Shown: positions 1-64,000 of the stretch, piece by piece | Position numbering within the stretch: the stretch's first letter is position 1 | Layout: each line of letters opens with the position of its first letter | Assembly (NCBI GenBank): GCA_022360105.1 | Contig: JAKSDL010000174.1 | Coordinates: forward strand, 1-64,000 | From: Pseudomonadota bacterium | GTDB taxonomy: Bacteria; SAR324; XYD2-FULL-50-16; JAHJRI01 | Length of the DNA stretch: 64,000 nucleotides | Direction: 5' to 3' | The notes under the pieces: generated by a model | Told to the model about the DNA's origin: nothing | The model's database searches: none | Seen by the model: the letters and a program-made list of their open reading frames with translations, nothing else | Program-made: the position numbers and the translations under genes

Positions 1-114
1 CACCGTCGGCTTTGGCTTCTCACCAAATCTGCTGACCCTGGGAAGCATCCCAGGCGCTCGTGGGCTTTCCTAAACAGGATTACCACCGGTGGGGAATTCC
101 ACCCCGCCCTGAAG
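1..114 (-). promoter_or_regulatory. FMN riboswitch (RFN element), cut by the window edge
   Basis: Read on the minus strand, this stretch carries the conserved blocks of the RFN aptamer in order: an AGGGCGGGGTG-AATTCCCCACCGGTGGT-like block, then AGCCCACGAGC, a variable stem (CCTGGGATGCTTCCCAGG), GTCAGCAGATTTGGTGAGA and AGCCAAAGCCGACGGT. These correspond to the junction and loops that bind flavin mononucleotide. The final closing strand of helix P1 and the expression platform lie to the left of the window. Such elements switch off riboflavin synthesis or transport genes when FMN is high, so a rib or riboflavin-uptake gene is expected just outside the left edge on the minus strand. Confidence 0.93.
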
Positions 115-663
115 ACATATGATGATTAAAATGAGACTAAAGTATAGTAAAGCCGTAACTCAAAAACAACGATCCAGATCAGGTTTTGTATTTCATAATA
201 TCCGGTTAAGCAAGCAGCTTGGTGATGAGATGAAGCATAGCGTATTCAGCAAACTTTATTCAGATTATGGATGGGTTTGAAACCGGAAAACCAATTGAAC
301 CCAGTTCACTATGATCCAAGGTCAATCACTGGCGGGCGTCTAAAAGCAACAAATAAAGAAATAAGTGCAAAGGGGACAGATGCTGATTGATCGCCATATC
401 CACCTTCTTTCTGTCCAATGTAAAGTCTTGTTGCGCAGTTGGTTCCGGTACCATTTCCATCGACGGTAAAAATAGAGAGGTTCTTGACATTGATCGGTTT
501 AAAAATGCAGACTACTGCGTCCAATGCGTTTTATTTTTCCAATACGATCGCAAATGAAGGATGAAGCGATTCTAAATTTCTGAATAGAATAAAACAATTT
601 TTGCATTTGACTTGGTATTAACTAATTCGCAACTTTTCGACCAAATGAAACTAAAGGATTACT
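115..663. other. Intergenic region without a recognised gene
   Basis: This stretch separates the leftward riboswitch from the rightward lipoprotein gene and should hold both promoters. A 71-codon minus-strand frame at 309-524 has no recognisable domain and no clear ribosome binding site. I see no RNA gene or repeat here. Confidence 0.5.
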
Positions 664-1188
664 ATGAAAATGATAAAGTTGATTTTTATTTTCTTGCTGA
701 TATTTGCTCTAGGTTCTTGTGTATCAAAACAATTACCGAAACCGACCGGACCTGATGTAGGATTGTTGATTGTACCTACTGAAGGAATTAGACACGTATC
801 CGGCAAGTTTGTTTACAGGTACCAGTTTGATTTTAATGATAAAGACAATGTGGTTATCAAAGTTGGAAACGGGAAATCTTTTGTGGCTAAGGTTCTAAAA
901 CAAGGCAGATATGAATTTAATGCAATGAAGGTTTTTGGAATCAATCAAGGGCGTACTTCGGCAACATCGAAACCAAGCATTTACGATTTGGAAGAGAATT
1001 ATACTTTCGAAATAAAACCGGGCGAGGTAACTTATTTTCCATTTGGTGTCGGAGCTGTTATCAAAAGCGCTGGCCTGCGTTCTTTTACTCAAGCCCCTAA
1101 TTACTTTGAATTAACAGAAAAAGTCTTAAACGAGTACGATGAGATTGTCAGCAAAGCTGAAAATGCGACATTGTGGCAGCAACCATAG
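664..1188 (+). CDS. Hypothetical lipoprotein
   Basis: The 174-residue product starts with a charged stretch, a hydrophobic core and a lipobox (LGSC, cysteine near residue 19), so it should be lipidated and anchored in a membrane, facing the periplasm or the surface. The rest is soluble, lysine-rich and predicted beta-rich by eye, with no family I recognise. ATG is preceded by AAAGGA at suitable spacing. It stands alone: the flanking genes are over 500 bases away on both sides. An imperfect GC hairpin follows the stop. The function is unknown. Confidence 0.75.
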   Translation: MKMIKLIFIFLLIFALGSCVSKQLPKPTGPDVGLLIVPTEGIRHVSGKFVYRYQFDFNDKDNVVIKVGNGKSFVAKVLKQGRYEFNAMKVFGINQGRTSATSKPSIYDLEENYTFEIKPGEVTYFPFGVGAVIKSAGLRSFTQAPNYFELTEKVLNEYDEIVSKAENATLWQQP

Positions 1189-1218
1189 GTCGATCTTCTA
1201 GGGCTGCTTCCTGGATTA

Positions 1219-1254
1219 AAGCCCCGAGCACCATATCGCTCGTGTCAGGGGCTT
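1219..1254 (+). terminator. Possible hairpin terminator after the lipoprotein gene
   Basis: An interrupted inverted repeat (AAGCCCC-GAGC ... GCTC-GGGGCTT) lies 30 bases after the lipoprotein stop. The stem is GC rich, but no clean T run follows, so termination is uncertain. The rest of the interval up to 1853 shows no gene and should contain the promoter of the next gene. Confidence 0.35.
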
Positions 1255-1853
1255 GCTTGTTGTGTTGCAGCTATAACAAAGCCAAAGACAGTTTAACCAA
1301 ACTGCTTATAATAAAACCGGTGCTCCTCCCGTAAACATCTATTTCCATTTCAGCACTGCGGCTTCTTGCAAAGGACATGACTCCCCGGTACTGTTTTTCG
1401 GAACTTCCCAACAGATGATCTGTCGAAACGAGCTTTAATTCATCGTTGTATTACCCCAAATCTAATGCATTTCCCTGGTTACGATTCCGCTTTTGGGCCG
1501 GCCTTTTTTTCGCTCTTGCGAAGCTAAGCTCTTCCTTAACTTAAAGTTCAAGTTTTTTCATTTGAACCTTCACAACAATTGCTCAACATAGCCAAAAATG
1601 GGTCTGATTAGCAGATGCCGGATTTATCAAGGTCTGATACCCGGAGCAATGAATTTTCCAAAGAGATTTGGTCATTATTTATTAAATATTACAGTATTTT
1701 AAAATGCTGAGTTTAGGTCAGACAATATCACCTGGGTTTGCCAGGGAGAATCAAATCAGTACAATAAATATCGATTGTGGAAGAACTTGTTTTTAGAGAA
1801 ACAGGTGGATTGTCAAAGGAAAGAAAGACACTTTGTAGACTTATTGTAAAGAA

Positions 1854-3563
1854 ATGAAAAAAGAGCGGCTGACAATACTCGCAGGTAAACTAAAGAACAA
1901 ACGGTATCGAATTGATGACAAGCTAACCATTGGCCGGAGTAGTGAAAATATTGTCAATCTTAAAAGCCTGTCCGTATCCAGGCAACATGCCTTGATTCAA
2001 AAGCAGGTGACGGGGACTACCATTGAAGATCTTTCAAGCGTCAATGGGACCTTCGTTAATGGGAAGAACGTTAAGCGACAAAAACTAAAATCCGGAGATA
2101 TTATTCGAATTGGCGATATCGAAATGAAATTTGAGGTTTTGAAAAAATCGCTCAAGGAATCGGGCCATAAGATGGTTGAATTTCAGAACGCTACCGGAAA
2201 AGTTAACCTAAAAACCAAATCGGTTGACCTGTTATTAAAAACCTTTCTCATCGGTTCCGGTAAGAAGGCGACAATAGACGAACTAAAGAAAACACAGGCA
2301 CGTTTAGCAGCTATTACGGAGGCCAGTTTACATATTTCCAGTGAGCGTAATTTAAAAAAGCTTTTTAAAATCATTCTGGACCAGGTATTTAAACTAACCC
2401 CAGCACACAATGGTGTCATCCTGATCAAAAATAAACATAGCGGGGATCTTAAAGCGGAATATGCAAAACGCGGAAAAGCTTCCGGCAAACAAAAAGTCAG
2501 CATGACCATTGTTCAATGTGCCTTTGACAAAAACGAAGCTGTTTTAACATCCGATGCCTTGGATGATACTCGTTTCAAAGACGGCAGGAGTATTATTACC
2601 CAGAATATTTCCTCTGTTATGTGCGTACCGTTGTGTTTTCAGGAAGAGCGGTTGGGGGTTATTTATGTGGACACCCAGGGAACGACCGATGCATTCGATC
2701 AAGAGGATTTGAAGCTGCTGGCGGCACTTTCTTCATCCGCCTCAGCTGCCATTAAAAACAGCCTCTACCTGGGTGAACTGGAAAAGGCGTTTCAGGACAC
2801 GCTTGTCATTACCTCTAACGCAATCGAGATGAGAGACCACTATACAATCGGACATACCTGGAGGGTAACTCGATTTGCCTTGGAAATAGCCAAAGAACTG
2901 GGTTGGAATGAGAAACAACTGGAACTTTGTGAAAGAGGTGGTGTTTTACATGATGTGGGCAAAATTGCTGTAGGAGATTCCATTCTAGGAAAACCTTCCA
3001 AACTGACCGATCAGGAATTTAATATTATGCGAAATCATCCCGAAAGAGGGGCAAGTATGATGAGGGATGTGGCTTCCCTGAAACCATTGATTCCTTACTG
3101 CTTGTATCATCATGAAAGATGGGATGGTAAAGGCTACCCCCAGGGGCTCAAAGGCGAGCAAATCCCTGTTGAAGGACGTGTTATTGCTGTCGCAGACGCG
3201 TTTGATGCAATGACAAGCAAACGGCCCTATAAAAATGTTATCGAATCGGAAAAAGCGCTTAATGAGATCGTTCGCTGCAAGGGAACTCAATTTGATCCGG
3301 ATATTGTGGATGCTTTTGTCGCTTGTTATGAGAAGGGACAAATTCAACCCATATTGCAAACATACTATTCAAAAGAAAAAAGAAGCATTGCCTGCCCATT
3401 TTGCAGCACCCATTTTGTTTTCCCGGATGAAGCCAAGTCCGGTGATATTTCGAAATGCACTGTCTGTTTTCGTCGCATTCTTCTGAAATTCAGAAATAAT
3501 GTCTGGTCCGGAGAATTAGTTCCCGAATCCGAATTGCTCCCGGAAATTTCTCAGGATAAATAG
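1854..3563 (+). CDS. FHA-GAF-HD-GYP domain protein with C-terminal zinc ribbon
   Basis: The 569-residue protein is a likely cytoplasmic signalling enzyme. Residues 1-95 form an FHA phosphothreonine-binding domain (GRSSEN, SRQHA, NGTFVNG). Residues about 145-305 form a GAF sensor domain. Residues about 310-480 form an HD-GYP domain with the metal-binding HD pair at H366-D367 (LHDVGK), a YHHERWDGKGYP block and the downstream VADAFDAMTSKRPY motif. HD-GYP proteins with these residues hydrolyse cyclic di-GMP. The C-terminus adds a CxxC...CxxC zinc ribbon from about residue 513. There is no transmembrane segment. FHA implies control by Ser/Thr phosphorylation, but no kinase is nearby. The enzyme call is strong; the signal sensed by GAF is unknown. 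Confidence 0.92.
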   Translation: MKKERLTILAGKLKNKRYRIDDKLTIGRSSENIVNLKSLSVSRQHALIQKQVTGTTIEDLSSVNGTFVNGKNVKRQKLKSGDIIRIGDIEMKFEVLKKSLKESGHKMVEFQNATGKVNLKTKSVDLLLKTFLIGSGKKATIDELKKTQARLAAITEASLHISSERNLKKLFKIILDQVFKLTPAHNGVILIKNKHSGDLKAEYAKRGKASGKQKVSMTIVQCAFDKNEAVLTSDALDDTRFKDGRSIITQNISSVMCVPLCFQEERLGVIYVDTQGTTDAFDQEDLKLLAALSSSASAAIKNSLYLGELEKAFQDTLVITSNAIEMRDHYTIGHTWRVTRFALEIAKELGWNEKQLELCERGGVLHDVGKIAVGDSILGKPSKLTDQEFNIMRNHPERGASMMRDVASLKPLIPYCLYHHERWDGKGYPQGLKGEQIPVEGRVIAVADAFDAMTSKRPYKNVIESEKALNEIVRCKGTQFDPDIVDAFVACYEKGQIQPILQTYYSKEKRSIACPFCSTHFVFPDEAKSGDISKCTVCFRRILLKFRNNVWSGELVPESELLPEISQDK

Positions 3564-3737
3564 GTTTTAGAGTAAAAATACCTCTTTTTTCCTGAAATTA
3601 AGGCACACAATAGCTGCCCTTAAATCTAATCTAGAGTTCACTTTTCTCTCAATGCCGTAAGTTTGTTTCCTTTTGGCAGTATTAATTGGTTTCTATCAAA
3701 AGAAAAATTTTATCATATTGCAATAATTGGATTTTGT

Positions 3738-3805
3738 GTCATTCCGGATTTGATCCGGCATCTATGAGCAGTGAACCAATAGAATCAGGCTAGATTCCGG
3801 GCCAA
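3738..3805. repeat. Degenerate palindromic intergenic repeat (TCATTCCGGATTTGATCCGG type)
   Basis: The left part, TCATTCCGGATTTGATCCGG, is itself partly palindromic. It is followed about 40 bases later by GATTCCGGGCC, a decayed opposite arm. This is the look of the short dispersed 'cattccgg...ccggaatc' repeats common in many proteobacterial genomes. Only one copy is in the window. The surrounding interval, 3564-4247, has no supported gene. Confidence 0.5.
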
Positions 3806-4247
3806 CAGACTGTGGTGTAATAGAAAAACCTGACAATAGAACTCTTTTTTATGCTTTAACGCTGATAGGTTCAAACACCGAATGAGTTGGCTATACTTCC
3901 CAGGATTTCCCTCCAAAAAAAACAACATCAATCATATTCAAACATGTGTCAAAACCGATCATTTTTGATGGGGCAATCTAGAGACAAAGGGGGACAAACA
4001 AGAGTTCAGCAACTGCTACAAATCGGTAAAATTCTCCCTGGTAAGTCCGTTCTTGAAAAAATAATCAACGCTTCAACCTCCAAGAATCATGGGTTACAGC
4101 TTTGAAATGGGGACCTCAATTATTCCTCGTTATTCAAAGTGAACACAAATTGCAATAAGAACCTACCTGCTTTAACATTCTAATCCTTTGCTAAATCTAA
4201 TTGGAGCAGTTTTCAGATTTTTCAAATTTGAACGTTTGGAGGGAATT

Positions 4248-5441
4248 TTGAAAAAACTATTAAAATGCACAAATACAGTTGTTCCAGCCTTGCTTTTGAT
4301 GCTGTTGACTTCATTTTTACAATCGTGTGAATTGGGGGTTACCAGCAGGGTCAAGGAGCCTTACAAGATTGGCGCAGTACTTTCTCTCACCGGGGGGGCT
4401 TCTTTTTTGGGAAATCCTGAAAAGAATACATTGCTGATGCAAACAGAAATAATAAATCAGCAGGGCGGAGTTGACGGACATCCCCTGGAATTAGTGATTA
4501 TGGATTCTCAAAGTGATCCTGAAAAAGCATCGGCGGCTGTTGAGAAACTGATTCTGGAAGAAAATGTACTTGCCATTATCGGTCCCTCGACCAGCGGTTC
4601 ATCCATTGAAGCGTTACCCTTATCGATAAAATATGAAACACCGATGATCTCCTGTGCATCCAGTCATAAAATTGCACAGCATATGTATATAAAAAGACCA
4701 TATAGTTGGGTGTTCAAAGTTGCCCAAAGCGACAGTATGGCAGTTGAAGCGATCTATGCCTTCATGAGATCCAAAGGTATTAAAAACATTGCCGTTGTGA
4801 GCATCAAAAGTGGATTTGGGTTGAGCGGAATGAAAGAGTTGAGTCAATATGCTTCCGAATACGGTATTAACATTCTCGGTAAGGAGAAATATAGCAAGTC
4901 TGAAAAGAATTTTAAATCCATGCTTAAAAGGTTAAGTGCGTTAAATCCGCAGGCAATCATTAACTGGTCAATAGGTCCCAGCCAGGTGGAAGTTGTCAAA
5001 GCATGGAAAGAGTTGGGTTTGCAGCACATCCATCTGTTCCAAAGTCATGGTTTCGGCAGTGTAAAGAACATCCATTCAGCCGGTGGTGCAGCAGAAGGGG
5101 TTTATTTGCCATTGGGTGCGGTTAATATCGCAGAAATCTTGCCATATGATCATCCTCAAAAAGAAGTAACCATGCGATATTCAAAAAACTATAAAAAGCG
5201 GTTCAATGAACCTGTAAACTCTTTCGGAGGCCATGCCTGGGACGCTTTAAACATATTGGTTCAGGCTATGGAAAAAGCAGGAGCAGACAAAAACAGAATC
5301 AGGGAGGAGATAGAAAATACGAATAATTTCGTTGGCCAGGGAGGTGTATTCAACATGTCGATAAACGACCATAACGGTTTGGATCGCACCGCGTTTAACA
5401 TGATCATGGTTCGTAATAATACCTGGGCTCTGGCGGAATAA
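4248..5441 (+). CDS. ABC-type branched-chain amino-acid-like substrate-binding lipoprotein
   Basis: This is a type 1 periplasmic binding protein of the Leu/Ile/Val family (Peripla_BP_6): KIGAVLSLTGGASFLG at the mature N-terminus, a two-lobed fold of about 370 residues, and typical IIGPSTSGSS and FGGHAWDAL segments. I chose the TTG start at 4248 because GGAGGG sits 5 bases upstream and the product then begins with a proper lipoprotein signal (MKKLLK..., hydrophobic core, LQSC lipobox). An in-frame ATG at 4188 would add 20 residues ahead of the signal. No permease or ATPase gene is adjacent, so the protein is an orphan that may serve a distant transporter or a sensor. The ligand cannot be deduced. 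Confidence 0.88.
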   Translation: MKKLLKCTNTVVPALLLMLLTSFLQSCELGVTSRVKEPYKIGAVLSLTGGASFLGNPEKNTLLMQTEIINQQGGVDGHPLELVIMDSQSDPEKASAAVEKLILEENVLAIIGPSTSGSSIEALPLSIKYETPMISCASSHKIAQHMYIKRPYSWVFKVAQSDSMAVEAIYAFMRSKGIKNIAVVSIKSGFGLSGMKELSQYASEYGINILGKEKYSKSEKNFKSMLKRLSALNPQAIINWSIGPSQVEVVKAWKELGLQHIHLFQSHGFGSVKNIHSAGGAAEGVYLPLGAVNIAEILPYDHPQKEVTMRYSKNYKKRFNEPVNSFGGHAWDALNILVQAMEKAGADKNRIREEIENTNNFVGQGGVFNMSINDHNGLDRTAFNMIMVRNNTWALAE

Positions 5442-5450
5442 TCAGAAATC

Positions 5451-5500
5451 GGCATGATAACAATGTATTACCTTCATAATACTTCATTTTCATGCCCGCT
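5451..5500. terminator. Likely bidirectional terminator between convergent genes
   Basis: Between the convergent stops lies a two-part hairpin: GGCATGA ... TCATGCC outside and GTATTA-CCTTCA-TAATAC inside, followed by CGCTTTT on the plus strand. It would end the binding-protein gene on one side and the long biosynthetic operon on the other. Confidence 0.45.
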
Positions 5501-5513
5501 TTTACTAATCCAA

Positions 5514-7007
5514 TCAGGATGCAGCTTGAACCTGTTTTATCAAATACTCGAGCCCAAGAAACTCCGAACAGGTCTGGATCGCGCCAACTGTAACTCCTAA
5601 TACCCCATGCATGCCAATATTCTGACCGGTAAAGAAAAGATTGGGGATTTTTGTTCGGGCAGGGATATAGGTTTTGATTGGATTATTGCAATCCAAGGCG
5701 ATGCCATATATGGAACCGTTTTTCGTGCCGGTGTAATCCCGATAGGTCAATGGTGAGGAAGTATAGCATTTTTTTATTTTCTTACGAAATCCGGGTCTGT
5801 CTTTCTCCACAGCATCCAGCAATAATTCAGCTTTTTCTTTCTTGAACTGCCGGTACTCGTCTCCTCGACGATTTACGCTTGTATGTTGCCATTGCTTCAC
5901 TTCTTCGAAATCCATAAAGGTCATGATAATGGCACAAGTCGCATATTCGTCAGACCCTGATGTAGCAGGAGTAAGAAACATATATCCCTGTGGCCAGGGT
6001 TCGTTTTGATTCTCTTCCGTTTTCCAGACTGTGTCGGAGTTTATTCGGTAGTGATTGAAGTTCTCATAGGGATAGGCATTCTCCTGGAGGCATACAAATA
6101 CGGTGAACGACGATGTGGTGTTTTCAAGATTGTGAATTCTGTCACGATATGGTTTTCTGATTTCTTTACTGTCAATTAAATCCAATGTTACCGACGGATG
6201 GGTATTGGAAACAAACTGTTTTGCCTGTAACAGTTCTCCGTTATCTAACTCAGCATGTTTAATGACTCCATTTTCCACATGAAGCTTTTGGACTTTGCTG
6301 TTGATGAGAATGGATCCACCAAAAGAGCGAATATCATCTGCCAAAAAATCGGCAATTTGAGAGCTTCCATCAATCGGTCGCCAGGCACTGCTGATAAAGG
6401 AGTGCACAACCGTCGCGTGTAGATAAAGCGATGTTGTCTCTTTGTCACCGGCATAGAGAACGTTGAGACCCGCCAGCACATTTTGTAACAATTGATTATT
6501 AGTGATGGAATTCAGATAGTCGCTTAAATTTGCCGAAAAGTAGGGATTTAATGAAATAGTCGAATCAGGAACCCTAACGTTGTATAGATCCAGTGAATCA
6601 ACAACCTTTTGCATCTCGTTTGCGTAATTGACAATTGCCTGACGTTCTGAAGGAAATCTTTGAGCGAGGTTTTCTATCAGCCTTTCGTAGCCAATGGGGT
6701 ATTTGAATTGTTCATCATCGAGATCCAGCACGTCAAATCCGTCCTCATTCATTCGCTTCAGATTCAGCCTATCCATTAACCCAAAATATTTAAAATAACG
6801 ATTGGTAATTTGCCCCTCATCCAAGCTTCCGATGTAGTGAACACCGGTGTCAAAGATGCAGTCGTTGCGTTTAAAGGTTTGCAGGCAACCCCCGATTTGA
6901 CCGTTTTTCTCAACCACGCAAATGTTTTGTCCTTCTTTAGCCAGGATATGAGCTGAAAGTAGTCCTCCCAGGCCACTGCCGATGATGATTGTATCAAATG
7001 AATTCAT
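5514..7007 (-). CDS. CrtI/retinol-saturase-type FAD-dependent oxidoreductase
   Basis: The 497-residue flavoprotein opens with a dinucleotide-binding motif (IIGSGLGGLLSAHILAKEG) and an acidic residue in VVEKNGQIGG, as in phytoene desaturase and retinol saturase relatives. The C-terminal FFTGQNIGMHGVLGVTVGAI segment is the second FAD-contact region of that family. Relatives add or remove hydrogens at isolated or conjugated double bonds of long isoprenoid or acyl chains. It is the last gene of the cluster, beginning one base after the acyltransferase stop. In this setting it could adjust the unsaturation of the acyl product. Whether it desaturates, isomerises or reduces is not decidable from sequence. 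Confidence 0.87.
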   Translation of the reverse strand: MNSFDTIIIGSGLGGLLSAHILAKEGQNICVVEKNGQIGGCLQTFKRNDCIFDTGVHYIGSLDEGQITNRYFKYFGLMDRLNLKRMNEDGFDVLDLDDEQFKYPIGYERLIENLAQRFPSERQAIVNYANEMQKVVDSLDLYNVRVPDSTISLNPYFSANLSDYLNSITNNQLLQNVLAGLNVLYAGDKETTSLYLHATVVHSFISSAWRPIDGSSQIADFLADDIRSFGGSILINSKVQKLHVENGVIKHAELDNGELLQAKQFVSNTHPSVTLDLIDSKEIRKPYRDRIHNLENTTSSFTVFVCLQENAYPYENFNHYRINSDTVWKTEENQNEPWPQGYMFLTPATSGSDEYATCAIIMTFMDFEEVKQWQHTSVNRRGDEYRQFKKEKAELLLDAVEKDRPGFRKKIKKCYTSSPLTYRDYTGTKNGSIYGIALDCNNPIKTYIPARTKIPNLFFTGQNIGMHGVLGVTVGAIQTCSEFLGLEYLIKQVQAAS

Positions 7008-7008
7008 T

Positions 7009-8868
7009 TTATTTTATATATACCAATGCCTGGAAAGGGTTTGACGATATTGTCTTGTAATTGCTTTGGTTTAGAAAACCTGAGTGCTCTTGGAGCGAAT
7101 CCGTATCAATACCTGATTGCGAATAGAATACCAACAACCCTCCAACGGACAGTCTCTCGCTTAAATTTCCGAGTAACGACCGGAATAATCGATTCTCGAT
7201 GGTTGATCGATCCATATTAATTAGGGCCAGATCGCATTCATGATCGATGGACGAATGGTCTTGCAGATCCAGAAATTGTATTTTAGCTTGAATGCAATTT
7301 TCAGCGACGGTCTTTGCAATTCCCGTTTTTGTTTTATCCCATTCTAAGCCGGTTGCAGCCAGATTTGGGAATTTTTCATTCATTAAAAATATAATCTCTC
7401 CATAGTTGGAGCCGGCGTGCACGACTCCTGTTTGATATGCCCTGGAAAACAAGAAATCCAATAGGTCTCTGCAACACTTGACTGTATATCGGACCTGCTT
7501 AAGTGGTGAATACCCCTGGTAGGCGAACTTTAATAACAGCCGGTTGTTTAAAAACCCAGGTGTTTCACAGTCATTACGCACTCTGTTATATTCCTGTTTG
7601 AATGTTTTTGCAATGGTATTGCCTCGTTTGGAATACCCCTGATTGGGAGACCCGCTTTCCGGAGGAATTTTGGGTAGAATGGCCGCAGTTAGAGAGGTCT
7701 TCTTTAACACAAATTCTTTTTTAGTTATGCCCTCCCCAGTTCCATGAAAAACAACCGGCAATATGTCAAGATTAAGTTTCTCAGCCAGATAGAATGCTCC
7801 CTTTTTAAATCGCTTAATTTCCTTATCTTTAGAACGAGAACCTTCGGGAAATACAGCAATGGAATATCCCTTATTGACTGTTTTTTGTAAAGTTTCCAGG
7901 CTGTTCTCAATACCTGAGGAAACGGGATAATAATCTGCCCACCTTGCAACTGCACCGAATAAAGGTGAACTCCAAACCCAGTCATTCGTCAATAACACCA
8001 TTTTGGGATGAAGACTTTGAATGACGATTAAATCGATGAACGATTGATGATTGGCGATGATGACAGAGGGATGATCAAAGGTATTCCTGTTCTTATCAAT
8101 GATCGTCAGCCCCCTGGTTGTTGCTAAGATCAGGATCTTGCAAAACGACTTGATCGTCTTATGGTAATACAATTTGCGTTTTGTTTCGTTGGAAGGCCAT
8201 GGGAAAAGAACAAACAAAACAAATCCGAAAACAGTTAACAGCAAACAGCCGGTGATGAACAGCGTGTAAGCCATCAGGGTTCGCAATACCATCCGAAGTG
8301 TATAAGGGTAGCCGATCTTTTGCATCCTGTGGTGGATCAAAATTTCGGGTACAAACAAGGCGATGGTTACACAGACAATCAAAGACGAAACAAACCAGGC
8401 AATAAGCTCAAGATAACCAGATAAGCCCGACTCGGGAACATAAATCAGCATTCCATATCCGACCATCCCCGTGATCAATAATCCTAACAATACAGTCATT
8501 ATGTGAGGGGCTGACCCGATGAGCCTGGTAAGTAACGATTTTCTGAAAGACAGCGCAATATACCGGGTTAAAAAATCGATCTGTAAGGCTAAAAAAATAA
8601 GACTCAATGAAAAAACTGCAGGGGCAATCCCGGACCATGCCCCAATCAAAAACAGGCTGTTAAAGCCAATAGCGGCCAGTAGGAGGAGTAGGCCTTCCCA
8701 GTGACCTATTGAAAAGTAATATAACGGGATCAGAAGGGCGGTTATAATTCCGAATAATGGAGCAAAATGGTCTTCTTGAGGATATATCCCAAAATAATAG
8801 TAATTGAGGCATAAAAGAATAATTACCAACAAAGTGGTTTGAATATTTTGAGCAATTCGAAACAACAC
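7009..8868 (-). CDS. Membrane protein fusing a multi-TM region, PlsC acyltransferase and methyltransferase-like domain
   Basis: The 619-residue product has about eight hydrophobic helices in the first 240 residues. A lysophospholipid acyltransferase domain follows, with NHQSFID near residue 271 and FPEGSRSKD near residue 336, the HX4D and acceptor-binding motifs of PlsC enzymes. Residues about 475-610 look like a class I SAM methyltransferase fold with a degenerate glycine motif (VVHAGSNYGE), so methyl transfer is less certain. The start is GTG; no strong ribosome binding site is visible. It lies between the FabZ-like gene and the flavoenzyme. The architecture suggests an enzyme that acylates a lipid at the inner membrane, and possibly methylates it. 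Confidence 0.8.
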   Translation of the reverse strand: MLFRIAQNIQTTLLVIILLCLNYYYFGIYPQEDHFAPLFGIITALLIPLYYFSIGHWEGLLLLLAAIGFNSLFLIGAWSGIAPAVFSLSLIFLALQIDFLTRYIALSFRKSLLTRLIGSAPHIMTVLLGLLITGMVGYGMLIYVPESGLSGYLELIAWFVSSLIVCVTIALFVPEILIHHRMQKIGYPYTLRMVLRTLMAYTLFITGCLLLTVFGFVLFVLFPWPSNETKRKLYYHKTIKSFCKILILATTRGLTIIDKNRNTFDHPSVIIANHQSFIDLIVIQSLHPKMVLLTNDWVWSSPLFGAVARWADYYPVSSGIENSLETLQKTVNKGYSIAVFPEGSRSKDKEIKRFKKGAFYLAEKLNLDILPVVFHGTGEGITKKEFVLKKTSLTAAILPKIPPESGSPNQGYSKRGNTIAKTFKQEYNRVRNDCETPGFLNNRLLLKFAYQGYSPLKQVRYTVKCCRDLLDFLFSRAYQTGVVHAGSNYGEIIFLMNEKFPNLAATGLEWDKTKTGIAKTVAENCIQAKIQFLDLQDHSSIDHECDLALINMDRSTIENRLFRSLLGNLSERLSVGGLLVFYSQSGIDTDSLQEHSGFLNQSNYKTISSNPFQALVYIK

Positions 8869-8891
8869 AGTGAGCCAAAGAGAAGAAAGAA

Positions 8892-9269
8892 TCAGGAAGG
8901 ACCGTCCAATTCAGATTGAAAGTAACCGGAAAACTTAAGAAAAACAGTCTCCCCAGCAGCCAACATTGCAGTTACCTTAACTCCTGGTGCAGAATCGACA
9001 TAGTCCAAAGTAAGATCTATCGGACTTGTTTGAGGAGTCAAAACATTTAGAAACTTTACACTTTTGGCGGATTTCAAAAACAAAGATTTCCCATAAACGC
9101 GTCCCAGCGTTTCCTTAACGATCTGGATTTGGCAGACACCGGGTGTAACAGGATTATTCGGGAAGTGACCTTTGTAAATAGGGTGCTTCGGATTTAAGCT
9201 TATTTGAGCTGCGGCTTCGGTCCCATTTACTTCCAGGTTAGATACGGTATAAAAGTTATTTTCAAGCAT
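8892..9269 (-). CDS. FabZ/FabA-like hotdog dehydratase
   Basis: This 125-residue hotdog protein carries the dehydratase signature GHFPNNPVTPGV with the likely catalytic H35. The usual FabZ glutamate position after PGV is occupied by Q49, with a glutamate at E53, so the catalytic acid may differ from classical FabZ. I use the ATG at 9269 (MLENNFYTVS), which matches the typical start of this family. A longer TTG-started frame reaches 9329 but would overlap the upstream radical SAM gene by 38 bases. It probably removes water from 3-hydroxyacyl-ACP to form the trans-2-enoyl unit of a polyene chain. Confidence 0.82.
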   Translation of the reverse strand: MLENNFYTVSNLEVNGTEAAAQISLNPKHPIYKGHFPNNPVTPGVCQIQIVKETLGRVYGKSLFLKSAKSVKFLNVLTPQTSPIDLTLDYVDSAPGVKVTAMLAAGETVFLKFSGYFQSELDGPS

Positions 9270-9291
9270 AGTTGTCTGCAGGTCCCTTCTC

Positions 9292-10557
9292 TTAAACTGC
9301 TTTTTCACTACCAAATGTTTTTCTGACAAGATTTCTTTTGCGAGGTCTGAAAGTATTGTCTGCTTTTTCTTTAAGCATCACTTTATGGAGCAGCTTAAAC
9401 ATTTTCAGATTTTGCGATTCTTTTTCGTAAAAAACATCCCAGGCATATTGCAGAAGTTCCTGCAATCTCTCGGCGCTCATGTGTTTAGGTTGGTATACTA
9501 CTTTGTCTGCCGAGTAGTCGTTCCAGTCGTAAGAAAGAATTCTCTTTTGGGCATGCAATTCATCAAAGGCCTGGGTATGGGGGAATGGTGTCAACACTGT
9601 GAATTCGGCCAGATCCAGGTTAATTTCCAGCAAAAAGTCTATCAATCGTTTAATATCGTCTTCGGTATGGTCGTCCATACCCAGGAGAATAGTGCCTTCC
9701 ACACCAATCCCGTGATCATGATAGCGCTGGATTCTCTCTTTGATATAATCGGAGGTATCAAAAACGGCTTGATAGACATACCAGGCCCCCGCCTGGGCCG
9801 CCAGGTCCAGGACCGTTGGATCATCTTCAATGGGATGACAGCACCATTTCTTTTTGAGAGGTATCATCTCTTTAAAAAGATCCAGTTCCCATTGCTTATC
9901 TTGGGCAAGAGAATTGTCAACTATAAAAAGCCTGTTGTTGTCAATGCTTTCCAGCTCTTCGATGGTTTTGTCTATGGGGCGAGGGCGAAATTGACAACCA
10001 CCGAGATAGGCTACAGCGCAAGGATAGCAATTAAAACGGCATCCCCTGGAGGCATGCACCAGGTCAACCATTTGCACACCCTTATAATTGTAATAATCCC
10101 TGTTCAGGATTTCTCGTCGCGCAGTTCCCACTGTTTCAATCGGAGGCAGGGAAGTCATATTGTCGTAAACCTTTTCCAAAGAGTTGTTTTTAAAATCATT
10201 AAAAACATCCTCCATTTTTCCTTCCGCTTCGCCCAGGAATACCGAATCCACATGTTCCTGGCATTCCTCTGCATGCAGCATGGTTGCAATGCCACCACAC
10301 ATGACAGGAATTCCTCGTTTTTTATATTCGGCTGCAATTTCCCAACCTCTTTTAATCTGCACAGTCAACATCATGGAAAGCCCTACAAAATCAACAGGGT
10401 CGTCGAAATTGATCTCTTCCACGTTTTCATCAACAAAGGTGACATCAACATAATCGGGAATGGTAGCCGCGAAAACCACAGGACCGTGGGGAGGCAAATG
10501 AAACGTGGTCTGTCCTTCCAGTTTTTTCCATTTGGGATAGATCAATGTAAACTTCAT
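9292..10557 (-). CDS. B12-binding-type radical SAM protein
   Basis: The 421-residue protein has an N-terminal Rossmann-like region of the B12-binding class (VDFVGLSMM, GIPVMCGGI, VFLGEAEG, residues 1-130). A radical SAM barrel follows with the [4Fe-4S] cysteines C173, C177 and C180 (CRFNCYPC). The C-terminal region resembles the DUF4070-type tail of hopanoid-tailoring and related enzymes. No DxHxxG motif is visible, so cobalamin may bind base-off without histidine, as in many members, or not at all. Enzymes of this class methylate or rearrange unreactive carbons. It sits between the acyl-CoA ligase and the FabZ-like gene, which points to an acyl-chain substrate. The reaction is unknown. Confidence 0.9.
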   Translation of the reverse strand: MKFTLIYPKWKKLEGQTTFHLPPHGPVVFAATIPDYVDVTFVDENVEEINFDDPVDFVGLSMMLTVQIKRGWEIAAEYKKRGIPVMCGGIATMLHAEECQEHVDSVFLGEAEGKMEDVFNDFKNNSLEKVYDNMTSLPPIETVGTARREILNRDYYNYKGVQMVDLVHASRGCRFNCYPCAVAYLGGCQFRPRPIDKTIEELESIDNNRLFIVDNSLAQDKQWELDLFKEMIPLKKKWCCHPIEDDPTVLDLAAQAGAWYVYQAVFDTSDYIKERIQRYHDHGIGVEGTILLGMDDHTEDDIKRLIDFLLEINLDLAEFTVLTPFPHTQAFDELHAQKRILSYDWNDYSADKVVYQPKHMSAERLQELLQYAWDVFYEKESQNLKMFKLLHKVMLKEKADNTFRPRKRNLVRKTFGSEKAV

Positions 10558-10578
10558 GCAAATTCCTCTTGGTAAATG

Positions 10579-12210
10579 TTATTCTTCAACCGAATCCAGT
10601 TCTTCTCTTAACAATCGTCTTAGCGGTTTTCCGATTTTGTTTTTAGGTATATCTTCCACGAATTTAAACGTTCGGGGAACTTGATAATCTGCAAGATGTT
10701 GATGGCAAAAGGTCGAAAGCTCTTTTCGGTCAGGCTTGGAATCTATCGCCGAAATCAAACAGGCCGTGATCGATTGTCCTCGTTTAGGATCATCCCTGCC
10801 GACAACAACGGCGTCCTGGATGCCGGGATGCTTTTTCAGAGTTTCTTCAATCTGGCTGGGGTACACATTGAATCCCTTGGAAATAATCAAATCGTCCTTG
10901 CGATCTACCAGGTATAAATAGCCTTGCTCATCCATGTATCCCAGGTCACTGGTAAACAACCACCCGTCTTCCAGGCTGCGGTTTGTCTTCTCTTCGTCCT
11001 GCCAATACCCTTTCATTACCTGGGGACCTTTGATGGCAATTTCACCAATATCACCTTGTTTACACTCCTTGTCCCGATTATCCAGACCAACTATTTTAAT
11101 ATCTGTGTCAGGTAAGGGCAATCCGACACTTTCTGAGATTTTACCATTGATAAAGGGACTGATGACCGCTGTGGAGGAAACTTCCGAAAGGCCGTAAGCC
11201 TGGGATATAAAATTGCCTGTTAATTTATGATGTTTTTCCTGAATATCGATCGACAAAGGTGCACCCCCGCCGCTAGCCACTTCAATTGATGATAAATCCG
11301 CCCTCTTCACTTCGGAGCTGGAAACCAAGGCCGACCAAAGAGCCGGAACAGCCGGGAAGGAAATGGGATTGTATTTCCGGATGGCATCCAAAATACTGAT
11401 GACCGACGACCAGTCGAATTGAGGGAACAATACCATTTTGTAACCACTTAAGATGGATACATGCATGCAGACTGTCATTCCAAATACGTGAAAAAAAGGA
11501 ATAATGCAAAGGACTGCCCTATTTTCTGTGGTCTTTCTGGTATTCCAGGAATCGATCTGAATGAGATTACTGATCAGGGTTCGATGAGTCAAGATAGCTG
11601 CTTTTGGTGTCCCGGTAACGCCACTTGTGTACTGCAAAACCGCGATATCATCCGGCTGAGCTTCAGTCTCGCAACCCTGATTACCAAATCTTTCTACTAA
11701 ATCGTTTACGATGTGAATAGGTGGTAGCTGGTCAGGATTTACGATCTCTTTTTCCATTCCAAACACCGAATGAATTAAAATATGCTCTACCGAAGTTTCC
11801 GAGACAATATCGGTGACATTCTTAAGAAAAATATCCAGAGTTACAACTGCCTTTACCCCTGAATGGTTCAAAATTCGTTTTAACTCCTCTCCGTGGTTCA
11901 TCACGTTAATGTTTGCAACAATAGCTCCCAGTTTGACAACGGCGTAATAAGCCACAACATAAGTCGGCGAATTGGGTAATAGCAGGGCTATCCGATCTCT
12001 TTTTTGGATGCCAAGGTGTTTCAAACCATTGGCTAAACCGATTACCTTAAACAGAAGCTCTTTATAAGTTATTTCCAGATCGTTAAAACAAACAGCCAGG
12101 TAATTGGGATGTTTGCTTACTGTCATCTCCAACAGGTCTGATATTGTCCAATCAGGGTATTTCAGGGTTTCCGGTACTCCCGGATCGTAGTGCTTTTGCC
12201 ACGGTTTCAT
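10579..12210 (-). CDS. Long-chain acyl-CoA synthetase-like AMP-binding enzyme
   Basis: The 543-residue member of the adenylate-forming family has the phosphate-binding loop YTSGVTGTPKAA near residue 192, the SDLGYMDEQGYLYLVDRKDD hinge region near 415, and the C-terminal PKNKIGKPLRR segment with the adenylation lysine. It should activate a carboxylic acid with ATP to an acyl-adenylate, then a CoA (or ACP) thioester. Length and motifs match fatty acyl-CoA ligases. Its start overlaps the plsY stop by four bases (ATGA-type coupling). It is the second AMP ligase of the cluster; the other is PaaK-like. The specific acid is unknown. Confidence 0.93.
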   Translation of the reverse strand: MKPWQKHYDPGVPETLKYPDWTISDLLEMTVSKHPNYLAVCFNDLEITYKELLFKVIGLANGLKHLGIQKRDRIALLLPNSPTYVVAYYAVVKLGAIVANINVMNHGEELKRILNHSGVKAVVTLDIFLKNVTDIVSETSVEHILIHSVFGMEKEIVNPDQLPPIHIVNDLVERFGNQGCETEAQPDDIAVLQYTSGVTGTPKAAILTHRTLISNLIQIDSWNTRKTTENRAVLCIIPFFHVFGMTVCMHVSILSGYKMVLFPQFDWSSVISILDAIRKYNPISFPAVPALWSALVSSSEVKRADLSSIEVASGGGAPLSIDIQEKHHKLTGNFISQAYGLSEVSSTAVISPFINGKISESVGLPLPDTDIKIVGLDNRDKECKQGDIGEIAIKGPQVMKGYWQDEEKTNRSLEDGWLFTSDLGYMDEQGYLYLVDRKDDLIISKGFNVYPSQIEETLKKHPGIQDAVVVGRDDPKRGQSITACLISAIDSKPDRKELSTFCHQHLADYQVPRTFKFVEDIPKNKIGKPLRRLLREELDSVEE

Positions 12211-12806
12211 GTGCGTGCTCTTTGTTTTGACTTTGTGTAAGCTTCAATGACGTTCTTTTTATGACTGATAATGATGAAAGAGGCTGTTAATATAGTGCCG
12301 CTTATGGCGCCGTTATTTTCTTTGAAGATTAAAATAGTGCCGGTTCCTAAAACTGCCACCATAGCAAATGAGGCTATAAATGGTTTTTTTGTGATCAAGT
12401 TAACAGCAACCCATGTGATGCCGGAAACCAGGGCGGCCCAGAAAGTCAATACGGCTGAGAATCCCAGGAAGTTTGCAACACCTTTGCCGCCTTTAAATCC
12501 GTGGAAACACGGGTATCTGTTACCAAGAATTAAACAAAAACCGATCCAGGTTATAAAAGTATTGTCCAGAAAATAGACCGCAGCAAACGCCACGGCAACG
12601 GCTCGCCCAATATCAAGCAATAATACCACCACAGCCCAGAATATTCCTGCCTGCCGGTACACATTGGTTGTTCCGGGATTTCCACTGAAGCCCTTACGGG
12701 GGTCCTCTTTGCCCAGCAATTTGAACAGAACAATGGAAAAATTGATGGAACCTGCCAGATAGGCAATGAAAGCGATGATGAAAGGAATTGTCAGTTGATT
12801 CAGCAT
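12207..12806 (-). CDS. plsY: Glycerol-3-phosphate acyltransferase PlsY (acyl-phosphate dependent)
   Basis: The 199-residue, five-to-seven-helix membrane protein has the PlsY motifs: AGSINFSIVLFKLLGKEDPR, SGNPGTTNV with the conserved GNPG(A/T)TN loop, and HGFKGGKGVA. PlsY moves an acyl group from acyl-phosphate to the sn-1 position of glycerol-3-phosphate, giving lysophosphatidic acid at the inner membrane. A plsY inside a secondary-metabolite-like operon is unusual. Together with the neighbouring plsC and the FakA-like kinase gene (18489-20207) it suggests that the cluster builds its own phospholipid. It could instead be the sole housekeeping copy caught in the operon. Confidence 0.95.
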   Translation of the reverse strand: MLNQLTIPFIIAFIAYLAGSINFSIVLFKLLGKEDPRKGFSGNPGTTNVYRQAGIFWAVVVLLLDIGRAVAVAFAAVYFLDNTFITWIGFCLILGNRYPCFHGFKGGKGVANFLGFSAVLTFWAALVSGITWVAVNLITKKPFIASFAMVAVLGTGTILIFKENNGAISGTILTASFIIISHKKNVIEAYTKSKQRART

Positions 12807-12889
12807 GGAAGATTGAGAGTTACGAAAACCTGTAAACTATTGCCTATATGAAATCACCTTTGAAAGAGCGGAGTCATTTGAAAAGATTA

Positions 12890-13672
12890 TTATTTATCGC
12901 TATCGCTGCTGTTTAAATAGGCATCAATGATCCGCTTGGCCTCTTCAGCTTTTTTTTCAGGTGCATTAACAAACTTGGGATCATCCGGAGAAATCTCACC
13001 AAGGTGTCCGAGTTCTATGGTATTACGCCGGCAGGTATTAAACAAGCCAGTTCCAGGTTTGAATAGTCGACTGGTGTTTTTTATATACGCTACCACTACA
13101 GGAGCCCGGGATTGATCTGCAATACTGAAAGCGCCTTTATTAAATTCGTTTAATTGACCGTCCCGGCTTCTTGTTCCTTCCGGAAAAACAAACAGGTTGC
13201 CCCCGCTATCCAGATAATTTTTCATCTCACTTAAGTGTTTAACTACCAGGGCCATATACTTGCCATTGGCAGAAGAAGGAATGTAGCCATTTTTCTTCAT
13301 AAACCAACCAAAAAAAGGGACCAGGAAAAAGGTATTTTTTACAATGGTCTTATGTCTCTTAAAGGTAGAAATAAACAGCAGTGGGTCCAAATAAGACTGA
13401 TGATTGCATACAATAATAGAAGAACGTACGGAGGATAATTTGGGATCTACTCGAATGTCCAAACCGGGAATTAAAACCAGGCATAATCTGAAAAAGATTG
13501 CATAAAATCGATGAAACAGGGCCTGAAAAGCGAATTCATCTGTTTTTCCGGTAAGATAAAGCCAGGCAACATAAGGTGTAAAAATTAGCACAAACCCTAA
13601 GACATAGTAAATCCAAAGGATGGAAGTTACCAGAAAGTCGATCAGCTTACGAATTGGGGTAAAAATAATCAT
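12890..13672 (-). CDS. 1-acyl-sn-glycerol-3-phosphate acyltransferase (PlsC family)
   Basis: The 260-residue protein has an N-terminal hydrophobic region of one or two helices, then NHQSYLDP near residue 86 (catalytic HX4D) and FPEGTRSRDG near residue 160 (acceptor-binding EGTR). This is the standard layout of enzymes that acylate lysophosphatidic acid at sn-2. Its start overlaps the stop of the LpxL-like gene by four bases. Lying between that gene and plsY, it would complete a phosphatidic acid made by PlsY. Other acceptors are possible within this broad family. Confidence 0.9.
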   Translation of the reverse strand: MIIFTPIRKLIDFLVTSILWIYYVLGFVLIFTPYVAWLYLTGKTDEFAFQALFHRFYAIFFRLCLVLIPGLDIRVDPKLSSVRSSIIVCNHQSYLDPLLFISTFKRHKTIVKNTFFLVPFFGWFMKKNGYIPSSANGKYMALVVKHLSEMKNYLDSGGNLFVFPEGTRSRDGQLNEFNKGAFSIADQSRAPVVVAYIKNTSRLFKPGTGLFNTCRRNTIELGHLGEISPDDPKFVNAPEKKAEEAKRIIDAYLNSSDSDK

Positions 13673-14544
13673 TTGAGGAAGTTATCGAAGTGATACCATT
13701 CGAAGGGGTGTTTATGAACGACTTCTGCCAACCTGTCAGCATATTGTTGGGCTGCTTTTTGAACGGCTGATTTCCGATCTTTTCTGTTATCTGCTTTCAC
13801 AAACATGGGTTGGCCAGCTTTTATTTGAAGATGATTCTTGCCACCGGGGACCGAAAACATAATGAATAATGGTTTTCCTGAAATTAAAGCCAGCATAAAC
13901 GGCGTTTCAGGGAGGTCTGCTTTTTTTCCAAGAAAGTCGACTGTCACCACCTTTTGATCCTCGGTCCAGACAATATCTCCAGTCAGAGAAACCAGGCCTC
14001 CATCGTTCATCCATTTGATAGCCTCAATCAGAAGGAACGGTGAACCGCCGGTTTTGTCAACAGCTATAATTTTGGTACCGCTGTTCTCCAGACTGTCTTT
14101 CTGCATCTTTTCGATCTGTTCCTTATGCTTGGTTCCCAGGAACAAGAGCAGTTTTAAGTTTTCCTGTCTCTTTTTCAATAGATGGGCTGCTACCTCCCAG
14201 TTTCCCACATGGGACATCAATATGATTCCACCTGTTTTGTCTTGCTGGGCTTGCTGTAAGAGGCTCCAGCCTTGGGATGTATAGCTGAATTTTCCGGAAT
14301 TCAAAAATATGGATCTGTCTAAAAACACCCTGGTAAAATTCTGATATTGCATCCACGTGCACCAGAGGTGGTATATGCGTCCTTTTTCCGGAAACAGGGC
14401 TCGGTAGAATCTCAAAGAATTGGCTACCCTGTCGGGAAACAAGATGAAATAGCCGGTAGCGATGAATCTGGCGATAGTTTGGAATATCCAGCTTCCTAAA
14501 GTTTGAGATAATAATACACTGATATTATAAACTGCTTTTTTCAT
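13669..14544 (-). CDS. LpxL/HtrB-like lysophospholipid acyltransferase
   Basis: The 291-residue product belongs to the lipid A late acyltransferase superfamily. It has a hydrophobic N-terminus, the catalytic block SHVGNWE near residue 110, a region LVSLTGDIVW and a C-terminal PFEWYHFDNF. Family members transfer acyl chains onto lipid A, or in aryl polyene and related clusters onto other glycolipids. A second member is encoded at 30681-31595, so two acylation steps are likely. It is coupled to the downstream plsC gene by a four-base overlap. The acceptor is unknown. Confidence 0.88.
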   Translation of the reverse strand: MKKAVYNISVLLSQTLGSWIFQTIARFIATGYFILFPDRVANSLRFYRALFPEKGRIYHLWCTWMQYQNFTRVFLDRSIFLNSGKFSYTSQGWSLLQQAQQDKTGGIILMSHVGNWEVAAHLLKKRQENLKLLLFLGTKHKEQIEKMQKDSLENSGTKIIAVDKTGGSPFLLIEAIKWMNDGGLVSLTGDIVWTEDQKVVTVDFLGKKADLPETPFMLALISGKPLFIMFSVPGGKNHLQIKAGQPMFVKADNRKDRKSAVQKAAQQYADRLAEVVHKHPFEWYHFDNFLK

Positions 14545-14570
14545 TACCTGCGTTTCACATACTTACTAAA

Positions 14571-17500
14571 TTAATGACTGCTACCTTCCGTCACCTTCTT
14601 TTTTACTCTGGCAGTGATCCAGATTTCCTCTCTGTCTTTGCCTGAAGGTTGATGAAATATATCCGTATAACCAGATTCCTGAAGGGCGTGTAAGATTTCT
14701 CCCAGCGGTCGATAATAATGGGAGCCGTTTCGCATTCTAATCTGCATGGACTCAATTCTTCGGTACCACGGTGCCGGAACCTTTAGCGGAAGGGTGACAC
14801 GTATAATTAATTTTCCTTTATTACTTAGTACTGAACAAATATTGCCAAATGCTTGGTGAAGTTCTTTGTCGTTCAAATAATGCAGCATGTCCAGCATCAT
14901 AGCTGTATCTACATCTCCATTAGTTTTGGGTATGGCTGGTGAATAGCCTTGTTTCACAACACCGCTTTCACCGAGAATCTTGTTGGCAATTCGCACTCTC
15001 TCCGGATCAGGGTCCAGGCCAAAGAATTTGGCGTAGGGGTATTTATCAAGAATCCAGGCTGCAGGAATTCCATATCCGCACCCGATATCGATGACTCGGG
15101 AGGGGTTGTCTAAGATCTTGTCGATCTCATTAAACATGGGGTCCAATTTGATTTTAAACCTTGCAAACATTCTCGGAAAAGCCTCCACCTGTGAGAAGCG
15201 ACTTAACGTTCGCCGTAACCTGGTTTTGCCCTTAATGACCGGTTTGGTAGTGATAAATCTCCATCGCAATAATGGAGGGAGCAGGAAAAAGGCTCCCACT
15301 AGCGCATAACCGATTCCCAGCAAAGAAACCAGGCCGGCACTATGCAATAAATAGTGATCAGCAGACACCAAAACACCAAACCCTACAATGGTAGAAACGG
15401 CTGCAAGTAAAATGGCCATCCTGACAAGCCCATGGAAGGGATGTGCTTCATCCCCGTATCGCTGGTAGGAACGAATCATGAACAAGGAGTAGTCAATTCC
15501 CATACCTACAACAATGATGGCAAGCATCAAGCCTGGAATATCCAGGGGGTGCCCCATTAGATTCAAGGTACCGATAGTGCAAACCATCGAAAACAATACC
15601 GGTATCAGCGAAATCAACATCAGCTTCCAATCCAGGAAGAATAAAAAAATCAGACAGACCACAGCAATTCCGATGATCAACAACATTTTAAGGAATGTTG
15701 ATGAAAGCAGCTGGCCCAATTCTGTGGAAAAAAGATCAGGATCGAATAATCTCATATCAAACTGATCCGAAAGACTTTGCTTTAACTCCTGACTATCGAA
15801 CAGGAAGCTCGGTGTCATGGTCACAAACATGAGCCACTTGTCTTCTTTCATTTCAAATCTGATGTTTAACAATTGAAACAACTCACGTGGAATATCCGGC
15901 TTTTTGAATTCGGTGATTTCCAGTTTACTGTAAAACCCTTGAAAAGCGTCTGCTGTGAATCCTAGTTTTTCTGCTTGTCTGTTCATATTTAATTTAAGTG
16001 CAGAAATCTTTTCCGGCGACCAGAATGCCTTCCAGGCTTTGAAATTTGATTCGGCTTTTTGGGGTCCGGGATACAAGGCAGATGGGGTAAAGGTCTCTTT
16101 TAATGTGTTTTGTTGAACCGCCTTGGTGATTTCGTCGCTTAAAAGGTCGCTGTAAAGTTGTAATTCCGGTAGAGAACCGGCTTCGATCAACAGGTGGATT
16201 TTAGTTGAAACATTTCCCCAGGTGTCCATCAATGATTTTTCCGCATCCAGGGTTTCCTGACTGACCGTATTCATCTGCCTTAAATCAACATTGAACCTGG
16301 GAGTAGCAAAAAAAGCCATCACAACGGCAAACGCAGTAATTGCCAAAGGTAAGGCCGGGTGATGTATTTTTGAAAGGCGACTCACCAGTTTCAGGAGTCG
16401 GGGAGGGGTCTTCTTTTTTGCTGCTGGAATCACCGGTATCAGTTTCGGGAAGACGGTATGCACAAAAATGAAGGAACAGGCAATGCCAAGCGCTGCAAAT
16501 CTTCCTATTTGTGCCAGAATGCTGAATCCGCTGAAATTCAGCATCAAAAAAGCACCGACCGTAGTCAAGACAGCAATTAGACCGATTGCCCGAATTTCTT
16601 CTGCTGCCTGTCTGACATATACTTTTTCGGGTCTGTCCAAGAATAACAGGTAAGCAATACTATGATCCACGGTAATGGAAATGATGGCACCACCAAATCC
16701 AATCGCCAGTATCGAAACAGAGGATTGTAGAAAAGAACAAATAAAAAAAGCGGCAATAGTTCCTACAAGAGCCGGTACCAAGGATAAGATACCAATATAG
16801 GGCCTTGGAAAAGAAAACAGCAAAAGCAGCGTGATGCCAATGGTCGCAAAAATTATTGCCCGTTGGGTGTCACGTCGAACGATAGTTTCATTATCCAGTG
16901 CAGCTCGATAGGCTCCGGCGGCTGTAACCATGAAATTATTCGAATCACTTGTTCCTTTGTTTAACGACTGAGAAATATTGTCTATTAGCTGTTTTATTTC
17001 TCTTGAGGCTGCTGTGTTGGTTCCCGAATCCTTGGGTGTTGCAACAATTAATACATGTTGTTTATTTGGCGATACCGGAAACCCCTGGTAGAAATCAGCA
17101 CCTTGGACAGGATTCAAACCTGATAAACGTTTTAAGATCAAATTCCTCAAAGACAGGGGATCAGCTGCAATTAACTCCGATTGCCCCATGCCTTCCATTC
17201 CGGCAAGTTGTTGTATGATTTGTTGAAACTGAAGCTCGATGTTCCGGGGTAGTATTAAGGGATTGACTTCGTTTTCCAGTTCATCGGCCGAAAACAAATA
17301 GGGCAGATTTTCCGTAACATGGGAAATTAAAACAGGAATCAGTCGTTCTTGATCTTTAAAACCAACCTGGGAAAACAGTCCGCTTTTTATTAATGCGTTT
17401 TCAAGCGACTTAGCCTTTTCCACCAGACGATTGAGATTGGCCGTGCTGGAACTGAGATCAATGACAACCCGATCTTGAAAAGGGTGATGGGTGAAAATAT

Positions 17501-17663
17501 ATTTTGCGTCAGCAACTACCTTGTTGGTATCCGGCAATGACTTTAAAATATCAAAATCGATTGTTATCCGTTTCAAAGCTGCTGTCAGCAGGCCTGAAAC
17601 CACCAGCAGAGTGAGAACCAGTAATTTAAAGTTTACGGAACCTGACGGAAGTTGTTTGGTCAT
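14571..17663 (-). CDS. MMPL/RND-family transporter fused to a C-terminal class I methyltransferase
   Basis: The 1030-residue protein has the duplicated MMPL/RND plan: a first helix, a large periplasmic loop (about 30-240), five to six helices, a second helix and loop (about 430-620), then another helix set ending near residue 800. Paired motifs such as GFGGAIISITVDHSIAYLL and VVGMGIDYSLFMIRSY hold the acidic residues of proton-driven members. Residues about 830-1025 form a SAM-dependent methyltransferase with VIDIGCGYGIPA (motif I) and an acidic FGLDPD (motif II). MMPL proteins are standard exporters in aryl polyene clusters. The fused cytoplasmic methyltransferase suggests that substrate is modified at the point of export. 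Fusion is continuous in one frame. Confidence 0.9.
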   Translation of the reverse strand: MTKQLPSGSVNFKLLVLTLLVVSGLLTAALKRITIDFDILKSLPDTNKVVADAKYIFTHHPFQDRVVIDLSSSTANLNRLVEKAKSLENALIKSGLFSQVGFKDQERLIPVLISHVTENLPYLFSADELENEVNPLILPRNIELQFQQIIQQLAGMEGMGQSELIAADPLSLRNLILKRLSGLNPVQGADFYQGFPVSPNKQHVLIVATPKDSGTNTAASREIKQLIDNISQSLNKGTSDSNNFMVTAAGAYRAALDNETIVRRDTQRAIIFATIGITLLLLFSFPRPYIGILSLVPALVGTIAAFFICSFLQSSVSILAIGFGGAIISITVDHSIAYLLFLDRPEKVYVRQAAEEIRAIGLIAVLTTVGAFLMLNFSGFSILAQIGRFAALGIACSFIFVHTVFPKLIPVIPAAKKKTPPRLLKLVSRLSKIHHPALPLAITAFAVVMAFFATPRFNVDLRQMNTVSQETLDAEKSLMDTWGNVSTKIHLLIEAGSLPELQLYSDLLSDEITKAVQQNTLKETFTPSALYPGPQKAESNFKAWKAFWSPEKISALKLNMNRQAEKLGFTADAFQGFYSKLEITEFKKPDIPRELFQLLNIRFEMKEDKWLMFVTMTPSFLFDSQELKQSLSDQFDMRLFDPDLFSTELGQLLSSTFLKMLLIIGIAVVCLIFLFFLDWKLMLISLIPVLFSMVCTIGTLNLMGHPLDIPGLMLAIIVVGMGIDYSLFMIRSYQRYGDEAHPFHGLVRMAILLAAVSTIVGFGVLVSADHYLLHSAGLVSLLGIGYALVGAFFLLPPLLRWRFITTKPVIKGKTRLRRTLSRFSQVEAFPRMFARFKIKLDPMFNEIDKILDNPSRVIDIGCGYGIPAAWILDKYPYAKFFGLDPDPERVRIANKILGESGVVKQGYSPAIPKTNGDVDTAMMLDMLHYLNDKELHQAFGNICSVLSNKGKLIIRVTLPLKVPAPWYRRIESMQIRMRNGSHYYRPLGEILHALQESGYTDIFHQPSGKDREEIWITARVKKKVTEGSSH

Positions 17664-17667
17664 GGTT

Positions 17668-18447
17668 TTATTTCTGACTTAAGCGGCCCGATGAAGTGGT
17701 AATGCGCCTGCGCAGGGGTGAAGGTATCAATATGCGTTGTGTAATCAGTCTTGTAAATGCAATGGAGTTCCTCATAAAGTCTTTAAAAGGTTTAAAATGG
17801 GAGATTCGTTTAGCACCGGGCTCATAGTGCACACTAATTGGGGTTTCTGCTATTGGTATGCCTGCCCATTTTGCCTTGACCAACACTTCAACCTCAAATT
17901 GATAGCGCTGTGACTTGGTTTTTAGAAAATGTGTTTCGGGAAGAGGGTAGATACGAAATCCGCTTTGCGTGTCCTGCAACCAGGGACCACCTGAGACAAA
18001 CACCCAAAAATTGGAAAACCCTCTGCCAAACCGGCTGGTCCATGGTACATGCTCTCCGTCCATGCCTTTGCGAGCGCCGACGACAATCGGCCGATTAGTA
18101 TCATTAATGACAGAGGTCAGTTTTTCAGTGTCCTGCGGATTGTGCTGCCCATCAGCATCCAATGTGATTGCCCAGTCAGCAATGTTTGCTGCAGCCTGAA
18201 AGCCTGATTTCAGGGCTGCTCCCTTGCCTCGATTTTCCGGATGATCAATTACCGTTATTCCCCCGATATTCTTTAATTTTAGTGAGGTTTGGTCCGTGGA
18301 ACCGTCGTTGACAACAAAAATTGGGTATTGAAATGCCTTGACCTGCTCAATCACTTTAACAATGGTGTCTTGATGGTTGTAAACAGGTATCACAAAGACA
18401 AAGCGATAACTAGCCGGTTTGTTGGGCATCTGGCTGTGATTGTTCAT
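17668..18447 (-). CDS. Family 2 glycosyltransferase (DPM1/GtrB-like)
   Basis: The 259-residue GT-A fold enzyme has VIPVYNHQDT at the N-terminus, the nucleotide-binding VVNDGSTDQTS and the metal-binding TLDADGQHNPQD. Length and motifs match soluble dolichyl-phosphate-mannose-synthase-like transferases that move a sugar from a nucleotide donor to a lipid carrier or headgroup. A glycosyltransferase of this sort is a regular member of aryl polyene clusters. It ends four bases before the MMPL start. The sugar and acceptor are not known. Confidence 0.9.
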   Translation of the reverse strand: MNNHSQMPNKPASYRFVFVIPVYNHQDTIVKVIEQVKAFQYPIFVVNDGSTDQTSLKLKNIGGITVIDHPENRGKGAALKSGFQAAANIADWAITLDADGQHNPQDTEKLTSVINDTNRPIVVGARKGMDGEHVPWTSRFGRGFSNFWVFVSGGPWLQDTQSGFRIYPLPETHFLKTKSQRYQFEVEVLVKAKWAGIPIAETPISVHYEPGAKRISHFKPFKDFMRNSIAFTRLITQRILIPSPLRRRITTSSGRLSQK

Positions 18448-18488
18448 GAATCGTTAGTGTTTAGATTTTTTTTAACCGGCTGTAAGGT

Positions 18489-20207
18489 TTAATAGATTTC
18501 CGGCAAAAAAGCCAACGCCCATGTCCCGGGACCCATGTGTACACCGGAGGTCAAAGAGAGCGGTTGCACAATGATTTCCGCAACCGGATAGCGCTGTGCC
18601 ACCTCTTTTTTGATCGATTGTTCCACCAACTGTCTGTTGTCAGAGTATTCTAGTAATATCAAAGCTTTATTTTCAGGTTTAATTGATTCTTTCAGCTTTT
18701 TGAAGGCAAATATCATCTGGGCTTCCCGGTTTTTGGCAATACCCACTTTTTTGGCGCCTTCGGGTAAAGGACTGACAATCGGTTTCATCTTCAACATGTC
18801 GCCAAAAAACGCACCGGATTTGGAAAGTCTGCCACCTGCAGCAAGATATTTTAACCGATCCAGGAATACATACTCTTCTGCATTTTCAATGGCCCTTTTG
18901 GCAAATTCTATGACATCTGAAGCACTGCCCGCAGTTTTGGCAAAACGAGCCGTAGCCAATGCAATAATACCAAGCCGACCGGAAGCAGCTCCCGTATCCA
19001 GCACAAGAAAGCCGTTCTTCGAATCATGTTGTTTTTTCCATAGCTGAGCTGTTTCATAATTGCCGGTAAAAGCCGAACCAACACAAAGATACAATACCTG
19101 GTTGTGCTGTTCCATAACCCGCTGGTAGGTCTGGTGCCGTTCAAAGGTTGAAGCTTGGGAGGTGGACACCTTCTGATTGCTGGCAAGTCTTTTATAAACA
19201 TCTTCAGGTGCGAACAAGGTTTCCGGTAGCGACTTGTCTTCAGTAATGATATAGCTGTCCAGCAGGGTTAAGCCTAAGTTTCGGGCATCTTCACGGGTTA
19301 AAGATCCGGCAGCATCTGTCATGATATGCAAAGAACCCTCGTTTTTTGCGCTTTTGAATTTCAGAACCTGATCAGCCAGATCATCATCCTGCCAGTTTAC
19401 GATATTTCCGACTTCCTGGATTTTTTTTCTAACCCCCGTGGGATCATTGGTATGAAGGTGAAGTTTCAAATAGTCCTTGTGAGGAATTATGACGGTGCTT
19501 TCACCCAGCCCTGCCAGGGATTTCATTTTGGATTCAGCATCATGACCCACCTGAATCACCACATCGATGCAGTAGCCATCTTCTGCTGATTCTTTAAAAT
19601 CGGATTTAATCTGTAAAAGCCCTTTAAATCGTGTAGTGATGGGAATGCACTTTTCTGTTTGGTTAATAAGACCATGAAAGAAGCCTTCCAAAAATACATA
19701 CATTCCCAATGCGCCGGAATCGACAACTCCGGCTAACTTCAACATTGGTAGCTGATCCGGAGTTGATTGTACCGACTTCTCAAGATGTTCGGTAATTCTG
19801 GTTACGTAGTCTTCGTCATTTTGAACCCTTTCTTTTTCAACAAATTCAACCAAGGCATCAAATACGGAAAGCATGGTGCCCGGCATGGGATCATTCACTG
19901 CTTCCCACGCTGCATCTCGACCTCGTTTGGCTGCTTCAGGCAAAATATGAAGAGAATTTGCTGTTAACAAACCCGAAAAAAAGCGGGTAGCAATATTGCC
20001 GGAATTTCCCCGGGCCGACATAAGCAGTTTCTGAATGGTATCATCGATGTTTCCGTTCAATTGCCGCAACGGAGTCAGGCTGGCGATTAGATTTCTGCCT
20101 GTGTCGCCGTCTGCAATGGGAAACACATTGATATCATCCAACAGGTCGGACCAGGCTGCAACCCGTTCAACTCCCGATATGAATGCATTCTGTAAAATCT
20201 GTTCCAT
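18489..20207 (-). CDS. FakA-like (DhaL/DAK2) kinase joined to a DegV/FakB-like fatty-acid-binding domain
   Basis: The 572-residue protein starts with a DhaL/DAK2 kinase-like domain (NVFPIADGDTGRNL near residue 27, ARGNSGN near 68) with the aspartates that hold Mg-ATP. A FakA-type middle domain follows (DYLKLHLHTNDPTGV near 245). From about residue 290 it is DegV-like: HIMTDAAGSL, STSQAS, VGSAFTGNYETA and LKYLAAGGRLSKSG are the lipid-cradling motifs of FakB proteins. In Gram-positives FakA phosphorylates a fatty acid held by a separate FakB, giving acyl-phosphate. Here both parts seem to be one chain. FakA C-terminal domains are themselves distant DegV relatives, so this may be a FakA that kept binding motifs. 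With plsY nearby, acyl-phosphate supply is the natural role. Confidence 0.85.
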   Translation of the reverse strand: MEQILQNAFISGVERVAAWSDLLDDINVFPIADGDTGRNLIASLTPLRQLNGNIDDTIQKLLMSARGNSGNIATRFFSGLLTANSLHILPEAAKRGRDAAWEAVNDPMPGTMLSVFDALVEFVEKERVQNDEDYVTRITEHLEKSVQSTPDQLPMLKLAGVVDSGALGMYVFLEGFFHGLINQTEKCIPITTRFKGLLQIKSDFKESAEDGYCIDVVIQVGHDAESKMKSLAGLGESTVIIPHKDYLKLHLHTNDPTGVRKKIQEVGNIVNWQDDDLADQVLKFKSAKNEGSLHIMTDAAGSLTREDARNLGLTLLDSYIITEDKSLPETLFAPEDVYKRLASNQKVSTSQASTFERHQTYQRVMEQHNQVLYLCVGSAFTGNYETAQLWKKQHDSKNGFLVLDTGAASGRLGIIALATARFAKTAGSASDVIEFAKRAIENAEEYVFLDRLKYLAAGGRLSKSGAFFGDMLKMKPIVSPLPEGAKKVGIAKNREAQMIFAFKKLKESIKPENKALILLEYSDNRQLVEQSIKKEVAQRYPVAEIIVQPLSLTSGVHMGPGTWALAFLPEIY

Positions 20208-20246
20208 TAGGCGATGGTGTTTGCATAAATAATGAAGGTCGGGGTG

Positions 20247-20954
20247 CTACTTTGTAAGTTCAGCTCTGATCAGCTTCATTTCAAGTGAGTAGCCAAAAAC
20301 ACCGGTATGCGTCAAAACCAGCTTTCCAGGATAACGATTCAAGGCACTTTTGACTTTTGCATTGATATCACTTGCTTGGATAGATTTTATAAGTTTTTTT
20401 CTATCGTATTGGTTTATGACCCAATTACCCTTAGCAAGCAAAAGTATATCAACAATCTCATTTTTATTTGTGTAACGGCAGATATCAGTGCCATCCATCG
20501 TTACTCCCGAATGCACTAAATTAACACCGGGTTTCAAAAAAATCAATTGGATGTCCTGGAGTAAACCGTCGCTAAACTGTTCAGATGTAAAAGGATCTAT
20601 GCTTTTGAAGATCTCCTTGGACGCTTCTGAGTATCTGGCATGAAACAATACCAAGCCTTCAATGCTCATGATAACGCTTTCCAGGATCCTTTCCCCGGGA
20701 TAGACATTGGTAATTCCAATCACTGATGATCTGTTCTTCCCCGGTAATTGAACTTCCAATGCATGCACGAGTTGAGAGTTTTCTTTAAGAAAAATGTTTT
20801 GGCAGCGATTTTCGAGTTCAATTGTTGATTCCGGAGGGTAAGGACGGAGTTCCGGGAGCTGACTGGTTGAGCAGGCGGAAATTAACCAACAAAGAGCCAG
20901 ACAGGGAACCAGATTTTTAAGGATGTTGAAAAAGGGTGGGTTTAAGAGGATCAT
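20247..20954 (-). CDS. DUF3261-like lipoprotein of aryl polyene clusters
   Basis: With the ATG at 20954 the product is 235 residues and begins with a lipoprotein signal (hydrophobic stretch then LISAC lipobox). A TTG-started frame reaches 21023 but would put 23 extra residues before the signal. The mature part is beta-rich and ends with GYSLEMKLIRAEL. Position next to LolA and in the same operon as MMPL, plus general look, match the small lipoproteins (DUF3261 type) found in aryl polyene clusters and thought to help place the product in the outer membrane. The family assignment is by context and resemblance. It overlaps the end of the LolA-like gene by 38 bases. Confidence 0.72.
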   Translation of the reverse strand: MILLNPPFFNILKNLVPCLALCWLISACSTSQLPELRPYPPESTIELENRCQNIFLKENSQLVHALEVQLPGKNRSSVIGITNVYPGERILESVIMSIEGLVLFHARYSEASKEIFKSIDPFTSEQFSDGLLQDIQLIFLKPGVNLVHSGVTMDGTDICRYTNKNEIVDILLLAKGNWVINQYDRKKLIKSIQASDINAKVKSALNRYPGKLVLTHTGVFGYSLEMKLIRAELTK

Positions 20955-21522
20955 TAAGTCTGGTGTTTTGAAAAATAAGTTTGGTATAGGATTTTTTGCT
21001 TTCGTAAATAATAACCGAATCAATCAGTCCCGGTTGTGATGAAAGTCGAAGCTCTATATAGTTAATTATTTTAGTCAGTTCATCACTGCCCGGATGCAGT
21101 CTTACAATCCCTTTTTCTTTAACTGTTGCTACAAAATTACCACCTTCATTGAACCTGCCGGCCAGCCAGTTAGATATTTCTCCCAGTACGATCTGCATGA
21201 CTTGAATATGAGACCCGATATCTTTAACGTAATTATTGTTTTGTTTTAGATAACGAACCGTTTTTCCCTGGTAGGACATCAAAATTGATGCAATGGGTGT
21301 CTGGTATTCCCACCGCAGGGCATCAGGTTTTTGAAAAAGCAACAACCCTTTGGAGATGAGGGGTTTTCGTAAAATTGCCAGGTGTTTTTCCTGAACAAAA
21401 GAGGCTGAAATGCTTTTCACCCGATCCGCGGTTTTCCGAATCGATTCCAGGCTCTCCGACCAGGCGAATGCGGATGTGGTTAGGGTGAGAGTACAAAAAA
21501 GTAAAATAAACAATTTAAGCAT
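20917..21522 (-). CDS. LolA-like outer-membrane lipoprotein carrier
   Basis: The 201-residue protein has a cleavable signal peptide (TSAFA-W junction) and the LolA fold pattern: amphipathic N-terminal helix with SISASFVQEKHL, then KGLLLFQKPDALRWEYQTP and a run of beta strands. LolA proteins carry lipidated molecules across the periplasm. Cluster-encoded LolA homologues are typical of aryl polyene and dialkylresorcinol loci, where they are thought to ferry the hydrophobic product with the MMPL exporter. A second, different LolA-like protein is encoded at 55348-56169. Confidence 0.88.
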   Translation of the reverse strand: MLKLFILLFCTLTLTTSAFAWSESLESIRKTADRVKSISASFVQEKHLAILRKPLISKGLLLFQKPDALRWEYQTPIASILMSYQGKTVRYLKQNNNYVKDIGSHIQVMQIVLGEISNWLAGRFNEGGNFVATVKEKGIVRLHPGSDELTKIINYIELRLSSQPGLIDSVIIYESKKSYTKLIFQNTRLNDPLKPTLFQHP

Positions 21523-21561
21523 TGATGATCGTATTGGTTTTCTTTAACGGTTTTAGGTAAT

Positions 21562-21591
21562 TGTCATCCTGAACGTAGTGAAGGATCTGTC
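21562..21591. repeat. Dispersed repeat arm, TGTCATCCTGAACG...GAAGGATCT type
   Basis: The sequence TGTCATCCTGAACGTAGTG followed by AAGGATCTGTC lies in the widest gap of the biosynthetic run (21523-21664). It matches one arm of the palindromic element at 42409-42477. The opposite arm is missing here, so this is a half or decayed copy. It is one of the short interspersed repeats widespread in bacterial intergenic DNA. Confidence 0.6.
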
Positions 21592-21664
21592 AAAATCCTC
21601 AAGAAAAGCGATATTAAATCAAAACAATACTATCAGAGAATCCAACCATTTCTTTTAAAACTTT

Positions 21665-22780
21665 TCATGCCACCGACGACTTGGGGTTGTTTTTAATGCA
21701 CCTGGAAGTATTTGGTGACGCTCCGGCTGGCTTTGTATGACATTTATGGTTTTTCCAGCACAAAGGGTCGGAGGCCAGGTAGTCTCCGGTGAGTTGATAG
21801 GCGGTGCCCCGGCATCCGTAGCAATACTCGGATTTTTCGCAGGCTGCGCATTCTCCTTTGATGGTTTCCTTATAATTTTTCAGGTTTCGCATCACCTCGC
21901 TTTCCTGCAAAATCTTGCCCAGGCTTTTCTGCCGGACATTTCCTATTGACAATGTTACTCCCACGCAGGGAAGGACATCTCCTTGGGAATTCACCAGGCA
22001 GGAAAACTGGTGTCTTAAACATTTGTTACCTACCAACGGAGGTTGCGGATCCCATTCTATTCCATATTTTGATCGATCAATATCAGATAACTGTTGGAAC
22101 AATTTGAATACTTTGTCAGGTTCAACGTACAACCAGTCATTGTCCAAGGCATTCTCCTGCGGCGTGATCATTTCAAAATAGGGCAGAATATTTCGATCTC
22201 TTAACCAGGTCCAGAAATCCGGCAGTTCGGAGAAGTTTTGCTGACAGATAATAGTACTGATTGCCAGGACGGCATTTTCGCTCGGATAACCTGCCTTCTT
22301 CAGATTATCAAAGGCAGTATGAATGATGCGGTGAGCATTATGAGTGCCGGAAAGCTTGTTTTGCAGATCCGCTTTAAAGGTATTCATTTTAAGGACAACG
22401 CGTACCCCGTTTCGAAACAGTTGCTGTGCAACTTTGGCAGTGATACGGGAGCCGTTGGTGAACATTTCAACTTCCAGATCAAGATCCCTCATGTACTGAA
22501 TCATCTCAAGTGTTTTGGCATAGATCATGGGTTCACCACCCAGGATGATAATTTTCCTGGCTCCCAGGTCTTTTGCCTGCTGAATGGTTCTTTTAATTTC
22601 TTCTTCAGACAGCTCATTGGCGAAGTCAGATTCTGTTCCTACATAACAATAAGGGCAGTTGAAGTTGCAACGCAGGCTGAACTCTATTTCCATGGAAAGC
22701 AAGCCGCCGGATTTTCTGACCTTTTCAATATCTTCGGGTGGGAATTCAAAATTAGTGACTTCGTTGCTGCAGAATGACAT
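21665..22780 (-). CDS. Radical SAM/SPASM-domain protein
   Basis: The product is 371 residues from the ATG at 22780, 13 bases after the upstream stop; a TTG at 22813 would add 11. The radical SAM cluster motif is RCNFNCPYC (C38, C42, C45), followed by IIILGGEPM, the SAM-binding GGE region. The C-terminal half carries many cysteines (KCLRHQFSC, LPCVG, CAACEKSEYCYGCRG) that fit a SPASM domain with auxiliary iron-sulfur clusters. SPASM enzymes modify peptides, proteins or small molecules. In this cluster the target may be the acyl or aryl product or a carrier protein. There is no small precursor peptide gene nearby. Confidence 0.9.
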   Translation of the reverse strand: MSFCSNEVTNFEFPPEDIEKVRKSGGLLSMEIEFSLRCNFNCPYCYVGTESDFANELSEEEIKRTIQQAKDLGARKIIILGGEPMIYAKTLEMIQYMRDLDLEVEMFTNGSRITAKVAQQLFRNGVRVVLKMNTFKADLQNKLSGTHNAHRIIHTAFDNLKKAGYPSENAVLAISTIICQQNFSELPDFWTWLRDRNILPYFEMITPQENALDNDWLYVEPDKVFKLFQQLSDIDRSKYGIEWDPQPPLVGNKCLRHQFSCLVNSQGDVLPCVGVTLSIGNVRQKSLGKILQESEVMRNLKNYKETIKGECAACEKSEYCYGCRGTAYQLTGDYLASDPLCWKNHKCHTKPAGASPNTSRCIKNNPKSSVA

Positions 22781-22793
22781 GAGAGACTCTGTA

Positions 22794-24110
22794 TTAATTC
22801 TTTCTGTTATCAAAAAAGCGCATAGGCTTTCGGGAACCGGGATCGAATACTTTTTGACGGATTGTGGACACAGGTTCGATTTTCACATCCGGTTTTACAC
22901 GAAGACTTGCCTGAAGTTTGTTCTGAATAGTTACCGCATCAAGCGAGGTATCTTGAACGGCTGCATATACCGTTACCAGATCTGATAATTCACTTTGGGC
23001 TTCAGCAAGTATGTAATATTCTTCAATTTTCTCAAAACTTTCCAGAACAGTAAATATGGCCTGGGGATAAAGTGTGGTCCCCTTTATTTTCAACATCTGG
23101 GCCTTTCGACCTTGAATGGGCGCTAATCGTGGCGTATTTCTGCCACACTGGCAGGAATCCTCAATCAAATAGCTGATGTCCCCGGTTTTAAATCGTAACA
23201 AAGGCATTCCCGTTGTACCGAATGGGGTTACCACAACTTCTCCGGTTTCACCGGGAGAAAGAACACTGCCACTGTCATCAACGATTTCAACCAGTGCCAA
23301 GTCTGCTAGTAAATGGCCTCCGGCCCCAGCTTCACATTCGCAGAAGCTGGTTATGGATTCTGAAGAAGCATAGGTTGAATAAATCTGGGCTTGCCAGACA
23401 CGCTCCAATTCTGCACCTGTATCAGTCGGTTTTAAATTTTCATCCCGGATCGGTTCGCCAATGCAAACCAGTTTTTTTACGGATGTTAATTCCGATTCCA
23501 GGCCGGAATGTATCATAAAATGGCCTAGTTTCTTTAAAAAACTGGGAACGCCCACAACGACCGTTGGGTGCAGTCGGGCGATCACCGAAGAGTGACTTTC
23601 CAAGGTGTTTTGGCCATTGCGAATGATGGCTGTGCCAATCCTCCTCAAACCCGAAAAATAAGCTAAACCCGCAATAAAGCACCGATCCATGGTACAGGTC
23701 AGCAAAGCGGTATCGGAATCGGTAATGCCACAGGCGGACAATGATACATCTTCATTGTATGCAAGCCGCTGCAGGTCGGACTCTGTGTACATAATCCGGG
23801 TGGGTTTTCCAGTTGTTCCGGAAGACAGAACGATGTCTACAATCTTTTCCGGGGGAACGGCACAAAAATCATCGTTAAATTCTTCAATATCGGTTTTGGA
23901 AGTAAAGGGAAAATTCGAAAAACTTTTTAAATCAATATTGTCAGGAAACAAGCCGGTTTGCTCCATCAACCGTTGGTAATAGGGTGAGTGTTGTTGGCAA
24001 TATGACAGGTGCCGTTTGAGTTGATTTTCCTGGAATGACTTTATTTGACTAGCTGAAGAAAAAGCCAATCTGTCATTTGTTGAAAGTGTGTCAAAATCCC
24101 AATTGGTCAT
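22794..24110 (-). CDS. Phenylacetate-CoA ligase (PaaK)-like AMP-binding enzyme
   Basis: The 438-residue length and the motif SSGTTGKPTRIMYTESD near residue 93 mark the short PaaK-type branch of adenylate-forming enzymes. GTTGMPLLRFKTGDIS and the cysteine pair CQCGRNTPR near residue 315 support this. Members activate aromatic acids to CoA or ACP thioesters. In aryl polyene clusters a ligase loads an aromatic starter, so this is the best candidate to prime chain growth here. No ammonia lyase or chorismate lyase is in the window to supply the acid. Confidence 0.88.
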   Translation of the reverse strand: MTNWDFDTLSTNDRLAFSSASQIKSFQENQLKRHLSYCQQHSPYYQRLMEQTGLFPDNIDLKSFSNFPFTSKTDIEEFNDDFCAVPPEKIVDIVLSSGTTGKPTRIMYTESDLQRLAYNEDVSLSACGITDSDTALLTCTMDRCFIAGLAYFSGLRRIGTAIIRNGQNTLESHSSVIARLHPTVVVGVPSFLKKLGHFMIHSGLESELTSVKKLVCIGEPIRDENLKPTDTGAELERVWQAQIYSTYASSESITSFCECEAGAGGHLLADLALVEIVDDSGSVLSPGETGEVVVTPFGTTGMPLLRFKTGDISYLIEDSCQCGRNTPRLAPIQGRKAQMLKIKGTTLYPQAIFTVLESFEKIEEYYILAEAQSELSDLVTVYAAVQDTSLDAVTIQNKLQASLRVKPDVKIEPVSTIRQKVFDPGSRKPMRFFDNRKN

Positions 24111-24138
24111 ATGAAGTTCCGTTGAACCGCTAAAATAA

Positions 24139-25194
24139 TCAGACTGTTGCCAACAAAACCAGACTTAAATGGTCATGTTGGAATTGGTTGATGATTAAAA
24201 CCTTATTTATCGAGTGCGGGAGCCTTCCCTCATGCATGACAAATTTTGGTACCTGCTGGTGCCTTAAAATTTGTGCCGCCAGCCAGGTTGCAAATGCCGT
24301 TGATGTTAGATATTCACCACATAAATGTTTGTAGACCGCAATCGATTTATTGTTAAAAAGTGACGTCTGCAAGCTAGTATATAACCCGTCAAGCCGATTG
24401 TCTCCATTTTTGCCTAAAAAACAGAGATCAATTTCATCAAGGGAGGTACTATTATTCTCTAGAAACTCCTTGGTATGGAATTCAGGTTCCTTTTTCCCGG
24501 AAGAAGAAAATATGGTTTTTACATCAATAATTTGAGCAACAGAATCTTCTGTTGCATTGGATTGCAGTTTGAAAAAACCGGCTCCTTCTCCGGCAATTGT
24601 TCCCTTGGAATTGCTTGTCAGCAGCCTTTGACTGTTCAAATCATTCTTTTTCCATACATTGAATCTCCTGGTAATGGCAAAAAGATTTGGGGTCATCTCA
24701 TCAATGCCGCCTGCCAGGATAGTGTGGTGAGTGCCGTCTTTGAGCAACATGGCAGCATCCAGTAGGGCTGATTCGAATGAAAAAGGACCATGGACATAGG
24801 TCTGATTATACCCCATGCATTTTAACAGCAGAGCGATTTGGGAACTGATGGTATTGTGAGTTGAATGTATAAAAGGAGCCGGATTTAAGAACTTCTCCTG
24901 GTTTTCTGTGATGGCTTGAAGAAACTTTTCGGTGTCCTGCATACACCCAAGACCGCTTCCTGTGATGATTGCATCCGGTTTATCTGTTTCTTTGTCGTTC
25001 AATGCCATCAAGGCTGCTGCAACACCCATTTTTACGGCTCTGCTCATCCGTCTGGAAGTGCGGGGGGACATGTATTCCTTGTAATCCGGTTCCACACAGG
25101 AAAGCTGAACACTATTATGGTTTGTCAGCTCGAAAGGAAAGCTCCCGGAATGTGTGTTTTGCGGGGAAATTGCCCCAAGGCCATTGATATACAT
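24139..25194 (-). CDS. Ketosynthase-like chain-length-factor-type protein without active-site cysteine
   Basis: The 351-residue protein belongs to the thiolase-fold ketosynthases but is short and lacks the nucleophile. The segment where the cysteine would sit reads FSFESALLDA near residue 137, as in the Ketoacyl-synt_2 proteins of aryl polyene and flexirubin clusters. SGLGCMQDTEKFL and the late HLCGEYLTSTAFATWLAA segment mirror KS architecture, but the catalytic histidines are not in KS context. It starts four bases after the complete ketosynthase 25198-26406 ends and probably forms a heterodimer with it, acting as chain length factor. Confidence 0.85.
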   Translation of the reverse strand: MYINGLGAISPQNTHSGSFPFELTNHNSVQLSCVEPDYKEYMSPRTSRRMSRAVKMGVAAALMALNDKETDKPDAIITGSGLGCMQDTEKFLQAITENQEKFLNPAPFIHSTHNTISSQIALLLKCMGYNQTYVHGPFSFESALLDAAMLLKDGTHHTILAGGIDEMTPNLFAITRRFNVWKKNDLNSQRLLTSNSKGTIAGEGAGFFKLQSNATEDSVAQIIDVKTIFSSSGKKEPEFHTKEFLENNSTSLDEIDLCFLGKNGDNRLDGLYTSLQTSLFNNKSIAVYKHLCGEYLTSTAFATWLAAQILRHQQVPKFVMHEGRLPHSINKVLIINQFQHDHLSLVLLATV

Positions 25195-25197
25195 GTT

Positions 25198-26406
25198 TTA
25201 GTCAGTAGCGGAAAAAACCAGGGATGTGTCGTTGCCTCCAAATCCAAATGAATTGGACAACACATTTCTTATTGATTTATTTTTCTCAAATGTTTGTTGA
25301 GGTATAAAAGTTAACTCCTCCATAGCCGTTTGCCATCTAAGATTCGGGTAAAGCAAGTTATCACGCAGGGCAAGACAGCAAAGAACCGCTTCGATGCCTC
25401 CTGCAGCTCCTAACGTGTGTCCGGTAAAAGGTTTGGTAGAACTCACCGCTGGAGGAGATGTTGTAAACAGTCTTTCTATGGCAATACCTTCAGACAGATC
25501 ATTGTTGCCTGTACCTGTTCCGTGGGCATTTATATAATCGATATCATTTGGTTGTAAGCCGGCAAGTGCCAGTGCTTTGGTCATGGCTTGAAACGAGCCC
25601 TCACCATCAGGGGAGGAAGCTGTTTGATGATAGGCATCGCAGGTATTTGCATAACCGGCTACCTCACATATGGATTCAGCCTTTCTAGCATTGGCACTGT
25701 TCTGGCTTTCCAGAACCAGGAATCCTGCTCCTTCACCCAGGTTCAACCCTGCCCGATTTTGGTCAAAGGGTCTACATCCCTCTCGATCCAGGATTTTTAA
25801 AGAACCGAAACCATTTATAGTGAATCGTGTCAAGGCATCGCATCCCCCAACCAGGACTTTGTCCAGATGACCATGCTTGATCAGCCGGGCTCCCAAAGCC
25901 ACGGCATTGGCAGACGATGAACAGGCCGTACTGATAGTAGTGATAAAATCACCCGATCCTAATTGTTGAGCAATAAATTCCGTGCTATGCCCACACTCAT
26001 GGCTTTTAGCCTCACTAAGCCTTCCTTTTTTGCTGTTTTCCAGGTATTGGGGATAAAACCATTCACTTCTGTCCATTCCCCCGACGGAGTTGGCGGATAT
26101 TAAACCGCATGTCGCCAGATCGTCAGTTGATAATCCGGCATACCGCACAGCTTCTTGTGCAGCGATCAGACCTAGTATTGACGTGCGGGATTTTTCGCTA
26201 GCCTCTCCTACACCGGAGATTTCCTTTAATTCATCGTTCGTGTGTCGGATCTCGCAGACAGGGATGGAACCTTTGTTATCAGTGGATATATGGTTAATCT
26301 CACCCAAACCGGTGATTCCAGCTTCCATGGATCTTAAATTGTCTTCGATATTGTCACCGATGGCTGTTATCAAACCAATACCGGTCACGAAAACCCTGGT
26401 CGTCAT
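25198..26406 (-). CDS. FabF-like beta-ketoacyl-ACP synthase
   Basis: The 402-residue condensing enzyme has the full catalytic triad: C162 in STACSSSANA, histidine in NAHGTGTGNND and histidine in KPFTGHTLGAAGG. It should catalyse decarboxylative condensation of malonyl-ACP with an acyl-ACP. Its start overlaps the stop of the ACP gene 26403-26657 by four bases, and the cysteine-less partner follows at once. This ACP-KS-CLF order is that of a minimal type II polyene synthase. Confidence 0.95.
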   Translation of the reverse strand: MTTRVFVTGIGLITAIGDNIEDNLRSMEAGITGLGEINHISTDNKGSIPVCEIRHTNDELKEISGVGEASEKSRTSILGLIAAQEAVRYAGLSTDDLATCGLISANSVGGMDRSEWFYPQYLENSKKGRLSEAKSHECGHSTEFIAQQLGSGDFITTISTACSSSANAVALGARLIKHGHLDKVLVGGCDALTRFTINGFGSLKILDREGCRPFDQNRAGLNLGEGAGFLVLESQNSANARKAESICEVAGYANTCDAYHQTASSPDGEGSFQAMTKALALAGLQPNDIDYINAHGTGTGNNDLSEGIAIERLFTTSPPAVSSTKPFTGHTLGAAGGIEAVLCCLALRDNLLYPNLRWQTAMEELTFIPQQTFEKNKSIRNVLSNSFGFGGNDTSLVFSATD

Positions 26407-26657
26407 TTTTTGTTTTTTTCTATGTATTCCGCAATGGATTTAACCGAGAACAAAATATCTTTTCCCTGCTCCGGGTCTTCGATTTGAATCCCATATTCAC
26501 GATCTAAAACTACCACCAAAGAAAGAGCGTCTATGGAATCCAACCCCAAGCCTTCTCCGAACAATGGCTCGTCATCTTCTATTTCATCTGCTGTTAGGTC
26601 TTCCAGGGACAGCTCTTCGATAATTTGTTCTTTTAATTTGGCAATAAGTTCATCCAT
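26403..26657 (-). CDS. Acyl carrier protein
   Basis: The 84-residue acidic protein has the phosphopantetheine site GLDSIDAL with S41. Helix pattern and length are those of a free type II ACP. It lies directly before the FabF-like KS and after the small KS-like protein, so it is probably the chain-bearing carrier of the polyene synthase. No phosphopantetheinyl transferase gene is in the window. Confidence 0.95.
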   Translation of the reverse strand: MDELIAKLKEQIIEELSLEDLTADEIEDDEPLFGEGLGLDSIDALSLVVVLDREYGIQIEDPEQGKDILFSVKSIAEYIEKNKK

Positions 26658-26666
26658 GTTTTTTCC

Positions 26667-27332
26667 TTATTTTTCGAGGTTTTTTTCAAAATACAGGTCT
26701 TCCATGGTCTCTGCTGAAAAAAGCCAGGTCTCCTTTGATTTCGCAGCCATTTTTCTGCGTTCAACCAGGAAGAGTATCGACTCATATTCATGTTTGAGAC
26801 CAAGGTCCACCCAACCAAGTATGACAGCACTTGTTGTTGAGTCATTCAGAAGGCTGGCTGCGTAGTTTTTTAAGTTCTCAAAATCCGGCAACTGGGAGAC
26901 AAAAAAGATGCTTTCTCCTTTTATATCAAACTTAATTGCCACTTCCCCAATGAGCAGGTTGGGCAGGGTGTAAACAAAGATACCGGGGTTTGGATAATAA
27001 TTATCTTTATCTGCTATGGTTTCCAGATAGTTATTGTCCGTTTCCAGTGATGATTGGGAGTTCGATGCCACTATAGCGATCTGATCACTCTCATAGGACG
27101 TTAAACACTTACCGGAATCAGTCAAAAAATCAGTTGTTAAGAATCCCAATTTACTCAATAGATCCATTTTATAAAACTTCGGGTATTCAGAGCCAAAGGT
27201 TTTATAAACAGATGACAAAAATGCTGAGAAATTAGCACCTTCGCTTTCCTCAATAATTTTTTCTCCGTTGAGAATGATTCGTTTGTTCCTAATCAGACAA
27301 TAACGACTGATGAGATATTCAGAAGCTTCCAT
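26667..27332 (-). CDS. Small ketosynthase-like protein without catalytic residues
   Basis: The product of about 221 residues resembles the truncated KS N-terminal-like proteins found in flexirubin and aryl polyene loci: YPKFYKMDLLSKLGFL, IVASNSQSSLETDNNY and NPGIFVYTLPNLLIGEVAIK are characteristic. It lacks the C-H-H triad. The ATG at 27332 matches the usual family length; a GTG at 27365 would add 11 residues and enlarge the overlap with the upstream KS gene (stop at 27319). A structural partner role for a ketosynthase is likely. No enzymatic activity is expected. Confidence 0.78.
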   Translation of the reverse strand: MEASEYLISRYCLIRNKRIILNGEKIIEESEGANFSAFLSSVYKTFGSEYPKFYKMDLLSKLGFLTTDFLTDSGKCLTSYESDQIAIVASNSQSSLETDNNYLETIADKDNYYPNPGIFVYTLPNLLIGEVAIKFDIKGESIFFVSQLPDFENLKNYAASLLNDSTTSAVILGWVDLGLKHEYESILFLVERRKMAAKSKETWLFSAETMEDLYFEKNLEK

Positions 27333-28473
27333 GTTTTGACAATAATAATCCGGCGTTACAGCCACCGAAGCCGGAAGCCAGTTTTAGACAATGATGAAGG
27401 GAGGTGCCCTGTGTTTTTTTGATCACATTCAGTGCTTTGGCTGTACCTTTTGTGCGAAAACCTTTGGTCGCAACAAGCGTGTTTTCCCGCATGGACTGAA
27501 GGCAGGCTGCCGTCTCCAAAACACCCGCTGCCCCAAGGGTATGGCCAAAATAGCCTTTCAAGCTGTTTACCGGGATTTTATCCAGTTCCGAACGATGCAA
27601 GGCATGGGATTCCATGTCGTCGTTATAGAGTGTGGCCGTGCCATGAGCGGAGATGGTGTCTACTTCTTGTTTATTTTGATTTGTTAGTTGCAGGGTTTTT
27701 TTAATTGCAAGGTGTAATCCCTCTCCGGTAGGGGAAGGACCGGAAATATGGTTAGCATCGTTTGCACTGGCGCCGCCTCGAACAACAATTTGCTCAGGAT
27801 GCGATAAAGCGGGTTCGGACGTCAGTATGACGGTCCCGGCGCCTTCTCCCAATGAAAGTCCTTTCCTGTTTTTATCATAAGGTTTGCAAGGTTTTTCACT
27901 TAATGCCTTAAATGCCTGAAAGCCGGACACTACAAATTTCGTTGCGATATCAACTCCGACAACCACAACATTTCTGTAAAGTTTTTGTTCCAAATATTTT
28001 TGAGCAGTTAGCAGAGCAAGAACCCCTGAAATACAAGCGTTGGAAACAACCAACGGTGGATTGGGGTTGCAGAAAAAGCTGGTGATTAACTGCGCAGTAT
28101 CCCACAATTTTACTCTTTCCGGAGCGAAAGGTGACTTTTCATTGCCGAGTAAATCGATGTTCCCTTTTGTGGTGGAAAGAATAATAAGCGTGTTTGGGTT
28201 GGCAAGGTCGATGTCAGTGTTGGCAAGGGCATAGCGAATGGAGGTGATGGCCAGCTTTTCCAAACGAGTAAATTCCTTGGCATTGGCAACATCGGAAAAG
28301 CATTCATCCAAGCGATTTGTATTTACCAGGGAAATGCAACAGTCAATATCAAGCCAGTCTTCAGGTTTATGCTTTTTTATCCCGGATGTCCCCGCCTTCA
28401 TTTTCTGCATATTCTCATAAGTTGAGAATCCCAGGGAAGTTATCATATTGTCACCAGCAATGTAAGTCGTCAT
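27319..28473 (-). CDS. Beta-ketoacyl synthase
   Basis: The 384-residue ketosynthase has C147 in SNACISGVLAL, histidine in SAHGTATLYNDD and histidine in YFGHTLGAAGV, so the triad is complete. It is slightly shorter than FabF. It overlaps the small KS-like gene downstream, and the two may pair. Similar enzymes in aryl polyene clusters carry out the first condensation or form a second KS heterodimer. Its exact step is unknown. Confidence 0.93.
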   Translation of the reverse strand: MTTYIAGDNMITSLGFSTYENMQKMKAGTSGIKKHKPEDWLDIDCCISLVNTNRLDECFSDVANAKEFTRLEKLAITSIRYALANTDIDLANPNTLIILSTTKGNIDLLGNEKSPFAPERVKLWDTAQLITSFFCNPNPPLVVSNACISGVLALLTAQKYLEQKLYRNVVVVGVDIATKFVVSGFQAFKALSEKPCKPYDKNRKGLSLGEGAGTVILTSEPALSHPEQIVVRGGASANDANHISGPSPTGEGLHLAIKKTLQLTNQNKQEVDTISAHGTATLYNDDMESHALHRSELDKIPVNSLKGYFGHTLGAAGVLETAACLQSMRENTLVATKGFRTKGTAKALNVIKKTQGTSLHHCLKLASGFGGCNAGLLLSKHGSF

Positions 28474-28489
28474 GAATTCCTTTTACTCC

Positions 28490-28906
28490 CTAAACAATTT
28501 TCCAGTGACGTTTCCATTGCTCAAACATCGGTGGAATAGCTAATTGCAGCTGTCTTTTTTTGTCAAGAAAGACTTGTGTGGTAGACCCTGTAGTCACCAG
28601 CTCTTCGGTTGCTGCATTGTATATTTCGTAATCAAACAGGATTTTTGCGGCAGGAGAATCTACGTATCGGGTGATAATCTTAATTGAATCACCATATTTG
28701 ATATCTCTTTTATAATTGAGATCCATTTTAACGATCGGGACTATAAACCCGGCATTGAAAAAATCCATGTAGTTGAAGTTAAACTCCTTGCCAAATGCTT
28801 CCCTGCCATCTTCCATGTACTTGACGTAGTGACCGTGCCACACGATGCCCAAGGGATCAACTTCGCAAAACCTTATTTTTGAATGGGTGGTGCTTACCAG
28901 ATCCAT
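28490..28906 (-). CDS. Hotdog acyl-CoA/acyl-ACP thioesterase (4-hydroxybenzoyl-CoA thioesterase-like)
   Basis: The 138-residue protein has the signature EVDPLGIVWHGHYVKYMEDG with D17 at the catalytic aspartate position of the 4-hydroxybenzoyl-CoA thioesterase (YbgC) group. It should hydrolyse acyl or aroyl thioesters. In aryl polyene loci such a thioesterase releases or proof-reads the chain. Here free acid release would feed the FakA/FakB-like protein encoded downstream. Confidence 0.9.
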   Translation of the reverse strand: MDLVSTTHSKIRFCEVDPLGIVWHGHYVKYMEDGREAFGKEFNFNYMDFFNAGFIVPIVKMDLNYKRDIKYGDSIKIITRYVDSPAAKILFDYEIYNAATEELVTTGSTTQVFLDKKRQLQLAIPPMFEQWKRHWKIV

Positions 28907-28919
28907 GCAGTCAAACCTG

Positions 28920-29357
28920 TTATTCTTGAATAAAAAGTTTCATGTCGCACTGAGCGGCGACTCTATTTCCGTTGGTTACAATTCCCTTGACCACTGATAT
29001 ATTCATGACCTTGTGCGTCAAGGTCACAGTCGTTTTTAAAGTATCACCGATTTTGGGAAGATGAAAAATGTTTAGCTTTTGAACAGCGCCAATAAATCCA
29101 AGCGGAATCGGTTCATTTTTATCGATATATTGTTGTCCCGATCCTGCTGCCGAGGTCTGGGCAACGTTTTCTATCAACCCGGCTTCGCTCAATCGATCGT
29201 TTTCCAGAAGAATATTATCCCCTTTTATGGTAAACGCGGTTTCGAATTCCTTTTCGTCAACCTTTAACAAAGAATCTATCATTATCATTGGCGGACGTTG
29301 AGGGATCAGTTCCAACAAGGCGTCTCCCTTGGCAACTATTTGATCAGTAATTCCCAT
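28920..29357 (-). CDS. Beta-hydroxyacyl-ACP dehydratase of the FabA/FabZ-like hotdog type (ApeP-like)
   Basis: The 145-residue hotdog protein contains IPQRPPMIMIDSLLK near the N-terminus, LIENVAQTSAAGSG near residue 61 and GFIGAVQKLNIFHLPKIGD, the pattern of the dehydratases in aryl polyene clusters. The glutamate of ENVAQ fits the catalytic acid of FabZ-like enzymes. It overlaps the upstream radical SAM gene by 22 bases, implying coupling. It is the second dehydratase of the cluster and probably forms the conjugated double bonds. Confidence 0.85.
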   Translation of the reverse strand: MGITDQIVAKGDALLELIPQRPPMIMIDSLLKVDEKEFETAFTIKGDNILLENDRLSEAGLIENVAQTSAAGSGQQYIDKNEPIPLGFIGAVQKLNIFHLPKIGDTLKTTVTLTHKVMNISVVKGIVTNGNRVAAQCDMKLFIQE

Positions 29358-30694
29358 AACGGACCTTTCAAACCTCTTTTTCGCATCATTTCCATTGGTT
29401 TCTGGAAATTCTCATCAGGAAATATCCAACGATTTTGGGTTTCCCGGGCTCTTTTTTTAACGGATTCAAAATCTATATCTTCCACAAGGTAATATATCGG
29501 ATCCAACAGCGAGTCCTCCCTTTTAATTTTACCTTCGGCGACAGCTTGTTCATAAACACCTGTGTGTGGGTAAATCCTCATGCCAAAATATGGGAAAAAG
29601 ACTGTTTTATCAATACATTTGCTGTTTTGGATGGTCTCTGCAACCGTTTGCTCCGATTCCCCGGGACCACCGAGAATCAGGAAATGAGCAGTAAACAGGT
29701 CCAGTTTTTTGCATAATCCTGCAGTTTCAAAGACATCTTCGACCAAAAAATTTTTATTATAGGCTTTCAGAGTTGAATTTGAAAGGGATTCAGTGCCGAA
29801 TTCCAAGTGAGTTAAACCTGATTTTTTTAAAAGTGCCAGTAATTCAAAATCAAGATTATGGGGCGTGAAATAGGCTCCCCATTGAATATTTAACTCAGCG
29901 CGAACGATATGTTCCGCAAGTTCAATATTATAGGGGTTGTGAATATTAAATACCGAATCGGTAAAGAAAAAATAATCAATTCCCTTGTTTTTATTTAATT
30001 CTTTTAATGACCATACTACCTTTTCAGGATTGTGGGCTCTTATCTTTGCCCCATCGATTAGCGGGTAGGTGCAGTAAGCACAGCGATAAGGACATCCTCT
30101 TTTGGTTTGCAGGTTCAGCATACCGGCTGTTTCCCAGTAGTGATCAACCAGATGGTCATCAAAAATCAGTTCCGGGTCTTTACAATAAGTCTTACGTTGG
30201 TTAAAAACCACCTCTCCATCGTTCAAATATAAAAGGCCTTCTATATCAGCAACATTTCTATCTTCACGTAATGCATCAATAAGCTGGTATAAAGATTCTT
30301 CACCCTCGCCAAAAACACCATAATCAGGACGAATCAAGTTAAAGATAGTCTCGGGAAAGATGGAAAAACCAGCTCCCCCTAAGACAGTCATTGCATCCGA
30401 GTGACTTTTGACTTCTTCAATGAGATCCCTGCATTCCTGAACAAAGTGGATATCGTTAAAATAATTGACGGTATCGATATTTCTAAGTGAGAATCCCACC
30501 AAGTCCGGCTTAAATTCCAAAAGTAACTTCCGAAAAAAAGCAAGATCATCATTGTTGAAATCGAAAAGCTCTATTTCCAAACCAGTGGATCGTTTTTCCA
30601 AATACGATTTTAAATAGGAAAGAGCCAGCGGGTATACTGGATATGGTTCTCTAAAGCGATTTGGCGAAACAAGTAAAATCTTAGTTAGGAGCAT
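29336..30694 (-). CDS. B12-binding-domain radical SAM protein
   Basis: I chose the ATG at 30694 because GGGAG lies seven bases upstream; an ATG at 30721 adds nine residues. The 452-residue product has an N-terminal B12-binding-like Rossmann domain (ILLVSPNRF, FKPDLVGFSLRN, VLGGAGFSIFPE, YGVFGEGEESL). The radical SAM cluster motif is C201, C205, C208 (CPYRCAYC). Downstream LEFGTESLS and FLILGGPGESE fit the barrel. It is encoded between the LpxL-like acyltransferase and the dehydratase. Likely actions are C-methylation, cyclisation or another radical change of the chain. The substrate is not known. Confidence 0.9.
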   Translation of the reverse strand: MLLTKILLVSPNRFREPYPVYPLALSYLKSYLEKRSTGLEIELFDFNNDDLAFFRKLLLEFKPDLVGFSLRNIDTVNYFNDIHFVQECRDLIEEVKSHSDAMTVLGGAGFSIFPETIFNLIRPDYGVFGEGEESLYQLIDALREDRNVADIEGLLYLNDGEVVFNQRKTYCKDPELIFDDHLVDHYWETAGMLNLQTKRGCPYRCAYCTYPLIDGAKIRAHNPEKVVWSLKELNKNKGIDYFFFTDSVFNIHNPYNIELAEHIVRAELNIQWGAYFTPHNLDFELLALLKKSGLTHLEFGTESLSNSTLKAYNKNFLVEDVFETAGLCKKLDLFTAHFLILGGPGESEQTVAETIQNSKCIDKTVFFPYFGMRIYPHTGVYEQAVAEGKIKREDSLLDPIYYLVEDIDFESVKKRARETQNRWIFPDENFQKPMEMMRKRGLKGPLWELLIK

Positions 30695-31595
30695 GTTTTT
30701 CTCCCTTTTGCCAAAAGTCATAGAAATTGAACCACTGGTGGGGATACTTTTTTACAAACTCTTCCAAAGTGTTGATATAAGAAACAGCTAAATCACCTAT
30801 TTGTTGCTGTTTATCTGCCTGTATATCTTTCTCAAATGGATAGTGAACCGGGGAAGCGAAACAACGATAATTGAAGCCCTTTTCTTTGGTCGTAAAGATG
30901 AAGGAAACCGGGACTTTTAACTGCACGGCCATGGCGAAAGGACCGAGCGGAAATTCTGTCTCTTCTCCTAAAAAAGGCAGGCGAATTGTTTTGGTGCCTT
31001 GTAAAAACCGGTCGCCGTGTATTGCTATCAGTTCTTTTTTTTTCAATGATTTTGCTACCCGCAATATGTGCGTATAATCATCCTTAACCGGGATAATATC
31101 CAGTTTTTTACTACTTGGAGATGCATCAATCACTTGTTTGATTTTTTTATGTTCGGCCTCCAGCATCAATATTTTCGGTTTGAATCCTAATTCCTCCATT
31201 AACTGACCAGACAGTTCCCATCCGCCAAAATGAGCACATATCAAGATCCCGCCTTTGCCCATCTCTGCAATTTGGTTCAAGTGTTGGTTACCTTCGGAAA
31301 TGTGTCCAATTCTATTACTAAAGCCATTAAACAAGGCAACTTTGTCCAATAATATTTGTCCAAAAGTGTAAAAATTGTTGTAGACGGCTATTAAAGCCGG
31401 GAATAAGCCAAGGCCAAGACGCGAACGATAGAAATAAAGCAGGGATTTGACGGAATTGTAGGAAAAAAGGAGGAAATAGGCAGCTACAAACCTAAGAAAA
31501 AAGTAAGCAAAGGACAAGCCTAAATGTTTTAGGACCACTATAAAAAACAAATGCCCCAGGTATCCTCCTCTGCTTTTCCCTTTCCATGATGACAT
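30681..31595 (-). CDS. LpxL/HtrB-like acyltransferase
   Basis: The 304-residue protein has a hydrophobic N-terminal region (two helices) and the catalytic block AHFGGWE near residue 119, then AIHGDRFLQGTKTIRLPFLG, which is the second conserved region of this acyltransferase group. The C-terminal HQWFNFYDFW matches the sister protein at 13669-14544. It lies just after the first ACP gene, so an acyl-ACP donor is plausible. The acceptor may be a glycolipid or the growing product. Confidence 0.88.
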   Translation of the reverse strand: MSSWKGKSRGGYLGHLFFIVVLKHLGLSFAYFFLRFVAAYFLLFSYNSVKSLLYFYRSRLGLGLFPALIAVYNNFYTFGQILLDKVALFNGFSNRIGHISEGNQHLNQIAEMGKGGILICAHFGGWELSGQLMEELGFKPKILMLEAEHKKIKQVIDASPSSKKLDIIPVKDDYTHILRVAKSLKKKELIAIHGDRFLQGTKTIRLPFLGEETEFPLGPFAMAVQLKVPVSFIFTTKEKGFNYRCFASPVHYPFEKDIQADKQQQIGDLAVSYINTLEEFVKKYPHQWFNFYDFWQKGEKHAPN

Positions 31596-31621
31596 AATTC
31601 ATAAAACTAAAGGTTCACAAA

Positions 31622-31864
31622 CTATTTAGCTCTTTCAGCAACAAAATCATAGAAGTCCTGAAGAGTTTTTATCTCAGTCATTTCTTCCGGCACAACTTTG
31701 AAACCAAAATTCTTTTCAATAATAACAACCAAATCCACCAGATCCAGACTATCGATTTCCAGAGTCTCCATTAGGTTTTCATCCGGTTGAAGCTGGTCTT
31801 CTTCAATTTCAAATTCTTCGATGAGTAAATTATTAATAGTTTCAATAATTTGATCTTTTTGCAT
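31622..31864 (-). CDS. Acyl carrier protein
   Basis: The 80-residue acidic protein has IDSLDLVDLVV with the modified serine S39. It is encoded 26 bases after the FabB/F-like KS stop and before the LpxL-like acyltransferase. Having two ACPs is usual in aryl polyene loci, where one may carry the starter and the other the growing chain. The two copies here are clearly divergent from each other. Confidence 0.95.
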   Translation of the reverse strand: MQKDQIIETINNLLIEEFEIEEDQLQPDENLMETLEIDSLDLVDLVVIIEKNFGFKVVPEEMTEIKTLQDFYDFVAERAK

Positions 31865-31890
31865 AGGATCTCCGTTTCTACTTTTATAAA

Positions 31891-33114
31891 TTATTCCTGA
31901 TACTTTTTTATAATAATTGATGCATTGGTACCTCCAAAACCAAATGAATTGGATAAAAAGGTATCTATTTTTGTTTCTACGGTTTGGGCGGGAATGTTTA
32001 GTTGGGCTGCTTCTTCACAAGGTGATTCCAGATTAATGTTTGGAGCTATAAACGAATTGTGCATCATGATCATGGCATAAATGATCTCACTTGAGCCTGC
32101 CATCCAGCATTCGTGACCTGTCATCGATTTGGTCGACGTGACGTAGGGTTTATGGTCGCCAAACACCTGTTGGATAGATTTTGCTTCGTTCATGTCCCCC
32201 ACGGGAGTGGAAGTCGCATGGGCGTTGATATAGTCGATTTCCTTGCTGTCAACTTTCGCATCTTTCAAACATAGTTCAAGGGCTCTTACCGGTCCTTCCA
32301 CATTAGGAACAGAGATATGATCTCCGTTGGAAGAAAATCCGTACCCGATCACTTCGCCCAAAATAGTTGCGTTTCTTTGTTTGGCTGATTCCAGGCTTTC
32401 CAGAATGACTGTTGCCCCCCCTCCGCTGGGAACAAGTCCGTCCCTGTTTTCATCAAAAGGTCTGGAAGCTTCTTCAGGCTGGTCCTCCCTGGTGGAAAAG
32501 GCACTGAGGCCATCAAAACTGGCCATGGAAAAAGCATTGATCTCTTGAGCACCGCCACAAATGACTTGATTTTGCAGACCGTGCCTGATCAGAAAATACC
32601 CCATGCCGATGGAGTGGGAGCCACTGGCACAGGCGCCACTAATGGTGAAGTTCACCCCCTTCAGTTTAAAAATCGTTGCCAGGTTCATGGTCACGGTTGA
32701 ATTCATCGATTGAAAAATCGAAGCAGATCCCAGGAGAGTCGTATCCCTTTTCTCCTTGACCAGTTCAGCTGCTTCAATGACTGCCTTTGCTGAACTATCA
32801 TTGCCATAAAGGATGCCGACTTCATTATTTTCAAGAAACTCCATATCGATTCCGGCTTGTTCCAGGGCTTCTACCGTTGCCACATAGGCATATTCACCTT
32901 CTTCAGCCAGACCTATTCTGTCCCTGCGTTTTAATTTACCCTTAAGTTCCGGTCGTTCAACCATTCCTGTCAGGGCAGAGCGGAACCCCATGTCTTTTCT
33001 GGGCGGGTCAAACACTATACCTGACTTACCCTGGTAAAGAGATTCCTTGACTTCTTCTGTATTTTTTCCCAGGCAGGAGTAAATACCCATACCCGTGATG
33101 ACCACCCTGTTCAT
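31891..33114 (-). CDS. FabB/FabF-like beta-ketoacyl-ACP synthase
   Basis: The 407-residue condensing enzyme has C162 in SGACASGSHS, histidine in NAHATSTPVGDMNE and histidine in KSMTGHECWMAG, a full C-H-H triad. The MTGHECWMAGSSE block is more FabB-like than the other KS genes here. It follows fabG by 94 bases. Together with fabG and the first ACP it forms the front block of the operon and may do the main elongation. Confidence 0.95.
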   Translation of the reverse strand: MNRVVITGMGIYSCLGKNTEEVKESLYQGKSGIVFDPPRKDMGFRSALTGMVERPELKGKLKRRDRIGLAEEGEYAYVATVEALEQAGIDMEFLENNEVGILYGNDSSAKAVIEAAELVKEKRDTTLLGSASIFQSMNSTVTMNLATIFKLKGVNFTISGACASGSHSIGMGYFLIRHGLQNQVICGGAQEINAFSMASFDGLSAFSTREDQPEEASRPFDENRDGLVPSGGGATVILESLESAKQRNATILGEVIGYGFSSNGDHISVPNVEGPVRALELCLKDAKVDSKEIDYINAHATSTPVGDMNEAKSIQQVFGDHKPYVTSTKSMTGHECWMAGSSEIIYAMIMMHNSFIAPNINLESPCEEAAQLNIPAQTVETKIDTFLSNSFGFGGTNASIIIKKYQE

Positions 33115-33208
33115 TTATCACTCCGGCATATATGACTTAACTTTCCAAATGAAATCTAATCATACATCGTCATAGACGAAATCCATAATGGTTTTTGATT
33201 ATTTGTGA

Positions 33209-33934
33209 TCAGGAATAGAGCCCGCCATTTACCGATATCGTTTCGCCGGTAATATATGATGATTTCTCCGACGCCAGAAAACCAATCAATTCTGCAACCT
33301 CCTCCGGTTCACCAAATCGATTGAGAGGAATGAGTTTTTTTAATTCTTTTTCCGGCATGGCATGGGTCATTTCTGTCTTTATAAAGCCCGGTGCTACAGC
33401 ATTCACAGTCACTTTCCGCTTTCCGACTTCCTGGGCCAAAGCTTTTGTTGCTCCGATGATACCCGCTTTGGCTGCTGAATAGTTTACCTGGCCTGGAACA
33501 CCTTTTTGTCCTGATAAAGACACGACATTGATAATTCTTCCATATTTGTTAGCCAGCATGTCTTTTAAAACCAAACGGGTTACAAAAAAGAAGCTGTTTA
33601 GGTTGGTATTCATGACCGAAGTCCATTCTTCGGTTTTCATCCACATTAACAGATTGTCTTGGGCAATGCCGGCGTTGTTAACTAACACTTCGATGGTTTC
33701 TTCATGACTGTCGATCCAGCCACCCAATATAGATTCAACACTGGTCTGATCGGACACATCAAAAGGAAGTAATTCGGCCCTGCCTCCTTTTTCTTTGAGT
33801 ATCTCAAGCGTGTTATCTGCTTCTTCCCGGTTGGAACGATAGTTTATCAACACATGATAACCCATTTCTGCCAGGCGACAGGTAATGGAACGTCCAATGC
33901 CCCTTGATCCCCCGGTTACTAACGCGACTTTCAT
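33209..33934 (-). CDS. fabG: 3-oxoacyl-ACP reductase FabG
   Basis: The 241-residue short-chain dehydrogenase has the NADPH motif TGGSRGIGR at residue 8, NNAGIAQDN near 89, and the catalytic YSAAKAG tyrosine and lysine near 150. VNAVAPGFIKTEM and the C-terminal YITGETISVNGGLYS are typical of FabG. It reduces 3-ketoacyl-ACP to 3-hydroxyacyl-ACP with NADPH. It is the first gene of the biosynthetic run, with a candidate promoter 80 bases upstream. It may be dedicated to the cluster rather than the housekeeping enzyme. Confidence 0.95.
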   Translation of the reverse strand: MKVALVTGGSRGIGRSITCRLAEMGYHVLINYRSNREEADNTLEILKEKGGRAELLPFDVSDQTSVESILGGWIDSHEETIEVLVNNAGIAQDNLLMWMKTEEWTSVMNTNLNSFFFVTRLVLKDMLANKYGRIINVVSLSGQKGVPGQVNYSAAKAGIIGATKALAQEVGKRKVTVNAVAPGFIKTEMTHAMPEKELKKLIPLNRFGEPEEVAELIGFLASEKSSYITGETISVNGGLYS

Positions 33935-34013
33935 AAATATTCCTGCTTTTGCCCTTTGTTTTTAGACGTTTACGGCTCAGCTATTGTTTTTAGAAGATTT
34001 TAGCCGATTAATA

Positions 34014-34043
34014 ACGATATTTGCCACGCCACTGCTCTGTCAA
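34014..34043 (-). promoter_or_regulatory. Candidate sigma-70-type promoter of the biosynthetic operon
   Basis: On the minus strand a perfect TTGACA (34043-34038) is followed after 18 bases by TATCGT (34019-34014), a four-of-six match to the -10 box. This would give a leader of about 70 bases before fabG. It is the only good -35 box I see in the 267-base gap between the DUF1566 gene and fabG. A perfect hairpin CTGCTGA-CAA-TCAGCAG lies further upstream at 34133-34149. Confidence 0.4.
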
Positions 34044-34201
34044 TATTGAATTCCATTGGGATTACTCCAGAGAATTCTATCACCTGGGTTCACACCAAAA
34101 AGCACGTAATTAAGGTATTATTCTGATTATTTCTGCTGACAATCAGCAGGGCGATCCTACATCAATGTCATTAAATTATGAGGATTGTGACATCCGCGAA
34201 T

Positions 34202-35626
34202 CTAGAAAATCACTAAAAAACCGGCCGTTATTCCTATGGGATAAATGTTCAATGATTCATAATCACAAGTATCAAGATCACTTGGAGTGGCACTATTTGA
34301 GCAATCATATTTTCTCAGTTTGACTGAGGCTAGGTCAAATCCTGCTTCAAAACCGATCGAGACCTTGCGATCGCGCATAATCTCCATTCCCCCGCTAGCA
34401 GCAATCCCCAAGGCTTCGGATTCAACAAAATTACCCCAGGCATTCAATTTGGAAATGCCTCCCTGGATATAAATGATTTTGGAATTATTCGGGCCAACCG
34501 GGAAAGAATAACCGGCGTTCACTGCAAGCGGAAATGCCGTGAAACGGTATTCATCATCGTCATCATTATCTATGAGCGCCAGATAGTACATCAAGGGTCC
34601 CACCCTGCCGCCGAGCCTCAATCCGGATTCAAACTGGTAATAAGGACTAAACACGACACCTACAGGTAGTCCGGAGCTGCCATCATCCAATGAGTGCTCC
34701 TGTTCTTCGATGTTATGATCGTAAACATCAACCACCCGGCTGAATCCGGAGACGTATGTCGGTGCTATAACCCAGTGTATGCCGGTCGCATCATTTTTGG
34801 GTTCCTGATTTTGGGTGGGTTCCAGGGCATCGTCTTGATCGATTTGATTATTGACAGGAAAAGCAACAAACATTTCCTGCCCTTTTGCACAGCGAACGTG
34901 ATATCGGTTTTCAATCCAGTCGCTGAACAATTCACCCTCAGAAACAGTGTAGCCCCAGGCATAGTACCTGTCCTCGTGGTGGGGTGTGGAAGACCAATAA
35001 TAGTCCTTTCGTTCGGGAAACAGTTTTTGTATGGCATAGGACGATCCCATCTCTTTGCTGTTTGGTAGCCTCCAATCTGTGCTGCCGGCTAGCGAAAGAT
35101 TTTGACAATACTCTTTGGCTGCTTTCCAGTTCATTTTTCCGGCTTCATCCTTTTGCCAGGTTAAATCAGTTGCCGGATCATACACCGTTGCTTTGTCCGC
35201 CACTGCTCCGGAAACTTTAGGCGGATCTGAGCATTCCAGAGAAAGCAGTCTGGAATGTTTTTTACAAATCAAAGGTTTTTTTTCCTCTTTTGCCTTGATG
35301 ATCGATTTAAACAAGGCTTGTTGGAATGCCCTGGTTCCTTCCAGATTTGATTCGGCATACGAAATCAACTTTGGACCTTTGATTACCAACATCAAACCAG
35401 GTTTCAGGTCCGTCAGTGTAAGCCGATACAGGCATTCCTTGCTTGCAATGCCACTGGGCGGAGTTTCAGATACCGGTTCGATGTATTGAGAAAGTTCAAT
35501 CAGGCCGATTTGCTCCACTACTTCCCGGGAAAGCGAATGCTTTCCTTCGACAACCAGATAACAATTGGCTGACAAAGCAACAGGAATTCCCAGCATCAGG
35601 AAAACCAATAAAATATGTTTTTTCAT
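34202..35626 (-). CDS. DUF1566 (Lcl) domain protein with C-terminal outer-membrane-type barrel
   Basis: The ATG at 35626 gives a 474-residue exported protein with a clear signal peptide (MKKHILLV... ALSANC); an ATG at 35680 adds 18 residues ahead of it. Residues about 155-260 form one DUF1566/Lcl domain (DLTWQKD, YCQNL, DWRLPNSKE, YYWSST, YAWGYT, VRCAKG). The last 180 residues alternate hydrophobic strands (YQFESGLRLGGRVGPLMYYL, AGYSFPVG) and end in a terminal hydrophobic residue, suggesting an eight-stranded beta barrel. The N-terminal 130 residues resemble the first part of the 37061-38965 protein in purpose. A surface-exposed role such as adhesion or sugar binding is possible but unproven. 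Confidence 0.78.
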   Translation of the reverse strand: MKKHILLVFLMLGIPVALSANCYLVVEGKHSLSREVVEQIGLIELSQYIEPVSETPPSGIASKECLYRLTLTDLKPGLMLVIKGPKLISYAESNLEGTRAFQQALFKSIIKAKEEKKPLICKKHSRLLSLECSDPPKVSGAVADKATVYDPATDLTWQKDEAGKMNWKAAKEYCQNLSLAGSTDWRLPNSKEMGSSYAIQKLFPERKDYYWSSTPHHEDRYYAWGYTVSEGELFSDWIENRYHVRCAKGQEMFVAFPVNNQIDQDDALEPTQNQEPKNDATGIHWVIAPTYVSGFSRVVDVYDHNIEEQEHSLDDGSSGLPVGVVFSPYYQFESGLRLGGRVGPLMYYLALIDNDDDDEYRFTAFPLAVNAGYSFPVGPNNSKIIYIQGGISKLNAWGNFVESEALGIAASGGMEIMRDRKVSIGFEAGFDLASVKLRKYDCSNSATPSDLDTCDYESLNIYPIGITAGFLVIF

Positions 35627-35744
35627 GTTCGATCGTTTGTGGGTATTTTTAAAGAAAGGTAATTTTACGTTCACGCTCATTAATAATGAGATATTTTTTC
35701 CTAGTCAAATCATTATATTTCCAGGTAATTACCGGCTGCTAAAC

Positions 35745-36146
35745 CTACTCTGAATCGTTTTTTTGTCCTTTCCGGTGCAGGGACAGAACATCCGGGCCTA
35801 AAAACCTCCTGAGCCCCCTGGTGGCACTCCATTTTAGAAAGGTATTCATGTAGATGACCGTGTCCTTTCCTGCGATAAATACGCCAAGTATAAAAACCAG
35901 GTGAGAGAGCCCATAGGTTAGGGGTGAACCAATCGCAAACAGGAGGGGTTCCTTGAAATAAACTGCAAGCACACCCAAAGCGCTAACCATTGGCCAGCCA
36001 ATGACATAACTGAAACCAATGATGATCAGGCCGATGACGAATTTCACCGAGGGTTTCCTTTTGAACATTTCCAGATCTACCGGATTTTCCAGTAGATTTC
36101 TAATTTTTTTAGATTTAGCTAATCGGATTTTAATTTGCTTGAGCAT
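35745..36146 (-). CDS. Small hypothetical membrane protein
   Basis: The 133-residue protein has a basic N-terminal region (about 30 residues) followed by three hydrophobic helices (FVIGLIIIGFSYVIGWPMV, a GVLAVYF segment, and GLSHLVFILGVFIAG) and a charged tail. It should sit in the inner membrane. I do not recognise the family. It is encoded 46 bases after the polysaccharide deacetylase gene on the same strand, so they may be cotranscribed. Confidence 0.65.
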   Translation of the reverse strand: MLKQIKIRLAKSKKIRNLLENPVDLEMFKRKPSVKFVIGLIIIGFSYVIGWPMVSALGVLAVYFKEPLLFAIGSPLTYGLSHLVFILGVFIAGKDTVIYMNTFLKWSATRGLRRFLGPDVLSLHRKGQKNDSE

Positions 36147-36192
36147 TGGTCGGATGAAGCTTCACAGCAGGAAATCGCTGTTTCATGTGACG

Positions 36193-37044
36193 TTAAAATA
36201 TCTCGTGGCTTATCTTCTCCATAACCGGTCTATTGATCAATGTTGAGAGAAGAACTGCCTGTAATTGTTTTTGTTTTAATCCATTCATAAGCCGTTCAAC
36301 TTCACTTAGCCAATCCGCTACGGAAAATTCCGGATATGGCTTGCAATCGTGCAGCAGTACGATATCTCCTCCTTTGATTTTAGACAAAATCCTGTTTCCC
36401 AAATCTTTTGTTTTGCGATTTCCGAAATCGCGGGGACGACAACTGAAACCGACGCAGTACATTCCAAGCTGTAACAGGATATTATGTAGTCTGGGATTGG
36501 TGATTCCAACAGGCGGTCTGAATGCAAAGGTTTTGATTCCCCCGGATATCAGCTGATCCTGACAATCTTCGATTTCTCTGCGGATGGTACGTTTACCTCG
36601 CAGCATCAAAAAAACATCATGATGTTGGGTATGGTTTCCAATTTCATGACCTTCTTGAATCATGCGCCGAATAAGGTGAGATGATTCTTTTGCTTTGCTG
36701 CCGGTAACAAAAAAAGTGGTTTTGACTTGATAACGCTTTAATAGATCCAGCAGCGGTTCTGTAACAGCTGGATCGGGGCCGTCGTCAAAGGTCAACGCAA
36801 TTTGACTGGTGGATTGGGGAGCTTTGTTAATGATGGGTAAAAAAAATGCCAGTTTCAGAAAATAGGGAGCAATGGCAATAAGAAAGAGGTAGACCACTGC
36901 AAAGGCTAAGGCAAATTGGTAATTTATCCAGAATAAGCCTGTAAAAACAATAATACTAACACCACTTGCAATGTGGAATTTTGTCAGTGGTGGATTGCGC
37001 CAGGGTAGGCTTTTGTCATTGGAATCATGATCGTTTACGTTCAT
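36193..37044 (-). CDS. NodB-type polysaccharide deacetylase
   Basis: The 283-residue protein has two N-terminal hydrophobic helices (inner-membrane anchor) and a NodB homology domain from about residue 80. Its motifs are ALTFDDGPDP (catalytic and metal-binding aspartates), GNHTQHHD (the HxxxH zinc-binding histidines), RPPVG and a later IVLLHDC. Such enzymes remove acetyl groups from peptidoglycan, chitooligosaccharide or cell-surface glycans. It is encoded 16 bases after the triple DUF1566 protein, suggesting a shared envelope role. Confidence 0.9.
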   Translation of the reverse strand: MNVNDHDSNDKSLPWRNPPLTKFHIASGVSIIVFTGLFWINYQFALAFAVVYLFLIAIAPYFLKLAFFLPIINKAPQSTSQIALTFDDGPDPAVTEPLLDLLKRYQVKTTFFVTGSKAKESSHLIRRMIQEGHEIGNHTQHHDVFLMLRGKRTIRREIEDCQDQLISGGIKTFAFRPPVGITNPRLHNILLQLGMYCVGFSCRPRDFGNRKTKDLGNRILSKIKGGDIVLLHDCKPYPEFSVADWLSEVERLMNGLKQKQLQAVLLSTLINRPVMEKISHEIF

Positions 37045-37060
37045 CTGTTGTGAAACCGAA

Positions 37061-38062
37061 TTACTTCATTTGGCCACGTACGCAGCGAACATTGTACGAC
37101 TTATACTTAATCCCGTTTTTAAACATAGCACCGGTGCTAATAGTCATTCCCCATGCCCAGGGCATAAAACCGCTGCCTTCGGTTGATGACCAGTAGTAAC
37201 CGTTTACCAGGCCTGGAAATTGATCTTGAATAGCGTGGGATGATTCAAGCTCGACTTTGTTTGGAAGTCGCCAGTCGGAGTCTCCTCCGAGTTCCAGGTT
37301 TTCACAGTATTGAATGGCGTCTTCCCAATCGAATGCTCCGGCCTCACCGCGTTGCCAGACAAGTCTTGTTTCCCTGTCCTCAAGTATGACTGCAGCTTCA
37401 TCAACTTCTCCCTTGACACAACGGACATTATACTTTTCTTCTTTGTGTCCGTTGTCAAACATATCTCCGGCACTTGATTCCATTCCCCAGGCATAATCCG
37501 GGTATTCTTTGTTTGTGGTGGATGTCCAGTAGTAACCGCTGACAAGGTTAGGGAAGCTGCCTTTGAATCGGTTGGTGGTGTTCAATTCATCCTTATTGGG
37601 AAGTCGCCAATCTCGTTCCCCGCCCAGCTCCAACAAATTACAGTAATCCATGGCTTTTTTCCAAAGCATGGGACCACCCTCACCTTTTTGCCAGTACAGC
37701 CCGGTTATTTCGTCCACCACATAAGGTTTTTCAGGTTCTTTCACTCCCCTGACACAGCGAACGTTGTACTGTGTCGTTTTGCTGCCATCTCCAAACATGT
37801 AACCGGAACTGGCCGTCATCCCCCATGCGTAATAGTTATAGTCGTTGTTTGTGGTAGACGACCAGTAATAACCATTCACCAGGTTTGGAAATTTATCATT
37901 GAGGGGAAATGAAGATTCCAGTTCCTTTTTGTCAGGTAATCGCCAATCATCTCTATCAGCCAGGTTTAACCGTTTGCAGTAGTCTATGGCTTTGTTCCAG
38001 GATTTCTCTCCTCCTTCACTTTTTTGCCAATAGAGGCCGGTGGATTCGTCAAATATGTACAG
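37061..38062 (-). repeat. Three tandem DUF1566-coding units
   Basis: Within the preceding gene three units of about 320 bases are repeated, at roughly 37740-38062, 37410-37735 and 37061-37400. Each encodes the same order of DWRLP, YYW(S/T)ST, AWGM and VRCV blocks. The units have diverged enough in DNA that duplication is not recent, but protein spacing is preserved. Confidence 0.75.
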
Positions 38063-38965
38063 CTCATGTTCATCAATTTTTGTGGCTGTAGGCGTGGCTG
38101 CCGCAACAGGGGCTGCTTCGGAAAGATCTTTGGTCAGTTTGTCAGCCAGGGCGACCAAGGCTACATCAAAGTTCCCCACTCCTCCGGAATGTTTCACCGT
38201 TTTGGCTGAAACGATGGAGCCATCCTGAATATCCATGATCTTTCCGGAAAAATAATAGGTATTTTTGTTCAAACGTCTGACCGAAGTCGAAACAACCCTG
38301 TCCACACCCAGCTGTTTTCCGATCAGTGCTGCGCAAGCATCCCTGGTACACCCGGTGGCTTTTTGAAGCTCCTCCGGATTTAATCGGTCTATGTCTGCAC
38401 TGGATGCCATATTAAACGCTCTTGATTCACCCAGGGCTTCACGAAATACATCACTAAAAATTCTTCGTTGATCAGTATTTAAAAACGTTGCTTCGATATC
38501 GAGTACTGCCACCAGGGTGGTTCTGCGGTGCTCCGTATCAAATTCAACTACGGCCTGATATACAACCTCACCATCCATGGTGCCTTTGAATGCCTTAAGG
38601 TACAAGGTACCCTTGTTGCCTTTTTGCTGATAGTTTCCTTTGATGAAAATGGAATTTCCCGAAGAAACTCCGGTAAGGCTTTCGTTTATATCGACCAGAC
38701 GAACCCCGGGAAATTGCTTCTCAAAGGCGAAAAACAGGTCTGTTTCAATGCGCTTGCCGAGTTCGTCTTTCTGTTTTGTGTAGTAGTTGGTGATGCCACT
38801 GATAATCACATTACTCTTTTCAGGTATCTTGCCGGATCGTTTGATATCAATAACTGCCTCCCGCATGGCACTTGGTAAAGAAGCGCTAAAACCGTCCGTC
38901 GGAAGAACGAATAGAAAAACAAAAAAGATGACAATTGGTAATTGCAAGGAAATGTTTTGTTTCAC
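37061..38965 (-). CDS. Exported protein with CsgG/LpoB-like N-terminal part and three tandem DUF1566 (Lcl) domains
   Basis: The start is GTG at 38965, with AGGAG six bases upstream. The 634-residue protein has a signal peptide (to about residue 28). A region up to about residue 290 resembles lipoprotein-type CsgG/LpoB folds: it contains IFIKGNYQQKG and CTRDACAALIGKQLGVDRVV, the latter like the cysteine-containing block of periplasmic proteins linked to TolB-like sensors. Three DUF1566 units follow, each with W-Q-K/R, YC, DWRLP-K-EL, GYYW(S/T)ST, AWGM and VRCV(K/R)G. These domains occur in lectin-like or adhesive surface proteins. The N-terminal assignment is tentative; the repeats are clear. 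Confidence 0.8.
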   Translation of the reverse strand: MKQNISLQLPIVIFFVFLFVLPTDGFSASLPSAMREAVIDIKRSGKIPEKSNVIISGITNYYTKQKDELGKRIETDLFFAFEKQFPGVRLVDINESLTGVSSGNSIFIKGNYQQKGNKGTLYLKAFKGTMDGEVVYQAVVEFDTEHRRTTLVAVLDIEATFLNTDQRRIFSDVFREALGESRAFNMASSADIDRLNPEELQKATGCTRDACAALIGKQLGVDRVVSTSVRRLNKNTYYFSGKIMDIQDGSIVSAKTVKHSGGVGNFDVALVALADKLTKDLSEAAPVAAATPTATKIDEHELYIFDESTGLYWQKSEGGEKSWNKAIDYCKRLNLADRDDWRLPDKKELESSFPLNDKFPNLVNGYYWSSTTNNDYNYYAWGMTASSGYMFGDGSKTTQYNVRCVRGVKEPEKPYVVDEITGLYWQKGEGGPMLWKKAMDYCNLLELGGERDWRLPNKDELNTTNRFKGSFPNLVSGYYWTSTTNKEYPDYAWGMESSAGDMFDNGHKEEKYNVRCVKGEVDEAAVILEDRETRLVWQRGEAGAFDWEDAIQYCENLELGGDSDWRLPNKVELESSHAIQDQFPGLVNGYYWSSTEGSGFMPWAWGMTISTGAMFKNGIKYKSYNVRCVRGQMK

Positions 38966-39282
38966 AACTAGCTCCTAAGGAGGTCATTATTGATTTGAAA
39001 AGATATCCGGGAAGTGTACGAATATCTAAAACCTAGTATTCTGCTTGCACTATTTTACTGCGTCGCTTCAAAGAGTTCAATTCCACGTAGTCTTCCCAAT
39101 CTAACCATATCTATTTTTGATAGGCAATATTGAACAAGTCCTGGAGCGACTACAAATTATTCCGATGGTTTGCTTATGGAGTTTACCATCTAATTCCTGT
39201 AATAAATAAAGCCATAGTAACCTGAATGATCTAAATTTAAACGATCAGGTGATGTTTTAGCGTAAAAAATGGATGTTCTGCA
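38966..39282. other. Divergent intergenic region
   Basis: This stretch lies between the leftward DUF1566 gene and the rightward hydrolase gene and must hold both promoters. Apart from the GTG-proximal AGGAG (in CTCCTAAGGAG, itself nearly palindromic) I see no distinct motif, RNA or repeat. Confidence 0.4.
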
Positions 39283-40206
39283 ATGAAAGCAGCAATTCAA
39301 GCAGGAATTTTGAGTCTCATTGTGATCTGTTTTGTCACTATCAGCGGTGCTTGGTATATCTCTTCCGGCTTGTTGCAACCGGAGAAAACCAAATGTGACA
39401 AAGAAAATTACGTGTATTGTGGTACACCTGCGGAGCTTGGTCTGCGATACCGTAATACAATAATTCGGACTGTAGACGATGTGGCCATCAGCGCCTGGTA
39501 CATTCCGGGCGAGAAAAATTATCCCGGGATTGTTCTAATACCCGGGATAGGCGATACCCGACATGTAGGACTTAGATATGCACCTTCGCTTCATGCTGCA
39601 GGGTTTAATTTGCTGTTGATCGATCTGAGAAACAGCGGAAAAAGTGGCGGGCATTTCAATTCCATGGGATATCATGAACGAAAAGATGTCCATGCAGCAA
39701 TCAATCATCTGCTTTATCGGAGGAGAGCTTCTTCAGCAGGTGTATTCGGATTCTCCACCGGAGCCGGAATTGCTATCCTGGCCATGGCTGAAAATAAAAA
39801 CATCAAAGTGGGTGTGTTTGAGTCAGGATTCACGAACTTTGACAGTGTGGTCAGCAACGAATTGACCCGGCAATATGGAACGAAAGCATCGATATTGTAT
39901 CCGCTCATCACCGGATTGTTTCAGATTCGATCCCGGGCAGAAATAGCTTCTTTAAACCCCCAGCAGGCAATTGCTAAAATTTCACCTCGGCCGGTATTCG
40001 TAATTCATGGTAATGCTGATCCTGTTGTGGATTTTAAACAGGGAAAAAGCCTGTTCGTCGCAGCCAAGCAACCCAAGCGATTCTGGCCCGTGTTTAACAG
40101 CGGACATGTTCAGTCCTGGCAGGCGGATAAACAACGGGCCGAAAAGGAGATTCCTTCATTTTTTGCCAGCCACCTCAAATTCCCGCAACCTCCTCCGGTG
40201 AGATAA
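39283..40206 (+). CDS. Alpha/beta hydrolase
   Basis: The 307-residue protein begins with a signal-anchor-like helix (residues 8-28), so the catalytic part is probably periplasmic. The alpha/beta-hydrolase core shows GIVLIPGIGDTRH (oxyanion strand), IDLRNSGKSGG and the nucleophile elbow GFSTGAG (serine near residue 162). VIHGNADPVVDF supplies the acid and NSGHVQSW the histidine. The layout resembles BAAT/YfhR-type peptidases and esterases. It stands alone and convergent to the CoA-transferase gene. The substrate is unknown. Confidence 0.87.
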   Translation: MKAAIQAGILSLIVICFVTISGAWYISSGLLQPEKTKCDKENYVYCGTPAELGLRYRNTIIRTVDDVAISAWYIPGEKNYPGIVLIPGIGDTRHVGLRYAPSLHAAGFNLLLIDLRNSGKSGGHFNSMGYHERKDVHAAINHLLYRRRASSAGVFGFSTGAGIAILAMAENKNIKVGVFESGFTNFDSVVSNELTRQYGTKASILYPLITGLFQIRSRAEIASLNPQQAIAKISPRPVFVIHGNADPVVDFKQGKSLFVAAKQPKRFWPVFNSGHVQSWQADKQRAEKEIPSFFASHLKFPQPPPVR

Positions 40207-40247
40207 GAACCTGTGTGGGGCCGTCAAGACTATTATCCAATATCATC

Positions 40248-41501
40248 TTAATTGGGTATGGCTTGTTTAATGATTCCCTTTTCGGACAAGGTTTGAATCT
40301 CTTCTTTTGAAAAACCATTTTCTTCCAGCACCTGCCTTGAATGTTGACCGATCACCGGTGCTTCGGTCTTTATCCCTGCATCGTTTTCACTGAATGATAT
40401 GGGATATCCCGGAACATTGATCTTGCCTAATCCTTTGTAGTCAACTGCCTTTATGAACTCGTTAGCCTGGGCCTGCGGATCGTGTTGAACATCTTCTATT
40501 CGTTGTACCGGACAGAACATCATTCTGTGTTTTTGGAAATCCACCATCCATTCGAACATGGTTTTTTGGGCAAACACGTTGTCAAAAATCTCAATAAGCC
40601 GTTCATAGTTTTTCGGTCTTCCCATATCATCCGTGTAATCGGGGTCGTCCAAAAGTTGGGTCTGATCGGTTATTTCACAAAATGTTTTCCAATACCGTTC
40701 TTCCGGATGATGCGTTCCCATGATCCAGCGACCGTCCTTACAACAAAATGTATTTCGCAAAGGAGAATGAACCAGTCGATTGGCTTCCACACAAGGATTG
40801 ATTCCAAGTGCGTTGTGGAGAAGCAAATTCGGATGTTGGAGCCATAAGGAAGTTCCATATAAAGAAGTATGTACCTCCTGACCATGCCCTTGGCGCTCTC
40901 TTGCCAGCAGCGCCGTGATGATAGCGTGGCTGAGACTGATCGCGGTTGCCTGGTCCAGAATTCCCAATTGCAAGGGTGCCGGAATCGGTTGCCCGGTAAC
41001 GAACATCATGCCTGAACATGCCTGGCCTAACGGGTCAAAGGCACCAATATCAGCCATCATTCCTTCCGCTCCATAACCGGATACACTGGCGTGAATGATC
41101 TTGGGATTCAAAGCCTTTATAGGTTCATAGTCTATTTTAAGCTTCTTTTTGGTTGATTTTCTGAGGTTAGTCATAAAGACATCGGCGGATGTAATCAGTC
41201 TTTCAAAAACAGCTCTACCCTCATCCTGCTTAATATCAAGGCAAATGTTTTTTTTGTTTCGATTGGAGATTTCAAACATGATGCTTTCTCCATCCTTTTT
41301 GGAAAGATCGATCGATCCGACATCGGTCCAATAACGAATCGGATCACCGGCAGGTGCTTCAATTTTGATGATTTCGGCTCCCAAATCTCCCAAAATCGCC
41401 GTTCCTCCCGGTCCGGCATGGAAAACACCATATTCAACTATTTTGATTCCTTCCAGCGGTCCAGGTTTGACTGATGAATCCTTATTCTTATCCTGTTCCA
41501 T
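40248..41501 (-). CDS. Family III CoA-transferase (CaiB/BaiF-like)
   Basis: The 417-residue protein has the family pattern: PLEGIKIVEYGVFHAGPGG at the N-terminus, LGDLGAEIIKIE, RNKKNICLDIKQDEGR, and HASVSGYGAEG. The aspartate that forms the acyl anhydride in this family should lie in the FDPLGQACSGMM segment (AFDPLG). It transfers CoA between organic acids such as carnitine, formate/oxalate or aromatic acids. A TetR regulator gene lies 64 bases upstream on the same strand and may control it. The substrate cannot be told. Confidence 0.9.
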   Translation of the reverse strand: MEQDKNKDSSVKPGPLEGIKIVEYGVFHAGPGGTAILGDLGAEIIKIEAPAGDPIRYWTDVGSIDLSKKDGESIMFEISNRNKKNICLDIKQDEGRAVFERLITSADVFMTNLRKSTKKKLKIDYEPIKALNPKIIHASVSGYGAEGMMADIGAFDPLGQACSGMMFVTGQPIPAPLQLGILDQATAISLSHAIITALLARERQGHGQEVHTSLYGTSLWLQHPNLLLHNALGINPCVEANRLVHSPLRNTFCCKDGRWIMGTHHPEERYWKTFCEITDQTQLLDDPDYTDDMGRPKNYERLIEIFDNVFAQKTMFEWMVDFQKHRMMFCPVQRIEDVQHDPQAQANEFIKAVDYKGLGKINVPGYPISFSENDAGIKTEAPVIGQHSRQVLEENGFSKEEIQTLSEKGIIKQAIPN

Positions 41502-41565
41502 GTCATATCCTTGATTTTGTTTACATCAAATTAGCGGTTTAAATTCAGATGGTATGTTTGTTACC

Positions 41566-42174
41566 TTAGTCTGAATTATCTGCTCCAAATCCCCTCAAAA
41601 TAAAATCCACCATGGCTTCGCATATTTCATCCACAGAAAGATCTCCCTGGGGAGAATACCATTTAACAATCCAGTTCATTGCCCCTATCGAAGCCATGTA
41701 GGACATTTTCCAATTGACAGCTTTGAATTCACCGGAGGCAATACCTTGCTCAATGATTTCGCGGCAGGCCTCATCAAACTTGTCACGTTTGGCTATGATT
41801 TTTGAACGCCATTTTTCCGGTAGAATCAATTCCTGCTGCCGTAAAGCTCCGATGATGTTTTTTTGGGTGGCCGTCTTGATATAGTGTGTCACTATATCCT
41901 TCAATTTAGCCGAAGGTTTCTTAGCTGTTGCATTTACTTTCGTTACCACGGCCAAAATTTCATCCAGGGCTTCCAACTGAATTAAATACAATACTTCATC
42001 CTTGCTTTTTACATAGTGATAAAGACTGGCCTTGCTGAGCTTCAGACGAGATGCTATCTCTTCGAGGGAGGCTTTTTCATAACCTTTTTTGGCAAAAATC
42101 CTGGCAGCGTGTTGCAGAATTTTTCTCCTCTTCTCCCGATACCTGATTTCCCTGAAAGATAAAGTAGAATTCAC
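41566..42174 (-). CDS. TetR/AcrR-family transcriptional regulator
   Basis: The 202-residue protein has an N-terminal TetR helix-turn-helix (ILQHAARIFAKKGYEKASL, EEIASRLKLSKASLYHYVKSK, residues about 18-62). An all-helical ligand domain follows, of the type seen in fatty-acid/acyl-CoA regulators (TetR_C with GVAS-like IEQGIASGEF). It probably represses its own promoter and the CoA-transferase gene 64 bases downstream. An acyl-CoA is a likely effector, given the partner gene, but this is inference. Confidence 0.92.
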   Translation of the reverse strand: MNSTLSFREIRYREKRRKILQHAARIFAKKGYEKASLEEIASRLKLSKASLYHYVKSKDEVLYLIQLEALDEILAVVTKVNATAKKPSAKLKDIVTHYIKTATQKNIIGALRQQELILPEKWRSKIIAKRDKFDEACREIIEQGIASGEFKAVNWKMSYMASIGAMNWIVKWYSPQGDLSVDEICEAMVDFILRGFGADNSD

Positions 42175-42184
42175 AGTTTTTTGT

Positions 42185-42207
42185 AATAAGTATTTATAAA
42201 TAAGTTA
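42185..42207. promoter_or_regulatory. Candidate TetR operator/promoter palindrome
   Basis: A perfect 12-base palindrome TATTTATAAATA (42191-42202), inside a longer imperfect dyad AATAAGTATTTATAAATAAGTT, lies 16 bases before the tetR start. This is the usual location for an autoregulatory operator, and it contains a -10-like TATAAAT. The rest of the gap up to 42561 holds the repeat listed next. Confidence 0.35.
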
Positions 42208-42408
42208 TTTACAATCAACTTTAGTTTGAAATTCGATTTATAGTTGGTATTCTAATTAAGTTTGGTTTTTGTGTCAAATTACACTCCCCAAAAAAGATCT
42301 TTCAGCCTTGGATTTGCTTTTTGAAATATTGATTCTGCAGGAACTAGCGGTGAAGGGTGGGAGACATCCAAGCCAATGTCATTTTATAAAGAGAATCGGG
42401 ATTGATTA

Positions 42409-42477
42409 TTATCCTGAACGAATGTGAAGGATCTGTCAGAGTTCCGGAAGATTCTTTACGTTCGTTCAGAATGATAT
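42409..42477. repeat. Palindromic intergenic repeat (ATCCTGAACGAA...TTCGTTCAGAATGATA)
   Basis: Two arms of about 25 bases, TATCCTGAACGAATGTGAAG-GATCT and AGATTC-TTTACGTTCGTTCAGAATGATA, are inverted copies of each other around a 15-20 base centre. The left arm matches the half copy at 21562-21591. It resembles the small hairpin-forming elements dispersed in many bacterial chromosomes, possibly mobilised in trans by REP-type transposases. It lies between tetR and upp. Confidence 0.7.
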
Positions 42478-42561
42478 CTTCCCGGTTGATTTTCTTTAAT
42501 GAAACAACATTGATATCCAAGCACCCGGCGACTGCCAAGTGCTTTGAAAAGGGGCAATTCA

Positions 42562-43224
42562 TCAATCGGTGCCAAAGTAGATGTCACCAAAATCTCCCAG
42601 ACCGGGAAGAATGAAAGCCTGGTCATTTAGACCTCTATCCACTTCCGCGGTGATGACTTTTATCTCGGGAAATGCAGAAAGGACATTATCAATCCCTTCC
42701 GGTACGGATACGAGGTTGATGAAAATAATCTTATTTTCTGCGACCTGATGTTCCTTTAAGGTATTGATGGTGGCAACGGCTGATCCTCCGGTAGCCAGCA
42801 TTGGATCAAGAATCAAGACATAGCGATCCTGAATATCATCAGGTAACCAGGACTTATAGAAAATCGGCTTTGCGGTGTCTTCATCCCTTTGAATTAGAAT
42901 ATGGGCTATGCGGATCTTTTTTGCAACCTCCCGGATACTGTTTTCCATGCTGAGTCCAGCCCGGATAATAGGGACAGCACAAATCTTTCCTAAAAATTCT
43001 GACCCCTTGTATTGTTCTCCGGTTCTTGTTGTTACGATCTTCTCGGTGGTTGGCAGGAAGTTTAGTCCTTCTTCTATCAGTAAACGATTAATTCTATCCG
43101 CGTAAAAAATGAAATCGTTTCTTTTTGTGTTTTCATCCCGGATAATGGTCATCAGGGTACGAAGCTGCGATGTCATTCTTAAGGTATGTAGTTGAGGATA
43201 TTCTTTTCCGTTTACAATGGTCAT
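42562..43224 (-). CDS. upp: Uracil phosphoribosyltransferase
   Basis: The 220-residue enzyme has the PRPP-binding loop LILDPMLATGGSAVATI near residue 135, PIIRAGLSM near 88 and the uracil-contact C-terminal segment FILPGLGDFGDIYFGT. It joins uracil and PRPP to form UMP in pyrimidine salvage. It lies alone on the minus strand, with no uracil permease next to it. Confidence 0.96.
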   Translation of the reverse strand: MTIVNGKEYPQLHTLRMTSQLRTLMTIIRDENTKRNDFIFYADRINRLLIEEGLNFLPTTEKIVTTRTGEQYKGSEFLGKICAVPIIRAGLSMENSIREVAKKIRIAHILIQRDEDTAKPIFYKSWLPDDIQDRYVLILDPMLATGGSAVATINTLKEHQVAENKIIFINLVSVPEGIDNVLSAFPEIKVITAEVDRGLNDQAFILPGLGDFGDIYFGTD

Positions 43225-44015
43225 AAGTTTTCTCCGTTACATTAAAATAATCAGTGGTATTGAGCTACATTCCGTAGAGATAGTGTTTGGGAATCACTAC
43301 CTTCGAATTCATTCCCAAAATGTCTGCTGCTGTTTTTAGCAGACCCGGATAAAAATACAACTGTTTTTTGGTGAGGATAGAATTGGACAGATCTTGAATG
43401 AACGAGGTCCTTTTTCATTCAACCGTTAACTTTTTATGATGTTTTAAAATGCCCACAATACCAATAATGGAAGCCACAGGAAAAACGAACAGTCGAAGTT
43501 CGTTAACCGGATCTTCTTGAACGAGCATAATTTTAAGTTTGGAAAAAACGGAAATATACTATCGCTGAGAGGCGATAAACAAAGGACTTGAAGTGAATAA
43601 TTACAATTTTTTTCATCGCCGGGCTCCAATCTTACTATCACTTTTAGTCGGTCGCGCTAATTAGATCGTGATTTGACTAGTGTCAGACCTCATCCATCAA
43701 CTGTTTTTTTGGAGTTGGAAGCTGTAAAACGCTGTCTTCCTGTATCGGCTCAATCTCTGTCAAATCCTGTCAATTCTGGCTTGTGCTAGGTTTTTTAAAT
43801 CGGAATATCGATTATATATGCTTGACACTGTTGAATTTTTTGAAATTTTTTGTTGAGTTTTTTTAAAATTTTGTAACAATAGGTGCAACTTTAAATCAAA
43901 CAGGCTTAGCTGTTTGTTTTGTTTTTCAAATTGGTTTCGAGCTGAAAGGGATTAGCATTTATCATGATTGAATCCTTCAGGCGAGGCCAGTAGTGTCGAA
44001 AGGAGCGTTTAGATT
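43225..44015 (+). other. Intergenic region with the long leader of the cold-shock gene
   Basis: About 790 bases without a supported gene. The last 200 bases are very AT rich and include a TTGACA (43822-43827) that could be a -35 box, though no good -10 box follows at 17 bases. A small hairpin, AAACAGGCTTAGCTGTTT, lies near 43900. A long structured leader is usual for cold-shock genes, so a temperature-responsive 5' leader is plausible but not shown. Confidence 0.4.
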
Positions 44016-44216
44016 ATGGCAGATGGTGTAGTAAAATGGTTCAACGATAATAAAGGGTATGGTTTCATTCAACAAGACAAGGGACCTGATGTCTTCGTTC
44101 ATTATACTGGAATTAACGGCAACGGATTCAGGTCTTTGGAAGAAGGAGACCGAGTTAGCTTTGAAATTGAGGAGGGTCAGAAAGGCCCGAGTGCAGTCAA
44201 CGTGGTTGTGAAGTAG
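44016..44216 (+). CDS. Cold-shock protein, CspA family
   Basis: The 66-residue single cold-shock domain has [17 protein letters not shown] with RNP1 (KGYGFI) and RNP2 (VFVHYTGI). It binds single-stranded RNA or DNA and melts RNA structures in the cytoplasm. AAGGAG lies 11 bases before ATG. A strong hairpin terminator follows at 44243-44280, so the gene is a single-gene transcript. Confidence 0.96.
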
Positions 44217-44242
44217 CTGGTAAAGCTGAAAACCTTTCATCG

Positions 44243-44280
44243 AAAAAGGCGTTTTTCCAAAGGGAAAACGCCTTTTTTTT
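44243..44280 (+). terminator. Intrinsic terminator of the cold-shock gene
   Basis: A stem of AAAAAGGCGTTTTTCC against GGGAAAACGCC with a short AAA loop is followed by eight or more T. It lies 26 bases after the csp stop. The A-rich left side means it can also work for the leftward YdeI-like gene. Confidence 0.92.
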
Positions 44281-44316
44281 GCTACCGAATACCGTCAGGC
44301 TCTATAGAGATGAACC

Positions 44317-44892
44317 TTATTTGAGTCCTAGTTTTTGCTTGTTAGCCAACAATGAGATACTTTCCTCGGTTCTTTTTAGTCGCGTATCCTGCCTTTTTGC
44401 AGAGCCGATCCAGACAATAAACTGCTTTTGGTACGAAGGGGCCAGTGATTGAAAAAAAATATACGCTTCGGTGTTTTCTTGCAAAGCTTTGACGAACTCC
44501 TGGGGAGGATCGATCGGTTGTTTGGAAGCCGAAATCTTGTGCCAGCTTCCATCTTTCTGGGCCTGCTTTATTAAAACCATCCCCGGTTCCCTCATCAAAC
44601 CATCTTTAATCAATCGGTTGACTCGTTTCTTATTGCTCTCCGACCAGAGACTTCCTTTTTTTCTGGGAGTGAATTTTTGTTTGTAACGTATTGAGTCAAC
44701 AGATTTTTTCAAGCTGTCTATCCATCCGAAACAAAGCGCTTCTTCTACAGCCTCTTCATAACCAACCGAAGGTTTTCCGGATGTTTTTTTATAAAATACT
44801 AACCAGACTTCATTCGATGTCGAATGGTTTTCCTGCAACCAGGTTCTCCATTGATTTCGGTCTTTAGCATACACTTCATTGGATGTTTTCAT
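44317..44892 (-). CDS. YdeI/OmpD-associated-type protein
   Basis: With the ATG at 44892 (AGGAAAA upstream) the product is 191 residues; a TTG at 44913 would add seven. It has W-LQENHSTSNEVWLVFYKK, EEALCFGWIDS, FTPRKKGSLWSESNKKR and a C-terminal KRTEES segment. These are the hallmarks of the YdeI (bacteriocin-protection, OmdA) family. The family is linked to stress or peptide tolerance in other bacteria, but its biochemistry is unclear. It is convergent with the cold-shock gene. Confidence 0.87.
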   Translation of the reverse strand: MKTSNEVYAKDRNQWRTWLQENHSTSNEVWLVFYKKTSGKPSVGYEEAVEEALCFGWIDSLKKSVDSIRYKQKFTPRKKGSLWSESNKKRVNRLIKDGLMREPGMVLIKQAQKDGSWHKISASKQPIDPPQEFVKALQENTEAYIFFQSLAPSYQKQFIVWIGSAKRQDTRLKRTEESISLLANKQKLGLK

Positions 44893-44913
44893 CAGTGCAT
44901 TTTCCTGCAACAA

Positions 44914-46030
44914 TTTATAAATTGGTTGTTATTCATGAACAGGTCTTGGTTTTTAAGCATACCACAACTGTTGGGAGTGCCTGTTAGAAGTTTATTTCTC
45001 TTATTACATGTCCGCAAACTCATTGCAAGCATTTCTACACTTTCGAGTGGCCCTTTTTGGGGGAGAAAGTAAAAAAGACGAAACGGAAAACATGAACAGA
45101 GGGTCATTTTTAAAGGTTGGATTTATTCCGGTCAAAGAAACGAAATCGACGTCAATCTATCAAAATCCGATCAACTTTTCTGCCTTAAATAGAGGGGAGT
45201 TGAATCATTTGTTCAAAATAATTGATTGATAAAAATCGATTGACCAAAAAAAGTTGATCTGTCTTTTAGGCCCTAACCAGGGCTGATGAAGTGCAAGACG
45301 AGCTGATTTTTTGTGTTCAAGATTCGTCAATTCAAAAAGAGCTTTGGTTATGAATTTATTTACGGATAGTCCCGCTGACGGCCATTCTTCCAGCTTCTAA
45401 CCTCTGTTTGGTTTTACTTGAATGGGATTTATCATTAAAGATTGAAAAGAAAGTTAACAAAAATCAGGCGATTTTGATGTCTATCAAGTCGGGTTTTAAG
45501 ATACAGAAATAATAAGCTTTTTTCATTGGCAGGGTTCCCAAATGGATTTTGGGTCAACTAATTTCAGCAATATTAGCAATTGACTTAACTCTCCCTAATC
45601 AGTAGTTCTACACCAGTCGGTATGAAAACTTTATATTGTGTTCACTTCTTGGTATAAATCGATCTGATTTCCTTTATCTCCGCCGCTGACAACGATGCAG
45701 GGTTTATTTTTGTCACACGGGCTAGCATAAGTTGAATTTGATGATGTTCTATGTAAGACTTTCCTCTACGGATTTTCCTAAAAACGGCAGTGATAGTGAC
45801 GATGCGACATGATAGGAGAGATCAGTTTTTGATTTATGTCACGGCTGGGAAACAAAAAGCTTTAGAAAAAGTCCATACATACGCTTATTGTTGCTGCCTG
45901 ACTTGGTTAAATGCGCTATATTTAAGGACCAAGCAAATTCAAGTTTATCTCGCCTGAGATGGCACACGTTGTTTGATATTTTTGATCATTTTCCCAAATT
46001 TTTTTGAATGTTTGAGAGAGGCATAACAGC
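44914..46030. other. Long intergenic region, no gene recognised
   Basis: More than 1.1 kb between the leftward YdeI-like gene and nfnA. A 73-codon plus-strand frame at 45008-45229 has no recognisable domain. I see no tRNA-like cloverleaf, no repeat array and no clear riboswitch. The last 100 bases should hold the nfn promoter; GAGAGG precedes the nfnA ATG. Confidence 0.4.
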
Positions 46031-46885
46031 ATGAATAAAATACTTCTCAAGGAACAGCTTTCAGATGATGTTTTCATGATGAAATTAGAGGCGCCTCTAA
46101 TTGCTGAAGAACGTCTACCTGGGCAGTTTATTATCCTTCAGCTGGACAGTGAGTATGGTGAAAGAATTCCTCTTACTATTGCTGATGCGGACGAAAAAGA
46201 AGGTTCAATCACCATTATTTTTCAGGTAGTCGGTAAGACAACCAGTGATTTATCTGATCTGAAACAGGGAGAGTATGTAGATAACTTGGTAGGTCCTTTG
46301 GGCCAGCCAACCCATATTGAGAATTTTGGAACTGTTGTCTGTGTAGGTGGCGGCATCGGTGTTGCGCCAATGCATCCTATTGCCAAAGCGCTTAAAGAAG
46401 CGGGCAATAAGGTTATCATTATCATGGGGGCCAGGAACAAAGATCTCCTTATTATGGAAAAAGAGATGACTGCCATCGGCGACGAGGTCATTATTTGTAC
46501 TGATGATGGTTCTTACGGCAGGAAAGCTCTTGTAACCGAACCTTTAAAAGAACTTTGCGAGATGGATCCCAAGCCAGATATGGCGATTGCTATCGGACCA
46601 CCTATTATGATGAAGTTCTGTGCAGAAACCACCCGTCCTTACAAGGTATTTACCCAGGTTTCCCTCAATACCATTATGGTGGATGGAACCGGAATGTGCG
46701 GCGGTTGTAGAGTAAATATTGATGGAAGACCTAAGTTTGTATGTGTCGATGGTCCTGAGTTTGATGGCCATCTGGTAGACTTTGATAACATGATGGCTCG
46801 TCTGGGAGCGTACAGGGATCAAGAGACCAAAGCCCACCAATGCAAACTTGATCAGCAAATTGAATCTAAACAGGAGGGGAACTAA
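46031..46885 (+). CDS. nfnA: NfnA: FAD/NAD-binding subunit of NADH-dependent ferredoxin:NADP+ oxidoreductase
   Basis: The 284-residue protein is of the ferredoxin-NADP reductase type (sulfide dehydrogenase/dihydroorotate dehydrogenase electron-transfer-like). It has RIPLTIAD for FAD, VCVGGGIGVAPMHPIAKAL for NAD(H), and a C-terminal [2Fe-2S] motif DGTGMCGGCRV ... FVCVDGPEFDG with three cysteines and an aspartate. NfnAB reversibly couples NADH and reduced ferredoxin to NADPH by electron bifurcation. Its stop shares one base with the nfnB ATG (TAATG), and AGGAGGGG precedes that start. Sequence alone does not fully exclude a non-bifurcating SudAB-type enzyme. Confidence 0.92.
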   Translation: MNKILLKEQLSDDVFMMKLEAPLIAEERLPGQFIILQLDSEYGERIPLTIADADEKEGSITIIFQVVGKTTSDLSDLKQGEYVDNLVGPLGQPTHIENFGTVVCVGGGIGVAPMHPIAKALKEAGNKVIIIMGARNKDLLIMEKEMTAIGDEVIICTDDGSYGRKALVTEPLKELCEMDPKPDMAIAIGPPIMMKFCAETTRPYKVFTQVSLNTIMVDGTGMCGGCRVNIDGRPKFVCVDGPEFDGHLVDFDNMMARLGAYRDQETKAHQCKLDQQIESKQEGN

Positions 46886-48426
46886 TGACTTACCGATCTC
46901 CCAAAGAATTGCATGAAGAAGCAAAAAAGCTGTTAGACGAGTACCTGCCTAAAAAGGATGAATTAAAGGCCAAGGCTAGAATTGCCATTCCGAGCCAGGA
47001 TATGCCGTCTCAGGCACCCGACGTAAGAATTGGAAACCTGGATGAGGTTGCCCAGGGTTATACGGAGGAACAGGCAAAGCTTGAGGCAATCCGCTGTACT
47101 CAGTGTAAAAAGCGGCCTTGTATTGAAGCTTGTCCGGTGAAGATCAATATTCCTCTGTTTATCGAGCACATTGCCAATGGTGATATGCAAGCTTCCATTG
47201 ACGTAATTAAGGAATCAAGCTTGTTACCTGCTATTTGCGGTAGGGTTTGTCCACAGGAAGTTCAATGTCAAGAACCTTGTACAGTTAGTAAATCTCTCAA
47301 AGATGTTCAAAAAGGTGTTTCCATCGGTCGTCTGGAACGATATGTAGCGGACTGGGAACAAGCAACCGGTAAAGTTAAAGCTCCCCCGGTAAAACCGGAA
47401 ACTGGTAAAAAAGTTGCCATCGTTGGTGCTGGTCCTGCCGGTTTGGTGGTAGCTGCTGATGTTCGTAGAGAAGGTCATGAAGTTACTATTTTCGAGGCGT
47501 TTCATAAGCTGGGTGGTGTAATGCGCTATGGAATTCCTGAGTTCAGACTGCCTAATACCATTATTGACCAGGAAGTAAATACACTCTTGGAAATGGGAGT
47601 AAAGTTTGAAACTAACTTTGTAGTTGGTAAAACAAGAAAGCTGAAAGATTTAATTGATAAAGACGGCTTTGGTGCTGTATTTGTAGGAACCGGTGCGGGC
47701 CTGCCGATGTTTATGGGAATTGAAGGTGAAAACCTGATTGGTGTGTTCTCGGCAAACGAATACCTGACCAGGGCTAACCTGATGAGAGCGTTTGATCGGG
47801 ACAATGCTGATACACCGATTTACGTATCCAAAAAAGTTGCTGTTCTCGGTGGTGGTAACGTGGCGATGGATGCTGCCCGGATGGCAAAACGACTGGGTGC
47901 TGAAGAAGTAAATATTGTTTATCGAAGAACAGAAGTGGAGATGCCTGCCAGAATTGAGGAAGTTGCGCATGCCAAGGAAGAGGGAATTAATTTTTACCTT
48001 CTCCAAAACGCAATCAAAATCATTGATGACGGAAATGGTCGTGTCAAAGCTATGGAATGTCTGCGCTATGAACTGGGTGAGCCGGATGATTCAGGACGAC
48101 GAAGACCGGTGCCGATTGAAGGCAGTGAATTTATCATGGATGTGGATACAGTGATTGTTGCAATCGGAAACGGTAGCAATCCACTGATTCCTCAAACAAC
48201 CAAGGAACTGGAAGTAAACCGCTGGGGTAACATCAGTGTAGATCACAATCAGAAAACTTCGATGGATCGCGTTTATGCAGGCGGTGATATCGTTTTGGGC
48301 GCTGCTACTGTAATCCTGGCTATGGGTGAAGGACGAAAAGCTGCTGCAGCTATCAATGATTTGCTGGCTGGCAGACCACCTCGACCTAAACCGGAGCCGG
48401 AAGAAAAAGGTAAAAAGAAGGATTAA
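46885..48426 (+). CDS. nfnB: NfnB: glutamate-synthase-small-subunit-like flavoprotein of the Nfn complex
   Basis: The 513-residue protein has an N-terminal iron-sulfur domain (CTQCKKRPCIEACPV near residue 70, then ICGRVCPQEVQCQEPC) binding two [4Fe-4S] clusters. An FAD site follows at VAIVGAGPAGLVVAADV near 175, then an NADPH site at VAVLGGGNVAMDAARMAKRLG near 315. The C-terminal TSMDRVYAGGDIVLGAATVILAMGEG closes the FAD domain. This is the bifurcating NADPH-side subunit. Translation is coupled to nfnA. An NADPH-ferredoxin enzyme implies at least partly anaerobic redox chemistry, next to an aerobic-type complex III. Confidence 0.93.
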   Translation: MTYRSPKELHEEAKKLLDEYLPKKDELKAKARIAIPSQDMPSQAPDVRIGNLDEVAQGYTEEQAKLEAIRCTQCKKRPCIEACPVKINIPLFIEHIANGDMQASIDVIKESSLLPAICGRVCPQEVQCQEPCTVSKSLKDVQKGVSIGRLERYVADWEQATGKVKAPPVKPETGKKVAIVGAGPAGLVVAADVRREGHEVTIFEAFHKLGGVMRYGIPEFRLPNTIIDQEVNTLLEMGVKFETNFVVGKTRKLKDLIDKDGFGAVFVGTGAGLPMFMGIEGENLIGVFSANEYLTRANLMRAFDRDNADTPIYVSKKVAVLGGGNVAMDAARMAKRLGAEEVNIVYRRTEVEMPARIEEVAHAKEEGINFYLLQNAIKIIDDGNGRVKAMECLRYELGEPDDSGRRRPVPIEGSEFIMDVDTVIVAIGNGSNPLIPQTTKELEVNRWGNISVDHNQKTSMDRVYAGGDIVLGAATVILAMGEGRKAAAAINDLLAGRPPRPKPEPEEKGKKKD

Positions 48427-48436
48427 TTCGCTAAGC

Positions 48437-48466
48437 AAGGCAGGTGGTGAAACATCTGCCTTTTTC
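48437..48466 (+). terminator. Intrinsic terminator after nfnB
   Basis: AAGGCAGGTG-GTGAAA-CATCTGCCTTTTT forms a stem of about ten pairs followed by a T run, 11 bases after the nfnB stop. It also separates nfnAB from the convergent act operon ending at 48492. Confidence 0.85.
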
Positions 48467-48491
48467 TTTTCCTTGGTCCCTACCTCTTTTC

Positions 48492-49037
48492 CTACCGAAC
48501 GATTTCTACTGATCTTAAATAGGCAACTATCTGCCAACGAATATCCGAAGGAACCACATGACCCAACCGAGGCATGACCGTGCCCCCGTTTTCTATTTTC
48601 AGGTATAAGAAACGATCATTCCGAAAAGGTGTTAATGAAGGCAGATCAGCCGCAACCATACCAACATCATTTATTTTAGATGTCGCCAGACCCTGTTTAT
48701 TTTTCTTAAAGCCTGTTCCATGGCAAACCTCGCAGTAAGTCTGATAATGTTTTTGCCCCATGCGTCTATTGGTATTCGTATGCACTTTTTTGGGTAGAAC
48801 CTTTGCAGCAACGTCCTCTTCTGAATTCCATTCAAACCATTTTTGCGGTGAATTGTTTTCGTAACCATCGACCGTGACACTTCTGATTGGTAAACCCGTC
48901 TGACTCCCATCCTCATAAGGTTTGATATGTTTCTGGTCAAACTGGTCCGTACTCATGCCAGCCACAAGACCGATTCCATAAACACACAAACCCGCGATTA
49001 CAAGTATCAGGAAGAAAATGACAGCATTACTTTTCAA
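48492..49037 (-). CDS. actE: ActE: monohaem cytochrome c subunit of alternative complex III
   Basis: The 181-residue protein has an N-terminal membrane anchor (VIFFLILVIAGLCVYG) and one haem motif, CEVCH, near residue 105, with a distal methionine in GGTVMPRLGH. That is a single cytochrome c domain, as in ActE. The C-terminus DIRWQIVAYLRS is typical of small c-type cytochromes. It overlaps actD by 11 bases and is the last gene of the operon. It should pass electrons from the complex to a terminal oxidase. Confidence 0.85.
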   Translation of the reverse strand: MKSNAVIFFLILVIAGLCVYGIGLVAGMSTDQFDQKHIKPYEDGSQTGLPIRSVTVDGYENNSPQKWFEWNSEEDVAAKVLPKKVHTNTNRRMGQKHYQTYCEVCHGTGFKKNKQGLATSKINDVGMVAADLPSLTPFRNDRFLYLKIENGGTVMPRLGHVVPSDIRWQIVAYLRSVEIVR

Positions 49038-49554
49038 TGAATACCTCCTCTGCCTGATGATCGATCAGCAGATCATTTAGTGCTGGCATTTCAGCCTCTT
49101 TACAAGCTAATACCAAACCGAAACGATCCCGGCTGAATCTTGTGTAGTTCTTGTATTCTTCGCTTTTTGGAAAAGACTTTTGTCTATTGGTTAATACCCC
49201 AAGAGTCAATATACCAATCAGGAGGAAAATCACAGCCAAAAGAACGGCCATTTCAAATGCAATGGGTATCATTGTCAATAACGATACAATGGGTTTGGAG
49301 GAAAGCGGCTGAATCCATTCAATACTCATTTTCCGTATTAAATAAAAAGAGCCGACTGCTCCTAAAACGGCGCCTGTCAGGGCGAAATGACTGAGTTCCG
49401 GCTTTATGGCTCGATCAAGGCTCACTTTCCCGGAAATGTTAAATGGTGCATGAACTCTGACAGGCTTGATATCCTTTGCTTTCAATGCGTGGATTGAAGC
49501 CAGGAGATGATCCAGCGATTCGAAAGTAGCCCAAATACCTGTGAACGACTTCAT
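49027..49554 (-). CDS. actD: ActD: DUF3341 membrane subunit of alternative complex III
   Basis: The 175-residue protein starts with GIWATFESLDHLLASIHALK, the DUF3341 ferredoxin-like region. Two transmembrane helices follow near residues 75-125 (ALTGAVLGAVGSFYLI and a MAVLLAVIFLLIGILTLGVL segment), then a soluble C-terminus with DRFGLVL. This is the ActD layout. It overlaps actC by four bases and actE by 11. It is a structural membrane subunit with no cofactor. Confidence 0.9.
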   Translation of the reverse strand: MKSFTGIWATFESLDHLLASIHALKAKDIKPVRVHAPFNISGKVSLDRAIKPELSHFALTGAVLGAVGSFYLIRKMSIEWIQPLSSKPIVSLLTMIPIAFEMAVLLAVIFLLIGILTLGVLTNRQKSFPKSEEYKNYTRFSRDRFGLVLACKEAEMPALNDLLIDHQAEEVFIEK

Positions 49555-50897
49555 ATCAATCCCCTTTTGTTATCGATGGTTGACTCTTTAAGTTCCGATA
49601 TGGCGATCGAAGGGAAAAATCGAATAAAAATCAAAACCAGACCGAAAAACCAGGCAAAACTCCCTAATGTTATCCAGCTTTCAATCCATTGCAGTCGATA
49701 GGTACTCCAGGCAAAGGGGTCAAATCCCTGGCTTAAAGAACCGACGATAATGACAAAACGTTCGATCCACATACCGATACAGATCCCCAAGGATATTAAA
49801 AAAATTGCCGGAGTATTTCCTCGAATTTTATCTAACCAGAATAGTTGGGGAAGAAAGCAATTTAGCAGGACCATCATCCAAAATAGTATCTTTTGATCTC
49901 CAAAAGCCCTGAACCAGAACACTGAACGTTCAACGGGTGATGTGCTGTAAAAGGCAGTAAAATATTCGATTAAGTACGACAAAGCGATCAACCCACTGGC
50001 CAAGATCATGATTTTTGACAACGAGCCCAAATGGTTAATGGAAATAACTGCTTTTAACTCTCGGGAACCTGTTCGTAAGGGAATGATAATCATCATTACC
50101 ATGGCACAGCCGGAGAAGATTGCTCCAATGACGAAATAAGGTGCAAACAAGGTGGAATGCCATCCGGGAACGGAAGCGACGGCAAAATCCCAGGAAACAA
50201 TGGTGTGAACGGATATCACGAGTGGCGTTGCCAAGGCTGCCAACAATGTATAGGCCCGCGAATGCAATAACCATTGATGGTTGTTTCCCCTGAACCCAAA
50301 AGAAAGAATTCCAAAAAATTTTCGTCTGAACCCTTTAGATTCGTCCCTGATACTGGCAAAATCGGGAATCATGCCTAAGATCAAAAAAGTAATGGAAACA
50401 AAAAGATAGACTGAAATGGCAAAAGCATCCCAAACCAAAGGCGATTTAAAGTTAACCCATAAATCGCGCTGATTGGGATACGGAATCACCCAAAAGGCGT
50501 ACCAGGCCCTGCCCAGGTGAATGATGGGAAAAATACCGGCAGTCGTCACCGCAATCACGGTCATCGCTTCTGCAATTCGATGAATAGAGGTTCTGAATCT
50601 CGCCCGGGTAAGGAACAAAATCGCCGAAATCAACGTACCGGCATGGGCAATACCAACCCAAAATACAAAATTAGTGATATAGATTCCCCAATTGATCGGA
50701 TGACTGATCCCACCCCATTCCATTCCGTGTTCAAGCTGATAAATCCAGGCTGAAAGAGCTATCGCAAATATTACCAGACAGAGTATTAGAGACAATTTCC
50801 AGCGCAGTCCATGTTTTTGCATGGTGCCAAAAGCAATGTCATTGAATGAGCCCAGGTCCGTTGTTTGAGACACTGTTTCCACCTCAGCCTTTTTCAT
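49551..50897 (-). CDS. actC: ActC: NrfD-like quinol-binding membrane subunit
   Basis: The 448-residue polytopic protein has about ten helices and the NrfD/PsrC signature (NWGIYITNFVFWVGIAHAGTLISAIL near the N-terminus). SRAYTLLAALATPLVISVHTIVSWDF lies in the middle. In alternative complex III ActC holds the quinol site next to the iron-sulfur domain of ActB and may carry a proton path. A second NrfD-like subunit (ActF) is not encoded here. Its start overlaps actB by 14 bases. Confidence 0.92.
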   Translation of the reverse strand: MKKAEVETVSQTTDLGSFNDIAFGTMQKHGLRWKLSLILCLVIFAIALSAWIYQLEHGMEWGGISHPINWGIYITNFVFWVGIAHAGTLISAILFLTRARFRTSIHRIAEAMTVIAVTTAGIFPIIHLGRAWYAFWVIPYPNQRDLWVNFKSPLVWDAFAISVYLFVSITFLILGMIPDFASIRDESKGFRRKFFGILSFGFRGNNHQWLLHSRAYTLLAALATPLVISVHTIVSWDFAVASVPGWHSTLFAPYFVIGAIFSGCAMVMMIIIPLRTGSRELKAVISINHLGSLSKIMILASGLIALSYLIEYFTAFYSTSPVERSVFWFRAFGDQKILFWMMVLLNCFLPQLFWLDKIRGNTPAIFLISLGICIGMWIERFVIIVGSLSQGFDPFAWSTYRLQWIESWITLGSFAWFFGLVLIFIRFFPSIAISELKESTIDNKRGLI

Positions 50898-53800
50898 TGT
50901 TCGCTACCACTTTCTTTAGATAGGTGATAGCCGGTTGAAAGTTCATCGATTCAAATTGGGTATAACTTCGCAGTGAATCGGATTTAAGCTTGTTAATTTG
51001 ACTGTTCGTTTGTTTGATATTGCCAAAAGATATAGCATTTACAGGGCAGGTTTGTTGACAAGCGGTTTGCACTTCAGATTCATCCAGGATTCTGTTTTCT
51101 TTCTTGGCTTGAAGAGTTTTGGTGCGAATTCTGTGGAAGCAAAAAGTGCATTTCTCCATAACCCCCTTTTCCCGCACCGAAACATCCGGATTAAGCTGGT
51201 AATTCAAGGGGGATGGAAATTCATAAGTTCGCCAATTGAACCGTCTTTGGCTGTAAATGCAGTTGTTTGAGCAATAACGGCTACCAACACAGCGATTGTA
51301 GATCATGGCGTTGAGTCCATCAGAGGCTTTGTAGGTGGCTGAGACGGGACAAACCGGCTCACAGCCTGCATTGTCACATTGGGCGCACATTTGAGGTAAA
51401 AGAAAGGTTTCAGTGTGACCTGTCTTTGGATTTTTTTCAAAATAGCGCTGAATTCTCGTCCAACTCATCTCCCGCCCCTGGGCAACTCTGGTTTTCCCGA
51501 CAACTGCAATATTGTTCTCTGCATAGCAAGCAACCACGCAAGCTGAGCAACCGGTGCATTTGTCCAGATCGATGACCATTTCCCACTTATAATCGGTAAA
51601 AAACTCCGGAGGTAATTTTGCAGCGAAGTTCTTAATTCTTTCCACATTTTTATCAATGGATTGATAAAATCCCGTAGTGTTTGAATGTGCGGAGTGACCG
51701 GAAGTATGCTCCGGCTCCAACTTTCCTTGGGGATTTCGAGGGATCGTTCTGTAAAGTCCTCTTGCTTTCCGGTTTTGTTTGCTGTTTCCAATGTCGGACA
51801 CAGAAAACTGAGCCTGACCATCCATTGTTGCCAAAGCTTGTTTTTTGCCTGTCTTGAGAACCTGAATGTTGGATTGGGAAAATGTAAAATCACCGGAAAG
51901 AGCATCATATTCACTTGAAAATAGCGACAAGGCGTTCTCGCCTATTTTACGTTTAACAAGTCTGACCTGTTTTTTAGTTTTGAACAGATCTAACAAAGGC
52001 AGTCTCCCTTTATTTTCCGGGTAGTCGGGAAATAGTAATATCCTGCCAAGACCGGCAGGCATGACCAACGTGTCGGGCGCAACTCCATGATAAAGTTTGG
52101 CGGTAACGTTAATAGTTCCATGGGATGATGAAATCTTAAGTAGATCGTTATCCGAGATTCTCAATTTCTGTGCGGTGTCCGGATCGATCTCGACCCAGGA
52201 ATCCCAAGTTACCTGGCTGACAGGATGCGGAGCTTCCAGGAGCCAGTAACGGTTTCCCGTATGTCCATTGGCGTGATGGAAAGGTGAATTAACGACAAGC
52301 AGGGACATTCCAGCTGTTTGTTTATCATTGCGGACCAATTCAGTGTGAAAAAGTGAGGGATCAAGTGTCACGTTTTTGACAGATGTCTTCTGATAAAATC
52401 CACCTTTTGCCAGACTGTTCTTCCAAAACGATGCAAAAGTAGAAGCTGGCCTATGTTGCTTGTGCAAATCTTGCCAGTTGGTGACCAAATACTCATAAAA
52501 GTTCTTAAACTCAAAGCCAATGGGATTGATCAACTGAGAAACCAGCAACAACAGATCCCCGAGTGCTTTGGTGTCATATCCGGGTATTGGCCTCATCACA
52601 GGCTGTTGTAAGTTGTTCACACCCTTGATGGACTGTGCGTCCCCCCAACTTTCCAAATAATGATGAGTCGGCAAGTGAAGGGAAGCCAATTCGGAGGTTT
52701 CATCTGCTTCAGTAGACAAGGAAACAACAAAAGGCCCATCAGCCAGGATGGAAGAGAGATCTTTGATCTGGGGAAGGGCAAAAACGGGATTTACACTGTC
52801 AATAATAACAAGAGAATACTTTCCCTTGCTTAACTCAAAGAAGACACTTTTGATAGTTTTGAGTGAATCACCCCCCGCTTTTACATCGGCTCCAAAAGTG
52901 ATGGAACGGTTGACTTCTCCCGTTATGTAATTGATCAGGTTTACGGCTATGTGAAGCAAAGTAGCATGTTTGTCTGCTGCACTGTTACCTCCTGCCAGAC
53001 ACAGGCAACGTTTGGATTTGAATTCTGTAACAAGAGCGTTGACGTCTTTCAGCAAATCCTGATTGTGATTGGAATCGGTAGGTTGAAGCAAATAGTTAAG
53101 CAGTTTATTTATCTCAGTTGTTTCCCTGGCTGTCAAAAATGAGCTTTCCTTCACCAGTTGTCGGGCCACTTGACAAGCTATGATCCATTCACTGCCTGGC
53201 CTGCAGCTATACCATTTATCTGCATTAACGCCTGTTAAGGAAAGGTAAGGTGATACCTGAATAAAACGACCTCTTTTTGTCCCCTGGTGTGCATGGAATT
53301 CAGTATATTCCCTGCTGAATTTAACGGGACTCAGCCAGGTTTCCAAAAAATCGCTGCCAAAATTAACCAGGGTATCAGCTTGTGATAAATCAATTTGCGG
53401 GATTTCCTCTGTTCCAAAAACAAGCTGATTGGCTTTTTTAAAGCTATGGATGGGGCTCAGGTCGAAATTGAGATAATCCCCACCTCCCCAGGATCGCAAA
53501 CTATTTTGAATCAACTTGCGCATTGTCCCGGTTTCCGGTGGTCCAACAAACAGAATTTTTTTGTTCGGATCGGATTGAGTTTCCTTGATTCTGCTCACAA
53601 GCAGATCGATTCCTTGCTGCCAGCTAATTGCCTCTGTGGTCTTGCCTTTCCTCAATAAAGGTCCTGAGACTCTGGCAGGGCTGTAGAGTCCCTGGAGAGC
53701 AGCCTGGCCGATAGCACAAACTTTGCCTTTGTTTATGGGATGGTCCGGATTACCCTCGATCTTGATGGCTCTTCCCTCTCTTGTGGTAACGACTAATCCA

Positions 53801-53979
53801 CAACCAGCCGTGCACTCTCTGCAAGTTGTGGCATAGTGAAGGGATTTCCCCGGAGAGAAATGGGGTGGTGGTATCAGCATAGGCACCAGGCTTTCAACCG
53901 GCTCCTTTCCACATCCGGCAAACGTTGCTGTGGCACCGGTTATTGCAGATAACTTTAAAAAATCTCTCCGTTTCATCAT
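50884..53979 (-). CDS. actB: ActB: molybdopterin-oxidoreductase-like/iron-sulfur subunit of alternative complex III
   Basis: The 1031-residue protein begins with a Tat signal (KRRDFLKLSAITGATATFAGC) that also has a lipobox-like cysteine. Residues about 45-720 form the molybdopterin-oxidoreductase-like half, with CRECTAGCG near 53; in this family it is not expected to bind molybdenum. Residues about 790-1000 form the iron-sulfur half: CTGCSACVVAC, CAQCDNAGCEPVCPV, CVGSRYCSNNC and CTFCFHR ... CQQTCPV, four cluster sites. This gene fusion is diagnostic of ActB. The complex oxidises menaquinol or ubiquinol and reduces cytochrome c, replacing bc1. Confidence 0.95.
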   Translation of the reverse strand: MMKRRDFLKLSAITGATATFAGCGKEPVESLVPMLIPPPHFSPGKSLHYATTCRECTAGCGLVVTTREGRAIKIEGNPDHPINKGKVCAIGQAALQGLYSPARVSGPLLRKGKTTEAISWQQGIDLLVSRIKETQSDPNKKILFVGPPETGTMRKLIQNSLRSWGGGDYLNFDLSPIHSFKKANQLVFGTEEIPQIDLSQADTLVNFGSDFLETWLSPVKFSREYTEFHAHQGTKRGRFIQVSPYLSLTGVNADKWYSCRPGSEWIIACQVARQLVKESSFLTARETTEINKLLNYLLQPTDSNHNQDLLKDVNALVTEFKSKRCLCLAGGNSAADKHATLLHIAVNLINYITGEVNRSITFGADVKAGGDSLKTIKSVFFELSKGKYSLVIIDSVNPVFALPQIKDLSSILADGPFVVSLSTEADETSELASLHLPTHHYLESWGDAQSIKGVNNLQQPVMRPIPGYDTKALGDLLLLVSQLINPIGFEFKNFYEYLVTNWQDLHKQHRPASTFASFWKNSLAKGGFYQKTSVKNVTLDPSLFHTELVRNDKQTAGMSLLVVNSPFHHANGHTGNRYWLLEAPHPVSQVTWDSWVEIDPDTAQKLRISDNDLLKISSSHGTINVTAKLYHGVAPDTLVMPAGLGRILLFPDYPENKGRLPLLDLFKTKKQVRLVKRKIGENALSLFSSEYDALSGDFTFSQSNIQVLKTGKKQALATMDGQAQFSVSDIGNSKQNRKARGLYRTIPRNPQGKLEPEHTSGHSAHSNTTGFYQSIDKNVERIKNFAAKLPPEFFTDYKWEMVIDLDKCTGCSACVVACYAENNIAVVGKTRVAQGREMSWTRIQRYFEKNPKTGHTETFLLPQMCAQCDNAGCEPVCPVSATYKASDGLNAMIYNRCVGSRYCSNNCIYSQRRFNWRTYEFPSPLNYQLNPDVSVREKGVMEKCTFCFHRIRTKTLQAKKENRILDESEVQTACQQTCPVNAISFGNIKQTNSQINKLKSDSLRSYTQFESMNFQPAITYLKKVVANNEKG

Positions 53980-54103
53980 TTAGCCTTTAGCACTTAGCGG
54001 TCAGCAGCCAGCTTAAAACGTGTAAACGTTTTCATATTTAAAAAAACGAAAGCAAAGCTTTCACGTCCTGCAAATCTGAAATCTAAAATCATCAATCTAA
54101 AAT
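53980..54103. repeat. Palindrome-rich insert between actA and actB
   Basis: The 124-base spacer holds two small hairpins, AAAACGT-GTAA-ACGTTTT (54015-54032) and GAAAGC-AAA-GCTTTC (54048-54062). A TTAGC-rich part (TTAGCCTTTAGCACTTAGCG) and an AATCTAAAATC-type low-complexity tail flank them. The other act genes overlap, so this looks like an inserted or decayed intergenic element. It may lower or uncouple actB expression relative to actA. Confidence 0.45.
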
Positions 54104-54664
54104 TTACTTGTGGCACGAATGACACTCAGTGGACCCTTTTATCACATTCCCCTGATTTTTCATTTCATGTTCACGGACATGGCAGTCCATGCACCATTGC
54201 ATGGTTAGCTCTTCTATTTTGCCGGAAGGGTCCGGGGCTTTTATGTCGGCAACCTCTCCATGGCATTCCTCGCACTCAAATTCTTTAAGAGTGTGACTTT
54301 GGTGAGAAAAATAAACAAAATCAGGTAAATCGTTCACTCTTGTCCAGGTAAGGTTTTGTTTAAACAAACGCAGGTGTTCCAGTTTTCTAATTTCAAATTG
54401 TCTTTCTTCTGTTGTCCCTTTTACCAGCTGGTGGCATCCAAGGCAGTCATAGAGTGAGGGTACGCCGGCTTGTTCGGATCTGTCCGCGTAGTAGTGACAA
54501 TATCTGCAGGAAATTTCGTACTCTTGTGCATGAATCTGGTGATTGAATACTACGGCAAGTTCCTGGCTGGAGATGTTTTCAGGGATCGGGAAAATGAATA
54601 GCATAATCAGAATCAACAGTCTGATTTGGTAACTGCATTTGCTTGGTGGAGTTGTTTGCAACAT
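54104..54664 (-). CDS. actA: ActA: pentahaem cytochrome c subunit
   Basis: The 186-residue exported protein has an N-terminal hydrophobic signal and five haem-binding CxxCH motifs (CRYCH, CLGCH, CEECH, CMDCH, CHSCH). Several distal histidines are present, for example in FNHQIHA and FSHQSH. Five haems and the position upstream of actB match ActA of alternative complex III. It would receive electrons from the ActB clusters. It is the first gene of the act run, and the promoter should lie in 54665-54808. Confidence 0.9.
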   Translation of the reverse strand: MLQTTPPSKCSYQIRLLILIMLFIFPIPENISSQELAVVFNHQIHAQEYEISCRYCHYYADRSEQAGVPSLYDCLGCHQLVKGTTEERQFEIRKLEHLRLFKQNLTWTRVNDLPDFVYFSHQSHTLKEFECEECHGEVADIKAPDPSGKIEELTMQWCMDCHVREHEMKNQGNVIKGSTECHSCHK

Positions 54665-54808
54665 GCCTGGTCCTGGTTTACCTAGTGATCATAAGCCTGT
54701 ATCGATTGATTTCAAAATTATGAAAGGTATTACTACAAATGGCAAATGTTGTTGAAAGAGTCTCTAGAGGTGGGACAACAAATGGACGAATTGGCCGGCA
54801 CAGAAGGG

Positions 54809-55339
54809 TTATTTGGTGTGATAGCCAATTATCTTATAAGCTCCGGATGGTTCGAAGGCAACGCTGTAATTCAGAAATTTTATATTTTCAAATCCTTTTG
54901 CCCAGAGCAGATCATAAGCAAATAAAGCTCGCATGCCATTGTCACAGAATATGACAATGGGTTTGTCTCGAGGCAGCTTTTTATGTTCTGTTTCCAGTAC
55001 ATAGAGTGGGATGTTAAGCGAATTCTCGATAAACCCGAATTTCATCTCAGCCTTTCCTCTTACATCCAACAAAACTGCTGAATTGGCTTTTTGTATGGCG
55101 ATAAACTGTTCCGGAGTAAGGGCTTCCCTTTTTTCGGGCATGGGGTAGGCAGTTGAAAATTCTTCATTTTCATCCTCTTCATCTTCAAAAACGATGTCAA
55201 AATCTTCTTCACCCTGGGCATAGAGCTCGGTAGGTATATTTCCGGTCAGCATCATTCCGAGCAAAATAATAAACAACAGGCCGAATATCCTCGGTTTTGG
55301 CTGATAATGAAAAGTGAAAGACGTGTATTTGCAGGTCAT
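54809..55339 (-). CDS. Exported rhodanese-domain protein
   Basis: The 176-residue protein has an N-terminal signal or anchor helix (IFGLLFIILLGMMLTGN) and an acidic linker (DIVFEDEEDENEEF). A single rhodanese domain follows with the active-site loop VIFCDNGMRA (cysteine near residue 132). It should carry or transfer sulfane sulfur in the periplasm. It begins eight bases after the LolA-like stop, so it belongs to the MMPL-LolA operon. A sulfur-relay locus starts about 4 kb to the right, which may or may not be linked. Confidence 0.85.
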   Translation of the reverse strand: MTCKYTSFTFHYQPKPRIFGLLFIILLGMMLTGNIPTELYAQGEEDFDIVFEDEEDENEEFSTAYPMPEKREALTPEQFIAIQKANSAVLLDVRGKAEMKFGFIENSLNIPLYVLETEHKKLPRDKPIVIFCDNGMRALFAYDLLWAKGFENIKFLNYSVAFEPSGAYKIIGYHTK

Positions 55340-55347
55340 ATTGGAAA

Positions 55348-56169
55348 TCAGTTCAAAACGATTTCAGGCGGCTTATAAAGAGATGCTTCGACGAATATGT
55401 CTTCATTCACACCCAGGTTATAGCGGGTGTTTTTCAGATCAAGGATCAGAATGGTGTGGGTACCTTCCAGTGGTGAAGTCATCCGGTGTTTCACGACAGT
55501 CGAGTATCCATCGATCGATCTTATCTGCAGGACTTCATAGAATTTATATAATTGGTTTTCGTGATTGTAGAACTCAATTTTAACAGGAAGATAGGTTTTT
55601 TGGTCAATCCATGATCTGGTTTTGCTTGTCTTATCCTCCCGGATCTTAGGAATGCTTTCCACCAGGTAGGTGTCATATTTTTTTTCACCTTTTTGTGTGG
55701 AAATTGTGATTGTCTCATTTCCCAGCAGCTGATGTCGATCTTTTTGATGATGTCTGCCGGTAATATCCTCCGAGGAAAAATCGGACCCCATGAAGGCACA
55801 TTGTTTTTGATGCCCGGAAATCATTAAAACAGTGTTGCTGGCAGGCAGGAACAGCCTGCGGTAGTCGTCCTCGACAATGTATTTATGTACCAGAAATGAT
55901 GCCTTTTTTATTTCCCGTGGGTAGGTAAAATAGAGCAAATATTTTTGCTTTCCCCCGTCGTTGATATCCTTACGCAACAAAGTGAAGATCTTTTTGGAAG
56001 GCTTGGGAACCGATTTGTGGTAAACCAGTAAGGCCATTCTTGATTTTCTATCTTTACCTGCATAATGCGAGGCCAAACTTGATTTCTTCATGATCTCTTC
56101 AGGTTCCACAGCCCTGGCAGGAATGATCTGGGTTAAAACTGCTATCGATACAAGGATGATTTTTTTCAT
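55348..56169 (-). CDS. Outer-membrane lipoprotein-sorting (LolA-like) protein
   Basis: The 273-residue protein has a signal peptide ending near PARA. Its lipoprotein-sorting features are YLLYFTYPREIKKASFLVHKY, the LFLPASNTVLMISG segment and FMGSDFSSEDI, the motif of the MMPL-linked branch of this family (COG2834-like). The pair with an MMPL exporter just upstream is common and suggests extrusion of a lipid or other hydrophobic compound across the envelope. It is unlike the cluster LolA at 20917. Confidence 0.88.
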   Translation of the reverse strand: MKKIILVSIAVLTQIIPARAVEPEEIMKKSSLASHYAGKDRKSRMALLVYHKSVPKPSKKIFTLLRKDINDGGKQKYLLYFTYPREIKKASFLVHKYIVEDDYRRLFLPASNTVLMISGHQKQCAFMGSDFSSEDITGRHHQKDRHQLLGNETITISTQKGEKKYDTYLVESIPKIREDKTSKTRSWIDQKTYLPVKIEFYNHENQLYKFYEVLQIRSIDGYSTVVKHRMTSPLEGTHTILILDLKNTRYNLGVNEDIFVEASLYKPPEIVLN

Positions 56170-56256
56170 GGTGGTTATATACTCAGGTGGACATTTGGGG
56201 CTTTTTTTGAGGTACCTTTAACATTTTGTTTCATTTTACCATATGGAATGAAATCC

Positions 56257-58797
56257 TTAAACCATAAACTCCCTCACTCCCGGCAACCATTTACGGAGGA
56301 TATATATGAGGGAAGGTAAAAGAATCAGGCTTGCTGCCCCACTTACAATCATTATCAGAAAGAAAAAGGCGCCGACTGTCACATACGGTACCAGACTGGC
56401 AAGGAATAACGGGGTGAATCCAACGGTTAATACCAAAACGTTTCTCCAGATTGCCCTGGATGGTTCCGCAAAGACTTGCCAAAAGGCGGCTTTTATGTCT
56501 CCTGTTTTGCTGATGATCTCTTTAAAACTCTGGTTAAAATGAATAGCAAAATCGATTGAGAGTCCCAATGCAAGGCTTGAAAGCACTGCGATTGGCATAT
56601 CATAAAATTTCCCTCCCCAGCCGATTAGTCCATAGATAAATGTAATACTCATGGACAACGGCAACATGGATATGGCTCCCCATAAAGGAGATCGAAACAG
56701 AAAGGACATCATGATAAAAACGACCACAAATGACCCCAATAAGGCATATCCCATACCTCTCACCATTTCATCCTGCCAGACATTGTTGATATGTGTGAGC
56801 CCTGTCCAGCTCAGTTTTACCGGCTGAAAATCTCCATTGGACAGGGTGACACCCGGCAGAGTGTTTTCCTTTTTAGCAATATAGGCATCCAGATGGTTCA
56901 TCAATAGATCCATCGTTTTGTTGTCACCATTTTTTAGCTGCAGCCAGATCTGCGCTTTTTGATAATCATGGGTAATGAATTTCCACAGATCCTTACCTCT
57001 TTTGATATCACCGCTTTCATAAAGGAACATGTATTGCGCTATTTTGTCCCTTTCAAGAGGAATAGAGGGATCATTAAAAGCTACATTTCCAACCTTACTT
57101 AAAATATCTACAATGGAGGTAGCTGCACCAACAATCTGTTGTCCATTGGAATCATTAATCGAAAGCAGATATGCCTGCACTGATTCAATGTAGCGGATGA
57201 TACCCCCGTTTCGGAGATCCGGTGTCAGGTGTTGTTCATCATCTATATCAAAGAGGTTTTCCTCAAATACTTCAGCTTCCGTGGCGTCTGGCAGGGTGGA
57301 ATCCATTTCCTTTTTGATAGGGAGTTCTATAATCAGATTCGTCATATAGGTGCCGGACAATTGATTATTCATTACCGAGTCTGCCTCACGCAACGGATGA
57401 TCAGCTTTAAACCACCTGACCGGATTATCGTTTACCACAATCCGGTTCACACCAATCAATGAAATGATTCCTGCAATCAGACAAAAAACGATGACTCTCC
57501 AGGGCGAATTAATGGCCAATTCACGAAAAAAAACGACAACAGATCCGGTTATTTCAAAACGCTGTTTACTCGCTTTCAAGGTTTCAAAGTCCAGCAGCAT
57601 GATGTAAGCAGGCATGAAAGTCATGGAGAGAAACCAGGCTACAAAAACTCCGCATGCGATGGTGATTCCAAAGACTTCAACCGGTTGGATACCTGTTACT
57701 GCCAGAGAGATAAATCCCACCATGGTTGTGATGCTGGTAAACAGCATGGGATTAAACAGTGCCTGTATCACCTGCCAGATTGTTTCCTCTTTTATTCCGG
57801 CGGAGTCAATTTTATCATGAAGATGACTAATGATATGGATGCTGTCCAGCAGGGCGACGGGCATCAGGAAAATTGGAATCATTGAGCTCATGATGTGAAC
57901 AGTATTGCCGGTATAAATCAGACCGCCCATTGCCCAAATTACTGTCATCATGGCTAAAAACATCGGCCCTAATACCAGTTTGACGTTTCCAAAAAACAGG
58001 TACATTAAAATAAAAATAACCAATCCGGCCAATGGCGCATAGATACCCATTTGCACAAACATTTCAATACCGAAAGTGGTTTCTGCAATTGGTAGACCGG
58101 CCAGATAATAGGTTTCTCCTTCACCAAGATGTAGATTTGCCAATGCCTTGATTTTTTCGCCTATATAGTAGGAATGGGGTTTCATACCCTTTTCCACGGG
58201 AATGAAAACGCCGATCAAGGAACCGTCATCAGAGGCCAGCTTGCCTTTTAAGATTCTGTTGTTGTGAATGGATCTTAATAGTTGCTGAGCTTGGTGTTCA
58301 TTGACTGGTGGTACCTTCATCAATGGTCGAACGCTTAGTTCTCCCTTTGAATTGAGTAAAATGTTGTCAACCGTACTGGGAGAGATGATATCCTCTACCA
58401 CTATCAACCTTTTTGCCTCGGCTTCATCGGGTTTTAAAGACTTATACCACTGCAGGGTTTGCAACAATGAATGCCAGAATCCATCTTTTTGCTGAGGTGG
58501 CTGAATCTGAATGATATCATTGGTCAATTCGTGGATACGACTCAAGGCGTCCACAGTAAAAAGTGACTTGCCCTGTTTCTGTTTGATACCGAGGACAATC
58601 ACGTCGTTGTATCGGAAATCGGCTTTCATCTGGTTATACAGCACGACTGCCGGGTTGTCGGTGTTTAGCATTTTAACAGGATCGGTATCTGTTTTAATGC
58701 TGGGCAATACAGCCAGAAAAACCAGTGTTACAAACAGGCAAATTAGAATAGTTAACCGTGGGTTGTTTATGGAAAACCAGATCAATGCTCTCTTCAT
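56257..58797 (-). CDS. MMPL/RND-family lipid exporter
   Basis: The 846-residue protein has the twelve-helix RND plan: helix 1 near residue 12-30, a periplasmic domain to about 220, helices to about 400, helix 7 near 430 and a second loop to about 690. FVQMGIYAPLAGLVIFILMYLFF and SSLALGLSIDFAIHF carry the acidic residue typical of proton-driven MMPL members. Its partner genes are a LolA-like carrier and a rhodanese. It is a second, unfused MMPL system, separate from the fused one in the biosynthetic cluster. The substrate is not known. Confidence 0.92.
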   Translation of the reverse strand: MKRALIWFSINNPRLTILICLFVTLVFLAVLPSIKTDTDPVKMLNTDNPAVVLYNQMKADFRYNDVIVLGIKQKQGKSLFTVDALSRIHELTNDIIQIQPPQQKDGFWHSLLQTLQWYKSLKPDEAEAKRLIVVEDIISPSTVDNILLNSKGELSVRPLMKVPPVNEHQAQQLLRSIHNNRILKGKLASDDGSLIGVFIPVEKGMKPHSYYIGEKIKALANLHLGEGETYYLAGLPIAETTFGIEMFVQMGIYAPLAGLVIFILMYLFFGNVKLVLGPMFLAMMTVIWAMGGLIYTGNTVHIMSSMIPIFLMPVALLDSIHIISHLHDKIDSAGIKEETIWQVIQALFNPMLFTSITTMVGFISLAVTGIQPVEVFGITIACGVFVAWFLSMTFMPAYIMLLDFETLKASKQRFEITGSVVVFFRELAINSPWRVIVFCLIAGIISLIGVNRIVVNDNPVRWFKADHPLREADSVMNNQLSGTYMTNLIIELPIKKEMDSTLPDATEAEVFEENLFDIDDEQHLTPDLRNGGIIRYIESVQAYLLSINDSNGQQIVGAATSIVDILSKVGNVAFNDPSIPLERDKIAQYMFLYESGDIKRGKDLWKFITHDYQKAQIWLQLKNGDNKTMDLLMNHLDAYIAKKENTLPGVTLSNGDFQPVKLSWTGLTHINNVWQDEMVRGMGYALLGSFVVVFIMMSFLFRSPLWGAISMLPLSMSITFIYGLIGWGGKFYDMPIAVLSSLALGLSIDFAIHFNQSFKEIISKTGDIKAAFWQVFAEPSRAIWRNVLVLTVGFTPLFLASLVPYVTVGAFFFLIMIVSGAASLILLPSLIYILRKWLPGVREFMV

Positions 58798-59562
58798 TTG
58801 ATTGGATGTGTTTATATCACTATTAACGTTAAGGTAGCCGAGGGGAGACAGCCCTATCCCTAAATATAATGGATCAAAAAGCAGGATGACCGGTGGCCCT
58901 CACAAATCCATCAATAATATACAAGTGTTTCATCAATACTGTGATGTGGCTTTTGTTTGAAATTGGAGGATCTATAGTTCGTGACGTACCCCCTGATTTC
59001 GCTTGATAACTTTTTACATAATCCCAAATTATTATCTGGCTTCTAAGAAAGCAATGAGTTAAGTTATGATTCCTTCATAATTTTTACGATTTTTCCGATT
59101 CTTATTTTCTTGGTGAAAAGGAACTGTCGAAGTTCAGGTGATTTTTGCTGATTGGGATTGTTGAATTATTTGGAAATATTCAGTTATTTCAATTTATTAA
59201 ACAAAAACAATAACCTCTTAGCATAGACCAATTCAAGAGCTGTTGACAAATGAATAATATTTAACTTTTTCATCAATAAAAATGTAAACTTTTTTGATTT
59301 CCTCCATTTCAGGACAGTTTCAGAAGTTTATCCAATTAGTCATATTTATCTGATATCACAGGCTAATATTTGATTTTTGGACGAATTGTGAAACATACAC
59401 CCATGCCCGCCAGATTCATACACAAATGCCGAGTAACTGTCTGAAAGTATAAAGAAAAGCAGTGGGGATTGGGGGGTAAATAGGCGATTGACATTCTGAA
59501 AGTGGTAACCTTCTCTGTAAAAATCAGATCGCCTATCTATGTGCTAGGGTAAAACTGTGGAA
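58798..59562. other. AT-rich intergenic region with an inverted repeat
   Basis: No supported gene. Near its right end ATAGGCGAT (59480-59488) and ATCGCCTAT (59528-59536) form a perfect nine-base inverted repeat around 39 bases, 27 bases after the tusA stop. It may be a processing or termination structure, though there is no T run. The leftward promoter of the MMPL operon must lie at the other end. Confidence 0.45.
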
Positions 59563-59799
59563 TTACTTAACTTTTACGAAAAAGTCTGTGGCCCCGTCTC
59601 TCTCTTCTTTTTCAACCAGTTCGTGACCTGTTTTTGCACAAAAAGTTTCCATGTCTTTATTGGTTCCAGGGTCTGTTGAGGTCATCTTAAGAATCTGACC
59701 GGAAGACATACCCTTGATGGCTTTTTTAGTTTTAAGAATAGGCTGAGGGCAAGAAAGGCCTGAACAGTCCAGAGTTTCATTAGGGGTAATATCGCTCAT
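59563..59799 (-). CDS. tusA: TusA-family sulfurtransferase
   Basis: The ATG at 59799 has GAAGGAG five bases upstream and gives 78 residues; a longer frame to 59868 lacks such a site. The protein has LDCSGLSCPQPILKTKKAI with the CPxP active-site cysteine. TusA carries persulfide sulfur from a cysteine desulfurase or rhodanese to TusBCD/DsrEFH, for tRNA 2-thiolation or for sulfur oxidation. It is divergent from the tusDCB genes. Confidence 0.94.
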   Translation of the reverse strand: MSDITPNETLDCSGLSCPQPILKTKKAIKGMSSGQILKMTSTDPGTNKDMETFCAKTGHELVEKEERDGATDFFVKVK

Positions 59800-60205
59800 G
59801 AGTTCTCCTTCAAAGAGATTGTTTGCTAAGATTAAATATTCACATAGAGTCAGCGAATATCGATTCACACACGAAACACAAACCTTAATTTGATGTTTAA
59901 GTATGTGTTAATTTACGGAATGGGGAAAAGGATTGCAAGTACATTTTCATTTTGGGTCTGAGCTTTGTAGTAATAACTTATGATTATGTGATGAATGTTT
60001 GATCTGCCTCGTACTTTAAACCAAACAGCTAAATAACCGGGGTACAGGGGATAAAATTCCGGTCCAAAATTCAAATAGACCGAAATCATGTTATACGCCA
60101 ATAATCCTTATTTTTCGGCATTTTTTCCCTTGAATTTTAAAATCAAATGAATATAGACTTTGCTTTTCTAAATCCTATTTGACTTAGATTTAAACTAAGG
60201 ATGCC
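59800..60205. other. Divergent promoter region between tusA and the tusDCB genes
   Basis: About 400 bases with no supported gene; a 62-codon minus-strand frame at 59913-60101 has no recognisable domain. AAGGA precedes the ATG at 60206 at five bases. I see no clear operator or riboswitch. Confidence 0.4.
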
Positions 60206-60577
60206 ATGAAGATAGCGATTCAATTAAAGGAAGGGCCTTATAATCACCAGGCCTCAGATACCGCTTACAACTATATACAAGCGGCCAGAAAACGGGGACA
60301 CGAAGTAGTTGCGGTCTTCTGTTATAATGATGGTGTTTACAACATCGCAAAACATACAGAGCCTCCCCAGGATGATAGACACGTTGCTAAAAGATGGTCA
60401 GAACTGGGTGCGGAAGGAGTTACCATCTATGCTTGTATCGCTGCGGCCAAGCGTAGAGGAATCACAACTTCTACCGTGAAAGATGAACTGATTATCGAAA
60501 ACACAGAGATCACTGGCCTGGGCCAGCTTACAACCCTTGCCATTGAAGCGGACCGTTTAATCACCTTTGGAGACTAG
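60206..60577 (+). CDS. tusD: TusD/DsrE-family sulfur relay protein
   Basis: The 123-residue protein has the DsrE/F fold pattern (MKIAIQLKEGPYNHQASDTAYNYIQAA) and the conserved cysteine in TIYACIAAAKRRG at the active-site position (C78 in DsrE). EITGLGQLTTLAIEADRLITFG at the C-terminus is typical. It accepts sulfur from TusA and forms a hexamer with TusC and TusB. It is followed closely by tusC. Confidence 0.92.
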   Translation: MKIAIQLKEGPYNHQASDTAYNYIQAARKRGHEVVAVFCYNDGVYNIAKHTEPPQDDRHVAKRWSELGAEGVTIYACIAAAKRRGITTSTVKDELIIENTEITGLGQLTTLAIEADRLITFGD

Positions 60578-60586
60578 GAGATACTG

Positions 60587-60970
60587 ATGACAGAAGAATA
60601 TGAAGATGATGAAATTGTAAAGAAGATCGCACTCATTACAAGAAGAGCTCCACACGGAAGTATCTATGCATATGAAGGGTTGGAGACCGTATTGATTATG
60701 GCCGCATATGACCAGGACATCAGTATGATCTTTATTGACGATGGTGTATATGCCTTAAAATCAGACCAGGACACTGAAGCAATCGGTATCAAGGGATTTG
60801 TAAAAACGTTGACCGTTCTGGAAGATTATGATGTTGAAAAACTGTACGTTGATAAAACCTCTATGGAAGAAAGAGGCTTGACTGCCGATGACCTGGCAGT
60901 TCCAGTTGAAGTCCTTGAATCCCAGGAGATCGCAAAAATAATGGCTGAACAAGACGCTATTATTGAATAA
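60587..60970 (+). CDS. tusC: TusC/DsrF-family sulfur relay protein
   Basis: The 127-residue protein has KIALITRRAPHGSIYAYEGLETVLIMAAYDQ and the IFIDDGVYAL segment of TusC/DsrF. No cysteine occurs anywhere in the protein, so it is structural in the hexamer. It starts ten bases after tusD. Confidence 0.92.
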   Translation: MTEEYEDDEIVKKIALITRRAPHGSIYAYEGLETVLIMAAYDQDISMIFIDDGVYALKSDQDTEAIGIKGFVKTLTVLEDYDVEKLYVDKTSMEERGLTADDLAVPVEVLESQEIAKIMAEQDAIIE

Positions 60971-61028
60971 TTATCGATAGAAAGACCTAATAACAGTTTT
61001 ATTCAACAATTCAAACAAAGGGTAAGAA

Positions 61029-61322
61029 ATGTTACATACAGTAAATCATTCTCCGTTTAGAAGTGAATCGTTGACCACTGTCCTCAGATATCTCCTGCCT
61101 GGTGATGTGTTGCTATTGATTGAAGACGGTGTGTACGGGGCACAGGATAATACAAGTTTTTCAGACAAGCTTAAACAAGCCGTCGCAAACAACCAGGTGT
61201 GCGTGCTTGAGCCGGATCTTAAAGCCAGGGGCATCGGCAATGTTATTGATGGTGTCAAGAAAGTGGACTATGACGGTTTTGTCGAATTGACGGAACAGCA
61301 CCAGGTAACCAGTTGGCTGTAA
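61029..61322 (+). CDS. tusB: TusB/DsrH-family sulfur relay protein
   Basis: The 97-residue protein has HTVNHSPFRSESL, LLLIEDGVYGA and a terminal SWL, matching TusB/DsrH. At the position where DsrH of sulfur oxidisers has its conserved cysteine (in a S-L-x-x-C-L-x-F context) there is V18 (SLTTVLRY). Another cysteine, in NNQVCVLEP, is not at the active-site position. By that criterion it is TusB-like rather than a sulfur-oxidation DsrH. Confidence 0.9.
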   Translation: MLHTVNHSPFRSESLTTVLRYLLPGDVLLLIEDGVYGAQDNTSFSDKLKQAVANNQVCVLEPDLKARGIGNVIDGVKKVDYDGFVELTEQHQVTSWL

Positions 61323-61515
61323 ATAAAAACAGGGGCCTGATAGCAGGTCACAACAATTGATGAAAAATACCAATAAGCGGTTTTGAGGTACGTGTGGGGG
61401 GGAATGAATTGATATCGGTACCAACCGGAAGCTCGATTTATGGCCCACAGGTAATATCAGCACTAATGAGTTGAATATCTCAGGATTGTTAATTGACAAC
61501 TGATCAGAGGTAAAA

Positions 61516-61944
61516 ATGAAATTTAAACGTTTAGTTGCTTTGCTGGCAATTGTGATGATGGCAGCAGTATCTGTTCCTACAGGCCTGATTGCTCAAAAGT
61601 CCGGTTACGCTCCGGATAAAGAGCTTTGTGCGAAAATGATCGCCGCGGGAAAAGAATATTATGTTCGAGGCAAATACCTCGATGCCAAGAATTTCTTCAG
61701 AAAAGCTATTGAGGCAGATCCTCGCTCTCAAAAAGCCTGGAGATATTATGATCAGACGATGATCTTTGCCTTGGCTGAAAAAGTAGAAAAGCAAAACGAT
61801 CTGTTAATACCCGACACTTCGATTCGAAGTGATGTAGGTCTTGTGCTTCCCAAGCGTCCTGCAATTACAACTCCGCCAATTGAAGCTGTTCAGCCACAAC
61901 CGATGGACTATGCGGATGAACCCGAAGAAGAAGAAGGATGTTAG
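61516..61944 (+). CDS. Exported TPR-like protein
   Basis: The 142-residue protein has a signal peptide (VALLAIVMMAAVSVPTGLIAQ). One or two tetratricopeptide-like helices follow (GKEYYVRGKYLDAKNFFRKAIEADPRSQKAW), then a proline- and acid-rich tail ending in EEEEGC. It should be periplasmic. It lies between tusB and the YeeE-type carrier and starts ten bases before that gene ends the gap, so it is likely cotranscribed. A scaffold role near the transporter is possible; the function is unknown. Confidence 0.75.
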   Translation: MKFKRLVALLAIVMMAAVSVPTGLIAQKSGYAPDKELCAKMIAAGKEYYVRGKYLDAKNFFRKAIEADPRSQKAWRYYDQTMIFALAEKVEKQNDLLIPDTSIRSDVGLVLPKRPAITTPPIEAVQPQPMDYADEPEEEEGC

Positions 61945-61954
61945 GAGATAAACT

Positions 61955-63151
61955 ATGAGTGATGAAAAAGAAAACAGCGTATTGTCGCAGGTTATTAAAG
62001 ACGGATACGCCAATCTATTCTATGAGCAGTGGTCCGTTAAAACAGCTGCCCTGCTTTTGGCCCTGTTAAGTGTGATTGCATTTGCCTGGGCTCGCCCCTG
62101 GGGAGTTGTAGGCGGACTTAGAAACTGGGGAGACTGGGTGTTTTATGGGGTAGGCCTGTTTGACAGGAAGCCGGTCAGCCCTATCACCTCGAGCAATTCC
62201 ATTCTGACCTTTGGAATTCTTCTTGGAGCGTTTATTTCCGCATTGATGGCAAAGCAATTTGCTTTTAATCGTATTCCCAAGCTGGAACTGATCAAAGCAG
62301 TTGTTGGTGGAATACTGATGGGTATCAGTTCAGCTATGGCAGGCGGATGCAACATTGGTGGTTTTTTTGAAGCCAGTGCCTCCTTATCATTGGCCGGTCC
62401 TTTAATGCTCATTGCCCTGTTGATTGGCGCTAACCTGGCAATTCGGTATTTATACTGGGAGATGGAAAACATTCCGGCTGGTGCCTTGCCACCCAAGAAA
62501 CCAAAAGCCGAAGGTGCTTTTGATTGGAAAAACATACAACCTGCACTTGGAGCCTTGTTAATCATTGGTGCTTTGGCTGCGGCTTATTATTATGCCACAA
62601 TCTCTTTAACACAGGTCGGCGGATTGTTGTTGATTGCAGCAGGAATCGGACTGGTTTTCCAGCGAAGCAGGCTTTGTTTTGTGGCTGGTTTCAGGGATCC
62701 ATTCATGACAGGTGAAACTGACAAAACCAAGGCCGTAATCCTGTGTCTGATTGCCACGACTATTGGTTATGCGGTGTTAAAATGGACCGGTTTGAGAGGC
62801 GAGGGAGTATATATTACAAATACGGTCTGGTTTGGTAGTCTGGTTGGTGGACTGATTTTTGGTTTTGGAATGGTCATTGCCGGTGGTTGTGGCAGTGGTT
62901 GCCTGTTTAGAGTCGGGGAGGGAAATGTAAAGCTGATCGTGGTTATGATCTTTTTTGCCCTGTTCAACTCTTTGTTCAAAGCGTTTATCAGGGCTAACGA
63001 AGGATTTGAAAACTTTATCGGCAGAGGCGTTTTTCTGCCGGATTACATCAATTACCTGGCTTCAATTGGGTTTATTATCGTGATATTGCTTGCCTGGTAC
63101 CTGTTTGTATCCTGGAACGAAGAAACCGAGAAGTTTGTTATTGAACTGTAA
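61955..63151 (+). CDS. YeeE/YedE-family sulfur-compound transporter
   Basis: The 398-residue membrane protein has about ten helices in two pseudo-repeats. Each repeat holds a conserved cysteine-glycine loop: MAGGCNIGGFFEA near residue 130 and IAGGCGSGCLFRVGEGN near residue 310. Another cysteine occurs in RLCFVAGFRDPFMTG. Such loops line the thiosulfate path in TsuA-like members. It is the last gene of the tus operon, which suggests import of thiosulfate or another sulfur donor for the relay. Substrate identity is inferred. Confidence 0.9.
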   Translation: MSDEKENSVLSQVIKDGYANLFYEQWSVKTAALLLALLSVIAFAWARPWGVVGGLRNWGDWVFYGVGLFDRKPVSPITSSNSILTFGILLGAFISALMAKQFAFNRIPKLELIKAVVGGILMGISSAMAGGCNIGGFFEASASLSLAGPLMLIALLIGANLAIRYLYWEMENIPAGALPPKKPKAEGAFDWKNIQPALGALLIIGALAAAYYYATISLTQVGGLLLIAAGIGLVFQRSRLCFVAGFRDPFMTGETDKTKAVILCLIATTIGYAVLKWTGLRGEGVYITNTVWFGSLVGGLIFGFGMVIAGGCGSGCLFRVGEGNVKLIVVMIFFALFNSLFKAFIRANEGFENFIGRGVFLPDYINYLASIGFIIVILLAWYLFVSWNEETEKFVIEL

Positions 63152-63158
63152 AAAGAAT

Positions 63159-63180
63159 GCCACACGGTTGTGTGGCTTTC
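63159..63180 (+). terminator. Probable terminator after the YeeE-type gene
   Basis: A perfect GCCACAC-GGTT-GTGTGGC hairpin followed by TTTCTC lies eight bases after the stop. The T run is short, so strength is moderate. Confidence 0.6.
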
Positions 63181-63414
63181 TCGGCCACTTTTCAATCTAA
63201 AACATAACATACCTGCATTAAGCGAAACCTGATAAACCCGCGAATTACAGAGCCCAACCAATACAACCGGATTTTATTTCTTCCACATTCCCTTTACTAT
63301 CCAAATCTGCAATGATACGAAGTGGAGCAAATCAGTCGCAAACGCTTCAAAAAACTTCCGGTCGTAACGGATCTTGCCATAATCTTTTGCTTTTGTTGCG
63401 CATGGCCCTGAAAG

Positions 63415-64000
63415 ATGAAACCATCGATTGAAAGCTGCTACAAATTGTTGGATGTTAGTTCTGATTGCACTTCCGCAGAGCTGAAGAAAGCTCACAAAGA
63501 GCTTGCCCAGGTCTGGCATCCCGATCGATTTGGGACCAACGAAGCGCTCCAAGAAAAGGCCCTCAAAAAAATCCAGGAAATCAACTCCGCCTATGATCAA
63601 ATTAGAGAATATCGCTCCCTGAAATCCAAGGCTGGGGTGAAAAAGGGCCATCAAAGATCTGACAAGTCAGAACCTTATACCATGGAAGGGCGCGATTCGG
63701 CCCAGTTGACCGCGCCTCTGATCCCGGTTAAATATCGTATTTTGATGCTTTTGGGGTTTGGAGGCTGTCTGGTGATACTTTTGATCTTGTTATCCCAGCA
63801 ACAATTCGAAAGCGGAGAGAGGCAAGGAGAGCTATCAGCTATCAAAACAAAGCAAAAAAGTGTCGAGATCAGGGATGAGACCTTTGTGATGCGACAACGC
63901 TTAAAAAGCAGATTGCAAAATAAGCTCGATCCATTTTTATCAGGTTTGATCGGAGAAACAAATTATACCTCAGACATACGGCTGGAAGTCGATGCTGAAT
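63415..64000 (+). CDS. DnaJ-domain membrane protein, cut by the window edge
   Basis: An open frame from the ATG at 63415 runs off the window after 195 codons. Residues 4-65 form a J domain: CYKLLDVSSDCTSAELKKAHKELAQ, then the HPD tripeptide in WHPDRF and KALKKIQEINSAYDQI. A linker follows, then one transmembrane helix near residues 108-128 (ILMLLGFGGCLVILLILLS), and a charged region. J domains stimulate DnaK ATPase. A membrane-anchored J protein probably recruits DnaK to the inner membrane. The rest lies outside the window. Confidence 0.85.
   Translation, partial: MKPSIESCYKLLDVSSDCTSAELKKAHKELAQVWHPDRFGTNEALQEKALKKIQEINSAYDQIREYRSLKSKAGVKKGHQRSDKSEPYTMEGRDSAQLTAPLIPVKYRILMLLGFGGCLVILLILLSQQQFESGERQGELSAIKTKQKSVEIRDETFVMRQRLKSRLQNKLDPFLSGLIGETNYTSDIRLEVDAE

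Follow-up and report, generated by a model that had tools for sequence, protein, structure and literature searches.

How ladderanes are made is unsolved, and clusters labelled 'ladderane' have been reported in many phyla without a demonstrated link to ladderane lipids, according to the accessible parts of a paper on Cariaco (PMC9902471), in which SAR324 is not named among the phyla with such clusters. ApeO/ApeC-type ketosynthase/chain length factor (KS/CLF) systems yield aryl-type polyenes (PMC8358021, accessible parts). Where the literature mentions both SAR324 and ladderane, the accessible passages on SAR324 draw no tie between them. The open-licence PMC literature, covered through titles and abstract openings and without supplements, gave no description of the cluster reported here, and no paper combining flexirubin, radical SAM and gene cluster was found in that literature. 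We propose, with a probability of roughly 60%, that this locus is a radical-SAM-rich member of the aryl polyene (APE)/flexirubin superfamily, in which a polyene chain would be radically tailored and mounted on an outer-membrane lipid of its own. Judged by its genes, the cluster resembles bacterial yellow-pigment clusters more closely than it does ladderane lipids.

The window analysed is a 64-kb stretch of DNA (contig JAKSDL010000174.1) whose nearest relatives are SAR324, and the cluster is a minus-strand gene run at positions 5514–33934. All 27 ORFs listed between these positions lie on that strand, and neighbouring ORFs are −107 to 142 bp apart (the −107 overlap depends on the TTG start of a 258-aa lipoprotein ORF, which has its first ATG at 20954). 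Among four relatives from the SAR324 phylum, two (G003 and G004) carry 27 of 27 genes in identical order, a third carries 23 spread over contig pieces and the fourth 22 split between two loci, in which LABLAT1, FlxY, the SPASM-domain radical SAM enzyme, the 619-aa acyltransferase and the CrtD-like enzyme were not seen. Synteny in relatives had been set beforehand as a possible refutation, and the genes did not lie in unrelated contexts; chance co-location was dropped because gene order is kept in relatives, over a long evolutionary distance. Promoter-like sites in 20000–36500 number 31 versus 31.0 in shuffles, so the case for co-transcription is made by spacing and synteny and not by promoters; a terminator scan of the same interval gave 18 versus 16.5 in shuffles, and no claim is made from it. 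The ORF positions, tight spacing and conserved order bear out the 27-gene, operon-like run described in the sequence-only reading, and Pfam and NCBIfam families, alignments and motifs confirm its enzyme inventory:

33209..33934, minus strand: FlxB, SDR-type ketoreductase that opens the run; NF053542 388.8 bits, cut-off 340; Ser-Tyr-Lys motif; top Pfam the general SDR model PF13561; 46% to the E. coli APE reductase
31891..33114, minus strand: KS407, FabB/ApeR-like ketosynthase; Cys-His-His complete by alignment; 36% over 407 aa to E. coli ApeR
31622..31864, minus strand: ACPa, acyl carrier protein; PF00550; NF003757 67.9 bits, cut-off 65; 39% to APE ACP1
30681..31595, minus strand: LABLAT1, lipid-A-type acyltransferase; PF03279; 27% to E. 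coli APE GT2/acyltransferase
29336..30721, minus strand: B12-binding radical SAM enzyme, TIGR04072; 433.5 bits, cut-off 360; CxxxCxxC
28920..29357, minus strand: DH_a, hotdog dehydratase subunit; E..AQ motif; weak FabZ match; 27% to Ape_DHb, E 0.007
28490..28906, minus strand: TE, 4HBT thioesterase; PF13279; 31% to the APE thioesterase
27319..28473, minus strand: KS384, ketosynthase; Cys-His-His complete; 31% to ApeO; best PDB match 6qsp_A
26667..27365, minus strand: chain-length-factor-like partner, 232 aa; profile match to 6kxd_B, E 1.4e-4; AlphaFold model, mean pLDDT 83
26403..26657, minus strand: ACPb, APE-type carrier protein; NF006617 73.9 bits, cut-off 70; 44% to APE ACP2
25198..26406, minus strand: KS402, ApeO-like ketosynthase; Cys-His-His complete by alignment; 33% to ApeO
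24139..25194, minus strand: KSlike351, chain-length-factor-like partner; active-site Cys lost; 25% to ApeC CLF, 20% to ApeR
22794..24110, minus strand: FlxY-like (PaaK family) acyl/aryl-CoA ligase; NF053551 462.6 bits, under the cut-off of 520
21665..22813, minus strand: SPASM-domain radical SAM enzyme; PF04055, PF13186; CxxxCxxC plus 8 Cys in residues 265–352
20917..21522, minus strand: LolA-like periplasmic lipid carrier; PF03548; NF053544 (flexirubin LolA2) 97.6 bits, under the cut-off of 125
20247..21023, minus strand: lipoprotein, ISAC lipobox; start perhaps ATG 20954; adjoins LolA in relatives too
18489..20207, minus strand: FakA (Dak2) and FakB (DegV) fatty-acid kinase fusion; PF02734, PF21645, PF02645
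17668..18447, minus strand: GT2 glycosyltransferase; PF00535; 33% to APE GT2
14571..17663, minus strand: MMPL exporter with a fused C-terminal class I SAM methyltransferase; PF03176 and PF13649; DIGCGYG motif
13669..14544, minus strand: LABLAT2, lipid-A-type acyltransferase; PF03279
12890..13672, minus strand: PlsC-like acyltransferase; PF01553; NHQSYLD motif
12207..12806, minus strand: PlsY-like glycerol-3-phosphate acyltransferase; PF02660 122.8 bits; NCBIfam PlsY 102.8, under the cut-off of 137.2
10579..12210, minus strand: FadD-like acyl-CoA ligase; PF00501; long-chain acyl-CoA ligase families, under cut-off among the matches listed
9292..10557, minus strand: B12rSAM2, second B12-binding radical SAM enzyme; under every NCBIfam cut-off; highest cross-phylum conservation
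8892..9329, minus strand: DH_b, hotdog dehydratase subunit; GHFPNNPVTPG (catalytic His); 28% to APE DHa; match to 6qsr
7009..8868, minus strand: AT619, 619-aa PlsC-type acyltransferase; PF01553; NHQSFID
5514..7007, minus strand: CrtD/CrtI-like FAD enzyme (desaturase or isomerase family); TIGR02733 128.3 bits, far under the cut-off of 549.7
36193..37044, minus strand: NodB-type polysaccharide deacetylase, perhaps functionally linked; PF01522; outside the 27-gene run

The earlier inventory had overlooked the methyltransferase fused to the MMPL exporter. The polysaccharide deacetylase (36193–37044) is an added member of the conserved neighbourhood; it adjoins the cluster in L001, L003 and L004 and ends one G002 locus, and in 17 of the 26 loci from outside SAR324 a homologue follows the KS core at a distance of at most 500 bp.

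Sequence comparison indicates that the chassis is of the aryl polyene/flexirubin type, with three complete KS, two CLF-like partners, a dehydratase pair, two ACPs and a flexirubin-type reductase. Alignment placed the full Cys-His-His set in KS407, KS402 and KS384 and found it missing from KSlike351. The 232-aa protein has no Pfam or NCBIfam match, and the best matches of its AlphaFold model were KS and CLF folds, with chain B of 6kxd (by title an ishigamide ketosynthase/chain length factor) at the top; the chains of 9s5h were set aside as KS relatives, as the origin of 9s5h was not established. KS402 and KS384, with KSlike351 and the 232-aa protein, would thus supply KS/CLF heterodimers of the ApeO–ApeC type, and KS407 is the probable second, homodimer-type KS (ApeR type). 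ACPa and ACPb correspond to the two separate ACPs of APE clusters, and FlxB, well over its cut-off, to the reductase of flexirubin clusters. In a motif scan the catalytic His motif was confined to DH_b and the E..AQ motif of DH_a stood in an Ape_DHb-like context, consistent with a two-subunit dehydratase with split motifs, as in E. coli APE. DH_b has an additional EAAAQ string in its N-terminal third, taken as chance. No dedicated enoyl reductase was seen among the 27 genes of the run, from which a conjugated polyenoyl-ACP would be expected. The absence of enoyl reduction is uncertain because the top Pfam model of FlxB is named enoyl-ACP reductase, though NCBIfam says FlxB, and this step could be supplied by a reductase encoded elsewhere on the genome. 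Together with synteny, the APE and flexirubin counterparts support the earlier proposal that the cluster is aryl-polyene-like and makes a polyunsaturated acyl chain bound for a lipid.

The lack of a dedicated enoyl reductase in the run and the presence of the CrtD-like enzyme would also suit anaerobic synthesis of methylene-interrupted PUFA or hydrocarbons, as Rattray et al. proposed for Desulfotalea; D. psychrophila has polyunsaturated hydrocarbons (PMC2649909, accessible parts). However, a PfaA-like omega-3 synthase exceeds its cut-off in all four SAR324 relatives (the main frames are approximately 1,500 aa versus 2,582 model positions and may be other secondary-lipid synthases), so PUFA in these relatives needs no help from the cluster and was dropped as a needed function. 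The motifs here also agree with the polyene-yielding ApeO/ApeC type, and we consider PUFA or hydrocarbon synthesis quite improbable.

A ladderane-like lipid, in which radical SAM and CrtI-like enzymes would cyclise a polyene acyl chain to concatenated cyclobutanes or other rings, draws on several lines of evidence. The first B12-radical-SAM enzyme exceeds the cut-off of TIGR04072, a mark of ladderane clusters, yet an unspecific one on the evidence of the loci described below. The published Kuenenia and Desulfotalea gene lists share with the present cluster, by description, the radical SAM, phytoene-dehydrogenase-like and phenylacetyl-CoA-ligase-like classes as well as non-canonical FabF, membrane transporter, deacetylase and methyltransferase (PMC2649909, accessible parts). 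The few B12-radical-SAM enzymes that are not methylases form rings or rearrangements (PMC13142503, accessible parts), and the weak NCBIfam matches of B12rSAM2 include BchE and HpnJ. Against this, TIGR04072 was accompanied by a tyrosine-ammonia-lyase homologue in flexirubin-type clusters in 48 of 54 usable loci outside SAR324 (48 of 58 with the four SAR324 loci), within a set comprising the best 80 of 272 loci drawn with one radical SAM query, whose flexirubin share is not a census. The loci outside SAR324 (L005–L080) are nearly all from Bacteroidota, with few others such as L013, L022, L049, L072 and L077; 22 of the 80 were excluded (18 without FlxB in the retrieved stretch, 4 with less than 1.8 kb upstream), and the lyase FlxA was scored as a tblastn match to FlxA of L020 (818.4 bits, cut-off 700). 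With each ORF counted once, the twelve core genes were each present in 33–42 of the 42 loci of at least 18 kb outside SAR324, alongside FlxA (37), DarG (35) and DarH (34); in a first count over the same loci the KS figures may include paralogue cross-matches, and the 36/42 for LABLAT2 is a cross-match. By best match, 43 of 55 loci with at least nine core genes are fully collinear, and the other 12 are not, some through KS cross-matches and others through true rearrangement (L009). TIGR04072 is solitary in L016 and L022. Among 149 evenly drawn genomes of the class of G054 (probably Bacteroidia; G054 included), FlxA exceeded its cut-off in 25; TIGR04072 occurred in two, both with FlxA and one of them G054, the sole genome with B12rSAM2.

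Given this flexirubin-type context, TIGR04072 alone is no indicator of cyclobutane rings and was dropped as evidence for them. 'Ladderane-type' is mostly a label, and the idea that such enzymes represent a second pathway mixed into the locus is not supported as stated, TIGR04072 being a flexirubin-cluster family. Other genes of the run are absent or rare in these loci (SPASM-domain radical SAM and FlxY in 0 of 42; CrtD in 2, or 6 by a looser test), and the CrtD-like enzyme resembles its namesake at family level only (128.3 bits versus the TIGR02733 equivalog cut-off). In the accessible parts of the respective papers, Desulfotalea had no detected ladderanes and made C31:8 and C31:9 hydrocarbons (PMC2649909), and attempts to express candidate anammox genes in E. 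coli, with some candidates omitted, did not succeed (PMC4790861). A structure search with the methyltransferase domain did not return AmxMT1 among its matches at E 0.01, and a link between the two was dropped. We judge a ladderane-like product to be very unlikely.

B12rSAM2 has a median identity of 71% in 16 delta-proteobacterial loci, and all other genes reach at most 53.5%. These loci (L128–L143) come from the phylum of G053, probably Desulfobacterota, and were taken from 20 B12rSAM2 places in 19 genomes, leaving out G207, G346, G373 and the second G288 place; the B12rSAM2 tree was built with FastTree and midpoint-rooted, with G001 entering as a 329-aa piece. Delta-proteobacteria are the kind of host in Rattray's Desulfotalea comparison. 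At least five distinct polyene-cluster genes lie near B12rSAM2 in 15 of the 16 loci (L139 has only two such neighbours), and five comparison loci, not randomly drawn, contained one polyene-cluster gene each, namely the query gene. LolA and GT2 were each present in 10 of the 16, FakA–FakB in 9 and MMPL–methyltransferase in 8, of which 3 have the full-length fusion that is also found in all four SAR324 relatives; CrtI-like, SPASM-domain radical SAM and FlxY genes recur in 2–3. Both B12-radical-SAM enzymes are thus found in polyene-type clusters of three lineages.

The product could be a true flexirubin or APE lipid, a special case of the polyene-lipid reading, with a hydroxyphenyl head from general metabolism and radical SAM enzymes that only methylate or trim. 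FlxB over its cut-off and a core closely akin to FlxA-bearing loci point this way, as do the MIO-type ammonia-lyase (5 of 16) or APE-type ligase (4 of 16) that adjoins B12rSAM2 in delta-proteobacteria; the E. coli APE starter is 4-hydroxybenzoate, and its cluster likewise has no lyase. However, the SAR324 type has no lyase and its FlxY is under cut-off. No aromatic ammonia-lyase was present among the 50 window ORFs scanned, none of the genomes of the four relatives from SAR324 had FlxA over its cut-off, and in G001, G003 and G004 the top lyase-family gene sits among genes without a cluster match (this check took the best match per genome; further G004 matches on C26, C33 and C45 were left out). 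For the SAR324 type, the idea that FlxA or a lyase in the cluster provides an aryl starter was dropped, and the apparent lack of a cluster-encoded source of such a starter counts against the polyene-lipid reading itself. The NCBIfam matches listed for the 27 genes include no Dar (dialkylresorcinol) family, neither DarG nor DarH, and DarH lies elsewhere in the genome of one of the four relatives. At E 1, a BLAST comparison with the E. coli APE ligase gave nothing for FlxY; FadD matched this ligase at 23% (E 0.002). A true flexirubin or APE lipid is a plausible but tentative assignment.

For the broader polyene-lipid reading, we propose a five-step route. FlxY and/or FadD may activate an acid starter for loading onto ACP. 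KS407 and two KS/CLF pairs, assigned by adjacency, would extend it with malonyl units, with FlxB reducing and DH_a–DH_b dehydrating to a conjugated polyenoyl-ACP, as the families and intact motifs suggest. The two B12-radical-SAM enzymes, the SPASM-domain enzyme, the CrtD-like flavoenzyme and the methyltransferase may then tailor the chain or head group. TE would release the acid, the FakA–FakB fusion convert it to an acyl phosphate and PlsY place the acyl group on glycerol phosphate; PlsC and the LABLAT enzymes would finish the lipid, GT2 and the deacetylase contributing an amino-sugar part. Finally, MMPL, LolA and the lipoprotein would bring it to the outer membrane. An ordinary phospholipid route could equally account for PlsY, FakA–FakB, PlsC and FadD. 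The abundance of radical SAM enzymes suggests a probably anoxic lifestyle.

A bolder reading, which we consider unlikely, is that the product is an outer-membrane lipid of a new class: a conjugated polyene that radical SAM enzymes of the B12 and SPASM types cyclise or cross-link, and that enters glycerolipids through an acyl-phosphate route of the cluster (FakA–FakB, PlsY, PlsC). If so, the anammox ladderane genes would be an offshoot of an old anaerobic aryl polyene branch, and B12rSAM2, the enzyme most alike between phyla, would perform the defining reaction. The placement of TIGR04072 in polyene-pigment-type clusters in most loci examined offers an alternative product class for non-anammox bacteria. 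The synteny also highlights a highly conserved B12-radical-SAM enzyme that falls under every NCBIfam cut-off. Since B12rSAM2 is conserved and the cluster apparently carries its own lipid-assembly line, radical chemistry could be probed on ACP-bound polyenes.

Comparison with the proposed ladderane clusters of Kuenenia stuttgartiensis (anammox candidate genes kuste2802–2805, 3335–3352 and 3603–3608) and the clusters syntenic to them in Desulfotalea psychrophila was by published description only; besides the classes named above, the likeness takes in ACP and GT (PMC2649909, accessible parts). The delta-proteobacterial loci share B12rSAM2 (16 of 16), LolA, GT2, FakA–FakB and MMPL–methyltransferase with the SAR324 type but differ in gene order and in KS and TIGR04072-like genes that are only about 34–36% alike, and some carry the MIO ammonia-lyase or APE-type ligase beside B12rSAM2. 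The APE clusters of E. coli CFT073 (L086) and Xenorhabdus doucetiae resemble the present one in a KS–CLF pair plus second KS, two ACPs, a FabG-type reductase, a split dehydratase, TE, GT2, acyltransferases, MMPL and LolA. At E ≤ 0.01, E. coli APE counterparts were found for the reductase, three KS, one KS-like partner, both ACPs, both dehydratases, TE, GT2, LABLAT1, LABLAT2, PlsC, AT619, MMPL, LolA and FadD, at low identities (20–46%), whereas the radical SAM enzymes, CrtD, PlsY and FakA–FakB had no match at E 0.01. The E. coli cluster has one KS–CLF pair instead of two and a methyltransferase encoded separately from MMPL, and its ligase is unmatched by FlxY. The flexirubin-type TIGR04072 clusters (for example, L020; nearly all Bacteroidota) have the twelve core genes, radical SAM included, in the same order; L020 differs in having FlxA, DarG, DarH and ABC transporter genes, and FlxY, SPASM-domain radical SAM, FakA–FakB and PlsY occur in none of the 42 retrieved stretches. 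Judged against these systems, the SAR324 version is without the lyase and appears to add FakA–FakB, PlsY, PlsC and the FadD-like, SPASM-domain radical SAM and CrtD-like enzymes, making it probably a variant of the known APE/flexirubin kind.

The 27 ORFs between 5514 and 33934, all on the minus strand with intergenic gaps of −107 to 142 bp, form a real, conserved, lipid-type cluster with a flexirubin/aryl polyene synthase as its core. Family scans bore out the functions listed for them in the sequence-only reading, with two refinements: the MMPL exporter is present, with a class I methyltransferase as the C terminus of the 1,030-aa protein, and the "kinase" is a FakA kinase domain within a 572-aa fusion with a FakB fatty-acid-binding (DegV) protein. 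Alignment showed Cys-His-His intact in the three ketosynthases (KS407, KS402 and KS384), CxxxCxxC is intact in all three radical SAM enzymes, and a motif check found the Ser of both ACPs, HX4D in two PlsC types and Ser-Tyr-Lys in FlxB. The 232-aa protein is, as modelled from its sequence, a chain-length-factor (CLF)-like ketosynthase relative, so that, together with KSlike351, two KS–CLF pairs are likely.

5514–33934 (−): cluster of 27 genes
9292–10557 (−): B12rSAM2, B12-binding radical SAM enzyme
26667–27365 (−): 232-aa putative CLF-like protein
29336–30721 (−): TIGR04072 enzyme, B12-binding radical SAM enzyme
34202–35680 and 37061–38965 (−): pair of proteins with Lcl_C domains, upstream of the cluster
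1–120 (−): FMN riboswitch (RF00050, 81 bits), at the edge of the window
49027–53979 (−): alternative-complex-III-like respiratory module of ActD-like, NrfD-like and molybdopterin/FeS proteins
54104–54664: cytochrome c7/c3-type protein accompanying this module
55348–58797 (−): LolA_like and MMPL, a possible second lipid-export pair
60206–63151 (+): possible sulphur-metabolism island, with two DsrE-like proteins and one transporter of the Sulf_transp family

The four nearest genomes (G001–G004) share one phylum, taken to be SAR324, and through them the window probably belongs there too. The closest locus, from a SAR324 cluster bacterium (L001), is 85% identical in the radical SAM enzyme and 94% in KS407. 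All 27 genes occur in G003 and G004 in an order identical to that of the window, and contig pieces of G001 show 23 of them. G002 has 22 of 27, split over two loci: one carries FlxB, the TIGR04072 enzyme, DH_a, KS384, ACPb, KS402 and both CLF-like genes, and the other carries FlxB, KS407, ACPa, DH_a, TE, ACPb, B12rSAM2, DH_b, LolA, the lipoprotein, FakA–FakB, GT2, MMPL–methyltransferase, LABLAT2, PlsC, PlsY and FadD. Of the upstream Lcl_C proteins, the 492-aa one recurs in L001, L003 and L004 and the 634-aa one in L001 and L004. G004 also has a further cluster (L144, 8500–14600) with a B12rSAM2 paralogue (57%), a KS, an ACP and two genes that align with the CLF-like protein at 24–26%; the DarH gene of this genome is on a different contig. 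A search of 52 genomes of this phylum turned up B12rSAM2 (E ≤ 1e−60) in G001–G004 only, and TIGR04072 exceeded its cut-off in seven; in two genomes other than G001–G004 (L103 and L104) such an over-cut-off gene lies beside an ApeO-like KS (39–44%), without B12rSAM2.

Recurrence outside SAR324, nearly all in Bacteroidota, was assessed in 42 loci of ≥18 kb drawn from the best 80 of 272 radical SAM matches. Each of twelve core genes was present in 33–42 of these (34–42 by a looser count), and core order was fully kept in 43 of the 55 loci, SAR324 included, that bear at least nine of the twelve. Where there was room for it, a homologue of FlxA (tyrosine ammonia-lyase) lay ≤600 bp before FlxB in 48/58 loci, that is, in 48/54 outside SAR324 versus 0/4 within it; TIGR04072, named for ladderanes, is therefore an accessory of flexirubin-type clusters in most loci examined. 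One such locus, L020, has FlxA at 818.4 bits (cut-off, 700) with DarG-family and DarH genes. The window cluster was not classed as flexirubin, since FlxA and Dar genes were looked for and not found: FlxA was absent from 50 scanned ORFs of the window and over its cut-off in none of the four relatives, and no Dar family was among the NCBIfam matches listed for the 27 genes. The TIGR04072 family has other settings too, since genes of this type (50% to that of the window) stand alone in L016 and L022, with no polyene cluster within the stretches examined. It is rare, occurring in 2/149 genomes of the class of G054 (probably Bacteroidia), one of the two being G054 itself, versus 25/149 for FlxA.

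In 16 loci from the phylum of G053 (probably Desulfobacterota), where 19/198 genomes, G053 included, have B12rSAM2, this enzyme is 58–77% identical to that of the window (median, 71%); the next best genes were GT2 (median 53.5%, 10 loci) and FakA–FakB (52%, 9 loci), and TIGR04072-like genes reached 34% (12 loci). At least five other polyene-cluster genes lie nearby in 15/16 loci and only two in the remaining one; five comparison loci, not drawn at random, had one each, namely the gene used to fetch them. An MIO-type ammonia-lyase (ASGDL motif) directly adjoins B12rSAM2 in five loci (L128, L133, L134, L136 and L138). These lyases form a distinct subfamily (62–85% to one another, 27–33% to three FlxA proteins), and the two scanned reach no NCBIfam cut-off. 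An APE-type ligase adjoins it in four loci; within the window it is flanked by FadD and DH_b. The lyase and ligase neighbours indicate that B12rSAM2 may be tied to starter supply or head-group chemistry. In a midpoint-rooted FastTree phylogeny, the window and three SAR324 genomes fall next to Bacteroidota and G002 among the delta-proteobacterial sequences, which suggests transfer between phyla.

FlxY, the SPASM radical SAM enzyme, FakA–FakB and PlsY were found in 0/42 stretches outside SAR324 (≤10 kb each side), PlsC in 0 or 1 and CrtD in 2 or 6 according to the threshold used. The FakA–FakB, PlsY and PlsC families cover acid phosphorylation and transfer to glycerol phosphate; a free acid could thus be phosphorylated and then transferred onto glycerol phosphate. 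Three SAR324 genomes have a NodB-type deacetylase upstream of the cluster, and one of the two G002 loci ends with such a gene; homologues come after the core in 17/26 loci outside SAR324. Together with GT2, this deacetylase points to a possible amino-sugar head group. The idea that the cluster is the PUFA route of the four SAR324 relatives is weakened by PfaA-like synthases in all of them, although these may be other secondary-lipid synthases.

The ladderane gene list of Rattray and colleagues (PMC2649909) names radical SAM, phytoene-dehydrogenase-like, phenylacetyl-CoA ligase and unusual FabF enzymes, a membrane transporter, a deacetylase and a methyltransferase. The lists are alike in that the SAR324 cluster, with its neighbouring deacetylase, represents each class, by class description only. 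The same paper reports syntenic clusters in Desulfotalea, in which ladderanes were not detected and C31:8 and C31:9 hydrocarbons were made; E. coli expression of candidate ladderane genes was reportedly unsuccessful (PMC4790861). Ladderane was not adopted as the class, the marker TIGR04072 being non-specific and the likeness one of description. A search of open-licence PMC papers found no characterized member of this cluster type. The aryl polyene cluster of E. coli has counterparts for most chassis genes and the same divided dehydratase, DH_b bearing GHFP..P..PG and DH_a bearing E..AQ; the radical SAM enzymes, FlxY, CrtD, PlsY, FakA–FakB, the lipoprotein and the 232-aa protein had no match there at E 0.01. 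The cluster most probably functions as aryl polyene systems do and, as known here from its genes, would be a fresh variant of the aryl polyene/flexirubin systems with radical chemistry added.
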